From Cordylochernes scorpioides (lineage: Eukaryota > Arthropoda > Arachnida > Pseudoscorpiones > Chernetidae), in the NCBI GenBank assembly GCA_030710605.1, contig CP092882.1, positions 23,318,610 to 23,382,609 on the forward strand: DNA of 64,000 bases, read 5' to 3'. Below the pieces are notes generated by a model, which saw only the letters and a list, made by a program, of their open reading frames with translations, made no database searches and was not told the origin of the DNA. Below are positions 1 through 64,000 of this stretch, piece after piece; position 1 is the first letter of the stretch, and each line of letters opens with the position of its first letter. Made by a program: the position numbers and the translations under genes.

Positions 1-650
1 TCAGTTTAAACTTCTCAGTTAGGTGGAAAATATGTTGGTTATTTGAATTTGACTAGCGAACTGATCTCCTACGCTTTCTGTTTGGACAAATATGGCCATG
101 TTTGTATATAAGAGTGGACCTAAGATATGCGTGGACTTTTCCAGGAGTTAGTTATGTGGAGAGCTTAAAGTTTTCTCTATGTCCGTTTTGTTAGCCTCCT
201 GGCATACCTGTATAACCCCGGTCTGCTTCCCATCAACGCTGCAATAAAAGATAAGTACTGTTTTTTATCTATAAAAAATCGTGAATTTTTAATTACGTAC
301 TCTTTTTTTGTTGTTGTTTTACTCTTAAGTGTACGCTTTTCTGTGTATTAAGTTACTTTTACTTTATGCCCTAGTAATTTGCCCTTTGTGTGTTAATCCG
401 TAAAAGTAACATTTGACAGTACTACTGGCCCAGGGGGACGGCGGGATCAAATAAGGGGTTAGCTGAGACAGACAGTCTGGTGACAGCGAGGAGTCCTGAA
501 GAAGACGCGGTGGGAGAAGGTCCGATGGATAGCAGCTGCTGGCCTGAAGCTGACTGTTCTGTGGAAGTGGACACCGAGTGTGACATCGGCAGTGCAATAA
601 GAAGCGGCAAGTGTTGTTTTTGTTGTGTATTCCTCAAGTCGTTTAAACGA
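1..650. other. No gene recognised
   Basis: This stretch is AT-rich with a more GC-rich patch at about 420-620. Short open frames cross that patch on both strands but match no family I recognise. It lies just downstream (minus sense) of the LINE fragment at 655-845, so it may be the LINE's 3' untranslated end. Confidence 0.4.
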
Positions 651-654
651 ACTC

Positions 655-845
655 TATTAGGTTCCATTGTCTCAGCTTTTCTATTATAGTCCTGGGGTTT
701 TCCCAGAGGTCTTTTTTGGAGGATTTTATACAGTTCAATAGATGTTCAGGACTGGCTGGTTGGGAATCGCATTTGGGGCATTTAGGGAATGTTTTCATTC
801 CATTTAATTTGAGCATTTTAAGATGTCCTGTTCGTAATCTTTAAA
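655..845 (-). pseudogene. Non-LTR retrotransposon ORF2 C-terminal fragment
   Basis: Read on the minus strand, this piece encodes a zinc-knuckle region of the type that ends many LINE polymerase ORFs: a stretch reading GHLKMLKLNG, then CPKCDSQPASPEHLLNC, then a hydrophilic tail. The CxxC...H...C spacing is the C-terminal CCHC motif of R1, I and Jockey-like elements. No reverse transcriptase domain is present upstream, so this is only the last part of a 5'-truncated copy. Small frame changes are needed at its edges. Family placement within the LINEs is uncertain. Confidence 0.55.
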
Positions 846-1289
846 TCGCCGTTTGTTATTTCCTAGTAAGGGTGTGGAAAGGAGATTCGTTAGGAATGGG
901 GGTGTACCAGAGAAGCAGCAAGTTGTCTTAGGGAGTGTGGCCGTGTAAATGATTCTACAAGAGGGTGCCAGAGAAGCTCGACCGACCTGGACGGGAGCCG
1001 GCCGTAGACGAGGAGGATCTTTCTGGTAGCGGATATTGGAGTCAAGTCCATCGAAGTGTACCTAGTTCCTTATTACCAGCTTTTGGCAATAAAGTATATT
1101 ACACTAAGCTGTATCCACAATAATTTTCCTAGAAACCTTGTTCACAAACAACGACCTCTGGAAAGCGTCGTAACAATATATTTCATCTGAGAAACCAACT
1201 GCCTGATAAACTATCGTTCATAAAATTTCTATTTTAACCCATTAAAGAAAATATTCACACATTATCCTATCGATTAATTGCGTGTATAC
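846..1289. other. Unassigned intergenic sequence
   Basis: I see no coding frame, tRNA or clear repeat boundary here. A moderately GC-rich stretch at about 940-1070 could be old LINE or transposon sequence, but nothing identifies it. Confidence 0.4.
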
Positions 1290-1294
1290 CTTTG

Positions 1295-2006
1295 TAACAT
1301 TTTCTGATAAATTCAGATTCAGTTTGGGGGTTCATGACGGCAGAATACAAGTTAGACGTAGGCCCCAAGAAAGATCCCACAAGGACTGTATTGTTTAAAG
1401 GTATACAATTTCATGGTGTGGGGTGGCATCAGTTATTAAAGTAGGACCTCTTTGGCATTCATTTAAGGCACAATGACTGCTCATAAATACATTGCAGATG
1501 TGTTACAACCTGTTGTGTTACCGTTTCTTTAAAAGACTAATAATGTCATTCTCCAACAAGATAATGCCCGACCACATATAGTCAACATCTCTCACGAGCA
1601 TTCCTTCAGAATGTTGACATCCTTCCCTGGCCCGCATGTTCCCCAGATCTTTCCCACAATTGACATATATGAGACATGATGCGGAGAAAAATTCGAAAAT
1701 CTCTACTACAAAGTAATCCTCAATAGTTACGGCAAAAAAATTGTAATGGTTTTGTTCAACATCCCACAAGAAGCAATAAAAAAAAACTGTATGACACTAT
1801 GCTTCCCCGTGTAGCTGTTTGTATACGCGCCAAAGGGGGACATACCAAATATTAATAAAAGCTGTGTATCTCAATAATTTATATCCCTTTAAAACTATTC
1901 TATCAGTCATGTTCACAGTACCATTATATAGAGCTAACAAATTTTAGGAAAATATACATATGCATTTCTTGGTGATACGATCCGTTTTTATTTTGTGGCC
2001 AGTGTA
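1295..2006 (+). pseudogene. Decayed Tc1-like transposase with right terminal repeat
   Basis: Translated with several frame changes, this region gives the catalytic core of a Tc1-type DDE transposase. The first block reads SDKFRFSLGVHDGRI, the second is QQDNARPH with the second catalytic Asp, and the third is PWPACSPDLS followed by a damaged third-acid region. A later block, NIPQEAIKK, matches the family's C-terminal helix. The right end at about 1979-2006 looks like a Tc1 terminal repeat read inward (ACTGGCCACAAAATAAAAAC on the minus strand) beside a TA. No matching left terminal repeat was found and the N-terminal DNA-binding half is missing, so the copy is dead and truncated. Confidence 0.7.
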
Positions 2007-2053
2007 GAAATGAATGGATGTAAAGAAATATTTATGTGCCTAAAACTCCATAT

Positions 2054-2263
2054 TTACCTAGCCAATTCAGAAGCTTTTTTCAATATATGATAAAACATTC
2101 TTCCGAGAAAATTATATTGATATACTCTAAACCAGCGCACACAAATTTTGTACACAATTTTCATTCTTTGGCATATTTGAGATGTTTGAATACCTTCTGC
2201 ATTCAAGAAACGAATAACTGCACGTTGTTCAAGCGTGGTGCAATCCTTCAATGGAGATTCCAT
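2054..2263 (-). pseudogene. Mariner transposase N-terminal fragment
   Basis: The minus-strand frame begins MESPLKDCTTLEQRAVIRFL and continues NAEGIQTSQICQRM, then KICVRWFRVYQ. This is the first helix-turn-helix of a mariner transposase, where EQR.VIRFL and a following R-W pair are typical. Only about 70 residues remain. The catalytic DDD domain is absent, and sequence on the downstream side is unrelated. It is not part of the neighbouring Tc1 copy, which is on the other strand. Confidence 0.65.
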
Positions 2264-2634
2264 TTTAGTTTATTTATAAGTTTCGCGCCGCGCGTGGGAA
2301 AAAAAGAACAGAACACCTTAAATAGTCTCTCGATGTTATATTTTAATATTCTGTGGTTTAAATTATTTTTTCTATTTTAATTTTTAAGAAATAAGTTAAT
2401 TCACCTTATTTATTGATCCCCCCCTTGTATATTAAAATTCGTAAATTACAATAAATTCAAGTGATACCATGATATCTGACCATGTGGTATTTATGGATTC
2501 CTAAAGTGATAGCTACTGATCATTGAAGACTTGATAATAACCAATTATAATAATAAACGAACATTTTTTAAAGCGATATTCGTTTTGAAACATTGGCTCA
2601 GTAGAACACGCTAGAAACCGAGTAATTCGGCTAG

Positions 2635-3140
2635 TCTACTTATATAATTGCCTTATTCTGTCTGTGTGAAGTTCACTGTGTGAAGTTCACGGATAGATTT
2701 TGGTCAGAATGGATAAAATAAAAAAAGTGTCAAGGGATGGGAATCGAACCCACGACCTTCCGCTTACCGGGCAGATGCCATGACCACTAGGCTATATATT
2801 ATATATAAATTAAATATTAAAACTATATATTCAAATTATTCTACTTAGCTCACGAACAGCGCCCTCTATCAAGGTTATAAATACGTTTAAAATCGAAATC
2901 TTTCCAAAATTTTATTAATAATAGTTCGCTTACTAATTAGAATACTTGATCTGACTCGAAATATTTATAGACGCTCGCTCGATTTGAAGATTTATATCGT
3001 AACTAATCTGACTGTAAAGTTTGGAGCGGGACGTTTCACAAGAGTGACATCCACGGCGCCAATTTATAATTTTAACGAATAGTGTTTGAATAAAACATTT
3101 AATCGGGTAAACCCGGGCGTTGCCCGGGTCATTCGTCTAG
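2635..3140 (+). mobile_element. Non-autonomous Helitron carrying a tRNA-like sequence
   Basis: The left end starts TCTACTTATATAATTGCC. The right end has a GC-rich hairpin (ACCCGGGCGTTGCCCGGGT) followed about 10 bases later by CTAG and then T. TC...CTAG ends with a subterminal hairpin are the Helitron signature. There is no Rep/helicase gene, so the element depended on another copy for movement. A second Helitron, at 39080-39415, shares both ends. The base before TC is G from another CTAG, so it may have landed against an older Helitron end. Confidence 0.75.
2728..2796 (-). pseudogene. tRNA-like sequence (Thr-GGT-like), 5' truncated
   Basis: The minus strand contains an intact B box (GGTTCGATTCC), an A box-like TAGCCTAGTGG and an anticodon loop read as CCGGTAA. 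The acceptor stem's 5' strand is lost at the 2790s. The same sequence recurs at 39154-39228, 42926-42973 and 51097-51225. Confidence 0.55.
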
Positions 3141-3244
3141 TATTTAATAAATGCTATTCAACAAGGTAATGTAAAACGGGAGATCAGTAAAAGTTTCTTT
3201 ATTTTTTCGTTAATAACGTTAAACAATTAAAGATACCTATATAT

Positions 3245-3461
3245 ACTCATGGACAAAACTTGAGGAAATTGTACCTTTTAGCATGTATATTGGGATTTAG
3301 ACAATAACTATGAAAATATTTGATACACAGTGGTCTTTATTGAAGACACGAGATAATCAAGTATGAACAAATTGCCTCCATCTATTTGAAAAAAATAAAA
3401 ATAAAAAACGACAGGTAACATAAAATAATTTCTACTTCCTTAAGTTTTGTTTATGAGTGTA
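3245..3461. mobile_element. MITE, ACTCATGG family
   Basis: The ends are imperfect inverted repeats, ACTCATGGACAAAACTT at the left and its complement (AAGTTTTGTTTATGAGTGT) at the right, beside TA. The roughly 215-bp interior is non-coding. Copies recur at about 25724, 35605, 39491, 45747, 55297 and 61514. TA flanks and size suggest a Tc1-mobilised miniature element. Confidence 0.65.
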
Positions 3462-3539
3462 TCTGGATCTTTGTCAAACATCATATATAGGTATAAAATC
3501 AAAGATGCTTGAAAGATTACAATACTGTACTCCTATAAT

Positions 3540-3690
3540 AATTTTATGAGTATTATTCTTATTTTGAAGATAGAGGCTGCCTGGCCAGCATTCATATTTC
3601 TGTAAAAGAAAGACACTTCGGCCAGTTAAAGTTTTATTTTCTTAACGTTTCAACAAAAATATTTTGTCTTCGTCATTAAAAATGCATAAA
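3540..3690 (-). repeat. Retroelement terminal repeat with hammerhead-like hairpin
   Basis: The minus strand has TGACGA, a long AT hairpin (GACAAAATATTTTTGTT) and GAAAC. This resembles the CUGANGA / stem II / GAAA order of a hammerhead, but the first C is replaced by A. A related copy, also with TTCGACAAAAATATT, lies at 53218-53345. Confidence 0.35.
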
Positions 3691-4009
3691 AATGAACATT
3701 CTTTTATGGTTAAATGATTCCTTTTCCATGTTTATTGCACACACTGAAAGGTCTACGAAATCTTTAACCTGTCTTATTTGGATAAACAGTTTATGACCTC
3801 TATAACAAACGAAAAAAACTTTTCTAGATTTATAGGGAAGACAACTACTGCTATATACAAGAGAGAGAGATTGAAACTGATTTATCGTAATGTCCATACA
3901 AGAATATATAAGGTTAAATACAGAATAAATATAATTATATAATGATAAATATAGGAATAAATAGATATTAATAAATAAAGATATTTGATAAATATACATA
4001 TATATAAAA

Positions 4010-4170
4010 TATATACAAGGTCTTCATTGGTGGCGCCCACCGCGGGAAAGACTCCGCCACCGATGGACTGCGAGAGTTCTTTCCCACAGAGTGGGCAGGT
4101 CGATGAAGTAGCTGGCGTTACCCACCTCAAGACCAAGATGGTACTTGTAGATGGTAGCCTTCGCTACGCT
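4010..4170 (-). pseudogene. Possible LINE 3' end fragment
   Basis: This GC-rich patch is open on the minus strand. One frame contains CPLCGKELSQSIGGGV, with a CxxC pair that could be part of a LINE zinc knuckle. An alternative frame, YFIDLPTLWERTLAVHRW, is equally open, so the true frame is undecided. It is followed (minus sense) by AT-rich sequence and an AG-repeat tail near 3860. Confidence 0.3.
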
Positions 4171-4305
4171 GGTTAACTTCAACAGAGAGAGATTTGAGAT
4201 TTAAAAATATTTTATTGACCACATACACAAGTCAATGGTAGTAGCATATAATAATTATAAAAAGAGGAAAAGAGGGATAAAATAAAAGAGTAAAATATAT
4301 ACAGT

Positions 4306-4489
4306 TATGTACAGTCCAGGAGATTCCCCCAACGACAGAGAGTCCTCCTCCAGACAGTAAGGGGGTTTTCACGTTCTCCTCTCCTCTCAAGGCTCAGAAA
4401 GAACTTGTGTATGGATGACTTGGCAGACGCGAAGATGGCGAGGGCGTCGTCATCCAGCGCTTGACCGAAGAGCCAGCCCTGCAGGTCAA
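4306..4489 (-). pseudogene. LINE ORF2 C-terminal fragment
   Basis: On the minus strand an open frame reads LQGWLFGQALDDDALAIF, then SIHKFFLSLERRG, then WRRTLCRWGNLLDC, and stops. The composition and position before an untranslated tail with (AG)n fit the C-terminus of a LINE polyprotein. No catalytic motif is included. The GC-rich codons stand out from the AT-rich surroundings, so the sequence entered as a unit. Confidence 0.35.
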
Positions 4490-4499
4490 CAGAGAGAGA

Positions 4500-5186
4500 G
4501 AGCGTCGCTTTCCCTAAAATTACAAATTAAAGGAAACAAAAGGAAAATATGAAACAAATTATACCTTTCTGAAGATTTAACACAGAATTTGATTCATAGA
4601 TATTATATCAAAGTATTTTATTATCAGAAGACTATCAATCTGTATTTGCTACTCTGTAAACTTTCTTCATTACTTCTCTTGTACATTTATCAATTTTGAT
4701 TTTTATGTTTGTCTTAAATAAATTGCCTTGTCATTGTGAAGTTAGTCTTCCATAATTTTATACGTAACTAAATGTTTTCTAATTCTTCTAATTTGTCGTA
4801 TAGAAAAGAGTTAAAGTGAGGTCAGACAAACTTTGAATATTCATTATTGATTCAGCATGTTTGACGAACATGTTTCAACATTATTTTTATCGTTCAATTT
4901 TTAAGTGATTAATTTTGTCAATGTAAGAAATATAGTTGCAGAATATTATTCAATGGATATATTGTTGTTTGTCAACAAGTAGCCAACCGATAGTACACAG
5001 GAGCAGTAAAAATTATTTTAATTTTTGTTTATTTTTAATTAATTACTTATCAGAGAAACGGCACCACAGAGAGGACGGGGTTAAATCGCATTTGACTATT
5101 GACCACCGTTTCGCAGCAATGTGTTAAATACATCATGCCAATTATAAATTAATCTTCGTCCTATTTTATATTTCGAGCCGGCAATT
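4500..5186. other. Unassigned AT-rich sequence
   Basis: No gene, tRNA or repeat boundary could be recognised. Short open frames here have no family features. Confidence 0.4.
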
Positions 5187-5188
5187 AG

Positions 5189-5291
5189 AATGTACAGTTA
5201 CAGCTCCATCCCCTCCTACAACCGGCCCGGTGAGACCCCAAACATCATGACCTTCCTGGACTGGACCACGAGCCCACACTGCACCAAATAA
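5189..5291 (+). CDS. Putative host terminal coding exon, function unknown
   Basis: A candidate 3' splice site (an AT-rich tract ending GGCAATTAG) is followed by an open frame of 34 codons ending in TAA. It reads MYSYSSIPSYNRPGETP, then NIMTFLDWTTSPHCTK. The codons are G+C-rich at third positions, unlike the AT-rich neighbourhood, and the frame uses no rare composition, so this looks like an exon rather than chance. AATAAA overlaps the stop codon and could serve as a poly(A) signal. I do not recognise the protein family, and I found no upstream exon. It could also be a fragment of an unknown retroelement. Confidence 0.4.
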
Positions 5292-5399
5292 ACCTTCTGA
5301 GTATCACATCCCCGCCTTTGTCTCATCAAGATATTCTTTGAGACACAAAGTACATAATTGTTTGAGAGTAAACATTACATCCAGAGAAGAGTGTCTTAC

Positions 5400-5500
5400 A
5401 AAATATATATATATTATTTATCTCTCGAGCTTTCGGGACATGTAGCTCTTCTACAGTAGTAAGGTCTTCTTCTTATTTCTTATCTCTAATCAATCATATT
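5400..5500 (-). repeat. PLE-type terminal fragment with hammerhead-like motif
   Basis: Read on the minus strand it has CTGTAGAAGAGC, a loop, GTCCCGAAAGCTC. This is the same order as the terminal motif of the PLE copies at 23.6 and 25.1 kb. Stem II is degenerate. Confidence 0.4.
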
Positions 5501-5609
5501 ATTGTGACCCTTGATGGCGTCTGTTTGACAACCATCATGACTGGATAAGGTATAATGCGTCTGCCTTTGTCATCAAGACTGGGAGCACTACTCAGTGACA
5601 GGCCGACTT

Positions 5610-5845
5610 AGCTCCAAAAGAAATGGCCGCCTCTGTCATGAGGAACAGACGCCATGTGCAGCTGCTCCTAACATGGAGTACAAACGCTGCTCATCCTGTA
5701 TCCCTGGATCAGGAGCCCTTACAGGGTACATCAGCCGGGCCAGCTGAGCCCAGGTTTTTTAGTGAGCTTGTTACTGCTCCCCCCCCTTCTTTTTCATCCA
5801 GGTTTGGGACCGGCAAAGGCGGAGTTATAGTAGTAAGGTTAATTA
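5610..5845 (-). repeat. LINE 5' untranslated region, isolated fragment
   Basis: The reverse complement of this block matches the leader of the LINE fragment at 51244-51550, including the repeated motif around AACAGACGC and CTCCTAACATGG. The open frame at 5623-5886 on the plus strand is therefore a by-product. A shorter relative lies at about 22940-23080. Confidence 0.55.
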
Positions 5846-5899
5846 TAACACCGCCTCCCCTTATAATATTCAACTTTTTCCTGTAGAAGGGGGCTCCAA

Positions 5900-6460
5900 G
5901 GCATGAAAGCTCTAGTTAATTAAGTACAATAAATTACAAATAAAAATAATTTTCTTATATTTATAATAGTGTCAAATTTATTATATGAAAGTTATTTTTA
6001 TAAAAAAAGATTTTAAACTGTATTGACACATTGTGTGGTTGAGCTTGTTTATTCAAATTGAGTGCGTTGTAATAAACGTCCTTCCTCTGTATTATAATTT
6101 ACTGAAATCATTAAAGCGTCCAGGTCCGAATTTTTCTTGTATAAAATTGTCACAGAGATAAATAAAGCAATCACAAATTTGGAAATAATTAATTTATTAT
6201 AAAGGTGGGTATTTACCTTTTAGTTCCCCAATAAAATTATTTACAAGAGGTATTTATAGGGAGAGAGAGTGTCATAAAATATAACAACTTATCCCAAGGT
6301 AAAGATAATAATAATGAGAGTGGTCAGCCACCGTCCCGTTTTCCTTATTTACAGATAAGATTCCGAGAACCCCTCACACCTGTCCCCCCGGAGTCCAGTG
6401 ATGATTGACAGGTGTCCCATGGAGCTTCTTGTGACCGGAGTTGCAGAGCTACTTGACAAT
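5900..6460. other. Unassigned sequence
   Basis: AT-rich sequence with a GC-rich patch at 6330-6450 downstream of a GAGAGAGAG run. It may be a LINE 3' untranslated region. No coding frame could be assigned. Confidence 0.35.
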
Positions 6461-6461
6461 A

Positions 6462-6545
6462 TCATTTATCTAGTTTGGGCTAACATGCCCTTCAACTACT
6501 TCTAGTTGATCCTTTTGAAGGGCATGTTATCCCGAAAGATAGAAA
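6462..6545. repeat. Foldback of PLE-type terminal motif
   Basis: The motif TGAAGGGCATGTTA...CCGAAAGA at the right is paired with its reverse complement (TAACATGCCCTTCAA) at the left, making a small inverted pair of a PLE-type end. Confidence 0.45.
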
Positions 6546-6699
6546 ATTTTAAGTATACAAGATACTCAGACCTGAATGCTTTATTGATTTTAGAAAATGC
6601 GTTGTTGTACCTTGAAGTAAGTTTTGACGTACAATTATATAAAGATTAGTAAATACATTTATTTATTAACCCTCAATACATGACTTTTTTATATAAGGA

Positions 6700-6830
6700 T
6701 ATATTGCGTCGGACTTGGAGGTTGATGGGCTCTGCGTTGCCTGGAGTATAGGAGTTCCATCCATGATTTCTTCCTGTGGTGAATCTGTATAAGACCGGTG
6801 GTCTTAATAAAGCTGTATGTGTGTGTAAAG
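6700..6830 (+). repeat. Retroelement 3' end with GT-repeat tail
   Basis: The pattern TAAGACCGGTGGTCTTAATAAAGC followed by (TG)n is a small hairpin, an AATAAA signal and a simple-repeat tail, as found at LINE 3' ends. A parallel structure lies at 8940-9005. Confidence 0.4.
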
Positions 6831-6983
6831 AATTAATTATGGATTGCTCTATTTATATACAAAATAATTTAATTTTCTTTAATTAAAAAGGCATATATTG
6901 GATTAATCGTTACGTCCATTTTCAAAACGATTTAGTGTTCATAAACTAGTTTCAATTATAAATTTATAACACTTGAACTATCA

Positions 6984-7168
6984 TAAAAAAGGCATCTTCT
7001 TATCGTGCAACTGAAAATTGCTGATGGCTTGCAACATTAATTTAAGAACGGGTATTTGGCCAATTCTGGAATAATTAAAAATTAACAAGAATAGTTGATA
7101 TTTATTCCGATAGATGGTGCAAGCCATCAGCAACTTTCAGTAGAACGATAAGGAGATGCCTTTTTTAT
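6984..7168. repeat. Foldback repeat of family A (HHR family), no HHR core
   Basis: The arms are AAAAAAGGCATCTTCTTATCG at the left and its complement at the right (CGATAAGGAGATGCC). Inside are the family hallmarks CAACTGAAAATTGCTGATGG and TATTCCGATAGATGG. The hammerhead portion seen in the copy at 11990-12226 is missing. Confidence 0.6.
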
Positions 7169-7169
7169 A

Positions 7170-7900
7170 ATTTATGCACCTTATTCCAGTACAATATCAC
7201 ATTTGTACTATTTTCTTTTCACTTGTAACTATGTAACTTCTTGAAAAACACATTTCTATATTTTATTAAAATTGTTAAATTTTGCTGATTATATATAAAT
7301 TTAGCTCCGCGATTTGTTAATTAAAACATTTTTTTTCCATTTTTGAATGAAAATTGATAATAAATATAAAAGAAATGAGTTTTAAAACTTTAGAGCGTTT
7401 GAACTAAAAGGTGTTTAAATTATGCTAATGATTGGAATATATACCATTATATAATTTCATTATTTCTTCTGTATATATACTAAATATTTGAAATTGAAAA
7501 ATATTCTGAATATTGTCTATTTCGTATTTTTGAAGTTTGTTTATTAAAAAGAGAATTGGAACCGAGGAAATCATAGAGGACAAACTTTTTCTATTTTCAA
7601 TGATCAAACTTTTCTTCCTCCTTCTCGAGTTTGAGCTCTCCGTTTTCTAAGTGGCTTTCTCTCCAAAGAAAGAAAAAAAAATGCTTAAAATTTTAAAGAA
7701 AAAGTTAAATAAGACATGAAGAAAATTTTGGTAGTTTATTATTATTTTCTATAAAAAAAAACTTTTTCTTCAAATTTTATCTGGAGAGAGATTCAAATTT
7801 TGTTTTGGAAGGGGTAGATAATTATATTGAAAAATGTAAATTTTCACGATTGTCTTTTGGAAAAATAAAATAATTAATCAACCCCATCTTGGAAAGGTGT
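7170..7900. other. Unassigned AT-rich sequence
   Basis: Nothing beyond homopolymer-rich, low-complexity DNA is visible. Confidence 0.45.
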
Positions 7901-7914
7901 GAACTCTAATTATA

Positions 7915-8112
7915 AAAAAAATCAAAAAGCAATCTAGGGTCAGGTTTCTTCAATTTTTATTCCACTATCTTTCGGGACATCATTCCCTTCAACAGGAGAA
8001 ATAGATGCATGACTTCCAGCCAAATATACACACCTGTAAGGGCATGTTGATCCCAAAGCTAGAGGAATAAAAAATAAGAAAATCTGGCCCTAGATTGCTT
8101 GCTGATTTTGTT
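7915..8112. repeat. Foldback repeat with PLE-type end
   Basis: The inverted arms include AGCAATCTAGGGTCAGG at the left and its near complement (TGGCCCTAGATTGCTTG) at the right. The left arm has TTTCGGGACAT...CCCTTCAACAGG, the reverse complement of a worn hammerhead-like PLE end. Confidence 0.5.
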
Positions 8113-8188
8113 AAATTGTAAAGGTATGGGTGAATATGGATCTACTATACTTGTGGTGGCGATGTCTTGTCCATGGAACAGATCAGAT

Positions 8189-8506
8189 AGAAAGAGGGAA
8201 TCATATATCGCCGCAACTCTTTTTATTATTAATGCGATTAAGGAAGCTTTCGGGCAAGCCCTTCTTCAGCTAACTATAGTGTACAAACAAGGAGAGATTA
8301 CATATCCTTTTTAATATAAAGTAAAAGAAAAGAAAAGAAAATTACCACGCCCCTTTTCTTTTCTTTTATTTTACTTTATATTAAAAACGATATATAATCT
8401 CTCCTTGTTTTTACACTATAGTTAGCTGAAGAAGGGCTTGCCCGAAAGCTTCCTTAATCGCATTAATAATAAAAAGAGTTGCGGCGATATATGATTCCCT
8501 CTTTCT
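8189..8506. repeat. Palindrome of two PLE-type terminal repeats
   Basis: Two arms of about 145 bp face each other around a short centre at about 8335-8350. Each arm carries CTGAAGA, one A, GGGC-TT-GCCC and GAAA (plus strand 8426-8447, minus strand 8248-8269). These parts match the hammerhead consensus CUGANGA / stem II / GAAA apart from the additional A. No coding sequence remains. The layout matches the head-to-head PLE pairs elsewhere in the window. Confidence 0.6.
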
Positions 8507-8559
8507 AATTTGTCGAAATCCGCAAACCGTTTACCATGAAGATCAGATAGGTCCATGCA

Positions 8560-9000
8560 CTCTGATCTCAATACCGGCTAACTGGTTCTCCATGTAAAGG
8601 GGGGGGGGGGGGGGGTGCCATTGTCCCGTTAGTCAGCTACTACATTTCAGAATTCCCTGTTCACGGTTACCGTAGCGGCTTGGGGCTCACAACACCGTAC
8701 TTCTCCCTACAGGGCACTTACTTGTGCTGCTTCTCCAGCCTGCCTCGTAGAGGAGGGGTTGGACTTCTTGGTAGGATGCATATACTTGATACTTGTAAAT
8801 TAATCATAATATATAAGAACTAAAATAACAGAAATGTTTCCTTCCATAGTTAATTTGTATAGTTATGTTGAATACTTTGATTTCCTTTTCATTTTCCCTT
8901 CTCTCCTTTGTTTATGTTTTCTTTCCCCTTTTTTCATGATAATGATGTATGGCGAGTCCTTATAGGACGGAAATGTCCTAATAAAGCAGTTGTTGTTGTT
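8560..9000 (+). repeat. LINE 3' untranslated region with (GTT)n tail
   Basis: A GC-richer segment with a long G tract near 8599-8617 leads to TAGGACGGAAATGTCCTAATAAAGCAG and then (TTG)n. A short hairpin, AATAAA and triplet tail are typical of non-LTR retrotransposon 3' ends. Confidence 0.45.
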
Positions 9001-9268
9001 GTTAATTAATTATTTTAGAGATTAAAAGTTGTTACAGTAGAGCCGTGGCTGAAAATATTATTAAATCCAGTTTCTTCTAGAGGTGGTCTCTTATCAGTAA
9101 TTTGGTTTGAAAGACTCCTCATCACTTGGTCTGAAAAGGTAAAGTCTATGATAAGAGATTTCCTTCAGTTTTATTTATGCTTATGAGGTGATACAGCAAC
9201 GTCTTTATAATTAGAGAGGAGACAAAATGAATTAAATCTAGAAAAAAGAAGTGAGGACTTCTCGGTCA

Positions 9269-9405
9269 TTAAAGTCTGAGAGGCAAGGCCTTCAGCCAGT
9301 TCAGGGCTTCCGGGGTGACAGAGTGGAGATTGGAGATTCCTCCATTGAATTTGTACAGCGGACAGTCATCTAGTATATGGGACATTGACTGTGGGACATG
9401 TTAGG
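9269..9405 (-). pseudogene. LINE ORF C-terminal fragment
   Basis: The minus strand encodes SMSHILDDCPLYKFNGGI followed by LHSVTPEALNWLKALPLRL and a stop. The pattern Q-S/T-M-x-H-I-x-x-D-C-P-L followed by a WLK-L helix is the C-terminus found in a widespread group of arthropod LINE polymerases. Upstream there is a stop, and only the tail is retained. The remaining element is not visible nearby. Confidence 0.6.
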
Positions 9406-9419
9406 CAAATTGAGACTGA

Positions 9420-10319
9420 CTTCTTAAATTGATATAAATACATAAAAGATTATTGTATTTTGTTAATAATTAATATTATACATATACTTGTAATTATCAT
9501 ATCTAAACAACTTGTATTTGGTTTTTGTACCTTGTGAAAATATGAATAAATAGATTTTATTTTAAAAATATTCTAACAAATAAAGAACAAACAAGTAAAC
9601 ATATTTACCATCTATAATAACATATTTAATGGCATTCAAAAATTACCAAAATATAGATCTTTTAATATCCTTAAAAAAACAATTCCATTAAAAAAAAAAC
9701 TTCATAACTCTTCTAAAAATAATTTTTTCGTTATCAATGAAATTTTTTATCTTGTAGATTAAATTTACTAAAAAAAGATTATTAAAATACTTTTATCAAC
9801 CGATTTGTTTGATCTAAATGGTATATGGGTATACTTAAGATAATTTGAAAGATGAAGAAAAAAAGAACATAAGAGACCATTTAAAAGTCAATTACACGGT
9901 CTGTTTTTTTTCTTAGAATCGCCATTTTGAAAAGAAAAAAAATCATTTTGGTAAACTTTGTGATTTTTAAGCTTCCGATCGATTCAATTTTAAATACATT
10001 CCTTTTAACTAAGCATATTTAAGATATAAAAAGAGAAGGAATGTTTAATGGAAAATAAATTGGTTGTGGATTTTGAATCTTATTTCTATTGATTGAATGT
10101 TGATATTAAAAACTCGCAAATCGATTTTTTTTCTTTCTAACTATGGTTAGATTTTTGTTGATAGAAGTGTGGATGTTTTGTCGATAAATTTTATGCTAAT
10201 TCTCTTTTCTCTCCCAAGGGATTTTTATCCGTTAAAAACAGTTTTTTTTTTTGTATCTAATTTGTAGATATAAGATCGATATTTCTGATCGGTGATTCAG
10301 TTTGGAAATGAAAAAAATG
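9420..10319. other. Unassigned AT-rich sequence
   Basis: Long A/T-rich DNA without coding frames, tRNA or recognisable repeats. It is the largest unstructured block in the first 12 kb. Confidence 0.45.
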
Positions 10320-10321
10320 TA

Positions 10322-11810
10322 CACTGGTGTCCAAAAAATAAGAAACTTAACCAATATTGAAATATTTCAAAAGCTAATTTATTAACAAATATAAAATTTA
10401 GCATACAAATAGTTTAAACTATGGAGAAATTGACTAGCTATATAAAAATAAAAAAAAATTTGAAATTATGAAATATGCAAATTATTACCAACATACCCTA
10501 AGCTAAGGTTCCAGATCTTAAAGAAATAAGATATCAATAGGGAGTATGATCACCTCTAACAGCTATCAAGGTCTCACAGCGAGCCCTCATACTGTTTACC
10601 AGGCTTTAGAGGAGGTCCAGGGGTAGTAAACCCCACTCCTCCAATAGAGCAGTTCTTAGCTCAACGAGGGTTCTGGGAGAGGGGTGACGAGCTCCAATAC
10701 GCCTCCCTAGAGGATCCCACACATGCTCAATTGGATTCAGGTCCGGAGATCTGGCTGGCCAATCCATCCTTCGAATATTCTCACTCTGGAGATATTCATT
10801 GACTAGCCTAGCCCTATGCGGACGAGCATTATCGCCCATAAAAATTAAATTGTGACCAATTTGATCTCTATAAGGTCTTAGATAGGGCTCAAGGATCTCG
10901 TCCCTGTACCTTTGGGCAGTTAAAGTGCCCCCAGAAAAAATGTGGAGGGGTGTGCGTCTGCTAGAACTGATGCCAGCCCAGACTAAGAGACTGCCCCCTC
11001 TAAAACTGTCTATTTCCCTGATGTTACTAGGATGATAGAGGGTTCCAGGCTCCCTCCAGATGAAAACTCGTCGAGAATCTGTGTTTAAACTAAATCTTGA
11101 CTCGTCACTGAAGAGAACATTGGCCCACTGATCATGAGTCCAGGCGTGATGTTCCAAGCACCAATTCAAGCGGCTCTCCTGTGAGCAGAGGTTAAAGGGA
11201 TACAGACCATTGGTCGTCTTGCATAAAGAGCACCTTCCTGAAGCCTTCAGTAAACAGTTTGTCTTGAAATTCTCGTTCCAGTAGTACTTGAGAGTTCATT
11301 AGAGAGTTGAATAGCTGTCATCTCCCTATGGCGCTTGGCAGTTACGACCAGATAACGGTCTTCAGAGGTAGCTGTTTTTCTTTTTCTACCAGAACCTTCT
11401 TTTCTTTTGATGGTTCCTGTCTCAATGAACTGTTTCCATATTTTGCTGACCACAGATTTATTCACATTTAGCCATTTTGCTACTTCAACTTGTGATTGCC
11501 CTGCCTCCATTCTTCCAACAGCTCTCCATTTTAAATCATCTGCTAAATTTTTCGTAAACTCATAATTAACTGAGGATTAAATAAAATTATAATTGGACAA
11601 TTCTTAGATGGGGTAAACGACACGCCAAATAGCACACTTATAAAGACAAGCAAAAATTTGCATATTTTCAATTTTACCAAATCGAATGGTTGCGATAAAT
11701 AAATTCTACGACTTAAAATACCTAATTAAATTACTTTTCAGCGTTTAGCGTTGTATATTTTAAAACATATCATTAAAAAACAAAAGTTTCTTATTTTTTG
11801 GACACCAGTG
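10322..11810 (-). mobile_element. Complete Tc1-like transposon, inactivated
   Basis: The element has perfect 27-bp terminal inverted repeats beginning CACTGGTGTCCAAAAAATAA, each flanked by TA, the Tc1/mariner target. It is 1489 bp long, a normal size for the superfamily. A single transposase gene lies on the minus strand (10606-about 11570) and is broken. The perfect ends suggest insertion not very long ago. Confidence 0.9.
10606..11570 (-). pseudogene. Tc1-like DD34E transposase, broken
   Basis: The enzyme would cut and rejoin transposon ends in the nucleus. The N-terminal half (11510-11247) has the paired-like DNA-binding region (VEVAKWLNVNKSVVSKIW) and an arginine-rich linker (RKEGSGRKRK). 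The catalytic half (11169-10606) has FSDESRF, MGDNARPHRA and SPDLNPIEHVWD, with 34 residues between the second Asp and the Glu, so DD34E. Three lesions are visible: a one-base deletion near 11545 in the N-terminus, TGA after TVY at about 11246, and a one-base deletion near 11175. With one residue group missing at each lesion the protein cannot be made. The catalytic triad itself is intact. Confidence 0.85.
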
Positions 11811-11989
11811 TAGATGGCTAATAAAGGTAGATATTTTTCTCTGTATACATAGAAGCATTTATGGTATGTAATTCAGCGAAATTTCGGCGCTAACTCATTA
11901 CAATGAACAACATGTATATAGAAATTTTACTACTCTCCTGCTGGATAAACATTTGTTTATAAATATTTAACTTAACTACCCGTTTCATG

Positions 11990-12226
11990 ATTTTTCAATA
12001 TGCCTGAATGACCTGTGTTTTGGTCGTTGAGGTACAGTTTGCACCACGCTGATGAGGGCAAACAGTCCGAAACGCGTCCGTGGTTAGCTTTTCTTGATTA
12101 ATCAAGAATAGGTTTTGGCCAATTGTGGAATAATTGAAAATCAACGAGAATAGTTGATATTTATTCCGATAGATGGCGCAAGCCATCAGCAACTTTCAGT
12201 TGCACGATAAGGAGATGCCTTTTTCT
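11990..12226 (+). repeat. Family A repeat with hammerhead ribozyme
   Basis: A single plus-sense unit contains the hammerhead at 12044-12083, then TTGATTAATCAAG, TTTTGGCCAATTGTGG, TATTCCGATAGATGG and an end reading CACGATAAGGAGATGCC. Relatives are at 6984, 30480, 38045, 54556 and 60640. It is non-coding and resembles a small retrozyme-like retroelement. Confidence 0.65.
12044..12083 (+). ncRNA. Type I hammerhead ribozyme (canonical core)
   Basis: All parts fit the consensus. Stem I is CCACG (12044-12048) with CGTGG (12079-12083). CTGATGA occupies 12049-12055. Stem II is GGGC-AAACA-GTCC (12056-12068). GAAA is 12069-12072. A minimal stem III, CGCGTC, ends in the GUC cleavage triplet, so cutting is predicted after C12078. 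A very short stem III is known from hammerheads of Penelope elements and animal retrozymes, which may work as dimers. Activity is inferred, not shown. Confidence 0.85.
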
Positions 12227-12394
12227 TAAGTTTTAACTTGTTCGCTAATGTTGTTTATGTAAACAAGTAATTGTAGTATATGTCTTGGGCATGTTTCGTT
12301 AAAATAGATGGACTTTAATATTGTGCAGTTATTAAATTCTTCGTTTTGGATGGATAAATAAATGTCATCCGAAGTTTACGAATGTCTACGGGAA

Positions 12395-13180
12395 CTTAAA
12401 AAGTGGACACATCTGAATTTAAACCTGGTCGCTCGAAGATGACCCACGTGAAAGACAGCCAAAAACTGCAATTACATTGGACACTATTCAAAAGGTGCAC
12501 AATATCGTGTTGGACGATAGGCGAATAAAGGTGTGTGAGATAGCTGAGGATGTGGAAATATTGGTAGAAAGGGTGCTGAACATCTTGAACGAAGAATTAA
12601 GAATGCGAAATCTATGCGCAAGGTGGCTTCTGCATTTGAAAAATGCAGATAAAAAGCGAATGCACAAACGAGATTCGTAGCAATGTTTGGACCGATTCAA
12701 GAAAGATCTGACTGATTTTGTGCGGCGATTTGCCACCATGGATGGAACATGGATCCACTACTACAGACAAGAAACCAAACAGCTGTAAAGCAGTGGGTGG
12801 AAGCCGATGGGTAAATATCAAAAAAACAAAGTCGATCACCACTGCAGGAAACGTCATGGCCAGTATGTTTTGGGATGCCAAAAGGATTCTGTTAATTGAT
12901 TACCTTGAAAAGTCAGAATTATTCCAGGTAAATATTACTCTAACCTTTTTGTCTAGCTGAAATTCAAATTCGAAATTCGCGAAAAGAAGCCTTGCTTGAG
13001 AGAAAAAAATATTTCACCAGGAAAAGGCACTATTTAACAAAAGTGTGGTGGCAATAGGAAAACTACGGGATTTGAGGTACAATCTGCTCGACAATCCCGC
13101 CTATTATCCTTATTTGGTATCCTCTGACTTCCATCTCTTCCCATACCTAAAGAAAATTTTTAATGGAAATCTTTATAACT
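12395..13180 (+). pseudogene. Decayed mariner transposase
   Basis: Plus-strand frames give mariner blocks in order. The first is a linker region (TSEFKPGRSKDDPRERQPKT). The second HTH follows (VHNIVLDDRRIKVCEIAED, then ERVLNILNEELRMRNLCARW). The catalytic start reads FATMDGTWIHYYRQETKQ, followed by GNVMASMFWDAKRILLIDYLEK. Near 13100-13160 comes a worn third-acid region (SSDFHLFPYLKKIF). Multiple stops and frameshifts separate these blocks. The first helix-turn-helix is lost or unrecognisable, and no terminal repeats were found. The copy is old. Confidence 0.75.
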
Positions 13181-13199
13181 AATGGTTCTCATATATTAT

Positions 13200-15460
13200 T
13201 TCACAGCAAATTTCATAAACCTCACATACAACAATGTTTCACAAATATATCATACAAATTGATCAGCAATCTCGTAAACAACGAGGGCTCTAATGTCTCC
13301 TTTCAGAATAATTGTTACAACATCCATTTTATTTTCAAAAATGGCCCTATTGAGTCTCTTCACAACAATGGCTCCAACATTTCTCTTCACAACAATGGAT
13401 CCAACATTTCTCTTCACAACAATGGATCCAACAATTCTGTTCACAACATTGGTTCCAACATTTCTATTCACAATATTGTTCCAACATTTCTCTTCACAAC
13501 AATGGATCCAACATTTCTCTTCACAACAATGGATTCAACATTTTCTTCACAACAATGGATCCAAAATTTCTCTTCACAACAATGGTTCCAACACTTCTCT
13601 CCACAACAATGGCTTCAACATTTCTCTTCACAACATTGGTTCCAACATTTTTCTTCACAACAATGGTTCCAACATTTCTCTTCACAGCAATGGATCCAAC
13701 ATTTCTCTTCACAACAATAGTTCCAACATTTCTCTCCACAACAATGGCTTCAACATTTCTCTTCACAACATTGGTTCCAACATTTTTCTTCACAACAATG
13801 GTTCCTAACATTTCTCTTCATAGCAATGGATCCAACATTTCTCTTCACAACAATGGTTCCAACATTTCTCTACACAACAATGGATCCAACATTTCACAAC
13901 AATAGCTCCAACATTTCACTTCAAAACAATGGTTCAAACATTTCTCTTCACATCATTGGTTCCAAAATCTCTCTTCACAACAATGGCTCCAACATTTCTC
14001 TTCACAACAATGGATCCAACATTTCTCTTCACAATAATATATCCAACATTTTCTTCACAACAATGGATCCAAAATTTCTCTTCACAACAATGGTTCCAAC
14101 ACTTCTCTCCACAACAATGGCTTCAACATTTCTCTTCACAACATTGGTTCCAACATTTTTCTTCACAACAATGGTTCCAACATTTCTCTTCACAGCAATG
14201 GATCCAACATTTCTCTTCACAACAATAGTTCCAACATTTCTCTCCACAACAATGGCTTCAACATTTCTCTTCACAACATTGGTTCCAACATTTTTCTTCA
14301 CAACAATGGTTCCTAACATTTCTCTTCATAGCAATGGATCCAACATTTCTCTTCACAACAATGGTTCCAACATTTCTCTACACAACAATGGATCCAACAT
14401 TTCACAACAATAGCTCCAACATTTCACTTCAAAACAATGGTTCAAACATTTCTCTTCACATCATTGGTTCCAAAATCTCTCTTCACAACAATGGCTCCAA
14501 CATTTCTCTTCACAACAATGGATCCAACATTTCTCTTCACAATAATATATCCAACATTTCTCTTCACAACAATGGATCCAACATTTCTCTTCACAACAAT
14601 GGATCCAACAATCCTGTTTACAACATTGATTCCAACATTTCTATTCACAATATTGTTCCAACATTTCTCTTCACAACAATGGATCCAACATTTCCCTTCA
14701 CAACAATGGATTCAACATTTTCTTCACAACAATGGATCCAAAATTTCTCTTCACAACAATGGTTCCAACACTTCTCTCCACAACAGTGGCTTCAACATTT
14801 CTCTTCACAACATTGGTTCCAACATTTCTCTTCACAGCAATGGATCCAACATTTCTCTTCACAACAATGGTTCCAACATTTGTCTACACAACAATGGATC
14901 CAACATTTCGCAACAATAGCTCCAACATTTCACTTCAAAACAATGGTTCAAACATTTCTCTTCACATCATTGGTTCCAAAATCTCTCTTCACAACAATAG
15001 CTCCAACATTTCTCTTCACAACAATGGATCCAACATTTCTCTTCACAATAATATATCCATAATTTCTCTTCACAACAATGGATCCAACATTTCTCTTCAT
15101 AAAAATGGTTTCAAAGATTCACTTGTCAACGATGGTTCCAAAATTTCGCATCACAACCATGTCTCCAATTATCCCTCTAAAATTATTGATAAAATTTTGG
15201 CATGTAACCAATACTGCCATTCAAAACATGCACCCACACTGCCATTTATATGTATTTAATATTGTCAATCACAGAATACAATCCAACATCACAATTCACA
15301 ACATTCAATCCAACAATGGCATTCACAACCGATAAAAATTCAACTTTTCCTTTTAAAAATATAGTTCTTACTTTTTCCTTCAACAAAAAATTCGAAAATT
15401 TATTTCACAATTCAATTTCTACCATCCCAACAATTACTACAGCATTACTACTCACACAAT
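13200..15460. repeat. 27-bp minisatellite array
   Basis: About 1.8 kb (13350-15135) consists of 27-bp units containing ACATTTCTCTTCACAACAAT. Worn units extend to about 13200 and 15460, the decay toward both edges expected of an array renewed by unequal exchange. Variation (GGATCC, GGTTCC, GGCTCC or GGCTTC between units) is arranged in a higher-order pattern. The block 13541-14048 is repeated at 14049-14556 (508 bp apart) with no difference I can see, and a diverged version follows from 14718. Because 27 is a multiple of 3 and the unit lacks stops, long frames run through it on both strands. They look like by-products, not a gene. Confidence 0.85.
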
Positions 15461-15461
15461 A

Positions 15462-15757
15462 AATCTTTAAATAAAAAGACATATATTGGATCAAAATATT
15501 ATTTATTTTAACAATATTTCAGTTGGCTGAACGCCAACCTTTATCAAGGTGTTATAACATATTTATGTGTGTCAACAACAAACTCAGCGCCACATTACGT
15601 CAACAGAAACTATTGAAGTTATGTGGCGCTGAGTTTATAGTTGACACACATTAATATGTTATAATACATTGATAAAGGTTGGCGTTCAGCCAACTGAAAT
15701 ATTGGTAAATAAAATATTTTTTGATCCAATATATGCCCTTTTATTTAAAGATTCAGA
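15462..15757. repeat. Foldback repeat, AACGCCAACC family
   Basis: Two arms of about 145 bp are near-perfect inverted copies (left AGTTGGCTGAACGCCAACC, right GGTTGGCGTTCAGCCAACT). The centre reads CTCAGCGCCACATTACG and its complement. Each arm has the hairpin TTGATAAAGG...CTGAAATATTGG with CCAATA downstream, a worn hammerhead-like arrangement shared with the third PLE pair. It is probably a pair of solo PLE-type ends. Confidence 0.65.
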
Positions 15758-16084
15758 TTATACAACAAAAATATTTTCTTACCAAACTCAATAATAAAAT
15801 CTCACATTCACAATATAAAATCTAATATCTACAATCAACTTCTTCACATTACGTGGAACAGCTTTGTGAAAAATGATCATTAAGTTCATTTAAAATTCCA
15901 TTAAGATAAAGATCCATTTTCTTCTCTTCCTTTTTTTTTTCTAGAATAATATAAAATTAATTTGTAAAGTTCTCTGGTCAATTTGGAGAATTTTAAAACA
16001 GAATTTTCTACATTAATCTGTATGAATATTCTTATAAATGCTAGTGAATTGGCATATATTCATCCTTTTTACATCTTTCAACAA

Positions 16085-16165
16085 GGTACTATTGGCTTAG
16101 TTGTATAAAATGGTGGCTTCATACTTCTAATACCTGGGTTCGAAGCCCGAAAAGAACACTTTTTT
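16085..16165 (+). pseudogene. tRNA-derived sequence
   Basis: GGCTTAGTTGTATAAAATGG resembles an A box/D-arm and GGGTTCGAAGCCC is a good B box/T-arm, followed by a T run that would stop RNA polymerase III. The acceptor stem does not pair, so it is a tRNA pseudogene or SINE head. Confidence 0.4.
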
Positions 16166-16214
16166 TTAAAATATAAATTACTTTTTGAAAAGATTTGAAT
16201 CCATAAATAGTTCT

Positions 16215-16385
16215 TCAATTATAAATGCATATATTATATCAAAATATAAATTTCAACCAATATTTCAGTTGATTGAACGCCAAGACATAAATATGTTGTA
16301 GTACTTTCAAAAGGTTGTCGTTAAGCCAACTGAATAATAGGTAAAAAAATTATATTTTGATCCAATATATGCCTTTATAATTGAA
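16215..16385. repeat. Foldback repeat, AACGCCAACC family, worn copy
   Basis: The outer arms are CATATATTATATCAAAAT at the left and ATTTTGATCCAATATATGCC at the right. The inner arms, TTGATTGAACGCCAA and its partner, are worn versions of the 15462-15757 repeat. Confidence 0.5.
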
Positions 16386-16490
16386 TATAAAATACTTTAA
16401 TGACTTCTTATTTTTCAAAGTAATCGAATCGCAGAGTGAATTTAGGTAACAATATATCACTATTCATGATAAAATGGTGAAAAAAGTATT

Positions 16491-16543
16491 AAAATTACAA
16501 TTATATTCTCACAATGAGTATCTTTTTTATTTAAAAATGCTAG
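16491..16543 (+). repeat. Left arm of foldback element split by the PLE insertion
   Basis: The sequence from AAAATTACAATTATATTCTC to TTAAAAATGCTAG is the inverted counterpart of the right arm at 22552-22704. Its last 13 bases are the target duplication of the PLE unit. A 14-base direct repeat (GTAACAATATATCA) lies outside both arms, at 16446 and 22709. Confidence 0.75.
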
Positions 16544-16578
16544 TAACGAGTTTACAAAGTAGGAAGAGGAGCTTCTTT

Positions 16579-16627
16579 TTATTAGCATGAACATAAGCTT
16601 TCGGACACATCGTCCTTCATCAGATAA
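16579..16627 (-). ncRNA. Hammerhead-type motif in PLE terminal repeat
   Basis: The minus-strand sequence has the same parts as the copy at 22441-22489: TTAT/ATAA stem I, CTGATGA, one additional A, GGAC-GATGT-GTCC stem II, GAAA and a two-pair GC/GC stem III ending in UA. See that entry for details. Confidence 0.65.
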
Positions 16628-16839
16628 GAGTAATAAACGCGCTGAGGATCCATATATACACAAAGCTGAAAAGAAAATTTACATAACTGCAAAAGATAAA
16701 AGTATTTAAAGATAAAAATAAAAATAAGAACCAAATATGCTAAAAAAGAGATTATAGGGATTAAATGCTAATAAATCTGGACTAAGTACATATGCACTAT
16801 GAATGGTGTTAATCAAGGGCAGGCAAATGCAACCTAAGG

Positions 16840-19185
16840 CTATTCACATAACATATGGTATTGTTCTGGTATATCTATATGCCTGTTGATGCTGTTTGTT
16901 TTTATTGACACAAATGCCTCTAGTAAAAGTCTTTGGTACTTATTATTGATATTGCTGTATAGAATGGATGGCTTTGATAGATTGAATGTATGACCGGTTT
17001 GTATAGAATGACTGTAAATAGGGGAATTTAGGTTTTTATTAGAGACGTTTCTGGAATGCTCAACCATTCTGATGGCGACGGATCTACCCGTCTCCCCGAC
17101 ATAAGTGGCATTACATTGGTCGCAAGAGACGGAATAGACAGCACCACCAGAACGGAGAGCACTCGCATGAAGGGAAGATCTGGTAATGGGGTGTCGGATT
17201 AGTGTGGCGATGTTAGGTGGGTTCTGGAAGTATGTTGTAATGCCATGGTGCCTTAAAAACCTGGCTATGGTGATAGACTGGGGGCAAAAAGGAAGGGAGC
17301 AAATATTTCTGTGTATAGCTGGAGCACTGTTGTGGTGAGGGTCATGCATGTGTTTAAGAATGAAGGGGGTCGGGTAGCCGGATTTGGATAAATATGAAAA
17401 TATTTTAGCCTTTTCTATTGTTTGGAATAACGGGAGGGAACAATGAGTAAAGATACGTTTAGTGAGAGCTCTAACTGTATTGATTTTGTGTGATGTTGGG
17501 CAATGTGATCGGAAGTTTGTGTGGTGTGGGGGTGTGTTGTTTTTATAGTATACTGTGGTATGGAAACTGCTGGGGGTGCGTATGACTAGTGTATCTAGGA
17601 ATGGTAGGACTGAGTGATTTTCTGTTTCATGGGTGAAGGCTATGTCTGGGTGGAAGGAGTTGAGGTCAGATAGGATGTGAGAGGCAGATACCTCACTTAC
17701 CAAGCAAAAGGTATCATCGATGTACCGCCTCCATAGAAAGATGTCTGAAGAATGGCGTGAAGTGATCCATTGGTCTAGTGACCTCATGACAACCTCAGCC
17801 ACCACGGTTGAGAGGGGGCTACCCATGGGGGAGCCCTTGGTCTGCTTGAAAAACTGGGTATCAAATGTGAAGGTGGACATGCCTAGGCATATGGAAGTGA
17901 GCTCGACAACCGTCTCCGCGGTGAGGGTGTCTAACAGGGGGGCATTTTCGAGGAAAGTGCGTAAACTATTAATGATCAAGGGGTGGGCAAGTGAGAGATA
18001 TAGAGACGTTACATCGAAAGAAACCATTATGGACCTGGGGGGAGGTGTGAGGCTGGTGATATAGGACACAAACGAGGGGGAGTTTGCAATGGTATATTCC
18101 CATGGGGGAGACTGTAGAAGGGGGGTCAAGAAGTTGGACAAAAATTTTGACAGGGTATATGCCGGAGAGAGATGGTAAGATATGATTGGTCGGAGGGGAA
18201 CATCGGGCTTGTGGATCTTTGGAAGGCCGTAAATGTAGGCTATTTGGGCGAGGTTAGCTGTGAAGTCGTTATATTGCTCTTTAGTGATCTGCTGAGACCT
18301 TTTTAATCTTAACAATAGCAAACGGAAATTCTTAACGGATGTTTTATGATCCTGTTCAGTGATGGCAGAAAAAATGGAGTGTTGGTCGAGAACGTTTTGC
18401 ATTTTTTGCTTGTAAACTGTGGTGTTGAGAATTACGGTTTGTGAGCCTTTATCGGATTTTGTTATGACTATGTCTCTATTGCGTTTAAGACGGGAGATAA
18501 CCCTGTTCATGGCTAGGGACGGTTTAGGGATATTGTAGGGTCGTTGAAGGGTGGAGGTGACAAAATGTCTGATCCTATGGGTGTCTTGGTGGTTAAGGCC
18601 TCTGAGAGCGGGTTCCACACCAGCTAAGATGCGAGGAATATCAGAAGGCCCAGGCAGTCTGTATTTTAGGCCCAATGCCAGAATCTCAGCATCAGCAGAT
18701 GGCAAGACATAGTCCGAGAGGTTGACCACTCCTTGGGGTGACTGGGGAAGATGGGCTTCTACTAGATAGGCAGGGAAGTTGTACTTCTTGATCCAGTGAT
18801 GAAGCTTGGAGTTGTGACGTTGCGTTATATCGTTCTTCTGGAACCGAATGTCCCTTGTGATGGATTGCAACAGATCGGCCATTTCTGGATTGGTTAGTAG
18901 CTGAGAGACCAGAAAGATCAATCCCTTGACGGACTTAGAAATAAATCGGATATTGGAATGGCAACCTTTGATTCTAGACGATAACAGGTGGAGTTGGGCG
19001 CGGCGTATGACGACGGATGAAAATGGATTGCGAACAGGATCCCTGATTCGCAGGGATGGAGGTATAAAATCAGCCGTTTCACACAGTTTGTTAAACTTCA
19101 AATGGAGGCGCCATCTTGACAACTGTAACGATTTCTTTCGTAACTGATAGGTATAACGAGGTAGGTCTTCAGCGGAAGGATTCAT
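16840..19185 (-). CDS. Penelope-like RT/GIY-YIG polyprotein, intact (copy 1)
   Basis: This 781-residue protein would copy the element RNA and nick the target. Motifs in order: DKG (245-247), LPKIHKP with LRPIIS (321-336), FDVTSLY with the first catalytic Asp (390-396), QTKGSPMGSP (448-457), YIDD with the catalytic Asp pair (488-491), and PFLDTLV (528-534). A C-terminal GIY-YIG endonuclease follows: VYSVSC (683-688), a CxxC pair (688/691), TYVGETGR (694-701) and a later MVEH. The ATG start gives a normal PLE length and there is no stop or frameshift. It differs from copy 2 only at residue 115 (Phe here, Leu there). PLEs are transcribed from their terminal repeats. Expression is not shown by sequence. 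Confidence 0.92.
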   Translation of the reverse strand: MNPSAEDLPRYTYQLRKKSLQLSRWRLHLKFNKLCETADFIPPSLRIRDPVRNPFSSVVIRRAQLHLLSSRIKGCHSNIRFISKSVKGLIFLVSQLLTNPEMADLLQSITRDIRFQKNDITQRHNSKLHHWIKKYNFPAYLVEAHLPQSPQGVVNLSDYVLPSADAEILALGLKYRLPGPSDIPRILAGVEPALRGLNHQDTHRIRHFVTSTLQRPYNIPKPSLAMNRVISRLKRNRDIVITKSDKGSQTVILNTTVYKQKMQNVLDQHSIFSAITEQDHKTSVKNFRLLLLRLKRSQQITKEQYNDFTANLAQIAYIYGLPKIHKPDVPLRPIISYHLSPAYTLSKFLSNFLTPLLQSPPWEYTIANSPSFVSYITSLTPPPRSIMVSFDVTSLYLSLAHPLIINSLRTFLENAPLLDTLTAETVVELTSICLGMSTFTFDTQFFKQTKGSPMGSPLSTVVAEVVMRSLDQWITSRHSSDIFLWRRYIDDTFCLVSEVSASHILSDLNSFHPDIAFTHETENHSVLPFLDTLVIRTPSSFHTTVYYKNNTPPHHTNFRSHCPTSHKINTVRALTKRIFTHCSLPLFQTIEKAKIFSYLSKSGYPTPFILKHMHDPHHNSAPAIHRNICSLPFCPQSITIARFLRHHGITTYFQNPPNIATLIRHPITRSSLHASALRSGGAVYSVSCDQCNATYVGETGRSVAIRMVEHSRNVSNKNLNSPIYSHSIQTGHTFNLSKPSILYSNINNKYQRLLLEAFVSIKTNSINRHIDIPEQYHMLCE

Positions 19186-19288
19186 GATGAATTCCAGGAT
19201 AAAAAGCGTAAAAATGAGCGAATTAAGTAGAACTGCTCTTCACTGAAAGTTAATAACGAGTTTACAAAGTAGGAAGAGGAGCTTCTTT

Positions 19289-19337
19289 TTATTAGCATGA
19301 ACATAAGCTTTCGGACACATCGTCCTTCATCAGATAA
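19289..19337 (-). ncRNA. Hammerhead-type motif in partial upstream terminal repeat of copy 1
   Basis: Identical in its core to the other three motifs of this composite. It lies upstream of the copy 1 ORF, where it would sit in the 5' leader of the PLE RNA. Confidence 0.65.
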
Positions 19338-19383
19338 GAGTAATAAACGCGCTGAGGATCCATATATACACAAAGCTGAACAG

Positions 19384-19518
19384 AAGCCATCCATTCTATA
19401 CAGCAATATCAATAATAAGTACCAAAGACTTTTACTAGAGGCATTTGTGTCAATAAAAACAAACAGCATCAACAGGCATATAGATATACCAGAACAATAC
19501 CATATGTTATGTGAATAG
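19384..19518 (+). pseudogene. PLE ORF 3' end, truncated tandem copy
   Basis: The frame encodes the last 44 residues or so of the PLE protein (KPSILYSNINNKYQRLLLEA onward to the normal stop), identical to the full copies. It starts abruptly beside the inverted junction at about 19380-19384, where the minus-sense terminal repeat ends. This partial unit makes the right half a tandem array of one fragment plus one full copy. Confidence 0.85.
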
Positions 19519-19866
19519 CCTTAGGTTGCATTTGCCTGCCCTTGATTAACACCATTCATAGTGCATATGTACTTAGTCCAGATTTATTAGCATTTAATCC
19601 CTATAATCTCTTTTTTAGCATATTTGGTTCTTATTTTTATTTTTATCTTTAAATACTTTTATCTTTTGCAGTTATGTAAATTTTCTTTTCAGCTTTGTGT
19701 ATATATGGATCCTCAGCGCGTTTATTACTCTTATCTGATGAAGGACGATGTGTCCGAAAGCTTATGTTCATGCTAATAAAAAGAAGCTCCTCTTCCTACT
19801 TTGTAAACTCGTTATTAACTTTCAGTGAAGAGCAGTTCTACTTAATTCGCTCATTTTTACGCTTTT
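19519..19866 (+). repeat. PLE pseudo-LTR (upstream of copy 2)
   Basis: This 348-bp stretch from the preceding stop codon to the copy 2 start repeats the sequence downstream of copy 2 (22229-22551) almost perfectly. One visible difference is CTTAGG here and CTTTGG there, just after the stop. It ends with a leader (TTCGCTCATTTTTACGC) not present in the downstream repeat. It should contain the promoter and the hammerhead motif. Confidence 0.85.
19731..19779 (+). ncRNA. Hammerhead-type motif in upstream pseudo-LTR
   Basis: Core identical to the motif at 22441-22489, with CTGATGA at 19735-19741 and GAAA at 19756-19759. The two plus-sense motifs bracket the complete copy 2, so self-cleavage would release a unit-length RNA if both act. 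Confidence 0.65.
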
Positions 19867-19882
19867 TATCCTGGAATTCATC

Positions 19883-22228
19883 ATGAATCCTTCCGCTGAA
19901 GACCTACCTCGTTATACCTATCAGTTACGAAAGAAATCGTTACAGTTGTCAAGATGGCGCCTCCATTTGAAGTTTAACAAACTGTGTGAAACGGCTGATT
20001 TTATACCTCCATCCCTGCGAATCAGGGATCCTGTTCGCAATCCATTTTCATCCGTCGTCATACGCCGCGCCCAACTCCACCTGTTATCGTCTAGAATCAA
20101 AGGTTGCCATTCCAATATCCGATTTATTTCTAAGTCCGTCAAGGGATTGATCTTTCTGGTCTCTCAGCTACTAACCAATCCAGAAATGGCCGATCTGTTG
20201 CAATCCATCACAAGGGACATTCGGCTCCAGAAGAACGATATAACGCAACGTCACAACTCCAAGCTTCATCACTGGATCAAGAAGTACAACTTCCCTGCCT
20301 ATCTAGTAGAAGCCCATCTTCCCCAGTCACCCCAAGGAGTGGTCAACCTCTCGGACTATGTCTTGCCATCTGCTGATGCTGAGATTCTGGCATTGGGCCT
20401 AAAATACAGACTGCCTGGGCCTTCTGATATTCCTCGCATCTTAGCTGGTGTGGAACCCGCTCTCAGAGGCCTTAACCACCAAGACACCCATAGGATCAGA
20501 CATTTTGTCACCTCCACCCTTCAACGACCCTACAATATCCCTAAACCGTCCCTAGCCATGAACAGGGTTATCTCCCGTCTTAAACGCAATAGAGACATAG
20601 TCATAACAAAATCCGATAAAGGCTCACAAACCGTAATTCTCAACACCACAGTTTACAAGCAAAAAATGCAAAACGTTCTCGACCAACACTCCATTTTTTC
20701 TGCCATCACTGAACAGGATCATAAAACATCCGTTAAGAATTTCCGTTTGCTATTGTTAAGATTAAAAAGGTCTCAGCAGATCACTAAAGAGCAATATAAC
20801 GACTTCACAGCTAACCTCGCCCAAATAGCCTACATTTACGGCCTTCCAAAGATCCACAAGCCCGATGTTCCCCTCCGACCAATCATATCTTACCATCTCT
20901 CTCCGGCATATACCCTGTCAAAATTTTTGTCCAACTTCTTGACCCCCCTTCTACAGTCTCCCCCATGGGAATATACCATTGCAAACTCCCCCTCGTTTGT
21001 GTCCTATATCACCAGCCTCACACCTCCCCCCAGGTCCATAATGGTTTCTTTCGATGTAACGTCTCTATATCTCTCACTTGCCCACCCCTTGATCATTAAT
21101 AGTTTACGCACTTTCCTCGAAAATGCCCCCCTGTTAGACACCCTCACCGCGGAGACGGTTGTCGAGCTCACTTCCATATGCCTAGGCATGTCCACCTTCA
21201 CATTTGATACCCAGTTTTTCAAGCAGACCAAGGGCTCCCCCATGGGTAGCCCCCTCTCAACCGTGGTGGCTGAGGTTGTCATGAGGTCACTAGACCAATG
21301 GATCACTTCACGCCATTCTTCAGACATCTTTCTATGGAGGCGGTACATCGATGATACCTTTTGCTTGGTAAGTGAGGTATCTGCCTCTCACATCCTATCT
21401 GACCTCAACTCCTTCCACCCAGACATAGCCTTCACCCATGAAACAGAAAATCACTCAGTCCTACCATTCCTAGATACACTAGTCATACGCACCCCCAGCA
21501 GTTTCCATACCACAGTATACTATAAAAACAACACACCCCCACACCACACAAACTTCCGATCACATTGCCCAACATCACACAAAATCAATACAGTTAGAGC
21601 TCTCACTAAACGTATCTTTACTCATTGTTCCCTCCCGTTATTCCAAACAATAGAAAAGGCTAAAATATTTTCATATTTATCCAAATCCGGCTACCCGACC
21701 CCCTTCATTCTTAAACACATGCATGACCCTCACCACAACAGTGCTCCAGCTATACACAGAAATATTTGCTCCCTTCCTTTTTGCCCCCAGTCTATCACCA
21801 TAGCCAGGTTTTTAAGGCACCATGGCATTACAACATACTTCCAGAACCCACCTAACATCGCCACACTAATCCGACACCCCATTACCAGATCTTCCCTTCA
21901 TGCGAGTGCTCTCCGTTCTGGTGGTGCTGTCTATTCCGTCTCTTGCGACCAATGTAATGCCACTTATGTCGGGGAGACGGGTAGATCCGTCGCCATCAGA
22001 ATGGTTGAGCATTCCAGAAACGTCTCTAATAAAAACCTAAATTCCCCTATTTACAGTCATTCTATACAAACCGGTCATACATTCAATCTATCAAAGCCAT
22101 CCATTCTATACAGCAATATCAATAATAAGTACCAAAGACTTTTACTAGAGGCATTTGTGTCAATAAAAACAAACAGCATCAACAGGCATATAGATATACC
22201 AGAACAATACCATATGTTATGTGAATAG
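19883..22228 (+). CDS. Penelope-like RT/GIY-YIG polyprotein, intact (copy 2)
   Basis: This is the second complete 781-residue PLE protein. It has the same motifs as copy 1: FDVTSLY (390-396), QTKGSPMGSP (448-457), YIDD (488-491), a CxxC pair (688/691) and YVGETGR (695-701). Residue 115 is Leu, from one T-to-C change. It is the better candidate for an active copy, since it has a full terminal repeat on each side. The first about 240 residues hold no motif I can name and are the usual variable PLE N-terminus. The short frames on the opposite strand inside it are by-products. Confidence 0.92.
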   Translation: MNPSAEDLPRYTYQLRKKSLQLSRWRLHLKFNKLCETADFIPPSLRIRDPVRNPFSSVVIRRAQLHLLSSRIKGCHSNIRFISKSVKGLIFLVSQLLTNPEMADLLQSITRDIRLQKNDITQRHNSKLHHWIKKYNFPAYLVEAHLPQSPQGVVNLSDYVLPSADAEILALGLKYRLPGPSDIPRILAGVEPALRGLNHQDTHRIRHFVTSTLQRPYNIPKPSLAMNRVISRLKRNRDIVITKSDKGSQTVILNTTVYKQKMQNVLDQHSIFSAITEQDHKTSVKNFRLLLLRLKRSQQITKEQYNDFTANLAQIAYIYGLPKIHKPDVPLRPIISYHLSPAYTLSKFLSNFLTPLLQSPPWEYTIANSPSFVSYITSLTPPPRSIMVSFDVTSLYLSLAHPLIINSLRTFLENAPLLDTLTAETVVELTSICLGMSTFTFDTQFFKQTKGSPMGSPLSTVVAEVVMRSLDQWITSRHSSDIFLWRRYIDDTFCLVSEVSASHILSDLNSFHPDIAFTHETENHSVLPFLDTLVIRTPSSFHTTVYYKNNTPPHHTNFRSHCPTSHKINTVRALTKRIFTHCSLPLFQTIEKAKIFSYLSKSGYPTPFILKHMHDPHHNSAPAIHRNICSLPFCPQSITIARFLRHHGITTYFQNPPNIATLIRHPITRSSLHASALRSGGAVYSVSCDQCNATYVGETGRSVAIRMVEHSRNVSNKNLNSPIYSHSIQTGHTFNLSKPSILYSNINNKYQRLLLEAFVSIKTNSINRHIDIPEQYHMLCE

Positions 22229-22551
22229 CCTTTGGTTGCATTTGCCTGCCCTTGATTAACACCATTCATAGTGCATATGTACTTAGTCCAGATTTATTAG
22301 CATTTAATCCCTATAATCTCTTTTTTAGCATATTTGGTTCTTATTTTTATTTTTATCTTTAAATACTTTTATCTTTTGCAGTTATGTAAATTTTCTTTTC
22401 AGCTTTGTGTATATATGGATCCTCAGCGCGTTTATTACTCTTATCTGATGAAGGACGATGTGTCCGAAAGCTTATGTTCATGCTAATAAAAAGAAGCTCC
22501 TCTTCCTACTTTGTAAACTCGTTATTAACTTTCAGTGAAGAGCAGTTCTAC
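22229..22551 (+). repeat. PLE pseudo-LTR (downstream of copy 2)
   Basis: It runs from the stop of copy 2 to the target duplication. It matches 19519-19840 and, inverted, 16544-16839. The left end of the composite stops at CTCGTTA, 27 bases earlier than this end, so the two outer ends are not equal in length. Confidence 0.85.
22441..22489 (+). ncRNA. Hammerhead-type motif in downstream pseudo-LTR
   Basis: Stem I is TTAT (22441-22444) with ATAA (22486-22489). CTGATGA is 22445-22451, followed by one additional A at 22452. Stem II is GGAC-GATGT-GTCC (22453-22465). GAAA is 22466-22469. Stem III is GC (22470-22471) with GC (22482-22483), then U84-A85 as the UH site. All core bases match the consensus. 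The additional A between core and stem II is unusual and may reduce activity. Hammerheads in the terminal repeats of PLEs are established. Confidence 0.7.
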
Positions 22552-22704
22552 TTAAAAATGCTAGATTTCAAGCATTTTTCGCTCTTTAATGGGCTTATCA
22601 AGTCGATATTATTGTATGCCCGTTGAAGAGCGAATAACGCTTGAAAGCTAGCGTTTTTTAAAATAAAAAAGATACTCATTGTGAGAGAATATAATTGTAA
22701 TTTT
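22552..22704 (+). repeat. Right part of the foldback element hosting the PLE
   Basis: After the 13-bp duplication comes the rest of one arm (AAGCATTTTTCGCTCTTTAATGGGC), a short loop, and the whole opposite arm from GCCCGTTGAAGAGCG to the end. Joined with 16491-16543 it makes a palindrome of about 200 bp, a MITE-like element that was the landing site. Confidence 0.75.
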
Positions 22705-22829
22705 AATAGTAACAATATATCAGTTATCTTGCAGATGCGAAGTTGAAGTGTTTATTGTGTCAATAAAGGATGTATTTAGTGTGAAACTAATTTCTTTAAT
22801 TATCATAACCTACGCTACATGTTCATAAG

Positions 22830-23230
22830 ATTAGTAAAATACTTAAATCTGTTATTGTTGTTTCTTATCCCCTTGTGCAAAGATTAAACGAATTCCATGC
22901 TGATCTCATGGAATGGGGTGTAGGGGTGCAGCTTTCGTTGATCATGGCACCATGATCCAGGCACACTTTGGTGAAAGTCTGACTTTGCCTGTAGTTTGAG
23001 GCCGTTCCTAACATGGAAGCAGACGCCATTGCTGCCGACTCTAACATGAGTACAGACGCAGCTCCTCCGTATCCCTGGAGAGTAAAATACTTAAAACTGT
23101 TATTGCACGTATAGTAAAATACTTAAAACTGTTATTGCACATATAACACAGTGCCATCTATATGGGTTGGATGTTATTGCACGTATAGTGAAATACTTAA
23201 AACTGTTATTGCACATATAACACAGTGCCA
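22830..23230 (+). repeat. Short direct tandem repeats and LINE-leader fragment
   Basis: The motif AAATACTTAAAACTGTTATTG recurs at about 22840 (worn), 23086, 23114 and 23190. Two of these are followed by CACAGTGCCATCTATATG. Between them, 22940-23080 resembles the LINE leader seen at 5610-5845 and 51244-51550. Partial tandem duplication is the likely cause. Confidence 0.5.
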
Positions 23231-23583
23231 TCTATATGTGTTGGATAGAATCATTCGGTAGTATTTCTTTTAATCGATGCATTAAGGCGCCATCTGTTAT
23301 ACTAAATTTAAACTATTTTTGACGTGTATGATTATTTTATTATTTACTCCACTGTTAGTAAAGTGAAGATGAAAAAGATTTAGAAAGGTTTGATTGATCA
23401 GTAGTGTGAGCCTTCCTATATATATTTGCCACTGATGTGTCAAGCCTTCACAAACCTTTTTAATTTTCATAAAATTTTACACAAATAAGAATCATACGTA
23501 ATTAAATAAATTAAAATCCTCTGGAATAACTTGATAAAGAGAAAAAAAAAATCAAAGATTAGGAGGATAAGTTTCTTTTATGA

Positions 23584-23640
23584 ACAAACAATCAAGCTTT
23601 CGGGCACAAAGTCGCCCTTCTACAGGAATAAAAATATACA
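23584..23640 (-). repeat. PLE end hairpin, hammerhead-like (left arm)
   Basis: The reverse complement has CTGTAGAAGGGC, a loop, GCCCGAAAGC. Compared with CUGANGA the sixth and seventh positions are changed (UA), so a standard hammerhead is not expected, although stem II and GAAA are perfect. Confidence 0.45.
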
Positions 23641-23919
23641 AAATAAAGATCCATCTATATATATACAAATAATTAGCATGAATAATAAATAAATATTAGA
23701 AATTAGAGAGATAACATTTAAGTTTTATGTCTGATGTACGAATCAGGTAAATCAAGTGAGACTCTCGTGTCTCGAGTGTAAGGCCTTAACAAATTATTTT
23801 TAAGAGATAAAATTTTATTTTATGTGTGATATACGAAATAAATAATAGGAGAAATGTGAATATGCTAATATTTGGTATAATCTGCTAATTAAAAATCAAT
23901 AAGTTGTTGTATTAACAGC

Positions 23920-24276
23920 TTATGAAAATATTTCGTTATAAAGATCCGGAATATCAATGTGCCTATTGATGCTATTATATTTCAGAGATAGTAGCGCCTC
24001 TACAACCAATCTCTTATATTTATGTTGAATGTTAGAAAAATGTGAACGGGGTTCTATTGTATTAAAAGTATGTCCTGTATTTGAAATATGTTGGGCTATG
24101 AGGGATCTAGGGTCGTTATTTCTGATATTTCGGATATGTTCATCAATTCTATCTTTTATATGTCTACCAGTTTCTCCTATGTATAAGCTAGAGCAATTAT
24201 TACATTTTAATGAGTAGACTGCATTCTTTAAGTGTATGGGTTTTAAGGGGAAACTGTTATTTTGAGACACTTTCAT
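23920..24276 (-). pseudogene. PLE GIY-YIG endonuclease fragment (left arm)
   Basis: About 115 residues remain, ending at the normal PLE stop. The GIY-YIG core is visible as NAVYSLKCNNC, SSLYIGETGRH and DRIDEH, with the CxxC pair. The reverse transcriptase is missing because the copy breaks at the inverted junction near 24258, so the first residues (before NNSF) come from unrelated sequence. It is non-functional as a PLE protein. Confidence 0.8.
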
Positions 24277-24780
24277 AACCCTTTACAAACAGCTGTTAAT
24301 CATAGTTATAAATCTATTTGTACTATTCCTTTTTCCCCTCAGAGCCTTAACATATCTAATTATCTAAAAAACTTTGGTATCCGCACCTTCTTTTCCAATA
24401 CTCCTAATTTAGGCACTATACTTAGAAACCCTATCACCAATAACAGTTTCCCCTTAAAACCCATACACTTAAAGAATGCAGTCTACTCATTAAAATGTAA
24501 TAATTGCTCTAGCTTATACATAGGAGAAACTGGTAGACATATAAAAGATAGAATTGATGAACATATCCGAAATATCAGAAATAACGACCCTAGATCCCTC
24601 ATAGCCCAAAATATTTCAAATACAGGACATACTTTTAATACAATAGAACCCCGTTCACATTTTTCTAACATTCAACATAAATATAAGAGATTGGTTGTAA
24701 AGGCGCTACTATCTCTGAAATATAATAGCATCAATAGGCACATTGATATTCCGGATCTTTATAACGAAATATTTTCATAA
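24263..24780 (+). pseudogene. PLE GIY-YIG endonuclease fragment (right arm)
   Basis: About 172 residues are open to the normal stop. A pre-endonuclease region (CTIPFSPQSLNISNYLKNFG, then FFSNTPNLGTIL) precedes the same GIY-YIG motif as the left arm, with NAVYSLKCNNC and LYIGETGRH. The frame has no true ATG at its start (a TTG lies at 24262), confirming 5' truncation. It differs from the left arm at few positions (N for H in AQ[N/H]ISN; K for E in VV[K/E]AL). Confidence 0.8.
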
Positions 24781-25069
24781 GCTGTTAATACAACAACTTA
24801 TTGATTTTTAATTAGCAGATTATACCAAATATTAGCATATTCACATTTCTCCTATTATTTATTTCGTATATCACACATAAAATAAAATTTTATCTCTTAA
24901 AAATAATTTGTTAAGGCCTTACACTCGAGACACGAGAGTCTCACTTGATTTACCTGATTCGTACATCAGACATAAAACTTAAATGTTATCTCTCTAATTT
25001 CTAATATTTATTTATTATTCATGCTAATTATTTGTATATATATAGATGGATCTTTATTTTGTATATTTT

Positions 25070-25130
25070 TATTCCTGTAGAAGGGCGACTTTGTGCCCGA
25101 AAGCTTGATTGTTTGTTCATAAAAGAAACT
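25070..25130 (+). repeat. PLE end hairpin, hammerhead-like (right arm)
   Basis: CTGTAGA (25075-25081), an additional A, GGGC-GACTTTGT-GCCC and GAAA at about 25099-25102. It mirrors the left arm. The same CTGTAGAAGGG...CGAAAGC form occurs in many solo ends in this window. Confidence 0.45.
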
Positions 25131-25259
25131 TATCCTCCTAATCTTTGATTTTTTTCTCTTTATCAAGAATCATACGTGTCAAAAATACTTCAAATTTCTT
25201 ATATTATTTATTCTAATCATGAATTAAGAATTTCATAATTTATAATACAATATAATGCG

Positions 25260-25600
25260 GCTTATGATTGTAGAACGACATTTGAAAATTATCCCGCATG
25301 TGTTTCTTTTGAACGAAAAATCGAAATTTATTTTAAGGGAAAATAATGATTATTTATAACCTTAGCGATGAAGTATGAAAGGATGAATTGTGAAGAGTAA
25401 TGATAAACGGAAAAATAAAGTGTCCAGGGATTCACACTTTATTTTTCCGTTTATCATTACCCTTCAAAATTCATCCTTTCATACTTCATTCCTAAGGTTA
25501 GAAATAATTGTTATTTCTCCTTAAAATAAATTTCGATTTTTCATTCAAAAGAAACACATGCGGGATAATTTTCAAATGTCGTTCAACAATTTTATAATTA
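25260..25600. repeat. Foldback repeat, tRNA-foldback family
   Basis: Arms of about 160 bp mirror each other. Each contains CGACATTTGAAAATTATCCC, the AAAGAAACACATGCGGG block, GTATGAAAGGATGAATT and TAATGATAAACGG. The centre is a remnant (GTGTCCAGGG) of the tRNA-like sequence seen whole in the sister copy at 50940-52440. Confidence 0.75.
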
Positions 25601-25614
25601 TTTTTGAAAATTAA

Positions 25615-25700
25615 ACAAGTTTGGGAAGGCTCAACTCATCAGTGGCAAAATATATAGGAAAGCCCTCACTACTGATGAGTCAAGCATTTCTAAATCTTTT
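25615..25700. repeat. Family B motif remnants, inverted
   Basis: CTCATCAGTGGC at the left and CACTACTGATGAGTCAAG at the right are facing remnants of the family B permuted hammerhead core. The GGCGAAAC half is not preserved in either. Confidence 0.4.
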
Positions 25701-25723
25701 ATCTTCATTTCACTAACAGCGGA

Positions 25724-26101
25724 GTCTTTGATATTACCGGCTCTTCTTTTTATTTTGAAAAAGAAGAAGACAGAGGCAATTTTGTTCACACTTGCTTATC
25801 TCGTGTTTCTTCAATAATGACCACTGTGTACCAAATATCTTTCAGAGTTATTATCTAAATCCCGGGACCTCCCCCCTGGACCCTTGGAATATTCGATCAA
25901 ATTCTGGTTCGTTTCCAAGGTGACTAACGTGGCAACGGCACCCATTTTCCAATGAAGAGCAAGATAGTGGATATTGCTGCTGCTGTGAAGGAGATGCATG
26001 GAGACATCTGAGACTCTTCTTTGGACACGACAACAACAACATCTAAATCCCGATATACATGCTAAAAGGTACAACTTCCTTAAGTTTTGTTCATGAGTGT
26101 A
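25724..26101. mobile_element. MITE, ACTCATGG family, interrupted by an insertion
   Basis: The right part, TTTTGTTCATGAGTGTA, is the family terminus. The left terminus is missing. A 176-bp insertion at 25865-26040 is flanked by the 12-bp direct repeat ATCTAAATCCCG. Confidence 0.65.
25865..26040 (-). repeat. Retroposon-like insertion of unknown family
   Basis: Flanking 12-bp repeats (25853-25864 and 26041-26052) mark a target duplication. On the minus strand it starts with (GTT)3 and GTCGTGTCCAAAG, includes ATGGGTGCCGTTGCCACGTTA and ends GGGGGGAGGTCC. A second copy lies at about 59975-60180. A short frame (MGAVATLVTLETNQNL) is shared by both, but coding is doubtful. This could be a SINE or a fragment of a larger retroelement. 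Confidence 0.6.
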
Positions 26102-26640
26102 CTTTCAATATGAAATAAACATTCAATAAACACAATCTCTAAACATTTTAGTTTCTCATATAGATAGAATATAATAGTGTAACTAAAAGGAAGGACCTTT
26201 ATGAAGAAGTACTTTTCTCTAAAACCAATATTTCCTAATAGAAAATATTCTCCGAAACTTAACCATAAAACCAGAACCACTCTCTTTTATAAAAGGAGTG
26301 GTATACAATATCCAAAGTTTACAACGCCAGAACTACAAAGACACAAAACTTAGGGGTAAGCTCTCTCTTAGCGTATGGCATCGCCTAATTTTAAAACATA
26401 ATAAAATTGCGCACGCTTGTTTTTTTTAATCATTAATTTAAGATTTAAAAAAAGGATCTCATGTAACCTTTAAGCCCGAAAGAGTTTGAGATAATAAATA
26501 AAATCTCAAAAGAAGCTCATCTCTGGATGAGAGGCTTATTTTCGTTTTAATTAAACATTTCTTAAGTCTAGATGGGAGGGAAGTTTAGGGAGAGGTCCCT
26601 CACTATTTTGTGGGACTCTTTGTCGATGATAGACCCTCCT
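26102..26640. other. Unassigned sequence
   Basis: No gene or complete repeat could be recognised in this AT-rich block. Confidence 0.4.
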
Positions 26641-26765
26641 AGACTGATATATATATATATATGAATCTTTAATTAGAAATGTATTGGTAAATATATATTG
26701 GTATAATATATTGGTAAAATAAATGATATTTTGATCCAATATGTCTTTTTAATTAAATATTTATT
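26640..26765 (+). repeat. Single arm of AACGCCAACC-type repeat
   Basis: TATTGGTAAAATAAATGATATTTTGATCCAATATG followed by TCTTTTTAATTAAA matches the terminal portion of the foldbacks at 15462 and 34205. The hairpin half is lost. Confidence 0.45.
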
Positions 26766-26769
26766 TATG

Positions 26770-27660
26770 GATTTCTCTATTTTCAAGAAGATATATGAAT
26801 AATATTGATGCTCACGTTATAATTATTTATTTCATTGTGTATTTTGATGTGTTTTTTTATTTTATTAATCAACCAGGCGCGATATTGGAATATTTACGCC
26901 AATTACAGAAGAAACAAACAAAACAACAAACACATTAGAACTTAGAATTAAACATATACAAATTTAATGTATTATTCGACAGAGTTCATAAAATACATCT
27001 ATAGACAAAGTGGCTGATGTAAGAGAGTTGAAAGATTTAGATCAGGGAACAAACGATGTCTCGCTTCTGTAAAGTATTTTGAAGTTTGTGTGAACATAAA
27101 ATGTTATAACTTCGATTATAAACATCATGAAATTTAATTTTAAAATGTTGTAAATCATCAAAGCGTATTATAAATCAACAGAATAATTTTAAAAACTAAA
27201 TTATAAGTTTAACACTGTTATTAAATCATCTTTCTACAAATTATTTTGAGGTAAAAATCTATAGGCCTCTCAAGGATGTGAGTTTCTTCAGAGATTTATT
27301 AAATCTCTTACTCTTGATGCCGATATAGAAGAACTTTAATGACCTCACCCAATGCTGTGATAGCTCGAATTGATAAAGACGATCGCCAATAATGTGATCC
27401 TTCAATACAAGAAGACTGTCTTGAAGAAAGACATCTTCGAGGTTCTGAGACAGATAGTATAAAGAAAAGGATGGCAAATGTTTCACAAAACAATGATGCG
27501 AAGTTCGGTATAAAAATTTCGCAGTGATGATTCGTTAGTAGGCTAGGGCAAGGATCACTAAATAGCAGAAAGGAGAGGGTAAAAATCTCCTTTAAACTAA
27601 CTCTATTTAAACATATCAAGAGAAGATAGATGAAAAATAGATCAACTGGTCAGCAGATCA
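26770..27660. other. Unassigned sequence upstream of a putative gene end
   Basis: No family-specific features. A slightly GC-richer portion at 27270-27600 has short open frames on the minus strand that I could not identify. It might hold intron sequence of the gene ending at 28211. Confidence 0.35.
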
Positions 27661-27864
27661 CGCTGAAGACTTATCTTTTGTCGCTGGTTGGCGCCGCTAG
27701 CGGAATTAAGGGGGGTTGTTTATTTGCTGTCATCCGGTCCGTCATCTAGCCGACGTCCCGATGTGAATCTCCATTATTCCACAGATGGAGTTTGAAAAGT
27801 ACACAAAGACTCTTGGAGGAATGTCCGGAGAACTTCCATAAGGAGAAGTAAACTAGAGTAACAG

Positions 27865-27932
27865 CTGTTTAAGCCCGAAAACGCTAGTCGGATGGTTCAT
27901 TGGAACCTGAGGTGGAAGAACCTAATCTCCAG
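27865..27932 (+). CDS. Possible internal exon of an unknown host gene
   Basis: Between AG (27863-27864) and GT (27933-27934) an open frame reads LFKPENASRMVHWNLRW then KNLIS. Its phase does not join the exon start at 28048. It would join in frame to an alternative AG at about 28069 (ATTATCAG before GGACGACATC). This is weak evidence and the segment may be part of a decayed gene. Confidence 0.25.
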
Positions 27933-28047
27933 GTGGTGGATAACCTGTATCAAATCTAGGACAATCTGACTGCTACGGGACTGTGACTGATGGTGTGTTT
28001 GTGATGCCCCTCCTCGTATTCATTCTAACTCTCTCTCTCTCTCTTAG

Positions 28048-28211
28048 GTCCCTTATATGAGGAAATTATCAGGGACGACATCATGTGCGCGGTTCTATAC
28101 CGCCCTGAGAGGAAGGATGTCCTCGTGATACTCTCGCCTGAACACAAGAAAATTCTGTGCGAATTCCTCAACATTGCCATTGAACATGTTGGGGAAAAAA
28201 CTGCACAATAA
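28048..28211 (+). CDS. Terminal coding exon of an unidentified host gene
   Basis: A strong 3' splice signal, (TC)n then TTAG at 28041-28047, precedes an open frame ending in TAA at 28209-28211. It reads PLYEEIIRDDIMCAVLYRPE, then RKDVLVILSPEHKKILCEFL, then NIAIEHVGEKTAQ. Charged and hydrophobic residues alternate as in a soluble helical domain, and codons are less AT-rich than the surroundings. AATAAA at 28360-28365 is a plausible poly(A) signal about 150 bp downstream. I do not recognise the family. Upstream exons are not securely placed. A decayed gene copy is the main alternative. Confidence 0.5.
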
Positions 28212-28359
28212 GCAAGGTCCACACTCAGGGCGGCTTGTAGCACCTGATCCCGACGTCCCTTCAGAGAAGGCATCGTCTGGTATAAATATTTTATATTTAT
28301 ATTACAATACTGTATTTCAAATTTCTCTAAATATATTATTTTGCTATTGAATAGGAGTC

Positions 28360-28365
28360 AATAAA
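28360..28365 (+). promoter_or_regulatory. Candidate poly(A) signal
   Basis: AATAAA lies 149 bp after the stop codon of the putative terminal exon and is followed by a T-rich stretch (GTTGTTAATTGT), suitable for a cleavage region. Confidence 0.4.
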
Positions 28366-28399
28366 GTTGTTAATTGTATCTCTCTCTCTCGCAATCCGC

Positions 28400-28640
28400 G
28401 CTCTCGGATGTCTTTTGCCAACGTCTCATGCAGGAAAACTCCAGATGCAGGAAAATGCCCATTAACCGTCTCACCAGCTAGAACTCGCTGGACACTGAAC
28501 TCGGCACTGATGCAAACGCATCTGTTTGGAGAGATGACTATACAATGTTGTAAATTGCAACATAAAGCACATGATGTAACTTCAAACTTGTAACGTCTCT
28601 TTTTTTATCATATTTTATCATTATATAATCTTATTTATTC
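28400..28640. other. Unassigned GC-richer patch
   Basis: This follows a (TC)n run. A 61-codon frame on the plus strand (MSFANVSCRKTPDAGKCP at its start) has no recognisable domain. It may be a piece of an unidentified repeat. Confidence 0.3.
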
Positions 28641-28664
28641 ATATTTTTTTAAAATCTATTTTGT

Positions 28665-28855
28665 TATGATGCACTAGCGCGCCATCTGTTATGAAAATTC
28701 GAAACCCTTTTAGACTCGTATGATTCTTTTTGAAATTAAACAATTCCTACTGCCCTTACTGCAATGAAAATTCCATTGCAGAAAGGGCAGTAGGAATTGT
28801 TTAATTTCAAAAAGAATCTTACGCGTCTAAAATAGTTTCGAATTTTTATATCTAT
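28665..28855. repeat. Foldback of family B arms
   Basis: The arms run from AAAATTCGAAACCCTTTTAG through TTCCTACTGCCCTTACTGCA and back. The centre is CATTGCAG. The permuted hammerhead core of the family has been lost from the centre. Confidence 0.65.
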
Positions 28856-29434
28856 TCTGTATTTAACCTTATATAATCTTATATGGACATTATAATAATC
28901 AGTTTCAATCTCAAATATCTCTCTCTTAAAATCACCCTTCTACAGGGTAATAAAACACAACAATAGAACATAAATTTCTTCAACTATGTGTCAAGTTATA
29001 TTTTCTACATACTTTGAGAGAAGACCTACTCACGACTCTGAAATATCAAGTTTTATCTCTTTTATAGCAAAATATTCCTATGACTCCGATTAATATAATC
29101 AAAGACATCTAATTCTTTAACACAATTTACATTTTCTTTTATAAATTAGAATAAAAACAAGCTGAATTTTCTTAGAAGTTTTCTTTACCTAAAGCTGAGA
29201 TGGATAGCATGATTTCTTTCTTCGTAGTTCTACACCTTCATATTTACATGCAATTCTACTGTCCTCCAAGCTTATTCTCATAGTTTGACTTAATTATTAA
29301 TGACCAAGATTCCACGCTACAGTATCGCATATATAAGCAGAATCATCCAATATAATGTTAGAGCTCTAAACAAGGCGATCTGTTATATTAAATTGGCGAA
29401 ACCGCTTGGAGAATTCTCTCTTCTCTAGAACCTT

Positions 29435-29540
29435 TTTAATCTCTAGCTTTCGAGTACAAACACCCTTCTACAGGACAAAACATGGTATGACCTCCTGTAA
29501 AAGGGCGTTTGTGTTCAAAAGCTAAAGATTAAAATGATTT
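29435..29540. repeat. Inverted pair of PLE-type ends
   Basis: CTAGCTTTCGAGTACAAACACCCTTCTACAGG faces CCTGTAAAAGGGCGTTTGTGTTCAAAAGCTA across about 20 bp. Both are worn versions of the CTGTAGAAGGG...CGAAAGC hairpin. Confidence 0.5.
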
Positions 29541-30479
29541 TAAAAATAATATTTTTTTCCTTGGAGGCATGATACCTACATATTCTTAATAATAAAATCC
29601 TTTTTAAATCAAATATATAAAATTCAACCAAAAAAATAGATGAATTTTCTACCATTTCATATCAAAATTTCAACTTTTTTTCAATTTCCCATTCTCTCTA
29701 ATCGTATTTGTGCTCGTTTTAAAAAAAAAGTTAAAAACAGAAAATAAGAAATTGTATTAATCACATGCAAGATAACGATCCTTACAAACCATTAACGGAT
29801 TTTTTTGTGTATATATTGGTATTCTTTCTTGAAGAGGTACCCAGCTGTGTGGAATGAATGAGAGAGACTGAAGCAGTATTCAGGGGATGTACATTAATCT
29901 CCAACCCAGACTATCACATTGATGGAAGATGGCGAGGGTACACACCCTGAAAAATGAGCTTCCTGCTGTGACCCAACTAATATTGGTTCTTATAGTAAGC
30001 CGAAGAATTGTTTTTTTTTTTCTATCTTACCTTTTTTTTTTCTCTCTTCTTATCATATTTGGCGAAGTTGTGTTTGTTTTATGGTTGTCAGTAATATCAT
30101 TTTTGCTCTTCTATTAAGGTCTATACAAGGTTATCAATCAATCGCTGATTAATTCTGGTTGCTAGGTTTTGTGCCCTGGAATTATATATTTTGGTAAGGT
30201 GTGTGGAAGATAGGGTCGTGATGATAATTAATGGTTCTTGAATTATTATAATGAAGAAGAGTTCTAATTAATATGTTTATTATAAATGTTATGTAACGGA
30301 ATATATTACAGGTTGGAATTATATTTAAATGAATATTGATGATACCACTTTAATTTCTATATTTTTTAACCGTTTATTAATCAACGAATCATTGTCGTTT
30401 TTTCGATAGTAATTGATTTTAGTAAAGAGGAGAATAGTGGGTCATTTGAACATAAAAAGTGAACTATAGAATAAGAATA
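29541..30479. other. Unassigned sequence
   Basis: Mostly AT-rich. The segment 29830-30150 is GC-richer and could be a LINE 3' tail, but it has no diagnostic motif. Confidence 0.35.
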
Positions 30480-30722
30480 AAAAAAGCATATCCTTATCGT
30501 GTAACTGAAAGTTGCTAATGGCTTGCGTCATCTATCGGAATAAATATCAACTATTCGTTTATTTTTTTAATTATTCCAGAATTAGATAAATACCCATTAG
30601 AATGAGAATGGGTATTTGGACGATTCTAGAATAATTTAAAATCAACCTATAGTTGATATTTATTCCGATAGATGGCTCAACCCATTAGCAACTTTCAGTT
30701 AAATGATAAGGAGATGCCTTTT
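30480..30722. repeat. Foldback repeat of family A
   Basis: The left arm starts AAAAAGCATATCCTTATCGTG and the right arm ends GATAAGGAGATGCC. GAAAGTTGCTAATGG and its partner confirm family A. The hammerhead is missing. Confidence 0.6.
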
Positions 30723-30879
30723 TCTTAATTTAATCACCTTATCCCAGTACAAATTCATATTTGTACTATTTTTTCACAGTATAGGATAAGATTTTGTATG
30801 TATTTAGGGATTATATTTATGCAATACTACACTCAGCAATTTCCTTATTAAATGGATAGATGACTGAATGGAATGAATT

Positions 30880-30950
30880 GGCGATATTTGGCAACCATGA
30901 TACGGGATCGGATCCCAGGTTGGTTGCTTTTTTTTCTGAATAAATAATAC
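30880..30950 (+). pseudogene. tRNA-derived T-arm remnant
   Basis: CGGGATCGGATCCCAGG is a B-box-like hairpin followed by a T run. The upstream part (GAATTGGCGATATTTGGC) no longer folds as a D-arm. Confidence 0.25.
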
Positions 30951-31299
30951 TTCAATGAATTCAGTACTACAGTAACTCTAGATATCTAAATTCGGAGCTT
31001 TTTCTACATGTGTAGATCTGTGGTGCAATTTTACAGTAAAAGGCAAAATACTCTCTATGATTATCATGGCCTTTACCACGTGTACTTGATATATATATAT
31101 ATCTTATATAAAAAAGATTTTCTGCTTGAATTTAGATCATGTTGAGGATTATGCCATGGAGTTATTTGCTGGTTATTTTTAGTACTAAATGGTATTGATG
31201 ATGCAGTCGTGGTTAAATCTTGAAACTATAATAATAAAATTAAGGAAGATTGAAAATAGCTTTAATTTAGCTGATGGAATATAGCAAACATAATTTGAT

Positions 31300-31605
31300 A
31301 AAAATACTTCCTGGATTAAGGCGTAATTTGGCCTTAAATATCCATTTCTTGATTTTTCGGGAAGCCATTGGGACCAAAAAATATTTTTGGTCGCAGTGGT
31401 TACAGCCTTCTCCACGCTGACGAACGCCAACAGCGCGAAACGCGTTCGTGGATGGCTTTTCTTGATTTATCAAGAAATTGGGTTGGCCAAATATCACGGA
31501 GCAAGCTAAATAAACGTTTAGTTTATTTTTGCTCCACTAGATGGCTCTCTGCCATCTAAAAAACACATGTGCTTGTGGTCAGGAGATGCCTTCTTTATTT
31601 TTAAT
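31300..31605 (+). repeat. Family A' repeat with hammerhead
   Basis: It contains the hammerhead at 31412-31451, then GATTTATCAAGAAATTGGG, GGCCAAATATCACGG, CACTAGATGGCTCTCTGCC and the end CAGGAGATGCC. Related pieces lie at 33505, 36840, 45950, 46305 and 47058. Confidence 0.65.
31412..31451 (+). ncRNA. Type I hammerhead motif with one stem II mismatch
   Basis: CCACG pairs with CGTGG (31447-31451). CTGACGA is 31417-31423 and fits CUGANGA. Stem II is ACGC-CAACA-GCGC, so the pair next to the core is A-C rather than G-C. GAAA (31437-31440) and CGCGTT follow, giving a GUU cleavage triplet. The sister copy at 47206-47245 has the G, so this is a point-mutated ribozyme. Confidence 0.7.
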
Positions 31606-31629
31606 ATCAACACCTGACCCACTTATCTT

Positions 31630-31727
31630 TTATTTATATATATATATATCATATATATATATATCATATATATCATATATATATCATATATATCATATAT
31701 ATATCATATATATATATATATATATCA

Positions 31728-31757
<30 letters not shown>
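31630..31757. repeat. AT/ATC microsatellite
   Basis: Runs of TATATA interrupted by regularly placed C residues (ATATATC units). Similar AT runs border many Helitron ends in the window. Confidence 0.8.
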
Positions 31758-31758
<1 letters not shown>

Positions 31759-32237
31759 GATGTACTATAGCGCCAACTGTTATCAATTATAAAACTATTT
31801 TAGTGGCGTATTATTCTTTTTTTAAAATAAAACAATTTCTACTGTCCTTACTGCGATGAAAAAAATTAAAGGGAGGGCCTGGCTCATCAGTGGTGAACCC
31901 TCCCAGCGGTTTCGCCAGTTTAATCTACCATACCGCTGTTATATTGCATTTTTGGAACTTCCTTTTATAGGTGACCGTTGTAAGAATCTTGGAATGGGTA
32001 TTTTAGAAGACCTATGGACATAAGCTTTTAGGACAGCAGAATTATATAATTATAAATATATAATATGCTTCGAGCAATCGCTCTTCCGCAAATATCAAAT
32101 TGTGTTTTTATTAGAACAATAATGTTATGATGTACTATAGCGCCAACTGTTATCAATTATAAAACTATTTTAGTGGCGTATTATTCTTTTTTTAAAATAA
32201 AACAATTTCTACTGTCCTTACTGCGATGAAAAAATTA
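31757..32237. repeat. Family B unit in partial tandem (370-bp period)
   Basis: A segment of about 111 bp starting ATGATGTACTATAGCGCC occurs at 31757-31868 and again at 32127-32237, nearly unchanged. Between them lies the rest of a unit, including the family B core at 31879-31918 on the minus strand. This makes roughly 1.3 tandem units of a 370-bp non-coding repeat, the layout of animal retrozyme-like elements. Sequence TATCTTTTAT with ACACCTGACCCACT lies on both sides (31605 and 32250). Confidence 0.65.
31879..31918 (-). ncRNA. Family B permuted hammerhead core
   Basis: Minus strand: CTGGC, GAAA, CCGCTGGGAGGGTTCACCA, CTGATGA, GCCAG. The closing helix is CTGGC/GCCAG rather than the usual TTGGC/GCCAA, a paired change that keeps the helix. 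Confidence 0.5.
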
Positions 32238-32325
32238 ATATATAATATTAACACCTGACCCACTTATCTTTTATTTTTTCTATTGTTTTTTCATATATAT
32301 AAATTTTGAAAATAGAGCAATCCAT

Positions 32326-32463
32326 AGATAAATCTTTAATTAAAAAGGCATATATTGGATCAAAAAAATAATATATTTTACCAATATTTCAGCTGGCTGA
32401 ACGCCAACCTAGAAACACCTTGATAAAGGTTGGCGTTCAGCCAGCTGAAATATTGGTAATATA
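32326..32463. repeat. Foldback repeat, AACGCCAACC family, cut by a Helitron
   Basis: The left arm (CAGCTGGCTGAACGCCAACC) and right arm (GGTTGGCGTTCAGCCAGCTG) face each other closely. The outer part of the right arm is interrupted where the Helitron at 32464 begins. Confidence 0.6.
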
Positions 32464-33034
32464 TCTCTATATATATAAAAGTCAATTTCTGTCTGTCTGT
32501 CTGTTTCGCGATAAACTCAAAAACTACTGAACCAATTGGTACCAAATTTTGCATGTCGCTTTTTATAAACCCGAGGAAAATTTTCGGCTGCATTTTGATT
32601 AGTATTTTTGGCTATTTCTTTTTTTCATTTGAAGAACCTTTTTTTTACGCGGACTAATCCGGAATGGAATGAATACCTAAATATGGCCATTTTTTTTAAA
32701 GCATCGGTGGTTCAGTGGTAGAATGCTCGCCTGCCACGCGGGCGGCCCGGGTTCAATTCCCGGCCGATGCATTTTTTTTTTTACAATTTTTAAAACTCAT
32801 TTATATGATATATAATATAAATATATATAATTATATCAACTATATTAATTAAATCAAATACCTAAACACTAATATAATACAATTTTTGCCATCACACACT
32901 TTTTTCCTGTAGTTTATGTGTTACTTCTGTATTGCTATTCTATGGCACTTCTAATATTTATTATTGATATACTTTTAGTATGAAGGAAATTGCACCCAAG
33001 GGATTTCTCGGGCGAAGCCGGGTCATTCGCCTAG
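32464..33034 (+). mobile_element. Non-autonomous Helitron carrying tRNA-Gly
   Basis: The left end is A followed by TCTCTATATATATAAAAGTC, and the right end is CGGGCGAAGCCGGG, ATTCGC, CTAG and then T. These are standard Helitron borders. The left region has CTGTCTGTCTGTCTG and CCAATTGGTACCAAATTTTG. No protein gene is present. The inverse of this left end occurs at the Helitron of 46545-47045. A tRNA-Gly gene lies in the middle. Confidence 0.8.
32701..32771 (+). tRNA. tRNA-Gly (anticodon GCC)
   Basis: The 71-nt sequence folds fully. Acceptor GCATCGG pairs with CCGATGC, and the discriminator is A. D-stem is GTTC/GAAT, anticodon stem CTCGC/GCGGG with loop CTGCCAC (GCC), and T-stem CCGGG/CCCGG with loop TTCAATT. 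A T run follows directly as a Pol III terminator. It sits inside a Helitron, so it may be a captured copy, but nothing visible prevents function. Confidence 0.88.
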
Positions 33035-33504
33035 TATATATATAAATAACAAAATTGTTTATTTTTTAAAAAGAGCCTAAATTGAGTTAAAAATAAATTT
33101 TAAAATATTTGCAACTATATTTCGAATAAGAACATAAATTATATAGTACAAAGGTTGTGTGTGTTAATTTTTGAAATTTGACTAGACTCCGAGCTCATAG
33201 TTAATACTAAGTTACTAATTAGGCATTAATTAACATATATGAACCCACCCCAGAGCCTCCAAATTTACAAATCATTCCTTAATAGAAATAATGAAACTAG
33301 ATACATATCTCTTAACACTAATTACAGCCTTACCATAATTCTTGCTTCCATTGTTATATTCCAACATCATATATATTTCTTCTTCTTATATATATATATA
33401 TGTCGTAATTTATATAATATCAAGATCTATAATTTTTTTTCGCCAAAATAAGTATGTAAATATGTTAAGCTTGTGTTAAAATGTAAATATGCAAATTCAC
33501 CCAT

Positions 33505-33640
33505 TTATAAAAACTGTATAGCGCCATGGCAGAGCGCCATCTAGTGGAACAAAACTAAACTAAATGTTCCGTGATATTTGGCCAACCCAATTTCTTGTGA
33601 TAAATCAAGAAAAGTCAACCACGAACGTGTTCATATTTTT
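33505..33640 (-). repeat. Family A' fragment
   Basis: GCAGAGCGCCATCTAGTGG, GATATTTGGCCAACCC and AACCACGAACGTGTT match the 5' part of the family A' element. It breaks inside the hammerhead, of which only the stem I strand remains. Confidence 0.5.
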
Positions 33641-33659
33641 AAATTAATTTTTCACATAT

Positions 33660-33950
33660 ATATGTATGTATTTGGCCCAGCCACATTGCCAGCAAAACAC
33701 CTCTTTGGTAGATTGTGAAGATTCCATTAGATCCCGTGTGGATCTCATGGAATAAAGTCCGCCCTAGACTGACGAGGGCCATTAGCCCGAAACCATGGTC
33801 TCTAGGTGGACGCTTATCAGTTTGCCAAAGTTGGTGTTGCGGCTTTGTCACCGACCCGATGCCGCTAGTTGCGGCGACGGTCAATAGATGGCGTCAGATT
33901 CTGACGTTAATTTTGACGGGAGAGGCGACCATTGCTTCCATATATGTATG
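33660..33950 (+). repeat. Family C repeat with hammerhead
   Basis: This is a GC-richer unit with the hammerhead at 33763-33806, then GTCACCGACCCGATGCCGC, and an end block TTTTGACGGGAGAGGCGACC. The same end block is found at 46490-46520, so this is a dispersed family. It is non-coding: open frames on both strands over the hammerhead are by-products. Confidence 0.65.
33763..33806 (+). ncRNA. Type I hammerhead ribozyme, all helices perfect
   Basis: Stem I is CCTAGA (33763-33768) with TCTAGG (33801-33806). CTGACGA is 33769-33775. Stem II is GGGC-CATTA-GCCC (33776-33788). GAAA is 33789-33792. Stem III is A-CC/GG-U closed by AT, ending in the GUC triplet, with cutting predicted after C33800. Every invariant core base is present and each stem is fully paired, the best hammerhead in the window. 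Confidence 0.9.
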
Positions 33951-34017
33951 TGTGAATTAAAATGAAACTTATCCGTGGAAACATGATGTTTTCAACTTAA
34001 CATACAGTATATATGAT

Positions 34018-34200
34018 GCACTAGCGCGCCATCTGTTATGAAAATTCGAAACTATTTTAAACGCGTAATATTCTTTTTGAAATTTTAGCCGATTAACCAG
34101 ACCCTCCCATTAATTTTTCCATTGCAGTAAGGGCAGTAGAATTTTTTTTATTTCAAAAAGAATCTTACGCGTCTAAAATAATTTCAAATTTTTATACAGT
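34018..34200. repeat. Family B arms, foldback remnant
   Basis: ATGCACTAGCGCGCCATCTG with AAACGCGTA at the left is mirrored by TTACGCGTCTAAAATAATTTC at the right. The centre keeps ACCCTCCCATTAATTTTTCC, part of the core region, but not the GAAA/CTGATGA motif. Confidence 0.5.
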
Positions 34201-34204
34201 ATAT

Positions 34205-34365
34205 GTTTTGAAAATAGACGTTAAGTGGCCCTGAGTTTGTTGTTGACACATATTAATATGTTATAATAACTTGATAAAGGTTGGCGTTCAGCCAACTGAA
34301 ATATTGGTGAAATAAATGATATTTTGATCCAATATATGCCTTTTTAATTAAAATACAGTATATGT
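34205..34365 (+). repeat. Single arm, AACGCCAACC family
   Basis: GGCCCTGAGTTTGTTGTTGACAC then TTGATAAAGGTTGGCG, CTGAAATATTGG and GATCCAATATATGCC. It equals the right half of the foldback at 15462-15757. Confidence 0.6.
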
Positions 34366-34564
34366 GATGCGCCGATTTTCTTCATCGAAATCCTGAACAA
34401 TCGTGATTGGATTATTTTTTTTATTTGCATAAAAGGGATGGGAAGGATTATTAACTTGAATACGACAGCATTTTACCTATTTGAGGGTGCTGTCTCTTTC
34501 ATTAATAAAGCTGCTTCAATATAATGTACATTCTAGCCAGTGTCACTTTCTCAGCTATATATGA

Positions 34565-35010
34565 CTAGCCGAATGACCCGTGCAACACCCGTGTTTTACC
34601 CGATTGTGAATGTTTTGATTCAAATACTATTTGTTACAATTATAAATTGGCGCCTTAAATAAATGCATATGTTAGTTAATAACTATAGCCTATGTGCTTT
34701 ATCTGTCTATGTACTGTTGGCTTCCGTAGGCGTCTCTTACTGGGAAAAAGAAAGAGAGGATTCCATTTGGTTATTAACTAATATATGCATTTATTTAAGG
34801 AGCGACCCGCTCCAACACAATGGTTACAAAAACGAAAAAGCGAGTGGGGGGGGGGGGAAAGTAGCGTGATCGTAGCCGACCAATAGGGGGGCGCCATTCC
34901 AAAAAAAAAAAGTAAACGGTGACAGAGATGACTGATGAAGAATGACGCTCGTAACTGTATATAGAATGTTAGATTTTCTCTTTCATTCGGTGACATATAC
35001 CTTTTTGAGG
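34565..35010 (-). mobile_element. Helitron 3' end, minus sense; left border only
   Basis: CTAG at 34565-34568 preceded by A, then ACCCGTGCAACACCCGTGT, is the mirror of a Helitron 3' terminus. The far end was not found and the right limit given is approximate. A G12 tract lies at about 34845. Confidence 0.5.
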
Positions 35011-35019
35011 TGATGCCAT

Positions 35020-35600
35020 TTTGTAAAAAAATATTGTAAATTTTCAAAATTGAATGTTTAATATTATTTTGTAAATGATGGAGTTAAATATTTAAAACAA
35101 AAATAGAATTAACAAATATTGTAAAATAAGTTTTTATTTTAATCATCCTTTTGTCAACATACATAATATAGTGTGTGTGTTTTATAAACCTGGACTAATA
35201 TGAAACAATAATAACAATGAAGAAAATAAAGATTTTCTGAAAATCACCTCACCTATTGTCACACACACAATGCCTTAAGCTATATAAGAAATAATTTTAC
35301 AATTTTTTAATTTTCAGAGTTATTGTCTGAATAACGATATACATACTGAAAGGTATATATACAACTTCCTTAAGTTTTGTTCATGAGTATGTAGAAGATA
35401 CAGAATATTTAAAAATATATATAAGTGTTATTTTTAAGTGTTTTTTTTTTTCTGTGGAGTTTTATAACCTTGTTCATAACAAAATCGTACACCCAAATCA
35501 CAAGATAGAGAATTCCTATTTTACGTTTAAATTTAACATCTGGTCGGAAATATCTTCGAAATAAAAACAAGATAACCGTCCAGTCAAGATCTGTAATGTC
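35020..35600. other. Mostly unassigned; MITE remnant at 35330-35392
   Basis: CGATATACATACTGAAAGG and CTTCCTTAAGTTTTGTTCATGAGT are the end of an ACTCATGG-family MITE. The rest is AT-rich without recognised features. Confidence 0.4.
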
Positions 35601-35604
35601 TTAT

Positions 35605-35825
35605 ACACTCATGGACAAAACTTGAGGAAGTGGAAATAATCTGATGTCGCTGGTCGTTTTAATATTATTATTTTTGTGGAGACAAGAGGCAATTTTATTC
35701 ATACTTGTTTACCTCGTGTGTCTTCATTAAGAGTCACTGTGTATCAAATACTTTCAGAGTTATTGTCCGTATCCTGATATACATTCTAAGAAGTACAACT
35801 TCCTTAAGATTTGTCTATGCGTGTA
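35605..35825. mobile_element. MITE, ACTCATGG family
   Basis: Left end ACACTCATGGACAAAACTTG after TA; right end ACTTCCTTAAGATTTGTC...GTGTA. Length about 220 bp, same interior as its relatives (CTTGTTTACCTCGTGTGTC). Confidence 0.65.
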
Positions 35826-36519
35826 GCTAACTATACTATATTGTTAACTGGACAAATATACCAAACGACAACAAAATACAATGATAGGAGCGTCGATTGT
35901 TCAAAAGTATCGCTTCATTTATTATCAATGTTCAGAGAGCTCTTGTACCTTTCTCTGCGCATCTCCAAAAACTCATATCTTCTCAAGATGTTTATCTAGC
36001 ATCCTATAAAAAGTGTTCTGCAAGCGGATACGAACTCAAGTCCCTCGGGGTAGAAACTAGATTTAATTCATTTTTATGGCTCATCTAATTATTCTCAAGG
36101 CACACTTTACCTTAATAACTTCTCATTTGCCTTTTCATTTCCCCGGGGATTCCAGAAGACATTGTTGTGTGTATAGACCTCGCTCCACGCCGCGCTTACT
36201 TCATTTCTTTGAATGTTTTATTTCCATCTCATATCTCTTCTGAATGGATGCTACTCAACAAGATAAAACACTCAAGAAATATTCCCTTTTTTATATATAA
36301 ATAAATTTGTTTGTTGAAAAATTAGCATATTCTCTGATCGTGAAGCTATAAGTAATTGATGGTTAGGTCATCTGTAAAAATAAATATAAAGTAATCGTTA
36401 AAATTTTTAATTATTCCAGAATATTTTAAACAAATACCCTTTCAATTCAATAAAACTTGTATCAATATTAAGTAAAAAAATAAAGCCTCCAGGGAAATTA
36501 TCATTTTTAAAACCTTTTT

Positions 36520-36620
36520 CATCTCTAGCTTTCGGGTACGAACGCCCTTCTACCTTGAATGAGAGAGCTTGACTCATCAGTAGTGAACCCTCTAAGCAGT
36601 TTCGCCAAATTAATCTCTAG
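36520..36620 (-). repeat. Family B core with adjoining PLE-type end
   Basis: AGCTTTCGGGTACGAACGCCC is a PLE-type end, followed at 36569-36608 (minus) by a family B core: TTGGC, GAAA, CTGATGA, GTCAA. The helix is kept with one G-U pair. Confidence 0.5.
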
Positions 36621-36839
36621 ACCTCTCTACTATTGTATTGGATTGTTTTGGTATATACCTTGTATTTTATATGGAAGGCAGCTTAGGGGTGTTTAGTGAA
36701 CCTATGGACATAATCTTATAGGTCTGTGGAGGTACATACATATAATTTCAAGGTATTGTATCGAGCTATAAGCTCTGAAAAGGTTTTTTTGAAAATATAA
36801 TTTTCTCTGAAGGCTTGATATTTTTACTCAAATTTCCTT

Positions 36840-36960
36840 TCTTGATTAATCGATAAAGCCAATTAGGTACACGTTTCATACTGCTAGTCTTCGTCAGTGT
36901 GGTGCAGGCTGTACTTCAAGAAAGCTAGACCTAGAGGCTTCTTGGAAAAATCAAAGAATG
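36840..36960 (-). repeat. Family A' fragment with decayed hammerhead
   Basis: The minus strand has CACCACACTGACGAAGACTA and GAAACGTGTA. CTGACGA and GAAA are intact but stem II no longer pairs. Confidence 0.45.
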
Positions 36961-37059
36961 GGTATTCAAAGCCCGTAATTTGTAAGTGTTATTAATGAGT
37001 CACTTCACCCTTTCTATATATACGCCAACCATCTTCTCCCCTTTCAAGGAAACTCGTTC

Positions 37060-37330
37060 TTACTATGTTGCCATAACACTATAAGAATGGAAAATAAACC
37101 ATATTTGTGGAAAAGCTTTGCTCGATACAATACTTTGAAATTATATGTATGTACTTCTACAGACCTATAAGCTTATGTCCATAAGTTTACTAAACACCCC
37201 TAAGCTGCCTTCCATAGAAAATGCAGGGTATATAACAAAACCAGTATAATACAATAGTAGAGCGGTCTAGAGATTAATTTGGCGAAACCGCTGTGAGGGT
37301 TCACTACTGATGAGCCAAGCCCTCTCATTC
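37060..37330 (+). repeat. Family B unit with permuted core
   Basis: The unit includes CTTATGTCCATAAGTTTACT and a core at 37279-37318: TTGGC, GAAA, CCGCTGTGAGGGTTCACTA, CTGATGA, GCCAA. It faces the minus-sense copy at 36569-36608. Confidence 0.55.
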
Positions 37331-37479
37331 AATAACTCATATCATTGCAGTAAGGTATGTAGAGATAATATTTGAAGATATTTAAAAGAAACGCATTGCC
37401 AGTAAATTTATTTGTGTAAAATATTAACGATAGATGGCAATAAAATTCAATTTACAAATATATATTGGTTATGAAAACA

Positions 37480-37740
37480 TATTTTGCGGAAGAGCTTTGC
37501 TCGATGCAATACCTTGAAATTATATGTATGTACCTCTACAGACCTATAAGCTTATGTCCATAGGTTCCCTAAACACCACTGAGCTGCCTTCCATAGAAAA
37601 TGCACAGTATATCCCAAACATATCCAATACAATAGTAGAGCGGTCTAGATGTTAATTTGGCGAAACCGCTGAGAGGGTTCACTACTGATGAGTCAAGCCC
37701 ACACATTCAATAACTTATATCTTGCAGTAAGGTCTGTAGA
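37480..37740 (+). repeat. Family B unit with permuted core (second)
   Basis: Direct relative of the 37060 unit, offset by about 378 bp, so the two may be a tandem pair. Core at 37657-37696: TTGGC, GAAA, CTGATGA, GTCAA. Confidence 0.55.
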
Positions 37741-38044
37741 GATAATAATTGATGATATCATTGAAAAGAAACAGATTTTCAGTAAATTTATTTGTTGCAA
37801 ATTTTAAGAATGATTGACCTAGAAAAGGATGACAATGGTTTGCACAAACGTAGAAATAAAGATTAAGAAATTTCAAGTGATCTACACCTAATGATATTTA
37901 TAAATGCAACCTTACACATAATGTTATTTTCAATACATTTGTGATTGTAATGGATACATTCAAACAAAAATAGATTTTTCTAAAACATTAAAATTTGAAA
38001 AATAGTACAAATGTGGTATTGTACTGGGAAAAGGTACATACATT

Positions 38045-38332
38045 ATGAAAAAGGCATCTCTTTATCGTGCAACTAAAAGTTGCGGATGGCTAGCGCCATC
38101 TATCGGAATAAATATAATCTATTCTCGTTGATTTTAAATTATTCCAGAATTGGCCAAATACCCATTCTTGATTAATCAATAAAAGCTAACCACGTAAGGC
38201 TAATTCAGTGAGGGTATTTAGTCAATTCTGGAATAATCAAAAATCAACGAGAATAATTTATATTTATTCCGATAGATGGCGCAAACCATCAGCAACTTTC
38301 AGTTGCACGCTAAGGAGATGCCTTTTTCATAA
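38045..38332. repeat. Foldback repeat of family A
   Basis: Arms AAAAAGGCATCTCTTTATCGTG and its partner meet near 38190-38210 (CTAACCACGTAAGG). The break is at the hammerhead, which is lost from both arms. Confidence 0.6.
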
Positions 38333-38477
38333 TCAAAATTTGAGTTAGAAAGAGAGTTGCGATCAATCGCGAATATAATTATTTAAAAATGAGTATACCT
38401 GGATCTATCAGAGAAAAACTTTTTTTTTATTTGGAGAAGAATTGATCCTTGTTTATCGTGAAATGTTTTGAAAAAAA

Positions 38478-38559
38478 TCAACATATATAGTCACGACCGT
38501 CATGGGTTCTGTCACGGATGCGCGTGCATCATCATTATGATCATTGTCATTATCTAATG

Positions 38560-38614
<55 letters not shown>

Positions 38615-38819
38615 CAACATATATAGTCACGACCGTCATGGGTTCTGTCATGGATGCGCGCGCATCATCATTATGATCATTATCATTATCTAATGATAAT
38701 AATAATAATAATTATTATTATATTATTATTATTATTATCAACATATATAGTCACGACCGTCATGGGTTCTGTCACGGATGCGCGCGCATCATCATTATGA
38801 TCATTATCATTATCTAATG

Positions 38820-38860
<41 letters not shown>

Positions 38861-38960
38861 TATTATTATTATTATTATATTATTATTATCCATCCATTAT
38901 ATATATAGTAACGACCGTCATGGGCCGGCCGGTTCTGTCACGGATGCGCGCGCACAGGGA
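38478..38960 (+). repeat. Tandem repeat with (AAT)n/(ATT)n palindromes
   Basis: Units start TCAACATATATAGTCACGAC at 38478, 38614 and 38738, and a divergent one near 38889. Each has GTCATGGGTTCTGTCA, GGATGCGCG, CATCATTATGATCATT and a self-complementary AAT/ATT run of varying length. Lengths are 136, 124 and about 151 bp. Confidence 0.8.
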
Positions 38961-39079
38961 GGTCACGTGCTCGCCGGCAGCCAACGGGCGCGCGCCGCCG
39001 GCATTACGTCATAGATTATAAACACAAGGTAATAAGGCCAAATAAAAAAATAGTGTATGATAAGGGACAATTTGGATTA

Positions 39080-39415
39080 TCTACTTATATAATTGCCTTA
39101 TTCTCTCTGTGTGAAGTTCACTGTGTGGGCAGAATGGATAAAATAAAAAAAAGTGTCAAGGGATGGGAATCGAACCCACGACCTTCCGCTTACCGGGCAG
39201 ATGCCATGACCACTAGGCTACCCTGGACATATTTTTTCGTTCACACTTTTATTTTTATATTTTCAAGACACACACAGTTTGGGGCGGGACGTTTCATAAG
39301 AGAGACATCCACGGCGCCAATTTATAATTGTAACGAATAGTATTTTAATTAAAACATTTTTAAAATATATACGCACTCGGGTAAAACCCGGGCGTTGCCC
39401 GGGCCATTCGTCTAG
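39080..39415 (+). mobile_element. Non-autonomous Helitron with tRNA-like sequence
   Basis: Exact borders: A, TCTACTTATATAATTGCC ... ACCCGGGCGTTGCCCGGG, ATTCGT, CTAG, T. It is a 336-bp relative of 2635-3140. The left flank (GACAATTTGGATTA) also occurs without the Helitron at about 53545, a candidate empty site. Confidence 0.8.
39154..39228 (-). pseudogene. tRNA-like sequence (Thr-GGT-like)
   Basis: 75 nt with A and B boxes. Acceptor GTCCAGG pairs with CCTTGAC except for one mismatch. The anticodon loop reads CCGGTAA, giving GGT, but position 33 is C rather than the nearly universal U, so aminoacyl-tRNA function is doubtful. Confidence 0.5.
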
Positions 39416-39490
39416 TGTTTATATATTCACAGAGCTACTTCAGCACTTCACTACGCTCTTTTTATATATATTATTTTTTAAAAACCTATT

Positions 39491-39703
39491 ACACTCATGG
39501 ACAAAACTTAAGGAAGTTTTACCTTTTAGCATGTATATAAGGAATCAGACAATAACTCTGTAATATATTTGATACACAGTGATCTTTATTGAAAACATAC
39601 GAGATAATCAACTGTGAACAAAATTGCCTTTGTCTTCTTCAACAAAAAGACGACCGGCGATATCAAAGACTTTCCACTTCCTTAAGTTTTGCCCACGAGT
39701 GTA
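39491..39703. mobile_element. MITE, ACTCATGG family
   Basis: Left ACACTCATGGACAAAACTTA, right CTTAAGTTTTGCCCACGAGT, TA on both sides. It is 213 bp long. Confidence 0.7.
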
Positions 39704-39971
39704 AAAGAAATATCCGTGAAGCGATAGCCTTCCAAAAAGGTTCTTGTGATATTTGAGAATATAATCCAGTTCATGTCGTCAAACAGAGCAAATACGCTTT
39801 TTACTGGCTTGCCAAACTGGAGAAATAGTCTATTTGTCATTAAATTATTGGATTTGTAGCGAATGCTAGAAATGTATATTGCACAAAAAACTTAGTATGA
39901 TAGAGAGAGAGAGAGAGAGAGAAACCAACGAAGGAAGATTTAATGGAGAAATCCATTTATAGAACATAAGC

Positions 39972-41405
39972 ATGAAGTGTCTGGATATAAGTTACTTTCC
40001 TGATGAATGGAAAAGAGCAGAGGCGTATATCATTTCAAAGCCGGGTGAATCAGATTATAAAGATTGTGTCAGCTATCGACCTCTATGTTTAAATTCAAAT
40101 CTTTCGAAAATATTTGAAAGAATAATTAACAACAAAATCATCGAATTCTACGAGGAAATGAAGTTATTCAGTAATCGTCGACATGGTTTTACAAAATCTC
40201 GATCAACCATAACTGCATTAACTGAAATAATTTACACTGCATTAGAACACAAAGCCAAGGAGTATACGGCTATAAATGCTATAGATATTAGTGGAGCTTT
40301 TGACAATACCTGGTGGCCAATGGTGATAAAAAGACTCGATGAGGACAATATACCAGCATCAATAATAAACCTCATGAAATCCTACTTCACTAACTGGAAG
40401 ATAAGATTTAGGTACTCTTCGAATGAATTCACCAAAAAACTAAGTAAAGGATGTCCGCAAGGAGAACCCTTATCTCCGACAATTTGGAACATCATAATGA
40501 ATGATCATTTAACCAACTTTCAGGAACCTAATAGTGAACTTATTGGATATGCAGATGATCTAACGGTAATATGTTGGAAAAGAGATGTAACAAATCTTAA
40601 GGTTACAATTGAAAATTCAATAGGGAAAATAAATATGTAGTGTGAAAACAACAAACTTAAAATATCAAGACAGAAAACAAAGATTTTATATTTATTCAAT
40701 TGCAAAAACGATGCAATTAACTTGCATGATAATCTTGTCAAACCAGTTGAAAACCTGAAAATACTAGGATTAACTTTCAAAAATCATCGAAACCAGAACA
40801 AATTAGAATTTATGCCTCACATCGACAGTGTTATTGCAAAAACAACTAGAGCTAGTGGATATCTTCTTGGTTTAACAAAGAAATCGTGGGAATTGGATAG
40901 TAGGCGATCATTAACATTATATAAGACCTTATTTAGAAGCACGATAACTTATGGTTCAACAATCTGTTACCCATATATAAACACAAGATCTAAAAACAAA
41001 TTGGATTCACAACAGTATACAATTATTAAACACTGTATACATGCTTATAATACAACATCTTCGAATTGTACACATGTTCTTGCAAGAATACCTAAAATTA
41101 CGGATTTCATTCTGTCAAACATACTTAAAGTTGAAATAGATTATATTAGAAATAATCCAGCAAAAAGAATGATAATATCCAACTTTATAAATGAAAAAAT
41201 TCGAAAATACTATGAAGATTCAAATGTAATTTCAGATAATATTTTGAAAACTCAAGATTACCCAAATTTATCCAGCGAAACTTTTATAATATACAATTCT
41301 TTACGGGACATGGCGACTTTAACACATACTTATACAGAATTAGCAGAATTGATTCTTCAATCTGCTTATGTGAACAAGAAAATCACAACCCTGAACATAT
41401 TTTAA
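39972..41405 (+). pseudogene. LINE reverse transcriptase (R1/I-like), one in-frame stop
   Basis: A polymerase that would make cDNA at the target site. In the first segment: SYRPLCL (34-40), RHGFTKSRST (70-79), AIDISGAFD with the first catalytic Asp (103-111), GCPQGEPLSP (160-169) and YADD (193-196). A TAG at 40638-40640, where Trp would be usual, interrupts the frame. The same frame continues to 41405 through KLKISRQKTK, the thumb and a C-terminal region. The 5' half, including the endonuclease, is missing. Codon use is AT-rich like the surroundings. Confidence 0.8.
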
Positions 41406-41555
41406 TCCGGTGCCCACTTGTTGCAGATTTGAGTGTACAATGTCAAATGAACAGTTCTAGTTTAAGCCAAATGGTTTCCAGTAGAGAAGAATGTAAAAAA
41501 ATTAACAAATTCTGTAGACTCTATCTTAAATGCCGTGGACCTGAATTACATTAAG
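41340..41555 (+). pseudogene. LINE C-terminal zinc knuckle, frameshifted
   Basis: After a shift of frame near 41345 the sequence reads ICLCEQENHNPEHILIRCP, the CxC...H...C motif at the end of I/R1-type ORF2, and then stops after CRGPELH at about 41553. It belongs to the reverse transcriptase upstream, so the copy carries at least one stop and one frameshift. Confidence 0.65.
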
Positions 41556-41861
41556 AATTGATATTTCTAGTCTTAATTAGTATAGCTTTTTTTATTGATG
41601 TTGTTTTGGAATGTTCTATATTTGTGCCACTGGTTTAGTGGTTGTAATTCTTAAGATATATTGGACCTTTGATGATGTGTGTAAGTGGTCTTTATTTCTT
41701 GTGTGATTTGTTGCTCTGGAATGTAGGTTTAAATAGCTTTCACTTTCTCTCTAAGGCTATAAATAATTCTATATACAAGTATCAGAGTAATCAACAATCA
41801 ATTCTGTCATCGTTTGCTTTTGTGAATGGAATAAATACCCAAATATGGTAATTTCTTATAA

Positions 41862-41932
41862 GCATCGGTGGTTCAGTGGTAGAATGCTCGCCTGCCAAGC
41901 GGGCGGCCCGGGTTCGATTTCCGGCCGATGCA
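41862..41932 (+). tRNA. tRNA-Gly (GCC) copy, slightly altered
   Basis: Acceptor GCATCGG/CCGATGC is intact. The anticodon loop is CTGCCAA (GCC, with A at position 38). The T-stem has one G-T pair. A long T run follows. The 40 bases upstream (GAATGGAATAAATACCCAAA) match those upstream of the copies at 32701 and 45420, so these are repeat-borne copies. Function is possible. Confidence 0.7.
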
Positions 41933-41969
41933 TTTTTTTTTTTTTTACAATTTTTAAAACTAATTTATA

Positions 41970-42344
41970 TCATTATACCTATATATATATAAGTCAGCGA
42001 ATGTATGTATGTATGTTTGTCAACTATACACGTTCACAATACGTAACTAATCTGACTGACATTTTAACAGTATATAAAGTAGAATCTGGAAAAACTTTTA
42101 GTGAAAATTTCAGGTCTCTATCCCGAATATCCGTCGTGTTATTTGCAAATTTGCTCTTTCGCTCGCGCCTCTAGCGGTGAAAATGGGGGGTAATACCAGC
42201 TGACCTAATGTACATGTAAAGTTTGGAGCGGGACGTTTCACAAGAGTGACATTCACGGCTCCAATTTATAATTGTAACGAATAGTGTTTGAATAAAAACA
42301 TTTAATCGGGTAAAACCCGGGCGTTGCCCGTGTCATTCGGCTAG
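41970..42344 (+). mobile_element. Non-autonomous Helitron
   Basis: The left region CTATATATATATAAGTCAGCG is followed by ATGTATGTATGTATGTTTGTC. The right end is AAAACCCGGGCGTTGCCC, ATTCGG, CTAG, T. The first two bases of the left border are altered, so its position is approximate. Confidence 0.65.
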
Positions 42345-42479
42345 TTTGTATATATATATTTAAAAACTATGTACATAAAATAGATTAAACATTTACACGC
42401 AAATATCCACATAGGATATAGCGTGTGTTTTGTAATAAATAAATAAATAAAATAAAATAATATTTATGCGAATCTGTCT

Positions 42480-42690
42480 ATTGCTGGCGAGAAAGAGAGA
42501 GAGATTGAAACTGATTTATTACAGTCTATATAAGATTATATAAGGTAAATAGAAGAAAAAGAAAGTAAAATTAAATATTATTTTCATCAGACGATTCCCA
42601 CTGATGGTCGTCTGGTATGATCTCACATTCCGTCCTGAAGTCGGACAGATCTCCCCGACATGTGCTATTGCCATAAAGAGAGAGAGAGAG
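42480..42690 (-). repeat. Repeat bounded by (GA)n runs
   Basis: GAGAGAGAGATTGAAACTGATTTAT also occurs near 3865. The interior includes CATCAGACGATTCCCACTG. It is probably a LINE 3' tail in minus sense. No coding frame is seen. Confidence 0.35.
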
Positions 42691-42721
42691 AGTAATTATC
42701 CTTAATTATTTATAAATTAAT

Positions 42722-42985
42722 GTAGAACGACATTTGAAAAAAATTCCCGCATGTGTTTCTTTTGAACGAAAAATCGAAATTTATTTCAAGGAAAAATAAC
42801 GATTATTTCTAACCTTAGGGATGAAATATGAAAGGATGAATTGTGAAGAGTAATGATAAACGGAAAAATAAAGTGTGAATCCCTGGACACTTTATTTTTC
42901 CGTTTATAATTACTCTTCACAAAAGTGTTCCGCTTACCGGGTAGATGCCATGTCCACTAGGCTACCCTGGACATATTTTTCCGTT
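42722..42985. repeat. Foldback, tRNA-foldback family, asymmetric
   Basis: The left arm (CGACATTTGAAAAAAATTCCC onward) is complete. The right arm stops after TAATTACTCTTCAC and is replaced by a tRNA-like piece (42926-42973, minus) reading GCTTACCGGGTAGATGCC. Confidence 0.65.
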
Positions 42986-42989
42986 CGTA

Positions 42990-44340
42990 AATATCATACA
43001 AAGAAATGTAAATGATTATGTATATGTACATATACAAATGATAAATGTAAATGTAAAAATTCATGTAAATAATTATTCCTATGAGAATGATAAACAAATA
43101 TAATTCTCTCTTCGTCGAGGTCTAAGCTAACGTTGGACTCTAATCTCTCCATCTCACTCATTTCTTCCAAACCTCGACACTACAGATATTGAATTCAATT
43201 TATGTATAAGAATTATTGGAATGAGACTATATAATAGATATAAAAGCCAATACATTGAAAATTTATAAATATTCATATTCTTAGGTTATATTTCTATTTA
43301 TTTATTTAACCAGGCTCCTGGAGCATACAAGATTCGTCAACTAGCCGTTTGGGTTGAATTGATATTTGAATCCAAACTGCCTGTCCGCAGTCCTAGACCT
43401 CAGAGAGTTCCAAAGATGTATTAGCTATACTTGCGTAGACGCCGTTTCCCTCAGCTTTTTTACTGGCTCTGTAGATCCCATCCTCGTCGACATTTCTGTT
43501 GTGTCGAAATTAGACGTACAACAACTCAAACTTGAGCATTTATTCAGCTCTTATTCTTCTGACTGCCCAACAACAACAATGTCTGATTCATATACACATA
43601 TTTTTACATAACGATGCTCTATAGAATACAAATAATCTACATACACAACACAAAAAAATATTAAATTTTTGGATTAATATACGATAAACATAATTATCCT
43701 TTAGATTGAATGAATTTAAGTATAAATTTATCAATTTCCGAATATATAATGATTAATTTTGTTCAGAAACCACAAATATTGACTTATTTAATGTAAAAGA
43801 GAGTAAATTTTATATAAACGCCTGATAAAATAAATAAAATAGTTCAAATTTTATATTGCAGACGATGCTCTATGTGTATTTAATGAAAGTAATTTAAAAG
43901 GAAGATAAAGACAGAAAGCTATAATTAACTACCGTTTCAAACAATTATACCTACATGAAACTACATGTTCAGCGAATTCAAATGAATTTACAAGAAGCTA
44001 AATTATCATTAATGTCCTCATTAAGGTATTATATTCAATTAAGTTGATTAGTCTTGGCGTCTAATATTGAACTGCTATTTGGCCTTTTATTCCAACTCTT
44101 TCTGTCTGAATTTCTATATACCTCTATGCTTATTTGATATTATTATCTATAATTTCTTCATATCTTTCAAGAAATTATCAATCGATTACACACAATTTCT
44201 CAAAAATATATCTTTCAAATAGAAAATCAAAAGATATTTATGACTCATTCTTTGACATGTATATTAATATAAATCAATAATCAGCCATCTATATAATACA
44301 AATGGAAACATTCAGACACGAATGTTTCTTTTCACAAATA
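42990..44340. other. Unassigned sequence
   Basis: AT-rich DNA. A GC-richer patch at 43310-43590 has an 81-codon frame (MNPNCLSAVLDLREFQRC at its start) with no domain I can name. It may be a fragment of an unidentified transposon. Confidence 0.35.
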
Positions 44341-44384
44341 ATTAAAACTTCTAATGTCCTTACTACGATGAAAATATATTAAGA

Positions 44385-44960
44385 GGGCTTGGTTTATCAG
44401 TTATGAAACCTCCAAGCGGTTTCGCCAATTTAATCTACCAGACCCCTTCTTTAGAGCTCTAATACTGTATTGGATCATTCTGATTTTATATACTACACTG
44501 AGAGGTGGAATCATAGAAATGGTATTTAATCAAAATATGGACATAAGCTTTTAGTATTGTAGAATTACATGTAAATATTTGCATCGAGCAATGCTATTCC
44601 GCAAACAATAAGGAAAAGGCCAGTTATAAATAAATTAATATAAATCAATAACGCGACATCTGTATATAACAAATAAAAAACATTAAGATGCGAATGTTTC
44701 TTTCTAAATTGGCGAAACCACTGGGACGGTTCAGCACTAATGAGCCAAGCCCTCCCAATATTTTTTCATCGCAGTAAGGACAATAGAAGTTTGATTCAAT
44801 TGTGAAAAAAAAACAACATTATATAAGCATAATCGTCTAATACAGTATTTAAATCTTTAAGAAGCGGTCTGGTAGATTAAATTAGCGAAACCTGTGAAAT
44901 ATTTCACCACCAATGAGCTAAGCTCTCCCAATATATTTCATCGCAGTAAGGACAGTAGAA
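44385..44960. repeat. Cluster of three family B cores
   Basis: Cores at 44389-44428 (minus; TTGGC with ACCAA, one pair lost), 44709-44748 (plus; TTGGC/GCCAA, CTAATGA) and 44882-44921 (plus; TTAGC/GCTAA, CCAATGA). The third shows a G-C to A-T double change in the closing helix. Core bases are worn in all three. Confidence 0.5.
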
Positions 44961-45007
44961 GATATTTTTATATATAAAGAAACATTGACGCTTTAATGCT
45001 TACATTT

Positions 45008-45270
45008 CTATATGTAGATGGTGCGTTGTTGCTTTATATTAATAGGGGGAACTGGTTGCTGAAAAGAACTAGATAACCAGACTGGTGGGTCGGGGAAGAA
45101 TTTCAACCAAAGTATGGCGTCCTGAAAAGCATAGTCGTCTATATATTCTGTATCATATAAGATATATGGACAGATAGTACCTATTTTAACCCACCATCCA
45201 TTACTTTTAATCAATAGCCAACAACACGTCTGATTCTGGAAACACCACTGACAAAAACCACCAATTTATC
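45008..45270 (-). CDS. Candidate coding segment, unknown
   Basis: The minus strand is open for about 85 codons: IGGFCQWCFQNQTCCWLL, then KSNGWWVKIGTICPYILYD, then FQDAILWLKFFPDPPVWL. It is rich in Trp, Cys and Pro, unusual for chance AT-rich sequence. No start, splice site or family could be recognised. It may be a decayed exon or part of a mobile element. Confidence 0.2.
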
Positions 45271-45339
45271 AATAGATGTAATGATTTACACGAAATTTTC
45301 AATAGCTTATTAATATATACAGTTATCAGCGTCATAATC

Positions 45340-45634
45340 AAGCAACAATTCTTAATCAATTCTGTCACCGTTTGCTTTTGTGAATGGAATAAATACCCAA
45401 ATATGGTCATTTCTCATAACCATCGGTGGTTCAGTGGTAAAATGCTCGCCTGCCACGCGGGCGGCCCGGGTTCGATTCCAGACCGATGCATTTTTTTTTT
45501 ACAATTTTCAAAACTCATTTATATATTATACAAGAATGACATCCACGGCGCCAATTTATAATTGTAACGAATAGTATTTGAATAAAAGCATTTAATCGGG
45601 TAAAATCCGGGCGTTGCCCGGGTCATTCGGCTAG
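45340..45634 (+). mobile_element. Helitron 3' portion with tRNA-Gly pseudogene
   Basis: It ends AAATCCGGGCGTTGCCCGGG, ATTCGG, CTAG, T. The left border was not found. The block just before the end (ATCCACGGCGCCAATTTATA) is shared with the Helitrons at 2635, 39080 and 41970. Confidence 0.6.
45420..45490 (+). pseudogene. tRNA-Gly (GCC) pseudogene
   Basis: The anticodon arm is unchanged, but the first acceptor pair is C-C and the T-stem (CCGGG with CCAGA) has two mismatches. It is the most decayed of the three tRNA-Gly copies. Confidence 0.75.
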
Positions 45635-45746
45635 TTATCTATAAATTAAACCATAGTTTATAGCATTGTATTTCGGAGTGTTATCACAATATTTCTTTCC
45701 TCTCAGTTAATAAAAGTCAAAATATATCAATTGTATAGTATTTGTA

Positions 45747-45955
45747 GTCACTCATGGACAAAGCTTAAGGAAGTGGAAAAATCTATGATATAACCGGTGA
45801 TCTATTTTTTATTTTTTTAAATATGCAATTTTGTTCACACTTGGTTATCTGGTGTCTTCAATAAATGTGACTGTGTATAAAATCTCTTTAAGAGTTATTG
45901 TTTTAATTCCGATATACATGCTAAAAGGTACAAATTCCCTAAGTTATGTGTTGAG
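45747..45955. mobile_element. MITE, ACTCATGG family, worn
   Basis: ACTCATGGACAAAGCTTAAG at the left, TTCCCTAAGTTATGTGTTGA at the right, interior as in relatives. Confidence 0.55.
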
Positions 45956-46375
45956 CGCCATCTAGGGAAACAAAAATAAACTAAACGTTGATTTAGTTTG
46001 TTCAAAAGATATTTGGCCAACTAATTTATTGATAAATTAAGAAAATTCAATCACGTATGCGTTTCAGGTTGTTAGCCTTGATCAGCGTGGTGTAGACTAC
46101 TTCTACGACCAAATATTCAGTCCCAGAGGCTTCATCAAGAAACTGGGCTAGTCAAATATCTTTGAAACAAGCTTAAACAACGCTAAGTTGATTTTTGTTC
46201 CACTAAAAGCGCTCTGCCATCTAAATTACTTATGTGAGCGGTCAAGTAATGGCATTTTTTAAATATAAAAACATGGCCTTATTTTCACATATATATATAT
46301 TAAAAATGGCATATCCTGACCAGGAGCACATGTGCTTTACAGAAGGCAGAGCGCCATTTTAATATTGATTTCAAC
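45955..46375 (-). repeat. Family A' copies with decayed hammerhead
   Basis: The minus strand around 46055-46105 has CACCACGCTGATCAAGGC and GAAACGCATACGTG. G8 of the core is C, so it should be inactive. A further fragment at 46305-46375 repeats the left arm of the 47058 copy. Confidence 0.5.
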
Positions 46376-46410
46376 ACCTGATCTTTTTATCTTTTATTTT
46401 TTTCTTTCGT

Positions 46411-46455
<45 letters not shown>

Positions 46456-46544
46456 TGGAAATTTTGGCGTCTGAGATGGCGTCTGTTTTAGACGTCTATT
46501 TTGACGGGAGAGGCGACCTTTGTCTCTTTAGATATATATATATA

Positions 46545-47018
46545 CTAGACGATTGACCCGGGCAACGCCCGGGTTTACACGATTAAATGTATTTTACATA
46601 TGGAAGATGGACGTAGTTCCCGGAGGTCACCCGCGAGGCTTTTTTGGCACCTGGCACAGCTGTGTCACCAACGCCAGGACCGCGCACGGTGGGAACTCGA
46701 AATGGCCAACCTGCCGGCAGCCGGGCGATTTCATTATTTCGGAGGGGGGGGGGGGGGTGGCCCGGCGGCAGGGAGGTCACGTGCTCGCTGGCAGCCAATG
46801 GGCGCCCCCCGCCGTCAAAACGTCACGTGTTCTAGAGGGCGCTGCTCGTGAGCTAAGTTGAATAATTTGAATATATAGTTTTAATAATTGATTTATATAT
46901 TTTTTAAAATAGCCTATCGTCTTCCCCGTATTCTTTTACCTATGTATGGAAATTTTGGTACCAATTGGTTCAGTAGTTTTTGAGTTTATCGCGAAACAGA
47001 CAGACAGACAGAAATTGA

Positions 47019-47045
<27 letters not shown>
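46545..47045 (-). mobile_element. Non-autonomous Helitron with GC-rich interior
   Basis: In minus sense the 3' end is ACCCGGGCGTTGCCCGGG, CAATCGT, CTAG at 46545-46548, then T. The 5' end is TATATATAAAAGTCAATTTC followed by (CTGT)n, equal to the Helitron at 32464. Its exact start is lost in an AT run. The interior at 46600-46830 is GC-rich, with a G13 tract near 46743, and relates to 38930-39010. Frames there are by-products. Confidence 0.7.
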
Positions 47046-47057
<12 letters not shown>

Positions 47058-47065
<8 letters not shown>

Positions 47066-47515
47066 TGGCATATCCTGACCAGGAGCACATGTGCTTTTCA
47101 GAAGGCAGAGCGCCATCTGGTGGAACAGAAATCAACTATTCATTGGTTTAGCCTGTTCCCTGATATTTGGCCAACCCAATTTCTTGATAAATCAAGAAAA
47201 GCCATCCACGAACGCGTTTCGCGCTTTTGGCGCTCGTCAGCGTGGAGTAGGCTGAACCATTGCGACCAAAAAATAATTTTTGATCCCAATGGCTTCCTGA
47301 AAAACCAAGAAATGGGTATTTAAGGCCAAACTTGCGTAAATACGAGAAAGCGCGAAACGCGTTCGTGGATGGCTTTTCTTGATTTATCAAGAAATTGGGT
47401 TGGCCAAATATCAGGGAACAGGCTAAATCAATGAATAGTTGATTTCTGTTCCACCAGATGGCGCTCTGCCTTCTGAAAAGCACATGTGCTCCTGGTCAGG
47501 ATATGCCATTTTTAA
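47058..47515. repeat. Foldback of family A' with hammerhead in left arm
   Basis: Two arms (47058-47225 and 47350-47515) share AAAAATGGCATATCCTGACC, GGAGCACATGTGCTTTTC and GCGCCATCTGGTGGAAC. The left (minus-sense) copy is longer and keeps the whole hammerhead. The right stops inside it, at AAAGCGCGAAACGCG. Confidence 0.75.
47206..47245 (-). ncRNA. Type I hammerhead ribozyme (family A')
   Basis: Minus strand: stem I CCACG/CGTGG, CTGACGA, stem II GCGC-CAAAA-GCGC fully paired, GAAA, and minimal stem III CGCGTT giving a GUU cleavage triplet. All invariant residues are present. Confidence 0.85.
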
Positions 47516-47587
47516 TATTGATTTCAACACCTGATCTTTTTATCTTTTATTTTTTTCTTTCGTTTTTTTAATATATATATATATATA

Positions 47588-49561
47588 CTAGCGGATGTGT
47601 ACCCGGCTTCGCCCGGGTTTTATCCGAGTGAAAGTTTGCCTAACGAATATTATTGCTAATAATATTCGGGAACACACAGAATATTATGATAATAATGATA
47701 ATATAATTCGTTACGTCATATATTTATATAATATATGAAATTTATTTTTCGAGCAAACCTACCCACTCTCTACTGAAAAGATTTTAAAAAAGATATACAT
47801 AAATAAAAATATCTAGAGATATACTACATGATCTTAGCCAAAAGGCCGAGAAACGATATTTTATATATAGAGATGACCTGGCTTCGTGAGTCTTCTGCTC
47901 AAGTGAATGTTTCGCTGGTAGAATTTTGTTCCTGCCTACTATTAATCATTATCTGGCTTCGCCCGTGGTCTGCTTTAGTGAATATTCCCCAAAATATTTT
48001 TTTAATGCAATCAAGCATGATACGGCAATATTGTCATCATCATTTCTGACTAAAAAATATTGTTGCTCAGTACTTGTTTAAATATAATTTTTCTTGGTTA
48101 AAGTGCGACAAAAACCTATTCCAGATTTAACTCTCTGTCCTGTTCAAATTTCAGCGAGATTAGTTACATATTGAGGGCGTGCATAGCCGACAAACATATA
48201 TATGATTTTTTGCCCGAGTAAAAGTTTGCTCAACAAACATTTGTTAAAACGATTCTAGCAAACACCCAATCCCTACTGAATCTATACTTGTCTACACTCA
48301 AAATAATTTTTTCCCGGTCCCTTGAAAAATACTCGATAAGTTGAAAAAAATCAGTATTAATTGGTCCACTCGGTAATTAGAAGTTGAAGGAATAGTATCT
48401 TGCCACAAACGAAGATTTGTAAATAACTGTATTTAGCGAATGTGCTCGGCTTCGCACAGGTTTTATCCGAGTAAAAGTTTGCCTAACGAACATTTGTTAA
48501 AACAATTCTAGAAAACATCCAATCCACTCATATATTGATTTATAAACGTATATAAATATAAATATTGTTATATGCGTTTAAATATATTTTTGAAACACAT
48601 AATTTTTTGAAAACGTTTATTATATTTTATATAAGATATTGTCACTTTTGTGAATTTGATAATTAATTAATTCTTTTTTTTTTCTCAATGAATTATATAT
48701 ATTAATTTAAAAATTCATTTTTGTTATCATCATCACATACAATGTAATTTTTTTCAATATAAACAAACGATAATAAACAACAACAAATAGGGGCTCAAAA
48801 ATCATTTATTTTGGTTAGCAGCTCCGTAAATAAAGATATTTTCACAACAACAATTAAAGTTGCATCATCATTTTTATAGAACAACAGCAAATTATATTAA
48901 CAATGTAAAAATATATTTTAACATTACATTTTAACATTTAACACAAAAACGTTACAATTTTTTCTTTAAATATATATAAATATTGAAATGCCAAGTATTT
49001 TTTACGTCATTGGAATAATATATTACTAAATTCTCAAATTAAATTTATTATACTTGGAAAACATTTTAAGCATTGTTACAATTTATAAATATAATTTCAC
49101 CAGACGCCGCTAGAGGCGCTGCTTGCGAGTGAAAGTAGAAAATTTGCAAATAAAATTGCAAATAATATTTATTTCAAATCAAATTCAAACCAGAAATCTT
49201 CCCAGTAGTATAGTAAATAACTTCCTAAAGTTTCACGGCGATTGGATAATCTTACCTTTTAAAAACATTCATCGTGTGAACAAACTAACATTCATCGTGT
49301 AAACAAACCACGTGTTAATTATTAACCAATCAAATTCATTTATCGTCGCGACCAGTGCTGCGCCCAAGCGTTAAAAGGCTGGAACTAACACTTTTTGGTT
49401 TTTATTTTTTTAAAAAACACATTAACCTTTTTAGTTTTTTGAATAGCCTATATGTTAAAGGAAATCTTCAGCTACCTACATGCGAAATTTTATAGAGATT
49501 TATTCTGTAGATTTTGCACAACGCGATAACAAACATCGATTTTGGATTTCATTTTTATAGA
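47588..49561 (-). mobile_element. Helitron (one or two nested), minus sense
   Basis: Outer borders in minus sense are A, TCTATAAAAATGAAATCC (ending 49561) and ACCCGGGCGAAGCCGGGT ... CTAG (47588-47591), T. A second, worn 3' terminus (TAGCGAATGTGCTCGGCTTCG) lies at about 48431, so a younger copy may be nested in an older one. No helicase is present. A U2 snRNA fragment lies at 47816-47857. Confidence 0.65.
47816..47857 (-). pseudogene. U2 snRNA 5' fragment
   Basis: The minus strand reads ATCGTTTCTCGGCC, TTTTGGCTAAGATCA, TGTAGTAT. This is the highly conserved 5' end of spliceosomal U2 snRNA with a few changes, including loss of the AG in AAGTGTAGTATC that contributes to branch-site pairing context. 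Only about 40 nt remain. Confidence 0.75.
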
Positions 49562-49587
49562 TATAAGGATATATATTTTTTTATCTA

Positions 49588-50902
49588 CAGGGTTCATTAT
49601 GAAAGAAATGAGCATTTACTGGCAAAATACATTTATTGATCGTAATTTGTGCAAATGTTCAATATTCTTCAAAATACATTCCTCCTGCATCAATACACTT
49701 GCGGAGACGCGTTTGCCACGCCTGAAAGACACCCTGAAACTCCTCGACAGGAATGCTTCTCAGGAACGTTGTAACATGGTGTTGGATGTTTTCCACGGCT
49801 TCCCAATGTTTTCCTTTCATCTCTCTCTTGAGTCGCGGAAACAGAAAGAAGTCATATAGAGCTAAGTCGGGACTGTAAGGGGGGTGAGGGATCACCGAGG
49901 TGTTGCTCCGGGCCAGGAAGTTGGTAATGATGAAGGCTGTGTGGCTGGTGGCATTGTCATTGTGGAGCTTGACCGTGTCTTTAATGTCAGTCCTCACGCG
50001 TGCGGTCCGGCGTTTCAATCTCCTGAGCACCTCCAGGTAAAAGGCTGAGTTTACAGTTTGTCCCTGCGGTAAAAACTCACAATGGACTATTCCTCGGATG
50101 TCAAAGAAGACAATGATTATCGTTTTGATGCGCGACTTGCTCATTCGCGCTTTCTTGGGCGTGGGGATGATTTTCTGTGCCATGCACAGCTCTGCCTTTT
50201 CGACTCTGGGTCGTATTCAAACATCCAGTATTCGTCTCCGGTTACTACAGAGTTCAGAAAGTCCGGTTCATTTTGAATTAAATTCAACAATTCTTAACAG
50301 CGCAAAACTCTAAGTTCTTTCTGGTCTTGCGTCATCACTTTCGGCACAAGCTTCGCACAGACCTTACGCATTTGCAGATCCTCGGTCACTATCCCATGTA
50401 CCACAAATGTGGACATGCGTAATGTGTCAGCAATTTTCTGGATACTTAATCGACGGTCGGTACGAAAAACCTTGAGCACACGATCCACGTTCTCGTCAGT
50501 TCTGGCCGTTGTTGGACGTCCTGAACGGGGTTCGTCGGCGACCTCCTCCCGGCCCTCCTTGAACGCCTTGTGCCACTTCCCAGACTGTGATCTTGAAATG
50601 CAATCGTCCTTGAAGGCTTTTTCCAGCATCTGGAATGTTTCGGTTGTATTTTTTCCAAGCCTCACGCAAAACTTTATGGCGTATCGTTGTTCAAGCGAAC
50701 GCTCCATCGCGCTATGTTACAAAAGTTGAAAACACACTTCAAGTGGAGGCATGTATCTCCCCTTACACTGCTCGAACTCAACTAACGACTGGATGGATTG
50801 AAAGGGCATATCCCTCCACCACATTTTCCACGGTTTTACCGTGCTGCCATCTATGGTCGCGTCACAATAACATTATGCTCATTACTTTCATAATGGACCC
50901 TG
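49588..50902 (-). mobile_element. Complete mariner transposon, nearly intact
   Basis: It has 28-bp terminal repeats (left CAGGGTTCATTATGAAAGAA, right the same with GTCC and GTAATG) flanked by TA at 49586-49587 and 50903-50904. Length is 1315 bp, normal for mariner. The transposase is on the minus strand. Confidence 0.9.
49659..50707 (-). pseudogene. Mariner DD34D transposase, one stop and one frameshift
   Basis: The ATG at 50707 opens a protein with the first HTH (LEQRYAIKFCVRLGKN), a linker (DEPRSGRPTTARTDENVDRV) and the second HTH (RRLSIQKIADTLRM). A TAA at about 50313 follows VLRC, where Gln is likely. Then come VVTGDEYWMFEYDPESK and a one-base frameshift near 50180. The catalytic part has FFDIRGIVHCEF, LHNDNA and PYSPDLALYDFFLF, with 34 residues between the last two Asp. 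The catalytic acids are intact. Close to a functional gene, so probably a recent arrival. Confidence 0.88.
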
Positions 50903-51096
50903 TATGTCTATTTAAGTTATGTAGTGTATAAATATAGTGTATATGTGAAACGACATTTGAAAATTATCCCGCATGTGTTTCTTTTTAACGAAAAATCAAA
51001 ATTTATTTCAAGGAGAAATAAAGATTATTTCTAACCTTAGAGATGAGGTATGAAAGGATGAATTGTGAAGAGTAATGATAAACAGAAAAATAAAAG

Positions 51097-51154
51097 TGTC
51101 CAGGGGTGGGAATCGAACACACCGTGATCCGCTTACCGGTCAGATGCCATGTCC
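51097..51154 (-). pseudogene. tRNA-like sequence, truncated (left of centre)
   Basis: Minus sense: starts GGACATGGCATC (D-arm onward), includes GACCGGTAAGCGG and ends CCCCTGGAC. It lacks the 5' acceptor strand, and its 5' end overlaps GTCC of the facing copy. Confidence 0.55.
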
Positions 51155-51225
51155 AGGGTAGCCTAGTGGACATGGCATCTGCCCGGTAAGCGGATCACGG
51201 TGGGTTCGATTCCCACCCCTGGACA
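51151..51225 (+). pseudogene. tRNA-like sequence (Thr-GGT-like), full fold
   Basis: 75 nt. Acceptor GTCCAGG/CCTGGAC is perfect, T-stem GTGGG/CCCAC perfect with TTCGATT, D-arm GCC/GGC, anticodon stem TCTGC/GCGGA and loop CCGGTAA. The anticodon would be GGT. Position 33 is C. A T run follows. The fold is intact enough that transcription by Pol III is plausible; a role in translation is uncertain. Confidence 0.55.
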
Positions 51226-51243
51226 CTTTTATTTTTCTGTTTA

Positions 51244-52286
51244 ACTCCGCCATTGTCGGTCCCAAGCCCGAATGTAAAAGGAGGAGGGGGAGCAGTAACA
51301 AGCTCGTTAAAAAACCTGGGTTCAGTTGGCCCGACTAATAGCACCCTGTAAGGGCTCCTATTCTTGGGTTACAGGATATTCAGCAGCGTCTGTTCTCCAT
51401 GTTAGGAGCGGCTGCACAGGGCGTCTGTTCCTCATGTTAGAGGCGGCCATTTAATACCAGGTCAAAGTCCAAGTTACACCTCTCTGTAGGTGACCTCGGG
51501 AAAATGTTGGATAAAACCAGCGCTTTAACGTAACTGGCATATAACCTATATGGAGTCGTGCACAACAGAATCTCATACTGCATCGGTTGTCGCGCAGGAT
51601 CTGAACCGCGTTTTGGATTTAGGTAGAGGATCCAACTCGAAAAATATACTACAGTCTCCACCCAACCACAAATCACACAGTCTTAAAATAATTCAATGTA
51701 ATCTCAATGGAATCGGAACAAGGGGAAGCAGAATCAAACTTGAAGAGATGTTACACAGAGCAAAGGAAAGGAAGGCGGATGTGATTTGCATCCAAGAGAC
51801 AAAACTAAGACCAGAAAAGGCGCTCAAATTGAATGGCTATAAGCTTATCAGGAAGGACAGTGCACAGGGTCGAGGAGGCGGAGGACTTCTAACTTTGATA
51901 AAGGAACTAAAATTTGAAGAAATAATCATCCCCCCAACAAACCAGACAGAAATGCAGGGAATAAAATTATACCAGGAAACAGGAGAACCAATTCTACTTT
52001 TCAATATCTACCACCCCCCAGATAAACCAGGACCAGAACTTCAACAAATTACACACCTTCTAACAGACAAAACAATCCTTTTAGGAGACTTCAACTCCAA
52101 ACACCCCACCTGAGGTTGCAATGAGACAAACAACTGTGGAGAAGCACTCAGTAACTACCTGGACAATACTGATCTCCTTTGCATTTCTGAGGGGCCTACC
52201 TACGTATCTAACTCCTATGGTACTCCCCAAACCTTGGACTTGGTGATAACTACTCCACAACTAGCAATAGGATAAGTAAAAAAAAA
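51244..52286 (+). mobile_element. LINE 5' fragment ended by a short A tail, with target duplication
   Basis: The insert splits the tRNA-foldback. TTCTGTTTA occurs on both sides (51235-51243 and 52287-52295). The insert starts with a LINE leader, continues with an endonuclease frame and ends with A9. Ending in A residues inside the coding region suggests a prematurely polyadenylated transcript was reverse transcribed. Confidence 0.75.
51550..52275 (+). pseudogene. LINE apurinic-type endonuclease, truncated, one stop
   Basis: Would nick target DNA for target-primed reverse transcription. Visible motifs: QCNLNG (49-54), VICIQETKL with the catalytic Glu (78-86), LLGDFNSKHP with the Asp-x-Asn pair (177-186). 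A TGA at 52111-52113 sits where HPTW usually has Trp. The frame goes on (GCNETNNCGEALSNYL, then GTPQTLDLVIT) to a TAA at 52273-52275. The final SDH motif and the whole reverse transcriptase are missing. The ATG at 51550 follows an untranslated leader. Family is Jockey/R1-like by motif style. Confidence 0.8.
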
Positions 52287-52440
52287 TTCTGTTTATCATT
52301 ACTCTTCACAATTCATCCTTTCATACCTCAGCCAAATGGTTAGAAATAATCGTTATTTCTCCTTGAAATAAATTTTGATTTTTCGTTTAAAAGAAACACA
52401 TGCGGGATAATTTTCAAATGTCGTTTTACAATCTCAAGCC
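52287..52440. repeat. Right half of tRNA-foldback element
   Basis: TTCTGTTTATCATTACTCTTC through AAAAGAAACACATGCGGG to CAAATGTCG, the inverse of 50940-51090. Confidence 0.75.
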
Positions 52441-52484
52441 GCATTATATTGTATTATAATATATATGTGGTGATTTTTAAGCAG

Positions 52485-52805
52485 TCGTGGTAGTTGAGTG
52501 GTAAGTGGTAAGGACACACAGGAGATAGGATCAAGAGGCAAAAACCTATGGTGAGTAGATCGGGGAGGCAAGAGAGAAGGTCCGAGAACCACCCTGGGAA
52601 CAACTTGTGTCGAGACCACCTCGGTGTGAACTGTCCCTTGATCATCACATGTAGATGCTTTTAAACCACTTTGAGTAAGATAAATCACCCCCAGGGGGTA
52701 GTGGAAGTGAAGACTTAAACTTAGTGACCAAGGTGTTGTATATCGTATAATCTGTGTAAATATAAAGATCCGGCAACACTGTTTGTATCATCAATTGAGT
52801 CATAA
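52485..52805 (+). repeat. Probable tRNA-derived SINE
   Basis: An A-box-like stretch (TGGTAGTTGAGTGGTAAG) and a degenerate B box (GGATCAAGAGGC) head a roughly 300-bp GC-richer body with no coding frame. No second copy is visible in this window, so the boundaries are estimates. Confidence 0.4.
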
Positions 52806-52817
52806 TAAATAGGTAAA

Positions 52818-53005
52818 TTTGCATCCAAGAGACAAAACTAAGACCAGAAAAGGCGCTCAAATTGAATGGCTATAAGCTTATCAGGAAGGACAGGGCACAG
52901 GGTCGAGGAGGCGGAGGACTTCTAACTTTGATAAAGGAACTAAAATTTGAAGAAATAATCATCCCCCCAACAAACCAGACAGAAATACAGGGAATAAAAT
53001 TATAC
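52818..53005 (+). pseudogene. Isolated 188-bp LINE endonuclease fragment
   Basis: This repeats 51785-51972 with two base differences (GACAGGGC for GACAGTGC; AATACAG for AATGCAG). It starts TTTGCATCCAAGAG and ends AATAAAATTATAC. It encodes the IQETKL segment only. It lies about 530 bp beyond the longer copy, separated by foldback and SINE sequence. Confidence 0.8.
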
Positions 53006-53217
53006 GGTATTGCTTGGCTCTATATAGATATATATTAACTGTAACTATATTATAAATATATGTTTAAATAAGGCTAAATGTTAAATAGAAACAATATAAC
53101 TTATAAAACACAAGGGATTGTTTTGACCAAGTTATTTTATCTTCCCTTTCCTCATACTCCAACACTGGCCATTTTATTTTTATATTTATAAATATTATGA
53201 CACAAATTTATCATCGT

Positions 53218-53475
53218 AAAGATAGAGGCTGCATGGCCGGCATTCATAGCTCTTAAAATTAAAGATACTTCGGTCAGTAAATCTTTTTATTGTCTCGACG
53301 TTTCGACAAAAATATTTACTGGCCGATGTTTCTTCAATTTTAAGATACATTTATTACTATTAAAAAAATATGCATATATTGGATTTATAAAGATTTTATT
53401 GTTTCAATATTTCGAGGGGCAACTCGTCTCTTTATCGAAGATGTTTGTGTTTTTTTACTAAAACATGCGAGCACG
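53218..53475. repeat. Two PLE-type terminal fragments
   Basis: 53218-53345 relates to 3540-3690 (GATAGAGGCTGCATGGCC, TTCGACAAAAATATT). 53360-53475 relates to the ends of the third PLE pair: minus sense GATAAAGAGACGAGTTGCCC, CTCGAAATATTG. Confidence 0.45.
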
Positions 53476-53479
53476 CGTA

Positions 53480-54550
53480 CATCACTCTCCTTCTACAAGG
53501 CCAATGAAAGAATTGTATCAATTATTACTATGATAAGGCACAATTTGGATTATGGATTATAAACACAAGATAATAAGACCAAATTCAAATAAATAAAGTG
53601 TGTGACATCAATGATATTTATAGATATGCTTTTAATTATATCTAATTAAAAAATTGTGTTTTTTCAAATTTTAATTCAAAGAATAATATTCTGTGTTTCT
53701 CAGAAAACTATCTTCTTATCTGTTATCGTGTTTACACACTTGATAACAGTAACTATTTAAAACATTCTGTGGTAAAACCAAGGTGACCTCAGCCACCGAA
53801 TCCGACGACCTGGACCCAATGGCTAGCTGACAGCCAAACACCCAACAACTGCCCTCCTGTAAGGTTCGGGGGGCCACTCCAGCATCACAACTCGCCATGT
53901 GTAAATAATATGGACAAGGTGACTCGCGAGCTGTGCTCGAATGTAACACCTGCAAATTGAGATGAAATAAATAAAAAAAAATTTTCACATTCAATACTTT
54001 TGTCTGAAGTTGGTAACAACACTGTTAACGAAACGTCACACACTATTTATTTATTTGGATTTGGTCTTATTACCTTGTGTTTATTACTCTGAAGCGGTGT
54101 TATAGTTAAACCTTACTTCTGTATAAGGCTCAGAGGCCAGACAAAGATTTAGTTTTTTTAAATAAGTTTTATAAGGAACATTTCCCTGGATGAAATATTC
54201 TCTCATAAGATGATGGTCTACTTCTTTTGGCTCATCCATACTCGGGTCTGAACAGAAGGTGTGTATGACGTTGTGGTGGTTAGAAGAGGTATTCTAAAAC
54301 TTAAAATTCAGCATCCTCTAATCAATCAATGATGACCAACTAATTAAATACGTCGTTATTTATTACAGAGAAGGTTAATTAAAAAGAGTAATTAAGTACA
54401 TGTTTGGTAATTGGAGGTTTTATAATTAAATCCTAATTGAATCAAAAATTTGTTTTGTTAAAGAATGCTTATATATATTTTTTTTAATGTAGGAAGGATT
54501 TATTCATAAAGATTTGTACTCATTTTCATAAAACATATACGATTATATTA
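53480..54550. other. Unassigned sequence
   Basis: The flank CACAATTTGGATTATGGATT at 53545 equals the Helitron insertion flank of 39080. A GC-richer patch at 53760-53960 has open frames on the minus strand without recognisable domains. Confidence 0.35.
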
Positions 54551-54555
54551 AGAAA

Positions 54556-54935
54556 AAAGTCATTTCCTGATCGTGTAACTAAGAGTTACTGATGGCTTGC
54601 GCCATCTATCGGAATAAATATCAACTGATCGTTGATTTTTAACTACTCCAAAATTGGCCAAATTCCGTTTCTTGATTAATCAAGAAAAACTAACTACTTA
54701 CGCGTTTCGGGCTGTTGGCCTTCGTCAGCGTGGTGTAAGCTGTACCTCAACGACCAAAAAGGCTGGTCTTTGGGGCATCCTGAAAAACCATGAAACAGAT
54801 ATTTAGGTCAGAAGGGCTTGAGAACGCCAAACAATGTGAAAAATAGTATAAAAGTGAATTTGTACTTAGTAATATCCACCTGATCCAAGTACAAATTCAC
54901 TTTTGTACTATTTTTCACATATACGATTATAGTTA
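54556..54935 (-). repeat. Family A copy with worn hammerhead
   Basis: Minus sense around 54695-54734: CACCACGCTGACGAAGGCC, AACAGCCCGAAACGCGTA. CTGACGA and GAAA are intact, stem II pairs GGC/GCC with one mismatch at the core, and the stem I partner is altered. A short inverted tail (GTACAAATTCACTTTTGTAC) follows at 54850-54920. Confidence 0.55.
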
Positions 54936-55296
54936 GGAAATACGATAGAAAATATTTGATGACAAGGTTTTTTTCTCTCTTTCTCCTTGTTAATATCTTA
55001 TTACTATTATTTACGGCCTAAAATTATTGTAAATATATATAGACAAATGTAGAAACATACATGTATGACAGCGCAAGTGTCTCTAGGGGGACATAGCGCT
55101 TTAAATTGATATAAATAAGATAGAAAATGTATAAGATAACTTGAAATGAGAATCTTTGTTTACAATTGAAAAAGGTTAGAGCCAAAAGATACGAGAGGAC
55201 ATAGTTTTAACCCAGATTTTTAAACTTGTTGGGGATTACTATAGAGAACTAGGTCAATTGAAGGACTTTCAGATCGAAAACTAACCTTTTAAAAGT

Positions 55297-55506
55297 ACAC
55301 TCATGGACAAAACTTAGAAGGTGGAAAGTCTGATATCGCTGGTAGTCTGTAATTTTAAGGAGACGGAGATAATTTTGTTTACACTTAGTAATCTCGTGTT
55401 GTCAAAAAAGGTCATTGTATATCAAATATCTCTCCGAGTTATTTGTCTGAATCCCGATATACATGCTAAAAGGTACAAATTCCTTAATTTTTTTTCCATG
55501 AGTCTA
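55297..55506. mobile_element. MITE, ACTCATGG family
   Basis: TA, ACACTCATGGACAAAACTTA ... ACAAATTCCTTAATTTT, GAGTCTA. About 210 bp. Confidence 0.6.
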
Positions 55507-55699
55507 TAACTAAAATATCGTTTTTGCAATATAATTTTATAAGTGTTTTAAAGGTTTTTCATCTCCACTAATACATCGTCTTTTTTTTTTTTTCAAATTA
55601 CTAATGACTTCTATCAATATATTTATATGCAAATATAATATTTTCAAAAAATATTATAGAAAATGTATTAAATTACAGAAAGTATGATTAAATGCATTT

Positions 55700-55835
55700 T
55701 TCAGAAATACTATTGTATGTAGACGCGTATGATTCTTTTAAAAATCAAACAATTTCTATTGCCCTTTTAAAATAATCATACGCGTCTATAATAGTTTAGA
55801 ATTTTTCATGACAAATGACGCGCTAATGCATAAAA
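55700..55835. repeat. Foldback of family B arms
   Basis: GTAGACGCGTATGATTCTTTT faces AATAATCATACGCGTCTATA around TTTCTATTGCCCTTTT. The core is missing. Confidence 0.55.
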
Positions 55836-55889
55836 ATACTATTGTATGTGTGAAAATATATCTATATTTGTATTTTTTTCAAACTTGAA

Positions 55890-56212
55890 ACAATGCGGCT
55901 GTAAAGAAATGGGACTCTATTTCAAATCTGATGTCAATGCTATCAAATCGAACTTCCATTGTCACAAAGATGTTACCACTGAGTTGAATTGGGCTCCGGT
56001 AATAAATGTGGACGCCATCTATCGAGATTTTCTCTAACTACGTGGAAGATTTAGAGGAAGGACGTAGTTTCATATCTCACCTGGTTAGATTGTCTCCGGT
56101 GATATTCTCCCGCTATTTACTGTCAGTACTCCTTGGGGGACTCAAGGGTCATTTTACTGGAATAGAATCCTCCCAGAGTCTTGGATTATCTCAAATACCA
56201 TGGCCTCTCTAG
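55890..56212 (+). pseudogene. Possible host gene fragment with frameshift
   Basis: Two frames look like one protein interrupted once. The first (from about 55890) reads KEMGLYFKSDVNAIKSNFHC, then TTELNWAPVINVDAIYRDF and stops at 56037. The second continues from the same point, one base shifted: SNYVEDLEEGRSFISHLVRL, then PVIFSRYLLSVLLGG, ending at 56212. Codons are less AT-biased than the surroundings. Either a decayed exon or two exons; no splice signal fits well. I do not recognise the family. Confidence 0.35.
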
Positions 56213-56394
56213 TCTATAACCTATGATATTCAAACTTGTAGACACCTATACATATCTGTGGAAGTTTTTATTCAGTTTTCGGAGTTTTTTATTACCTCTG
56301 CGTTTAAAAAAAAAAATTAATTGATTTATATCTCCTGGATATAAATTAAAATAATACAATAGGTTTCTAGTTATATAAAGTTTTTTTTTCATTT

Positions 56395-56460
56395 TTATTA
56401 ATGTAATCTCAAGCTTTCGAGAATCTATGTTCTTCTACAGGAGAAAATAAAACTAATATC
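56395..56460 (-). repeat. PLE-type terminal fragment
   Basis: AAGCTTTCGAGAATCTATG with CTTCTACAGGAG is the reverse of a worn CTGTAGAAG...CGAAAGC end. Confidence 0.4.
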
Positions 56461-56589
56461 AATTATGATTATTATTATTATTAATCGGTTTTTATATCGG
56501 TTCAAAAATCACGTTATTAGGCACCGCTCAAAAGGAGTAACCTAGTTTATGATAATTGAAACAATGAATAATATGTGAAGGTTATTCAC

Positions 56590-56685
56590 ATATTAAACAA
56601 AATGTTAACGCGGAATTTAATTCGGGTTCATGACTGTCGGTAATCGAGGGTCTTACCCACTCGTCCATCGACTTCTTGTTTTTTA
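56590..56685 (-). pseudogene. tRNA-derived sequence (Leu/Ser-like)
   Basis: Minus strand: GATGGACGAGTGGGTAAGAC resembles a class II tRNA D-arm, then CTCGATTACCGACAG as an anticodon region, and GAACCCGAATTAAATTC as a worn T-arm. Acceptor pairing is poor. Confidence 0.3.
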
Positions 56686-57126
56686 TATATATATATATAT
56701 TTTAAATATTGAGCAATCCATAATAATATCTATAAATAAATATAAGGCGTATATTGGATATAAATTTATTAATTAGCCAATATTTCTAGGGGCAACACGC
56801 CTCTCTTTATCAAGGCTTTTCTTTGATTTAAACTAAATCACGTGGGCATGTGATCCACTCACGCTATACAAGACCAAAGTAAGAAACCATCTAATGAAAA
56901 TTTCACTGTATATAAAATAAATTTACAATTGTTATATTTAATAATAATCAAAAGAGTATATAATTAAATAACCATTTGATTAAATAAATGAAGAGACTGA
57001 TAAATATTAGAAAATAAAATGAGTGAGGATTATGATTCAATATGTTGTGTTGATATATATAAATAAAAATATATTACAAGTATAAATATATACAAAAATA
57101 ATAAAATAAAAAAATAAATAAATAAT

Positions 57127-58995
57127 TTAGGAAGATATAAATTCTCTGTAAATTTCTGGTAGGTCAATTTTCCTATTTATGCTTTCTGAATCTTTTATAG
57201 AGGCCCAGCTTTCTAAAAATAACCTGCAGTGCTTTTCTTTTATATTCTGGTATAAAATGGATGCTTTGTCAAATTCGGGTATATGATTATTGTTCAGTGC
57301 ATGGTCTACTAGGATAGATAATGGTTTATGGATGCGTAGAGCTGCTTTGTGTTGGTTAATGCGTTCTTTCAATGCTTTGCTGGTTTCTCCAATGTAAGTG
57401 GCTGGACAGGTTTTGCACGGAATTTTGTAAATAATATTGTTTTTGTTTTCCTTTTTACTATTATTCTTGGTGTCTGAGTGGCGTAGAATTTGTTTTAAAT
57501 TTGGTGCAGATTGATATGTGGCAATTATATTATATTTCTTTAATACTCTGGCGATTCTTTCTGATCCGTAACTGTATGGTAGAGAGCAATACCTTTTATC
57601 GGATTGATCATTGCTATTGTTTGAAGATGGAAATCTGGGAGTGTAAAAATGCTTCTTGATGAATTTCTTCGGATAATTATTGTCTATCAACTCTTTAAAA
57701 ATTATATTACTTTCTTCTTTTCTTTCAATATTTCTATTTGAGCAATGTGTAGTTATTCTTTTGGAAAGTGTTTTTACTACGGCGATTTTATTATGAATCG
57801 GACCAAAAGAGCTAAAATTTAAATAGTTTCCTATGTGCGTAGGTTTTCTGTATATGGTGGTTTCTATATGAAGTTCTTTTCTTATTAGTTGAATGTCTAA
57901 AAATGCTAAAGAATTATTGTTTTCTATTTCGTGTGTAAACTTTAAATAAGGTTTTAGATTATTCAGAAAATATAGGAAAGTATCAATTTCTGTTTCAGTT
58001 ATGCAAAAAACATCGTCTATATATCTCATCCATAATAAAACTTTTAAATTATTTGCTTCAGTAATAATTTTGTCTATTTCATTCATGAAAATGTTTGCCA
58101 ATGCTGCTGAAATAGGGTTGCCCATAGGCAAGCCTCTTATTTGCCTAAAAAATCTGTTTTTGAAGTTAAAATAGCTATATTCTAGACAAAGCTTCAATAA
58201 ATCTATCAGGGCTTCTTTGGGAATAGGAAGAACTATTTCAGGATGGAGTTCTAGAAAAGACTTGAGGGCTAGGAGAGCTTCGTCGTGTGGGATTGATGTG
58301 TAGAGGGATTCTACATCAAATGAAACCATTCGATTATTACTTGGAATTTGTAGATTTTTGATAGTTTCAACAGCTACTATGGGATTGGGGACTGTATGAG
58401 GAAGTTGCTTCTGGAATGGAGATATTATTGACGACAAGTATTTTGTGAGAGGATAGAGAGGAGAGCCAGCATAGCTAACTATGGGACGTAATGGTGTGTT
58501 AGGCTTATGGACCTTTGGTAAGCCGTAGAAGTTGGGAAGATTATTTTCTTCTGCTTTCAAATTTTCGAAAGCTTTCTTATTGAGTTTATATGTGCGTATA
58601 ATTTTGTTTAGTTTTCTATTGAATTCTTTGGTGATGTTAGTTAATGGGTCTTTAGTTAATTCTTCATAAACCTCTTTATCTTGTAATAATTGTTCTGTTT
58701 TGTAATTATATTCAGTTGTGTTCATGATTACTGTGTTTCTTCCTTTATCTGAAGGTGTTATTACTATTTCTTGGTTATTCTTCAATGAATTTATTGCTTT
58801 TCTTTCTTGGTGGTTTAAATTTGTTTTGTTTTGTCTTCTTAGTTTTTTAATTATTGGTGCTATTTCTGTTCTAATTCTAGCCTTATTATCATCCTGCAAA
58901 TGTTTTATAGAATTTTCGATCGCGGCTATAGTTCTTGGAGTATCAATATTCTGGGAAGGAACAAAATTTAAACCTTTTGATAAAAGTGTGATCAA
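57127..58995 (-). pseudogene. Penelope-like RT/GIY-YIG polyprotein, 5' truncated
   Basis: An uninterrupted frame of 622 codons ends at the normal PLE stop. Motifs: LLSKGLNFVP at the very start (normally well inside the protein), SDKGRNTVI (82-90), GLPKVHKP and LRPIVS (158-174), FDVESLYTSIP (226-236), QIRGLPMGNP (285-294), YIDD (325-328), AFLDIQL (364-370). GIY-YIG: IIYKIPCKTC (521-530), TYIGETSK (533-540), INQHK (546-550). The first codon is TTG and the frame begins at the inverted junction, so roughly the N-terminal quarter is missing. It belongs to a different PLE lineage from the 16.8-22.2 kb copies. Confidence 0.88.
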
Positions 58996-59472
58996 TCCGA
59001 TAAAAGGTATTGCTCTCTACCATACAGTTACGGATCAGAAAGAATCGCCAGAGTATTAAAGAAATATAATATAATTGCCACATATCAATCTGCACCAAAT
59101 TTAAAACAAATTCTACGCCACTCAGACACCAAGAATAATAGTAAAAAGGAAAACAAAAACAATATTATTTACAAAATTCCGTGCAAAACCTGTCCAGCCA
59201 CTTACATTGGAGAAACCAGCAAAGCATTGAAAGAACGCATTAACCAACACAAAGCAGCTCTACGCATCCATAAACCATTATCTATCCTAGTAGACCATGC
59301 ACTGAACAATAATCATATACCCGAATTTGACAAAGCATCCATTTTATACCAGAATATAAAAGAAAAGCACTGCAGGTTATTTTTAGAAAGCTGGGCCTCT
59401 ATAAAAGATTCAGAAAGCATAAATAGGAAAATTGACCTACCAGAAATTTACAGAGAATTTATATCTTCCTAA
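58996..59472 (+). pseudogene. Penelope-like GIY-YIG fragment (right arm)
   Basis: An open plus-strand frame starts at the junction with DKRYCSLPYSYGSERIARVL and runs to the PLE stop at 59472. Over this part it equals the C-terminal about 158 residues of the minus-sense copy, including IIYKIPCKTC and TYIGETSK. The RT is entirely absent. Confidence 0.85.
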
Positions 59473-59879
59473 ATTATTTATTTATTTTTTTTATTTTATT
59501 ATTTTTGTATATATTTATACTTGTAATATATTTTTATTTATATATATCAACACAACATATTGAATCATAATCCTCACTCATTTTATTTTCTAATATTTAT
59601 CAGTCTCTTCATTTATTTAATCAAATGGTTATTTAATTATATACTCTTTTGATTATTATTAAATATAACAATTGTAAATTTATTTTATATACAGTGAAAT
59701 TTTCATTAGATGGTTTCTTACTTTGGTCTTGTATAGCGTGAGTGGATCACATGCCCACGTGATTTAGTTTAAATCAAAGAAAAGCCTTGATAAAGAGAGG
59801 CGTGTTGCCCCTAGAAATATTGGCTAATTAATAAATTTATATCCAATATACGCCTTATATTTATTTATATATATATATA

Positions 59880-60190
59880 TATACTCGTAACTCCTGTAAA
59901 AGGACAGAGATGCCCGAAAGCCTGAAATTACATTAATAAAAATGAAAGGAAACTCATCTTCAGAAACCTGTTGTTTTGGTTTGTTGTTGTCGTGTCCAAT
60001 GAAGAGCTTCAGATGTCTCCATGTATCTCTATCACAGCAGCAGCAATGTCCACTATATTTGCTTTTCATTAGAAAATGGGTGCTGTTGCCACGTTAGTCA
60101 CTTTGGAAACTAACCAGAATTTGGTCGAATATTCCAAGGGTCCAGTGGGGACCGCAGGAAGGTGTGGTTGGACTTCTCCCCCCCCCCTTG
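59880..60190. repeat. PLE-type end plus second copy of the GTT retroposon
   Basis: CCTGTAAAAGGACAGAGATGCCCGAAAGCC at 59890-59925 is a PLE-type end. From about 59975 the sequence GTTGTTGTCGTGTCCAATGAAG and ATGGGTGCTGTTGCCACGTTA matches the insertion at 25865-26040, ending in a C11 tract near 60178. Confidence 0.55.
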
Positions 60191-60524
60191 TTTTGGTTTA
60201 AGACTATAATAAAATGAATATTTTGAACGATATTTTTACACGAATACCTCAATTTTAGTATATAAAAATAATTTGATTTTATTATTATAATTATCATAAT
60301 CTCTAGTACACGTGATACAGGCCATGATAATAATGGTGAATATTTAGCAATTACTCTTATTGTAAATGCACTACGTGTCTACCTATGTAGAAAACACAAC
60401 TCGGATTTTACACTTACAAGTATGTTAGAGCCCCGTTTGTTTACTTGCATTCACTGGTGAGGTTGGACTTTTTCAAGAATCGGTGGTCATTAAGTCAAAT
60501 TATTTTTTTTTTCAGAAAAAAAAT

Positions 60525-60625
60525 CCCAATGCGGGATTCGATCCTGGGTGATGGATATCGAGAATTGACGGTTGATTCCACTCTTCCAATAACCCCCAAT
60601 TTGAAAAAAAAATAATTAACTTATC
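60525..60625 (-). pseudogene. tRNA-derived sequence
   Basis: Minus strand: GGTTATTGGAAGAGTGGAATC (A-box-like) and AGGATCGAATCCCGCATTGGG (a good T-arm) followed by a T run. Confidence 0.35.
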
Positions 60626-60639
60626 AATTATTGAAAAAA

Positions 60640-60745
60640 TAGTACAAATGTTATATTGTACTGGGATAAGGTGCATAATTATAAAAAAAGGCATCTCCTT
60701 ATCGTGCAACTTTCAGATGCACGATAAGGAGAAGCCTTTTTTTAT
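60640..60745. repeat. Minimal family A foldback
   Basis: GGCATCTCCTTATCGTGCA directly faces TGCACGATAAGGAGAAGCC. Only the outermost 30 bp of each arm survive. Confidence 0.6.
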
Positions 60746-61204
60746 TATCAATTAGTGTTATTTATTACTTAGTAACTTAAAAAAACACGGAGATGTTTTT
60801 TCATATATTTTACTCGAGTCTCAAAAGAATTTGATAAACGCTACATTAGACAGTCTATGCTAGGGTAGCTCCATACCAAATGAAATGTTTAATTTTTGTT
60901 TGGCTATGTTTTCAACTAAATCATTTGGCACACATGGTAAAACGCGAACATAGCAGCATAGCAGATTATTTCGCTTAAACAATATTTACTTATCACTCAG
61001 AAAAATTATTTTTGAATTGATTTATATATTAATTGTTCTGAAAAAAGAGCAATCCATACTTAAATCATTAGATAGTAAAAAGGCATATGTTCATTTTATT
61101 TAATCCAATATATGCCTTTTTACTATTTAACATATATATCTATCAATTCAAAATAATTATATATATATATATATGTTTTGAAAATTGAACAATCCATATA
61201 TTCA

Positions 61205-61500
61205 ATTATTTATAAATGCTTATTTTGGATCATACATTTTTATTTTCCAATATTTCGTATGGCAACTCGTCAAACTTCTTCGGGGAACAAGATTGTTTTG
61301 AGATTCTTGCGTATCAATTCACCAATATATCTACAACTGCTGTAAAATTCAAAATATATCTAAAACAGTCTTTAGCAGTTGTACATACTCGTGAATTGAT
61401 ACGCGAGCATCTCAAAACAATCTTGTTCCCCGAAGACGTTTGGCGAGTTGCCATACGGAATATTAGAAAATAAAAATATATGATCCAAAATAGAATTTAT
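61205..61500. repeat. Foldback of PLE-type ends
   Basis: The arms pair over about 120 bp: TTTTGGATCATACATTTTTA / complement, AATATTTCGTATGGCAACTCG / CGAGTTGCCATACGGAATATT, and GAACAAGATTGTTTTGAGAT / its complement. The hairpin GGCGAGTTGCC with GAAATATT-like sequence links it to the third PLE locus. The frame at 61216-61473 merely reads through it. Confidence 0.65.
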
Positions 61501-61513
61501 AAATAATATATAT

Positions 61514-61737
61514 ATACTAATAGATAAAACACTTAAGGAAATGTAAAGCCTTTGATGTCGTCTGTTATCTATTTTTTTTTTTTTGGAGGAGACAGAGGCA
61601 TTTTTGTTCACTCACTAGGTTTTCTCGTGTGTCTTCAATAAAGTTCGCTGTGTATCAATTATCTTTCAGAGTTATTGTATGAATCCCGATATACATGTTA
61701 AAAGGTACAACCTTTTTGAGTTTTGTCCATGAGTGTA
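61514..61737. mobile_element. MITE, ACTCATGG family, worn left end
   Basis: ACTAATAGATAAAACACTTAAG at the left and GAGTTTTGTCCATGAGTGTA at the right, interior TCAGAGTTATTGTATGAATCCC as in relatives. Confidence 0.6.
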
Positions 61738-61739
61738 GT

Positions 61740-62940
61740 GTTATATTGATATTTACTTGCGCACACTTAATTTATGGGACAATCTATAGGTTCAATAAAC
61801 GTTATTTAATTTAAAATTCAAAATTTCGGTAGGTTTAATTGGTTAAGAAATGTTAAAAACGAATTCAAAGATATAGATGGCATTATATCTATGCGAAATT
61901 AAAGAGATGCCATCAATTTAGCAAGTATATACCCTTTTAATATAAGGAAACAAGTTAATTGTACCGGAAATTAAGAACTAAAAAAAAACCAGAAAGATAT
62001 AACGTTTAAAAACAGAAATTCATTAGGAGAAAGTAAAAAAATTAAAGTTTTGATATTCTATCAATGTCCAGCTAAATGAACCACTTACAAAACCGTAATT
62101 TCCGGAGAGAAAAAGAAAGGAAATACAAAAACACATTCAGGATTGAGAATCTGTAGTTACAAAAAAAAACTTCTAAAAGTTATTTAGTGATAAAAACAGT
62201 AATTACAAAGTAAAACTTAAAAAGTAATTAGAAATAAAACAAATTGAGGACTTCCCGTGGGGGGAGGGGGATAAGGAAGAAAGAATTTTCGGGGAAAATC
62301 TTTTAACCAAAGATCTCAACAGAAAATAGACTTTTTTGTTGAAAAAGTATAAAGGAAGTTTAAATTTCTTTTTAAATGTGAGGAAATTTGATTGGAGGAA
62401 TTCTCTTCAAATATTAATTAAAATCTTGCTATTAACAGAGTGGTAATTTCCTGGATATCTTTTGTTTTGTAAGTAATGAAAATCTTAGAAGTACGCCTTT
62501 CAAATTGAGAATTTGATATTAATTGGAGAGTCTGATATTCAATTTCGTCCAAACAAAAGAAAAATAAAATGTTGGAAATTATCTTTTGATCAGTAGGTAT
62601 TACATTTATTAATTTTACATACGATTTATATATTATATAAATCTAAATATTATAATTTCGAGCAGAAGATAATATTCTCTCTCATATATATGAAATAAGA
62701 AGATACTTCTGCTTTAAAAGACGGTATCTTCTTCCAACGAATATTATCACCATGTGATCAACTTGAATTCGATTTCGACAAGTCATATTTTTTTTACGTT
62801 TCAAATTATCAGAAAAAGTAAAAACTTCTTTAATATATATAAGATAATAAAAAGAACTTGGGGCTTACGAGGATGAGCTTCTTGCTTTAGTATAGTCTAC
62901 AGGATTATATGATTGGATTATGGGATAGTATAATTATATT
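61740..62940. other. Unassigned AT-rich sequence
   Basis: No gene, tRNA or repeat boundary recognised in this 1.2 kb. Confidence 0.45.
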
Positions 62941-62951
62941 ATAAAATTAAA

Positions 62952-63425
62952 GAATTTAAAGGACGAATGTTTCTTTTATACATAATACAAACTTCTCCTG
63001 CCCTTACTTCGATGATAAAATATGTATTGGGAGGGCTTGGTTAATCAGTGGTGAACCCTCCCAGCGGTTTCGCCAATTTAATCCACCAGACCGCTTCTCA
63101 AAGCTCTAATACTGTATTAGACGATTCTGCTTATACGAGTATACGCAGCACTGAAGGGTGGAATCTCAGAAATGGTTTTCAAGAAACCTATGGGCATAAG
63201 CTTATAGGACAGTAGAATTAAATTCTAATATCAATCGTCTTTCAATCGTCTAATACAGTATTAGAGCTCTGAGAAGCGGTCTGGTGGATTAAATTGGCCA
63301 AACCGCTGGGAGGGTTCACCACTGATGAGCCAAGCCCTCCCAATACATATTTTCTCATCGAAGTAAGGGCAGTAGAAGTTTTTATTATGTATAAAAGAAA
63401 CATTCGTGCTTTTAAATTCTTTCAT
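62952..63425. repeat. Foldback of two complete family B units
   Basis: Arms of about 185 bp include AAACTTCTCCTGCCCTTACTTCG, TTGGGAGGGCTTGG, CCAGACCGCTTCTC and AATACTGTATTAGACGATT and their mirror images. Cores lie at 63037-63075 (minus; CTGATTA, so one core base lost) and 63294-63333 (plus; TTGGC, CAAA, CTGATGA, GCCAA). This is the most complete family B palindrome. Confidence 0.7.
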
Positions 63426-63439
63426 TTTATATGTATAGA

Positions 63440-64000
63440 TGGCGCGTTATTGCTTTGTAATAATTATATCATATATAGAGAGAATTATATGATATGATAT
63501 CATATATATATGTTATATTAAGATATTATTTAAAATGTTATATTAAAATATTTTATTTAAAATTATAATTTCATAGATACAAATATTCTGTTAAATCGAC
63601 CGCCAGAGGTCACGCTTTGCATATAAAAACTCGTTGTTGTTCTTCCCCGTTGGCCGACCCAAAACTTTGTAATTATGTAAATAATATTTTGTTTCATTTA
63701 TTCTTACGCCTTAATCCAGGCAGTACTTTTACCAAATTATGTTTTTATATATATCTTATAGCTCAATTAAAGCAATATCTGATCAAGACTATTTTTATTA
63801 TTTTACTTTCAAGAAGATTCATGCCACGACTGCACCGCCATAGCTTAATTCTCAAGATAACCAAAATCAAGATAATCTCAACAATCCGAAATTCCCACAG
63901 AAAATCTCTTTCTTTTTTTATTTTAAATATAATATATATATATATATTAAAAACAAAAAGGCAAATTTTAATATTGTCAAGAAGCTCCATCCAGATGGGA
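63440..64000. other. Unassigned AT-rich sequence
   Basis: Contains TATGATATGATATCATATATATG palindromes and low-complexity DNA; no gene is visible. Confidence 0.45.

Follow-up and report, generated by a model that had tools for sequence, protein, structure and literature searches.

The 64,000-nt window of the Cordylochernes scorpioides genome analysed here, the whole stretch of DNA to which all positions refer, contains a dispersed repeat whose core resembles a hammerhead ribozyme with its parts rearranged, which poses the question of what kind of RNA the repeat encodes and how its copies spread. All nine places named in a first-pass annotation proved to be homologous copies of this repeat, and an HMM search found additional motif fragments in the window. 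The order described there (GGC-GAAA, about 19 nt, CTGATGA-GCC) was borne out in part: CGAAA...CTGANGA is intact in only four of the nine copies, at 31884 and 36574 on the minus strand and at 37281 and 37659 on the plus strand, whereas the other five are altered in CTGATGA or GAAA. CTGATGA by itself occurs in the window hardly more often than expected by chance (15 matches against a shuffled mean of 8.36; 1 of 100 shuffles reached 15). The longer motif is above chance, because a 33-base core pattern has 48,857 exact matches in the 2.62-Gb genome and the reversed pattern has none. Among 79 full-length copies from three subfamilies (i, ii and iii), 57 keep the core. Exact core patterns were absent from the viral contigs and prokaryote genomes searched.

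The core had been read as a hammerhead opened in stem II (type II), with stem III formed by ACC/GGT within the interval between GAAA and CTGATGA and with a GUU cleavage site. Inspection of the flanking sequence led us to abandon these assignments. Directly 5' of the GAAA part, not between GAAA and CTGATGA, lies an S block, AGCGGU-C/UGGUGGA (the slash in S blocks marks predicted cleavage), which comprises the 3' strand of stem III, GUC or GUA, and a strand of stem I. It is followed by a G block (stem II strand, GAAA, stem III strand) and a C block (stem I strand, CUGAUGA, stem II strand). Because the cleavage block is 5' of GAAA, the order is S-G-C, a non-circular permutation that reverses the cyclic order of types I, II and III. 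About 20 nt upstream of ACCGCU lies a potential pairing partner, AGCGGU, which adjoins the previously unused GUC or GUA. The five or so bases assigned to helix I are indeed all that the type II reading leaves, but once the S block is included helix I reaches up to 7 bp, although in subfamily iii it consists only of 3 bp, an A.A and 2 bp. The proposal of a hammerhead core was itself upheld: the core nucleotides (NUH; GAAA; CUGAnGA) adjoin stems I, II and III correctly in all three subfamily consensuses. A fourth helix (IV), GGGAGGG/CCCUCCC or GAGAGGG/CCCUCUC, connects stems I and II at their distal ends; it directly adjoins stem III, with zero linker. On these grounds the motif is very probably a pseudoknotted type-SGC hammerhead with non-circular permutation, located at the 5' end of a ~370-nt retrozyme-like element moved by Penelope-type enzymes, and the repeat RNA is likely to cut itself in the hammerhead manner.

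The copies in the window illustrate this arrangement; block boundaries in the two described first were counted by hand. An intact subfamily ii ribozyme occupies 31871..31937 on the minus strand (recognized by sequence, motif ends and an HMM score of 106.8 bits), with S block AGCGGTA/TGGTAGA at 31924-31937 (predicted cleavage between 31931 and 31930), linker TTAAA at 31919-31923, G block CTGGC-GAAA-CCGCT at 31905-31918, C block TTCACCA-CTGATGA-GCCAG at 31879-31897, and the 5' and 3' strands of helix IV at 31898-31904 and 31871-31877. The intact subfamily iii ribozyme at 37261..37326 on the plus strand (sequence, HMM, motif ends) has S block AGCGGTC/TAGAGA at 37261-37273 (predicted cleavage 37267/37268), a linker at 37274-37278, G and C blocks at 37279-37292 and 37300-37318, and helix IV strands at 37293-37299 (5') and 37320-37326 (3'). 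The second member of this tandem pair, with a period of 378, is also intact (37639..37704, plus), and a further subfamily iii copy at 36561..36626 (minus) keeps the core residues with a weakened stem III (AGAGGT/ACTGCT). Decayed copies lie at 44381..44447 (minus, CTGATAA) and 44863..44929 (plus, CCAATGA, stem II TTAGC/GCTAA), and a 5'-truncated one at 44709..44756 (plus, CTAATGA) has the G and C blocks without the S block. Two subfamily i copies form a head-to-head pair whose 3' ends are 34 nt apart: the left arm at 63029..63095 (minus) has a mutated C block (CTGATTA), and in the right arm at 63275..63341 (plus) GAAA has become CAAA (CCAAA for CGAAA).

The suggestion that this might be a new variant came close, but the topology was published in 2023 as type-SGC (PMC10085705). 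That experimentally validated class, which Eckert et al. (2023) described with the HRIMA-1 motif and its variants, comprises 583 sequences from environmental data, found via hairpin ribozymes and proposed to reside in circular RNA agents, with none in the genome of a known organism (PMC10085705). By published description, the motif here shares with it the S-G-C order, the core nucleotides, stems I-III, a short I-to-II linker and the fourth helix. The linker between stem III and the fourth helix, 0-44 nt in the published sequences, is absent here as in some of them, a few for which the geometric difficulty of a zero linker was noted (PMC10085705). Unlike the published examples, the present copies number tens of thousands in arachnid chromosomal DNA and belong to a retroelement. 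A hammerhead resembling pistol ribozymes (PMC11300833) likewise combines a hammerhead with a pseudoknot, but is described as having pistol connectivity. An Rfam search of the window found no hammerhead that reached the gathering level, and around one motif copy no family had E<=10; this null carries little weight because Rfam also misses the type I-like hammerhead of a Penelope-like element (PLE) described below.

The permuted fold may act as a pair of kissing hairpins, either within one RNA or across two. An unlikely alternative to a working S-G-C monomer is that the S and C blocks of one copy combine with the G block of the next, in a tandem dimer or between two RNAs; the normal cyclic order S-C-G would then be restored, and the monomer would not be the working fold. 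The units do occur in tandem, stem III running into helix IV with zero linker would be hard to fold in cis, and hammerheads of salamander retrozymes are reported to perform better as dimers (PMC7229834). However, type-SGC ribozymes with the same fourth helix cleave during in vitro transcription (PMC10085705), the short I-to-II linker and helix IV suit a cis fold, and many copies are insertions carrying a single ribozyme.

Compensatory changes support stems I, II and IV of the type-SGC fold, and none were found for stem III. In an alignment of 49 distinct rows with 1215 pair cells, 89.9% of cells pair, compared with 33.9-55.9% for slid partners. Cells changed on both sides numbered 41 against 17.9 after shuffling, and the score was 0.151 against 0.118 (0 of 500 shuffles in each case). 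Neither the pairs with both-side changes (7 versus 5.9; 161/500) nor the number of pair types (188/500) rose above the shuffles. Subfamily consensuses have either G-C or A-U at pair 2 of stem I, U-A or C-G at pair 5 of stem II, and G-C or A-U at pair 2 of helix IV. Both sides of stem I pair 2 are changed in 10 of 49 rows and of stem II pair 5 in 19 of 49, representing few independent events because these changes are inherited within subfamilies. The paired changes CTGGC/GCCAG at 31879 and TTAGC/GCTAA at 44882, cited earlier as evidence of a helix, are both present. GGGAGGG/CCCTCCC, correctly suspected of forming a pseudoknot, is helix IV, with 90.4% of its cells paired and both members of pair 2 altered in 8 of 49 rows. 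Covariation appeared in stems I, II and IV but not in stem III, where 92.5% of cells remain paired and both-side change occurs in 0 of 6 pairs. Genome counts of stem III double mutants (22 and 30 paired, 20 wobble, 24 unpaired) do not favour pairing. Covariation of stem III counts as supporting evidence for the class and does not define it.

The ribozymes lie in units arranged in tandem or head to head, in which no ORF was seen. Tandem units measure 371, 371 and 368 nt, with GC contents of 0.38, 0.345 and 0.353. Their folding energy is ordinary (z -0.29, -0.35 and -0.56), and we therefore claim no rod-like RNA. The 31871-31937 ribozyme belongs to ~1.3 units with a period of ~370 at 31756..32238 (minus), where 31756-31869 recurs at 32126-32238 by blastn self-match. 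A TATA box, TATAAAAGG, lies upstream of this copy at 31961..31969 (minus), and a TATA-like sequence, GGTATATAAC, precedes the 37261 copy at 37227..37236 (plus); both are putative promoters. A long-range helix, P0, pairs CTACAGACCTATAAGC at 37536..37551 (plus) with GTAAGGTCTGTAG at 37727..37739 (plus), 3' of the ribozyme. AGCGGTC in the S block and GGGTTC bear what we take to be a resemblance to pol III boxes; a tRNA-derived SINE was rejected by eye, as its T-arm would not pair and a TATA box is present instead.

Metazoan (non-LTR) retrozymes are likewise noncoding tandem repeats, of 170-400 nt, with low GC (here 34.5-38%), one hammerhead per unit, target duplications over 4 bp, PLEs as company and high copy number, up to 120,000 in axolotl (Cervera and de la Pena 2020, PMC7229834). 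Their hammerheads, as described there, are of type I, unlike the type SGC and PLE-like tailed inverted pairs found here. Among 17 inverted pairs, including two (L032 and L048) that are apparently copies of one insertion, 12 have 3' ends that differ by a "tail" of 28-40 nt, and 8 show target duplications of 10-15 bp; flanking direct repeats of at least 10 bp occur in 8 of 17 pairs and in 2 of 272 mismatched-flank controls. Inverted and tandem copies, a tail of 30-40 nt between the two 3' ends and AT-rich target duplications mark PLE-mobilised elements, and the units agree with this pattern. PLEs with minimal type I hammerheads (Anolis PAc, PMC11167929, and PLE1 in the window) share with them tandem copies, AT-rich targets, two internal cDNA start sites separated by a 30-40 bp tail, and cutting and extension of both strands. 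They differ in that no ORF was seen in the present units and in the topology of the hammerhead.

Penelope-like elements are close by. An ORF at 16840..19239 (minus) encodes a reverse transcriptase with a GIY-YIG-like motif recognized by eye, and a second copy (RVT_1) lies head-to-head with it at 19829..22228 (plus); the pLTR of the first element contains, by eye, a type I-like hammerhead. The ORF of a second family, with RVT_1 and GIY-YIG, spans 57127..59016 (minus). Genome-wide, a first look gave 17,015 GIY-YIG candidates, and no autonomous PLE with an SGC ribozyme was seen in the loci examined with two query proteins. At two loci (L004 and L010) a decayed PLE ORF has a 5'-truncated unit downstream.

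The ends of many inserted copies coincide with the predicted RNA cut. In subfamily iii, 28 of 66 head-to-head arms lie at position 0 or +1 of the predicted site (P 1.5e-8); part of the clustering, 10 arms at +2, can reflect microhomology at TCTAGA. In subfamily ii, where 50 of 177 loci were readable, 35 of 86 arms do so (P 1.9e-8), with the peak at +1 (28 arms) and not at 0 (7 arms). Around the TATA box, 36 arms taken as controls showed a flat distribution, with at most 4 per position. Subfamily i showed no significant excess at the site (10 of 48 arms, P 0.10); another 9 of its 48 arms grouped 11-14 nt upstream, so uncleaved RNA also seems to serve as template. The 5' breaks of fetched copies fell mostly elsewhere, with 9 of 110 at -1 or 0 (6 loci). 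These data also bear on an improbable reading, an inactive or different structured RNA, in which the stems persist as binding sites for a Penelope-type protein or as signals for the promoter or for cDNA initiation, the hammerhead consensus being accidental or a relic. It fits the lack of stem III covariation, the subfamily i result and the dominance of unprocessed Anolis PAc RNA as template in vitro (PMC11167929), but every core residue is correctly adjacent, the junctions of two subfamilies cluster where scission is predicted, and the 67-base ribozyme is identical at 58-63 positions between subfamilies against 266-276 of 401-411 for the whole unit. The type II hammerhead with its ACC/GGT stem III and GUU site is scarcely credible: four of nine copies have GAAA, ~19 nt and CUGAUGA in the required order, but five nucleotides are left for stem I, the upstream S block provides all missing parts, and junctions peak at the S block, GUU itself having been left out of the junction search.

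For the type-SGC element we propose a mechanism that draws on the observed inverted-pair pattern and on PMC11167929. A TATA promoter would direct transcription from a few bases before the S block, in subfamily i probably 11-14 nt before the cleavage site. Two adjacent hairpins, stem III and helix IV, would form; the ~20-nt loop of stem III would hold strands I and II', and the loop of helix IV would hold I', CUGAUGA and II. Pairing of the loops through stems I and II would build the usual hammerhead core, with helix IV replacing the loop-loop contact. Judging from homology and genomic 5' ends, the RNA would be cut after GUC or GUA, and tandem transcripts would yield unit-length RNA of 368-371 nt. 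A Penelope-type reverse transcriptase/endonuclease would cut both target strands and start cDNA at one or the other of two internal positions separated by ~35 nt; a pair of cDNAs reaching the RNA 5' end would be joined head to head, giving inverted pairs with the junction often at the cleavage site.

The junction peaks provide genomic evidence that Penelope-type retrotransposition has used hammerhead-cleaved RNA as template. The RNA-seq data of the Anolis PAc study gave no sign of this; no reads were found to begin or end at the hammerhead site (PMC11167929). Non-circular permutations of a natural RNA were known before from environmental data. A named animal with a chromosomal reservoir offers living material in which to ask what such permuted RNAs do, and the pseudoscorpion copies let one ask how a zero-linker stem III and helix IV fold and how permutation evolves beside ordinary type I hammerheads.

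When the reading was extended 5' of the core, the ribozyme of subfamily i, one of three variants (i, ii and iii) of a ~370-nt noncoding unit, read 5' to 3' as AGCGGU-C|UGGUGGA-UUAAA-UUGGC-GAAA-CCGCU-GGGAGGG-UUCACCA-CUGAUGA-GCCAA-G-CCCUCCC. Its strands form stem III (AGCGGU with ACCGCU, pairing beginning at the final A of GAAA), stem I (UGGUGGA with UUCACCA), stem II (UUGGC with GCCAA) and a helix IV (GGGAGGG with CCCUCCC). The predicted cleavage triplet is GUC, or GUA in subfamily ii, both of which are permitted in hammerheads. Judged from sequence, all hammerhead strands are present in full, and connectivity alone differs. The first-pass annotation had proposed a type II hammerhead opened in stem II; this assignment is superseded, because the missing III'-NUH-I strand (S block) lies 5' of GAAA, giving the order S-G-C, where G and C denote the II'-GAAA-III and I'-CUGAUGA-II strands. 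Usual hammerheads have the cyclic order S-C-G, from which S-G-C is unreachable by any circular permutation. The GGGAGGG/CCCTCCC pairing suggested in that annotation holds, as the fourth helix of a four-helix structure. By its predicted structure the motif is a type-SGC hammerhead, a known class, with predicted cleavage and with a stem III that lacks covariation. Eckert, Friedrich, Weinberg and Weinberg describe this class from 583 sequences, with a stem I-to-stem II linker typically of three nucleotides, a fourth helix connecting stems I and II on their other sides, and in vitro cleavage at the expected position at 0.007–0.19 per min, which was lost and rescued by mutations in each of the four stems (PMC10085705).

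Across the genome (2.62 Gb, 24 contigs), a 33-base core pattern gave 48,857 exact matches and the reversed pattern none. Homologous copies were found at all nine sites originally named, though CGAAA and CTGANGA are both intact in only four of them. We collected 79 full-length copies (50 distinct sequences), 57 of which keep the core; between subfamilies the ribozyme is identical at 58–63 of 67 positions, and the whole unit at 266–276 of 401–411 aligned columns. In an alignment of 49 of the 50 sequences, one with a long insertion being left out, 89.9% of 1215 cells were paired in the four-helix structure, against 33.9–55.9% when partners were shifted by 1–3 columns. Cells changed on both sides numbered 41 versus 17.9 in shuffles, and the covariation score was 0.151 versus 0.118, neither being reached in 500 shuffles. 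Two other measures were not significant: pairs with any both-side change (7 versus 5.9 shuffled; 161/500) and further pair types (28 versus 27.2; 188/500). The both-side changes are few events, passed down by subfamilies. Compensatory changes occur in stem I (pair 2, G-C/A-U), helix IV (pair 2, G-C/A-U) and stem II (pair 5, U-A/C-G), the last agreeing with the paired TTGGC/GCCAA change already reported, and none was found in stem III among the 49 aligned sequences. When double mutants of stem III were counted genome-wide in the sequence context of subfamily ii, where some sites may be mutual duplicates, there was likewise no pairing excess (paired 22 and 30, versus wobble 20 and unpaired 24), an outcome expected of neutrally decaying copies.

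In a monomer, stem III and helix IV would form neighbouring hairpins, with their loops paired to each other through stems I and II. This cis fold demands that the far ends of stem III and helix IV join without a linker, a difficulty also raised by Eckert et al. (PMC10085705). The structure may instead be a two-RNA dimer, which would ease that strain.

The genome was scanned for facing copies at most 30 bases apart, and the reach of each arm (one copy of a head-to-head pair) toward or past the predicted cleavage site was measured. Among the 66 arms of subfamily iii (33 distinct loci out of 36), 25 stop exactly at the first base past the site and 3 one base beyond; the next-highest position, with 10 arms at +2, could be accounted for by a TCTAGA palindrome. 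A or T precedes subfamily iii ends, at a position where the template carries C. For subfamily ii, 50 of 177 loci were read, leaving 43 (86 arms) once repeats were removed; 7 arms end at the site and 28 one base beyond, possibly through the template's A, an added A or a shared CCATGG. Of the 48 arms of subfamily i (24 loci), 9 stop at the site, a single one at +1, and 9 lie 11–14 bases upstream. This upstream group lies ~35–38 nt downstream of the T of the TATA box, itself 49 nt from the site, and could reflect transcription initiation of RNA that stays uncleaved. With arms treated as independent, comparison of the two-base interval with the eight nearest positions gave P of 1.5e-8 (iii), 1.9e-8 (ii) and 0.10 (i), and a control near the subfamily ii TATA box (21 loci, 18 distinct, 36 arms) had at most 4 arms per position. 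Among 110 copies at the genomic loci retrieved, 9 arms break at -1 or 0, at six loci (L020, L034 with three in tandem, L037, L040, L041, and L042 with two), and the others break elsewhere. At L034:5805-6270, three of four tandem ribozyme copies, spaced by 117–122 bp, begin exactly at the predicted site (TAGAGATT).

Tandem units measure 371, 371 and 368 nt (GC 0.38, 0.345 and 0.353). The segment 3' of the ribozyme pairs with one beginning ~116 nt before the S block, forming a P0 helix that contributes two more compensatory changes (ACUGUCC/GGACAGU in subfamily i versus ACAGACC/GGUCUGU in iii); 24 of 35 rows were fully paired over 11 bp, several other rows being false matches of the search pattern. 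The SGC units resemble metazoan retrozymes (PMC7229834) in size, GC content, tandem form and the company of Penelope-like elements, whereas the retrozyme ribozymes are type I hammerheads. PLE1, a Penelope-like element in the window, carries CTGATGA-AGGACGATGTGTCC-GAAA-GCTTATGTTCATGC; the type I-like hammerhead recognized by eye in its pLTR was not detected by Rfam at E<=10. TGTCCTATAAGCTTATGTCCAT or near forms occur in all three SGC subfamilies ~100 bases before the S block (iii has AGACC for TGTCC), and this likeness to the PLE1 motif hints that the SGC unit may also contain a decayed type I hammerhead. Elsewhere in the window, hammerhead-like CCTGTAGAAGGGC...GCCCGAAAGCTTGA stretches with CUGUAGA or CUGUAAA replacing CUGANGA lie near Penelope ORFs (23580-23640, 56410-56450, 59890-59930), and GGTAGAAGGGC...CCCGAAAGC at 36530-36565 resembles them. 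Two short palindromic elements (23380-23470, 25600-25710) carry C-block-like CACTACTGATGAGTCAAGC and kin in inverted orientation on each strand, but have neither an S nor a G block. The 64 kb also contains five tRNA genes or repeats derived from tRNAs: tRNA-Gly GCC at 32701, 41862 and 45420, and tRNA-Thr GGU at 39153 and 51151.

Several Penelope-like ORFs lie within the window. Those of PLE1 (16840-22228) are two 799-aa frames, 99.9% identical and head to head; the ORF at 19829-22228 is 100% identical to a Cordylochernes scorpioides protein over 87% of its length. Genome-wide, 17,015 first-look GIY-YIG candidates were obtained, host GIY-YIG genes not being set apart, and 146 of the 150 that were scored reached E<=0.001. 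The 3' ends of 93 measured SGC copies fall at unit positions 136–162 in 44 and 170–190 in 29. In inverted pairs the two ends are 28–40 nt apart in 12 of 17 (L032 and L048, both counted, resemble copies of one insertion), and flanking direct repeats measure 4–15 bp; 8 of the 17 pairs have repeats no shorter than 10 bp, versus 2 of 272 mismatched flanks (example ATACCCATAGCAAAT). Frangieh et al. (PMC11167929) found both strands to be cut and extended by a Penelope-like enzyme, with cDNA beginning at two adjacent internal sites, which accounts for the 30–40-bp 'tail'. From the close match to this pattern we infer that the SGC unit would be mobilised by a Penelope-like enzyme. No later report of an animal type-SGC ribozyme appeared among the literature matches listed, whose coverage excludes most subscription journals and bioRxiv preprints; as far as searched, type SGC is new both to animal genomes and to retroelements of Penelope type.
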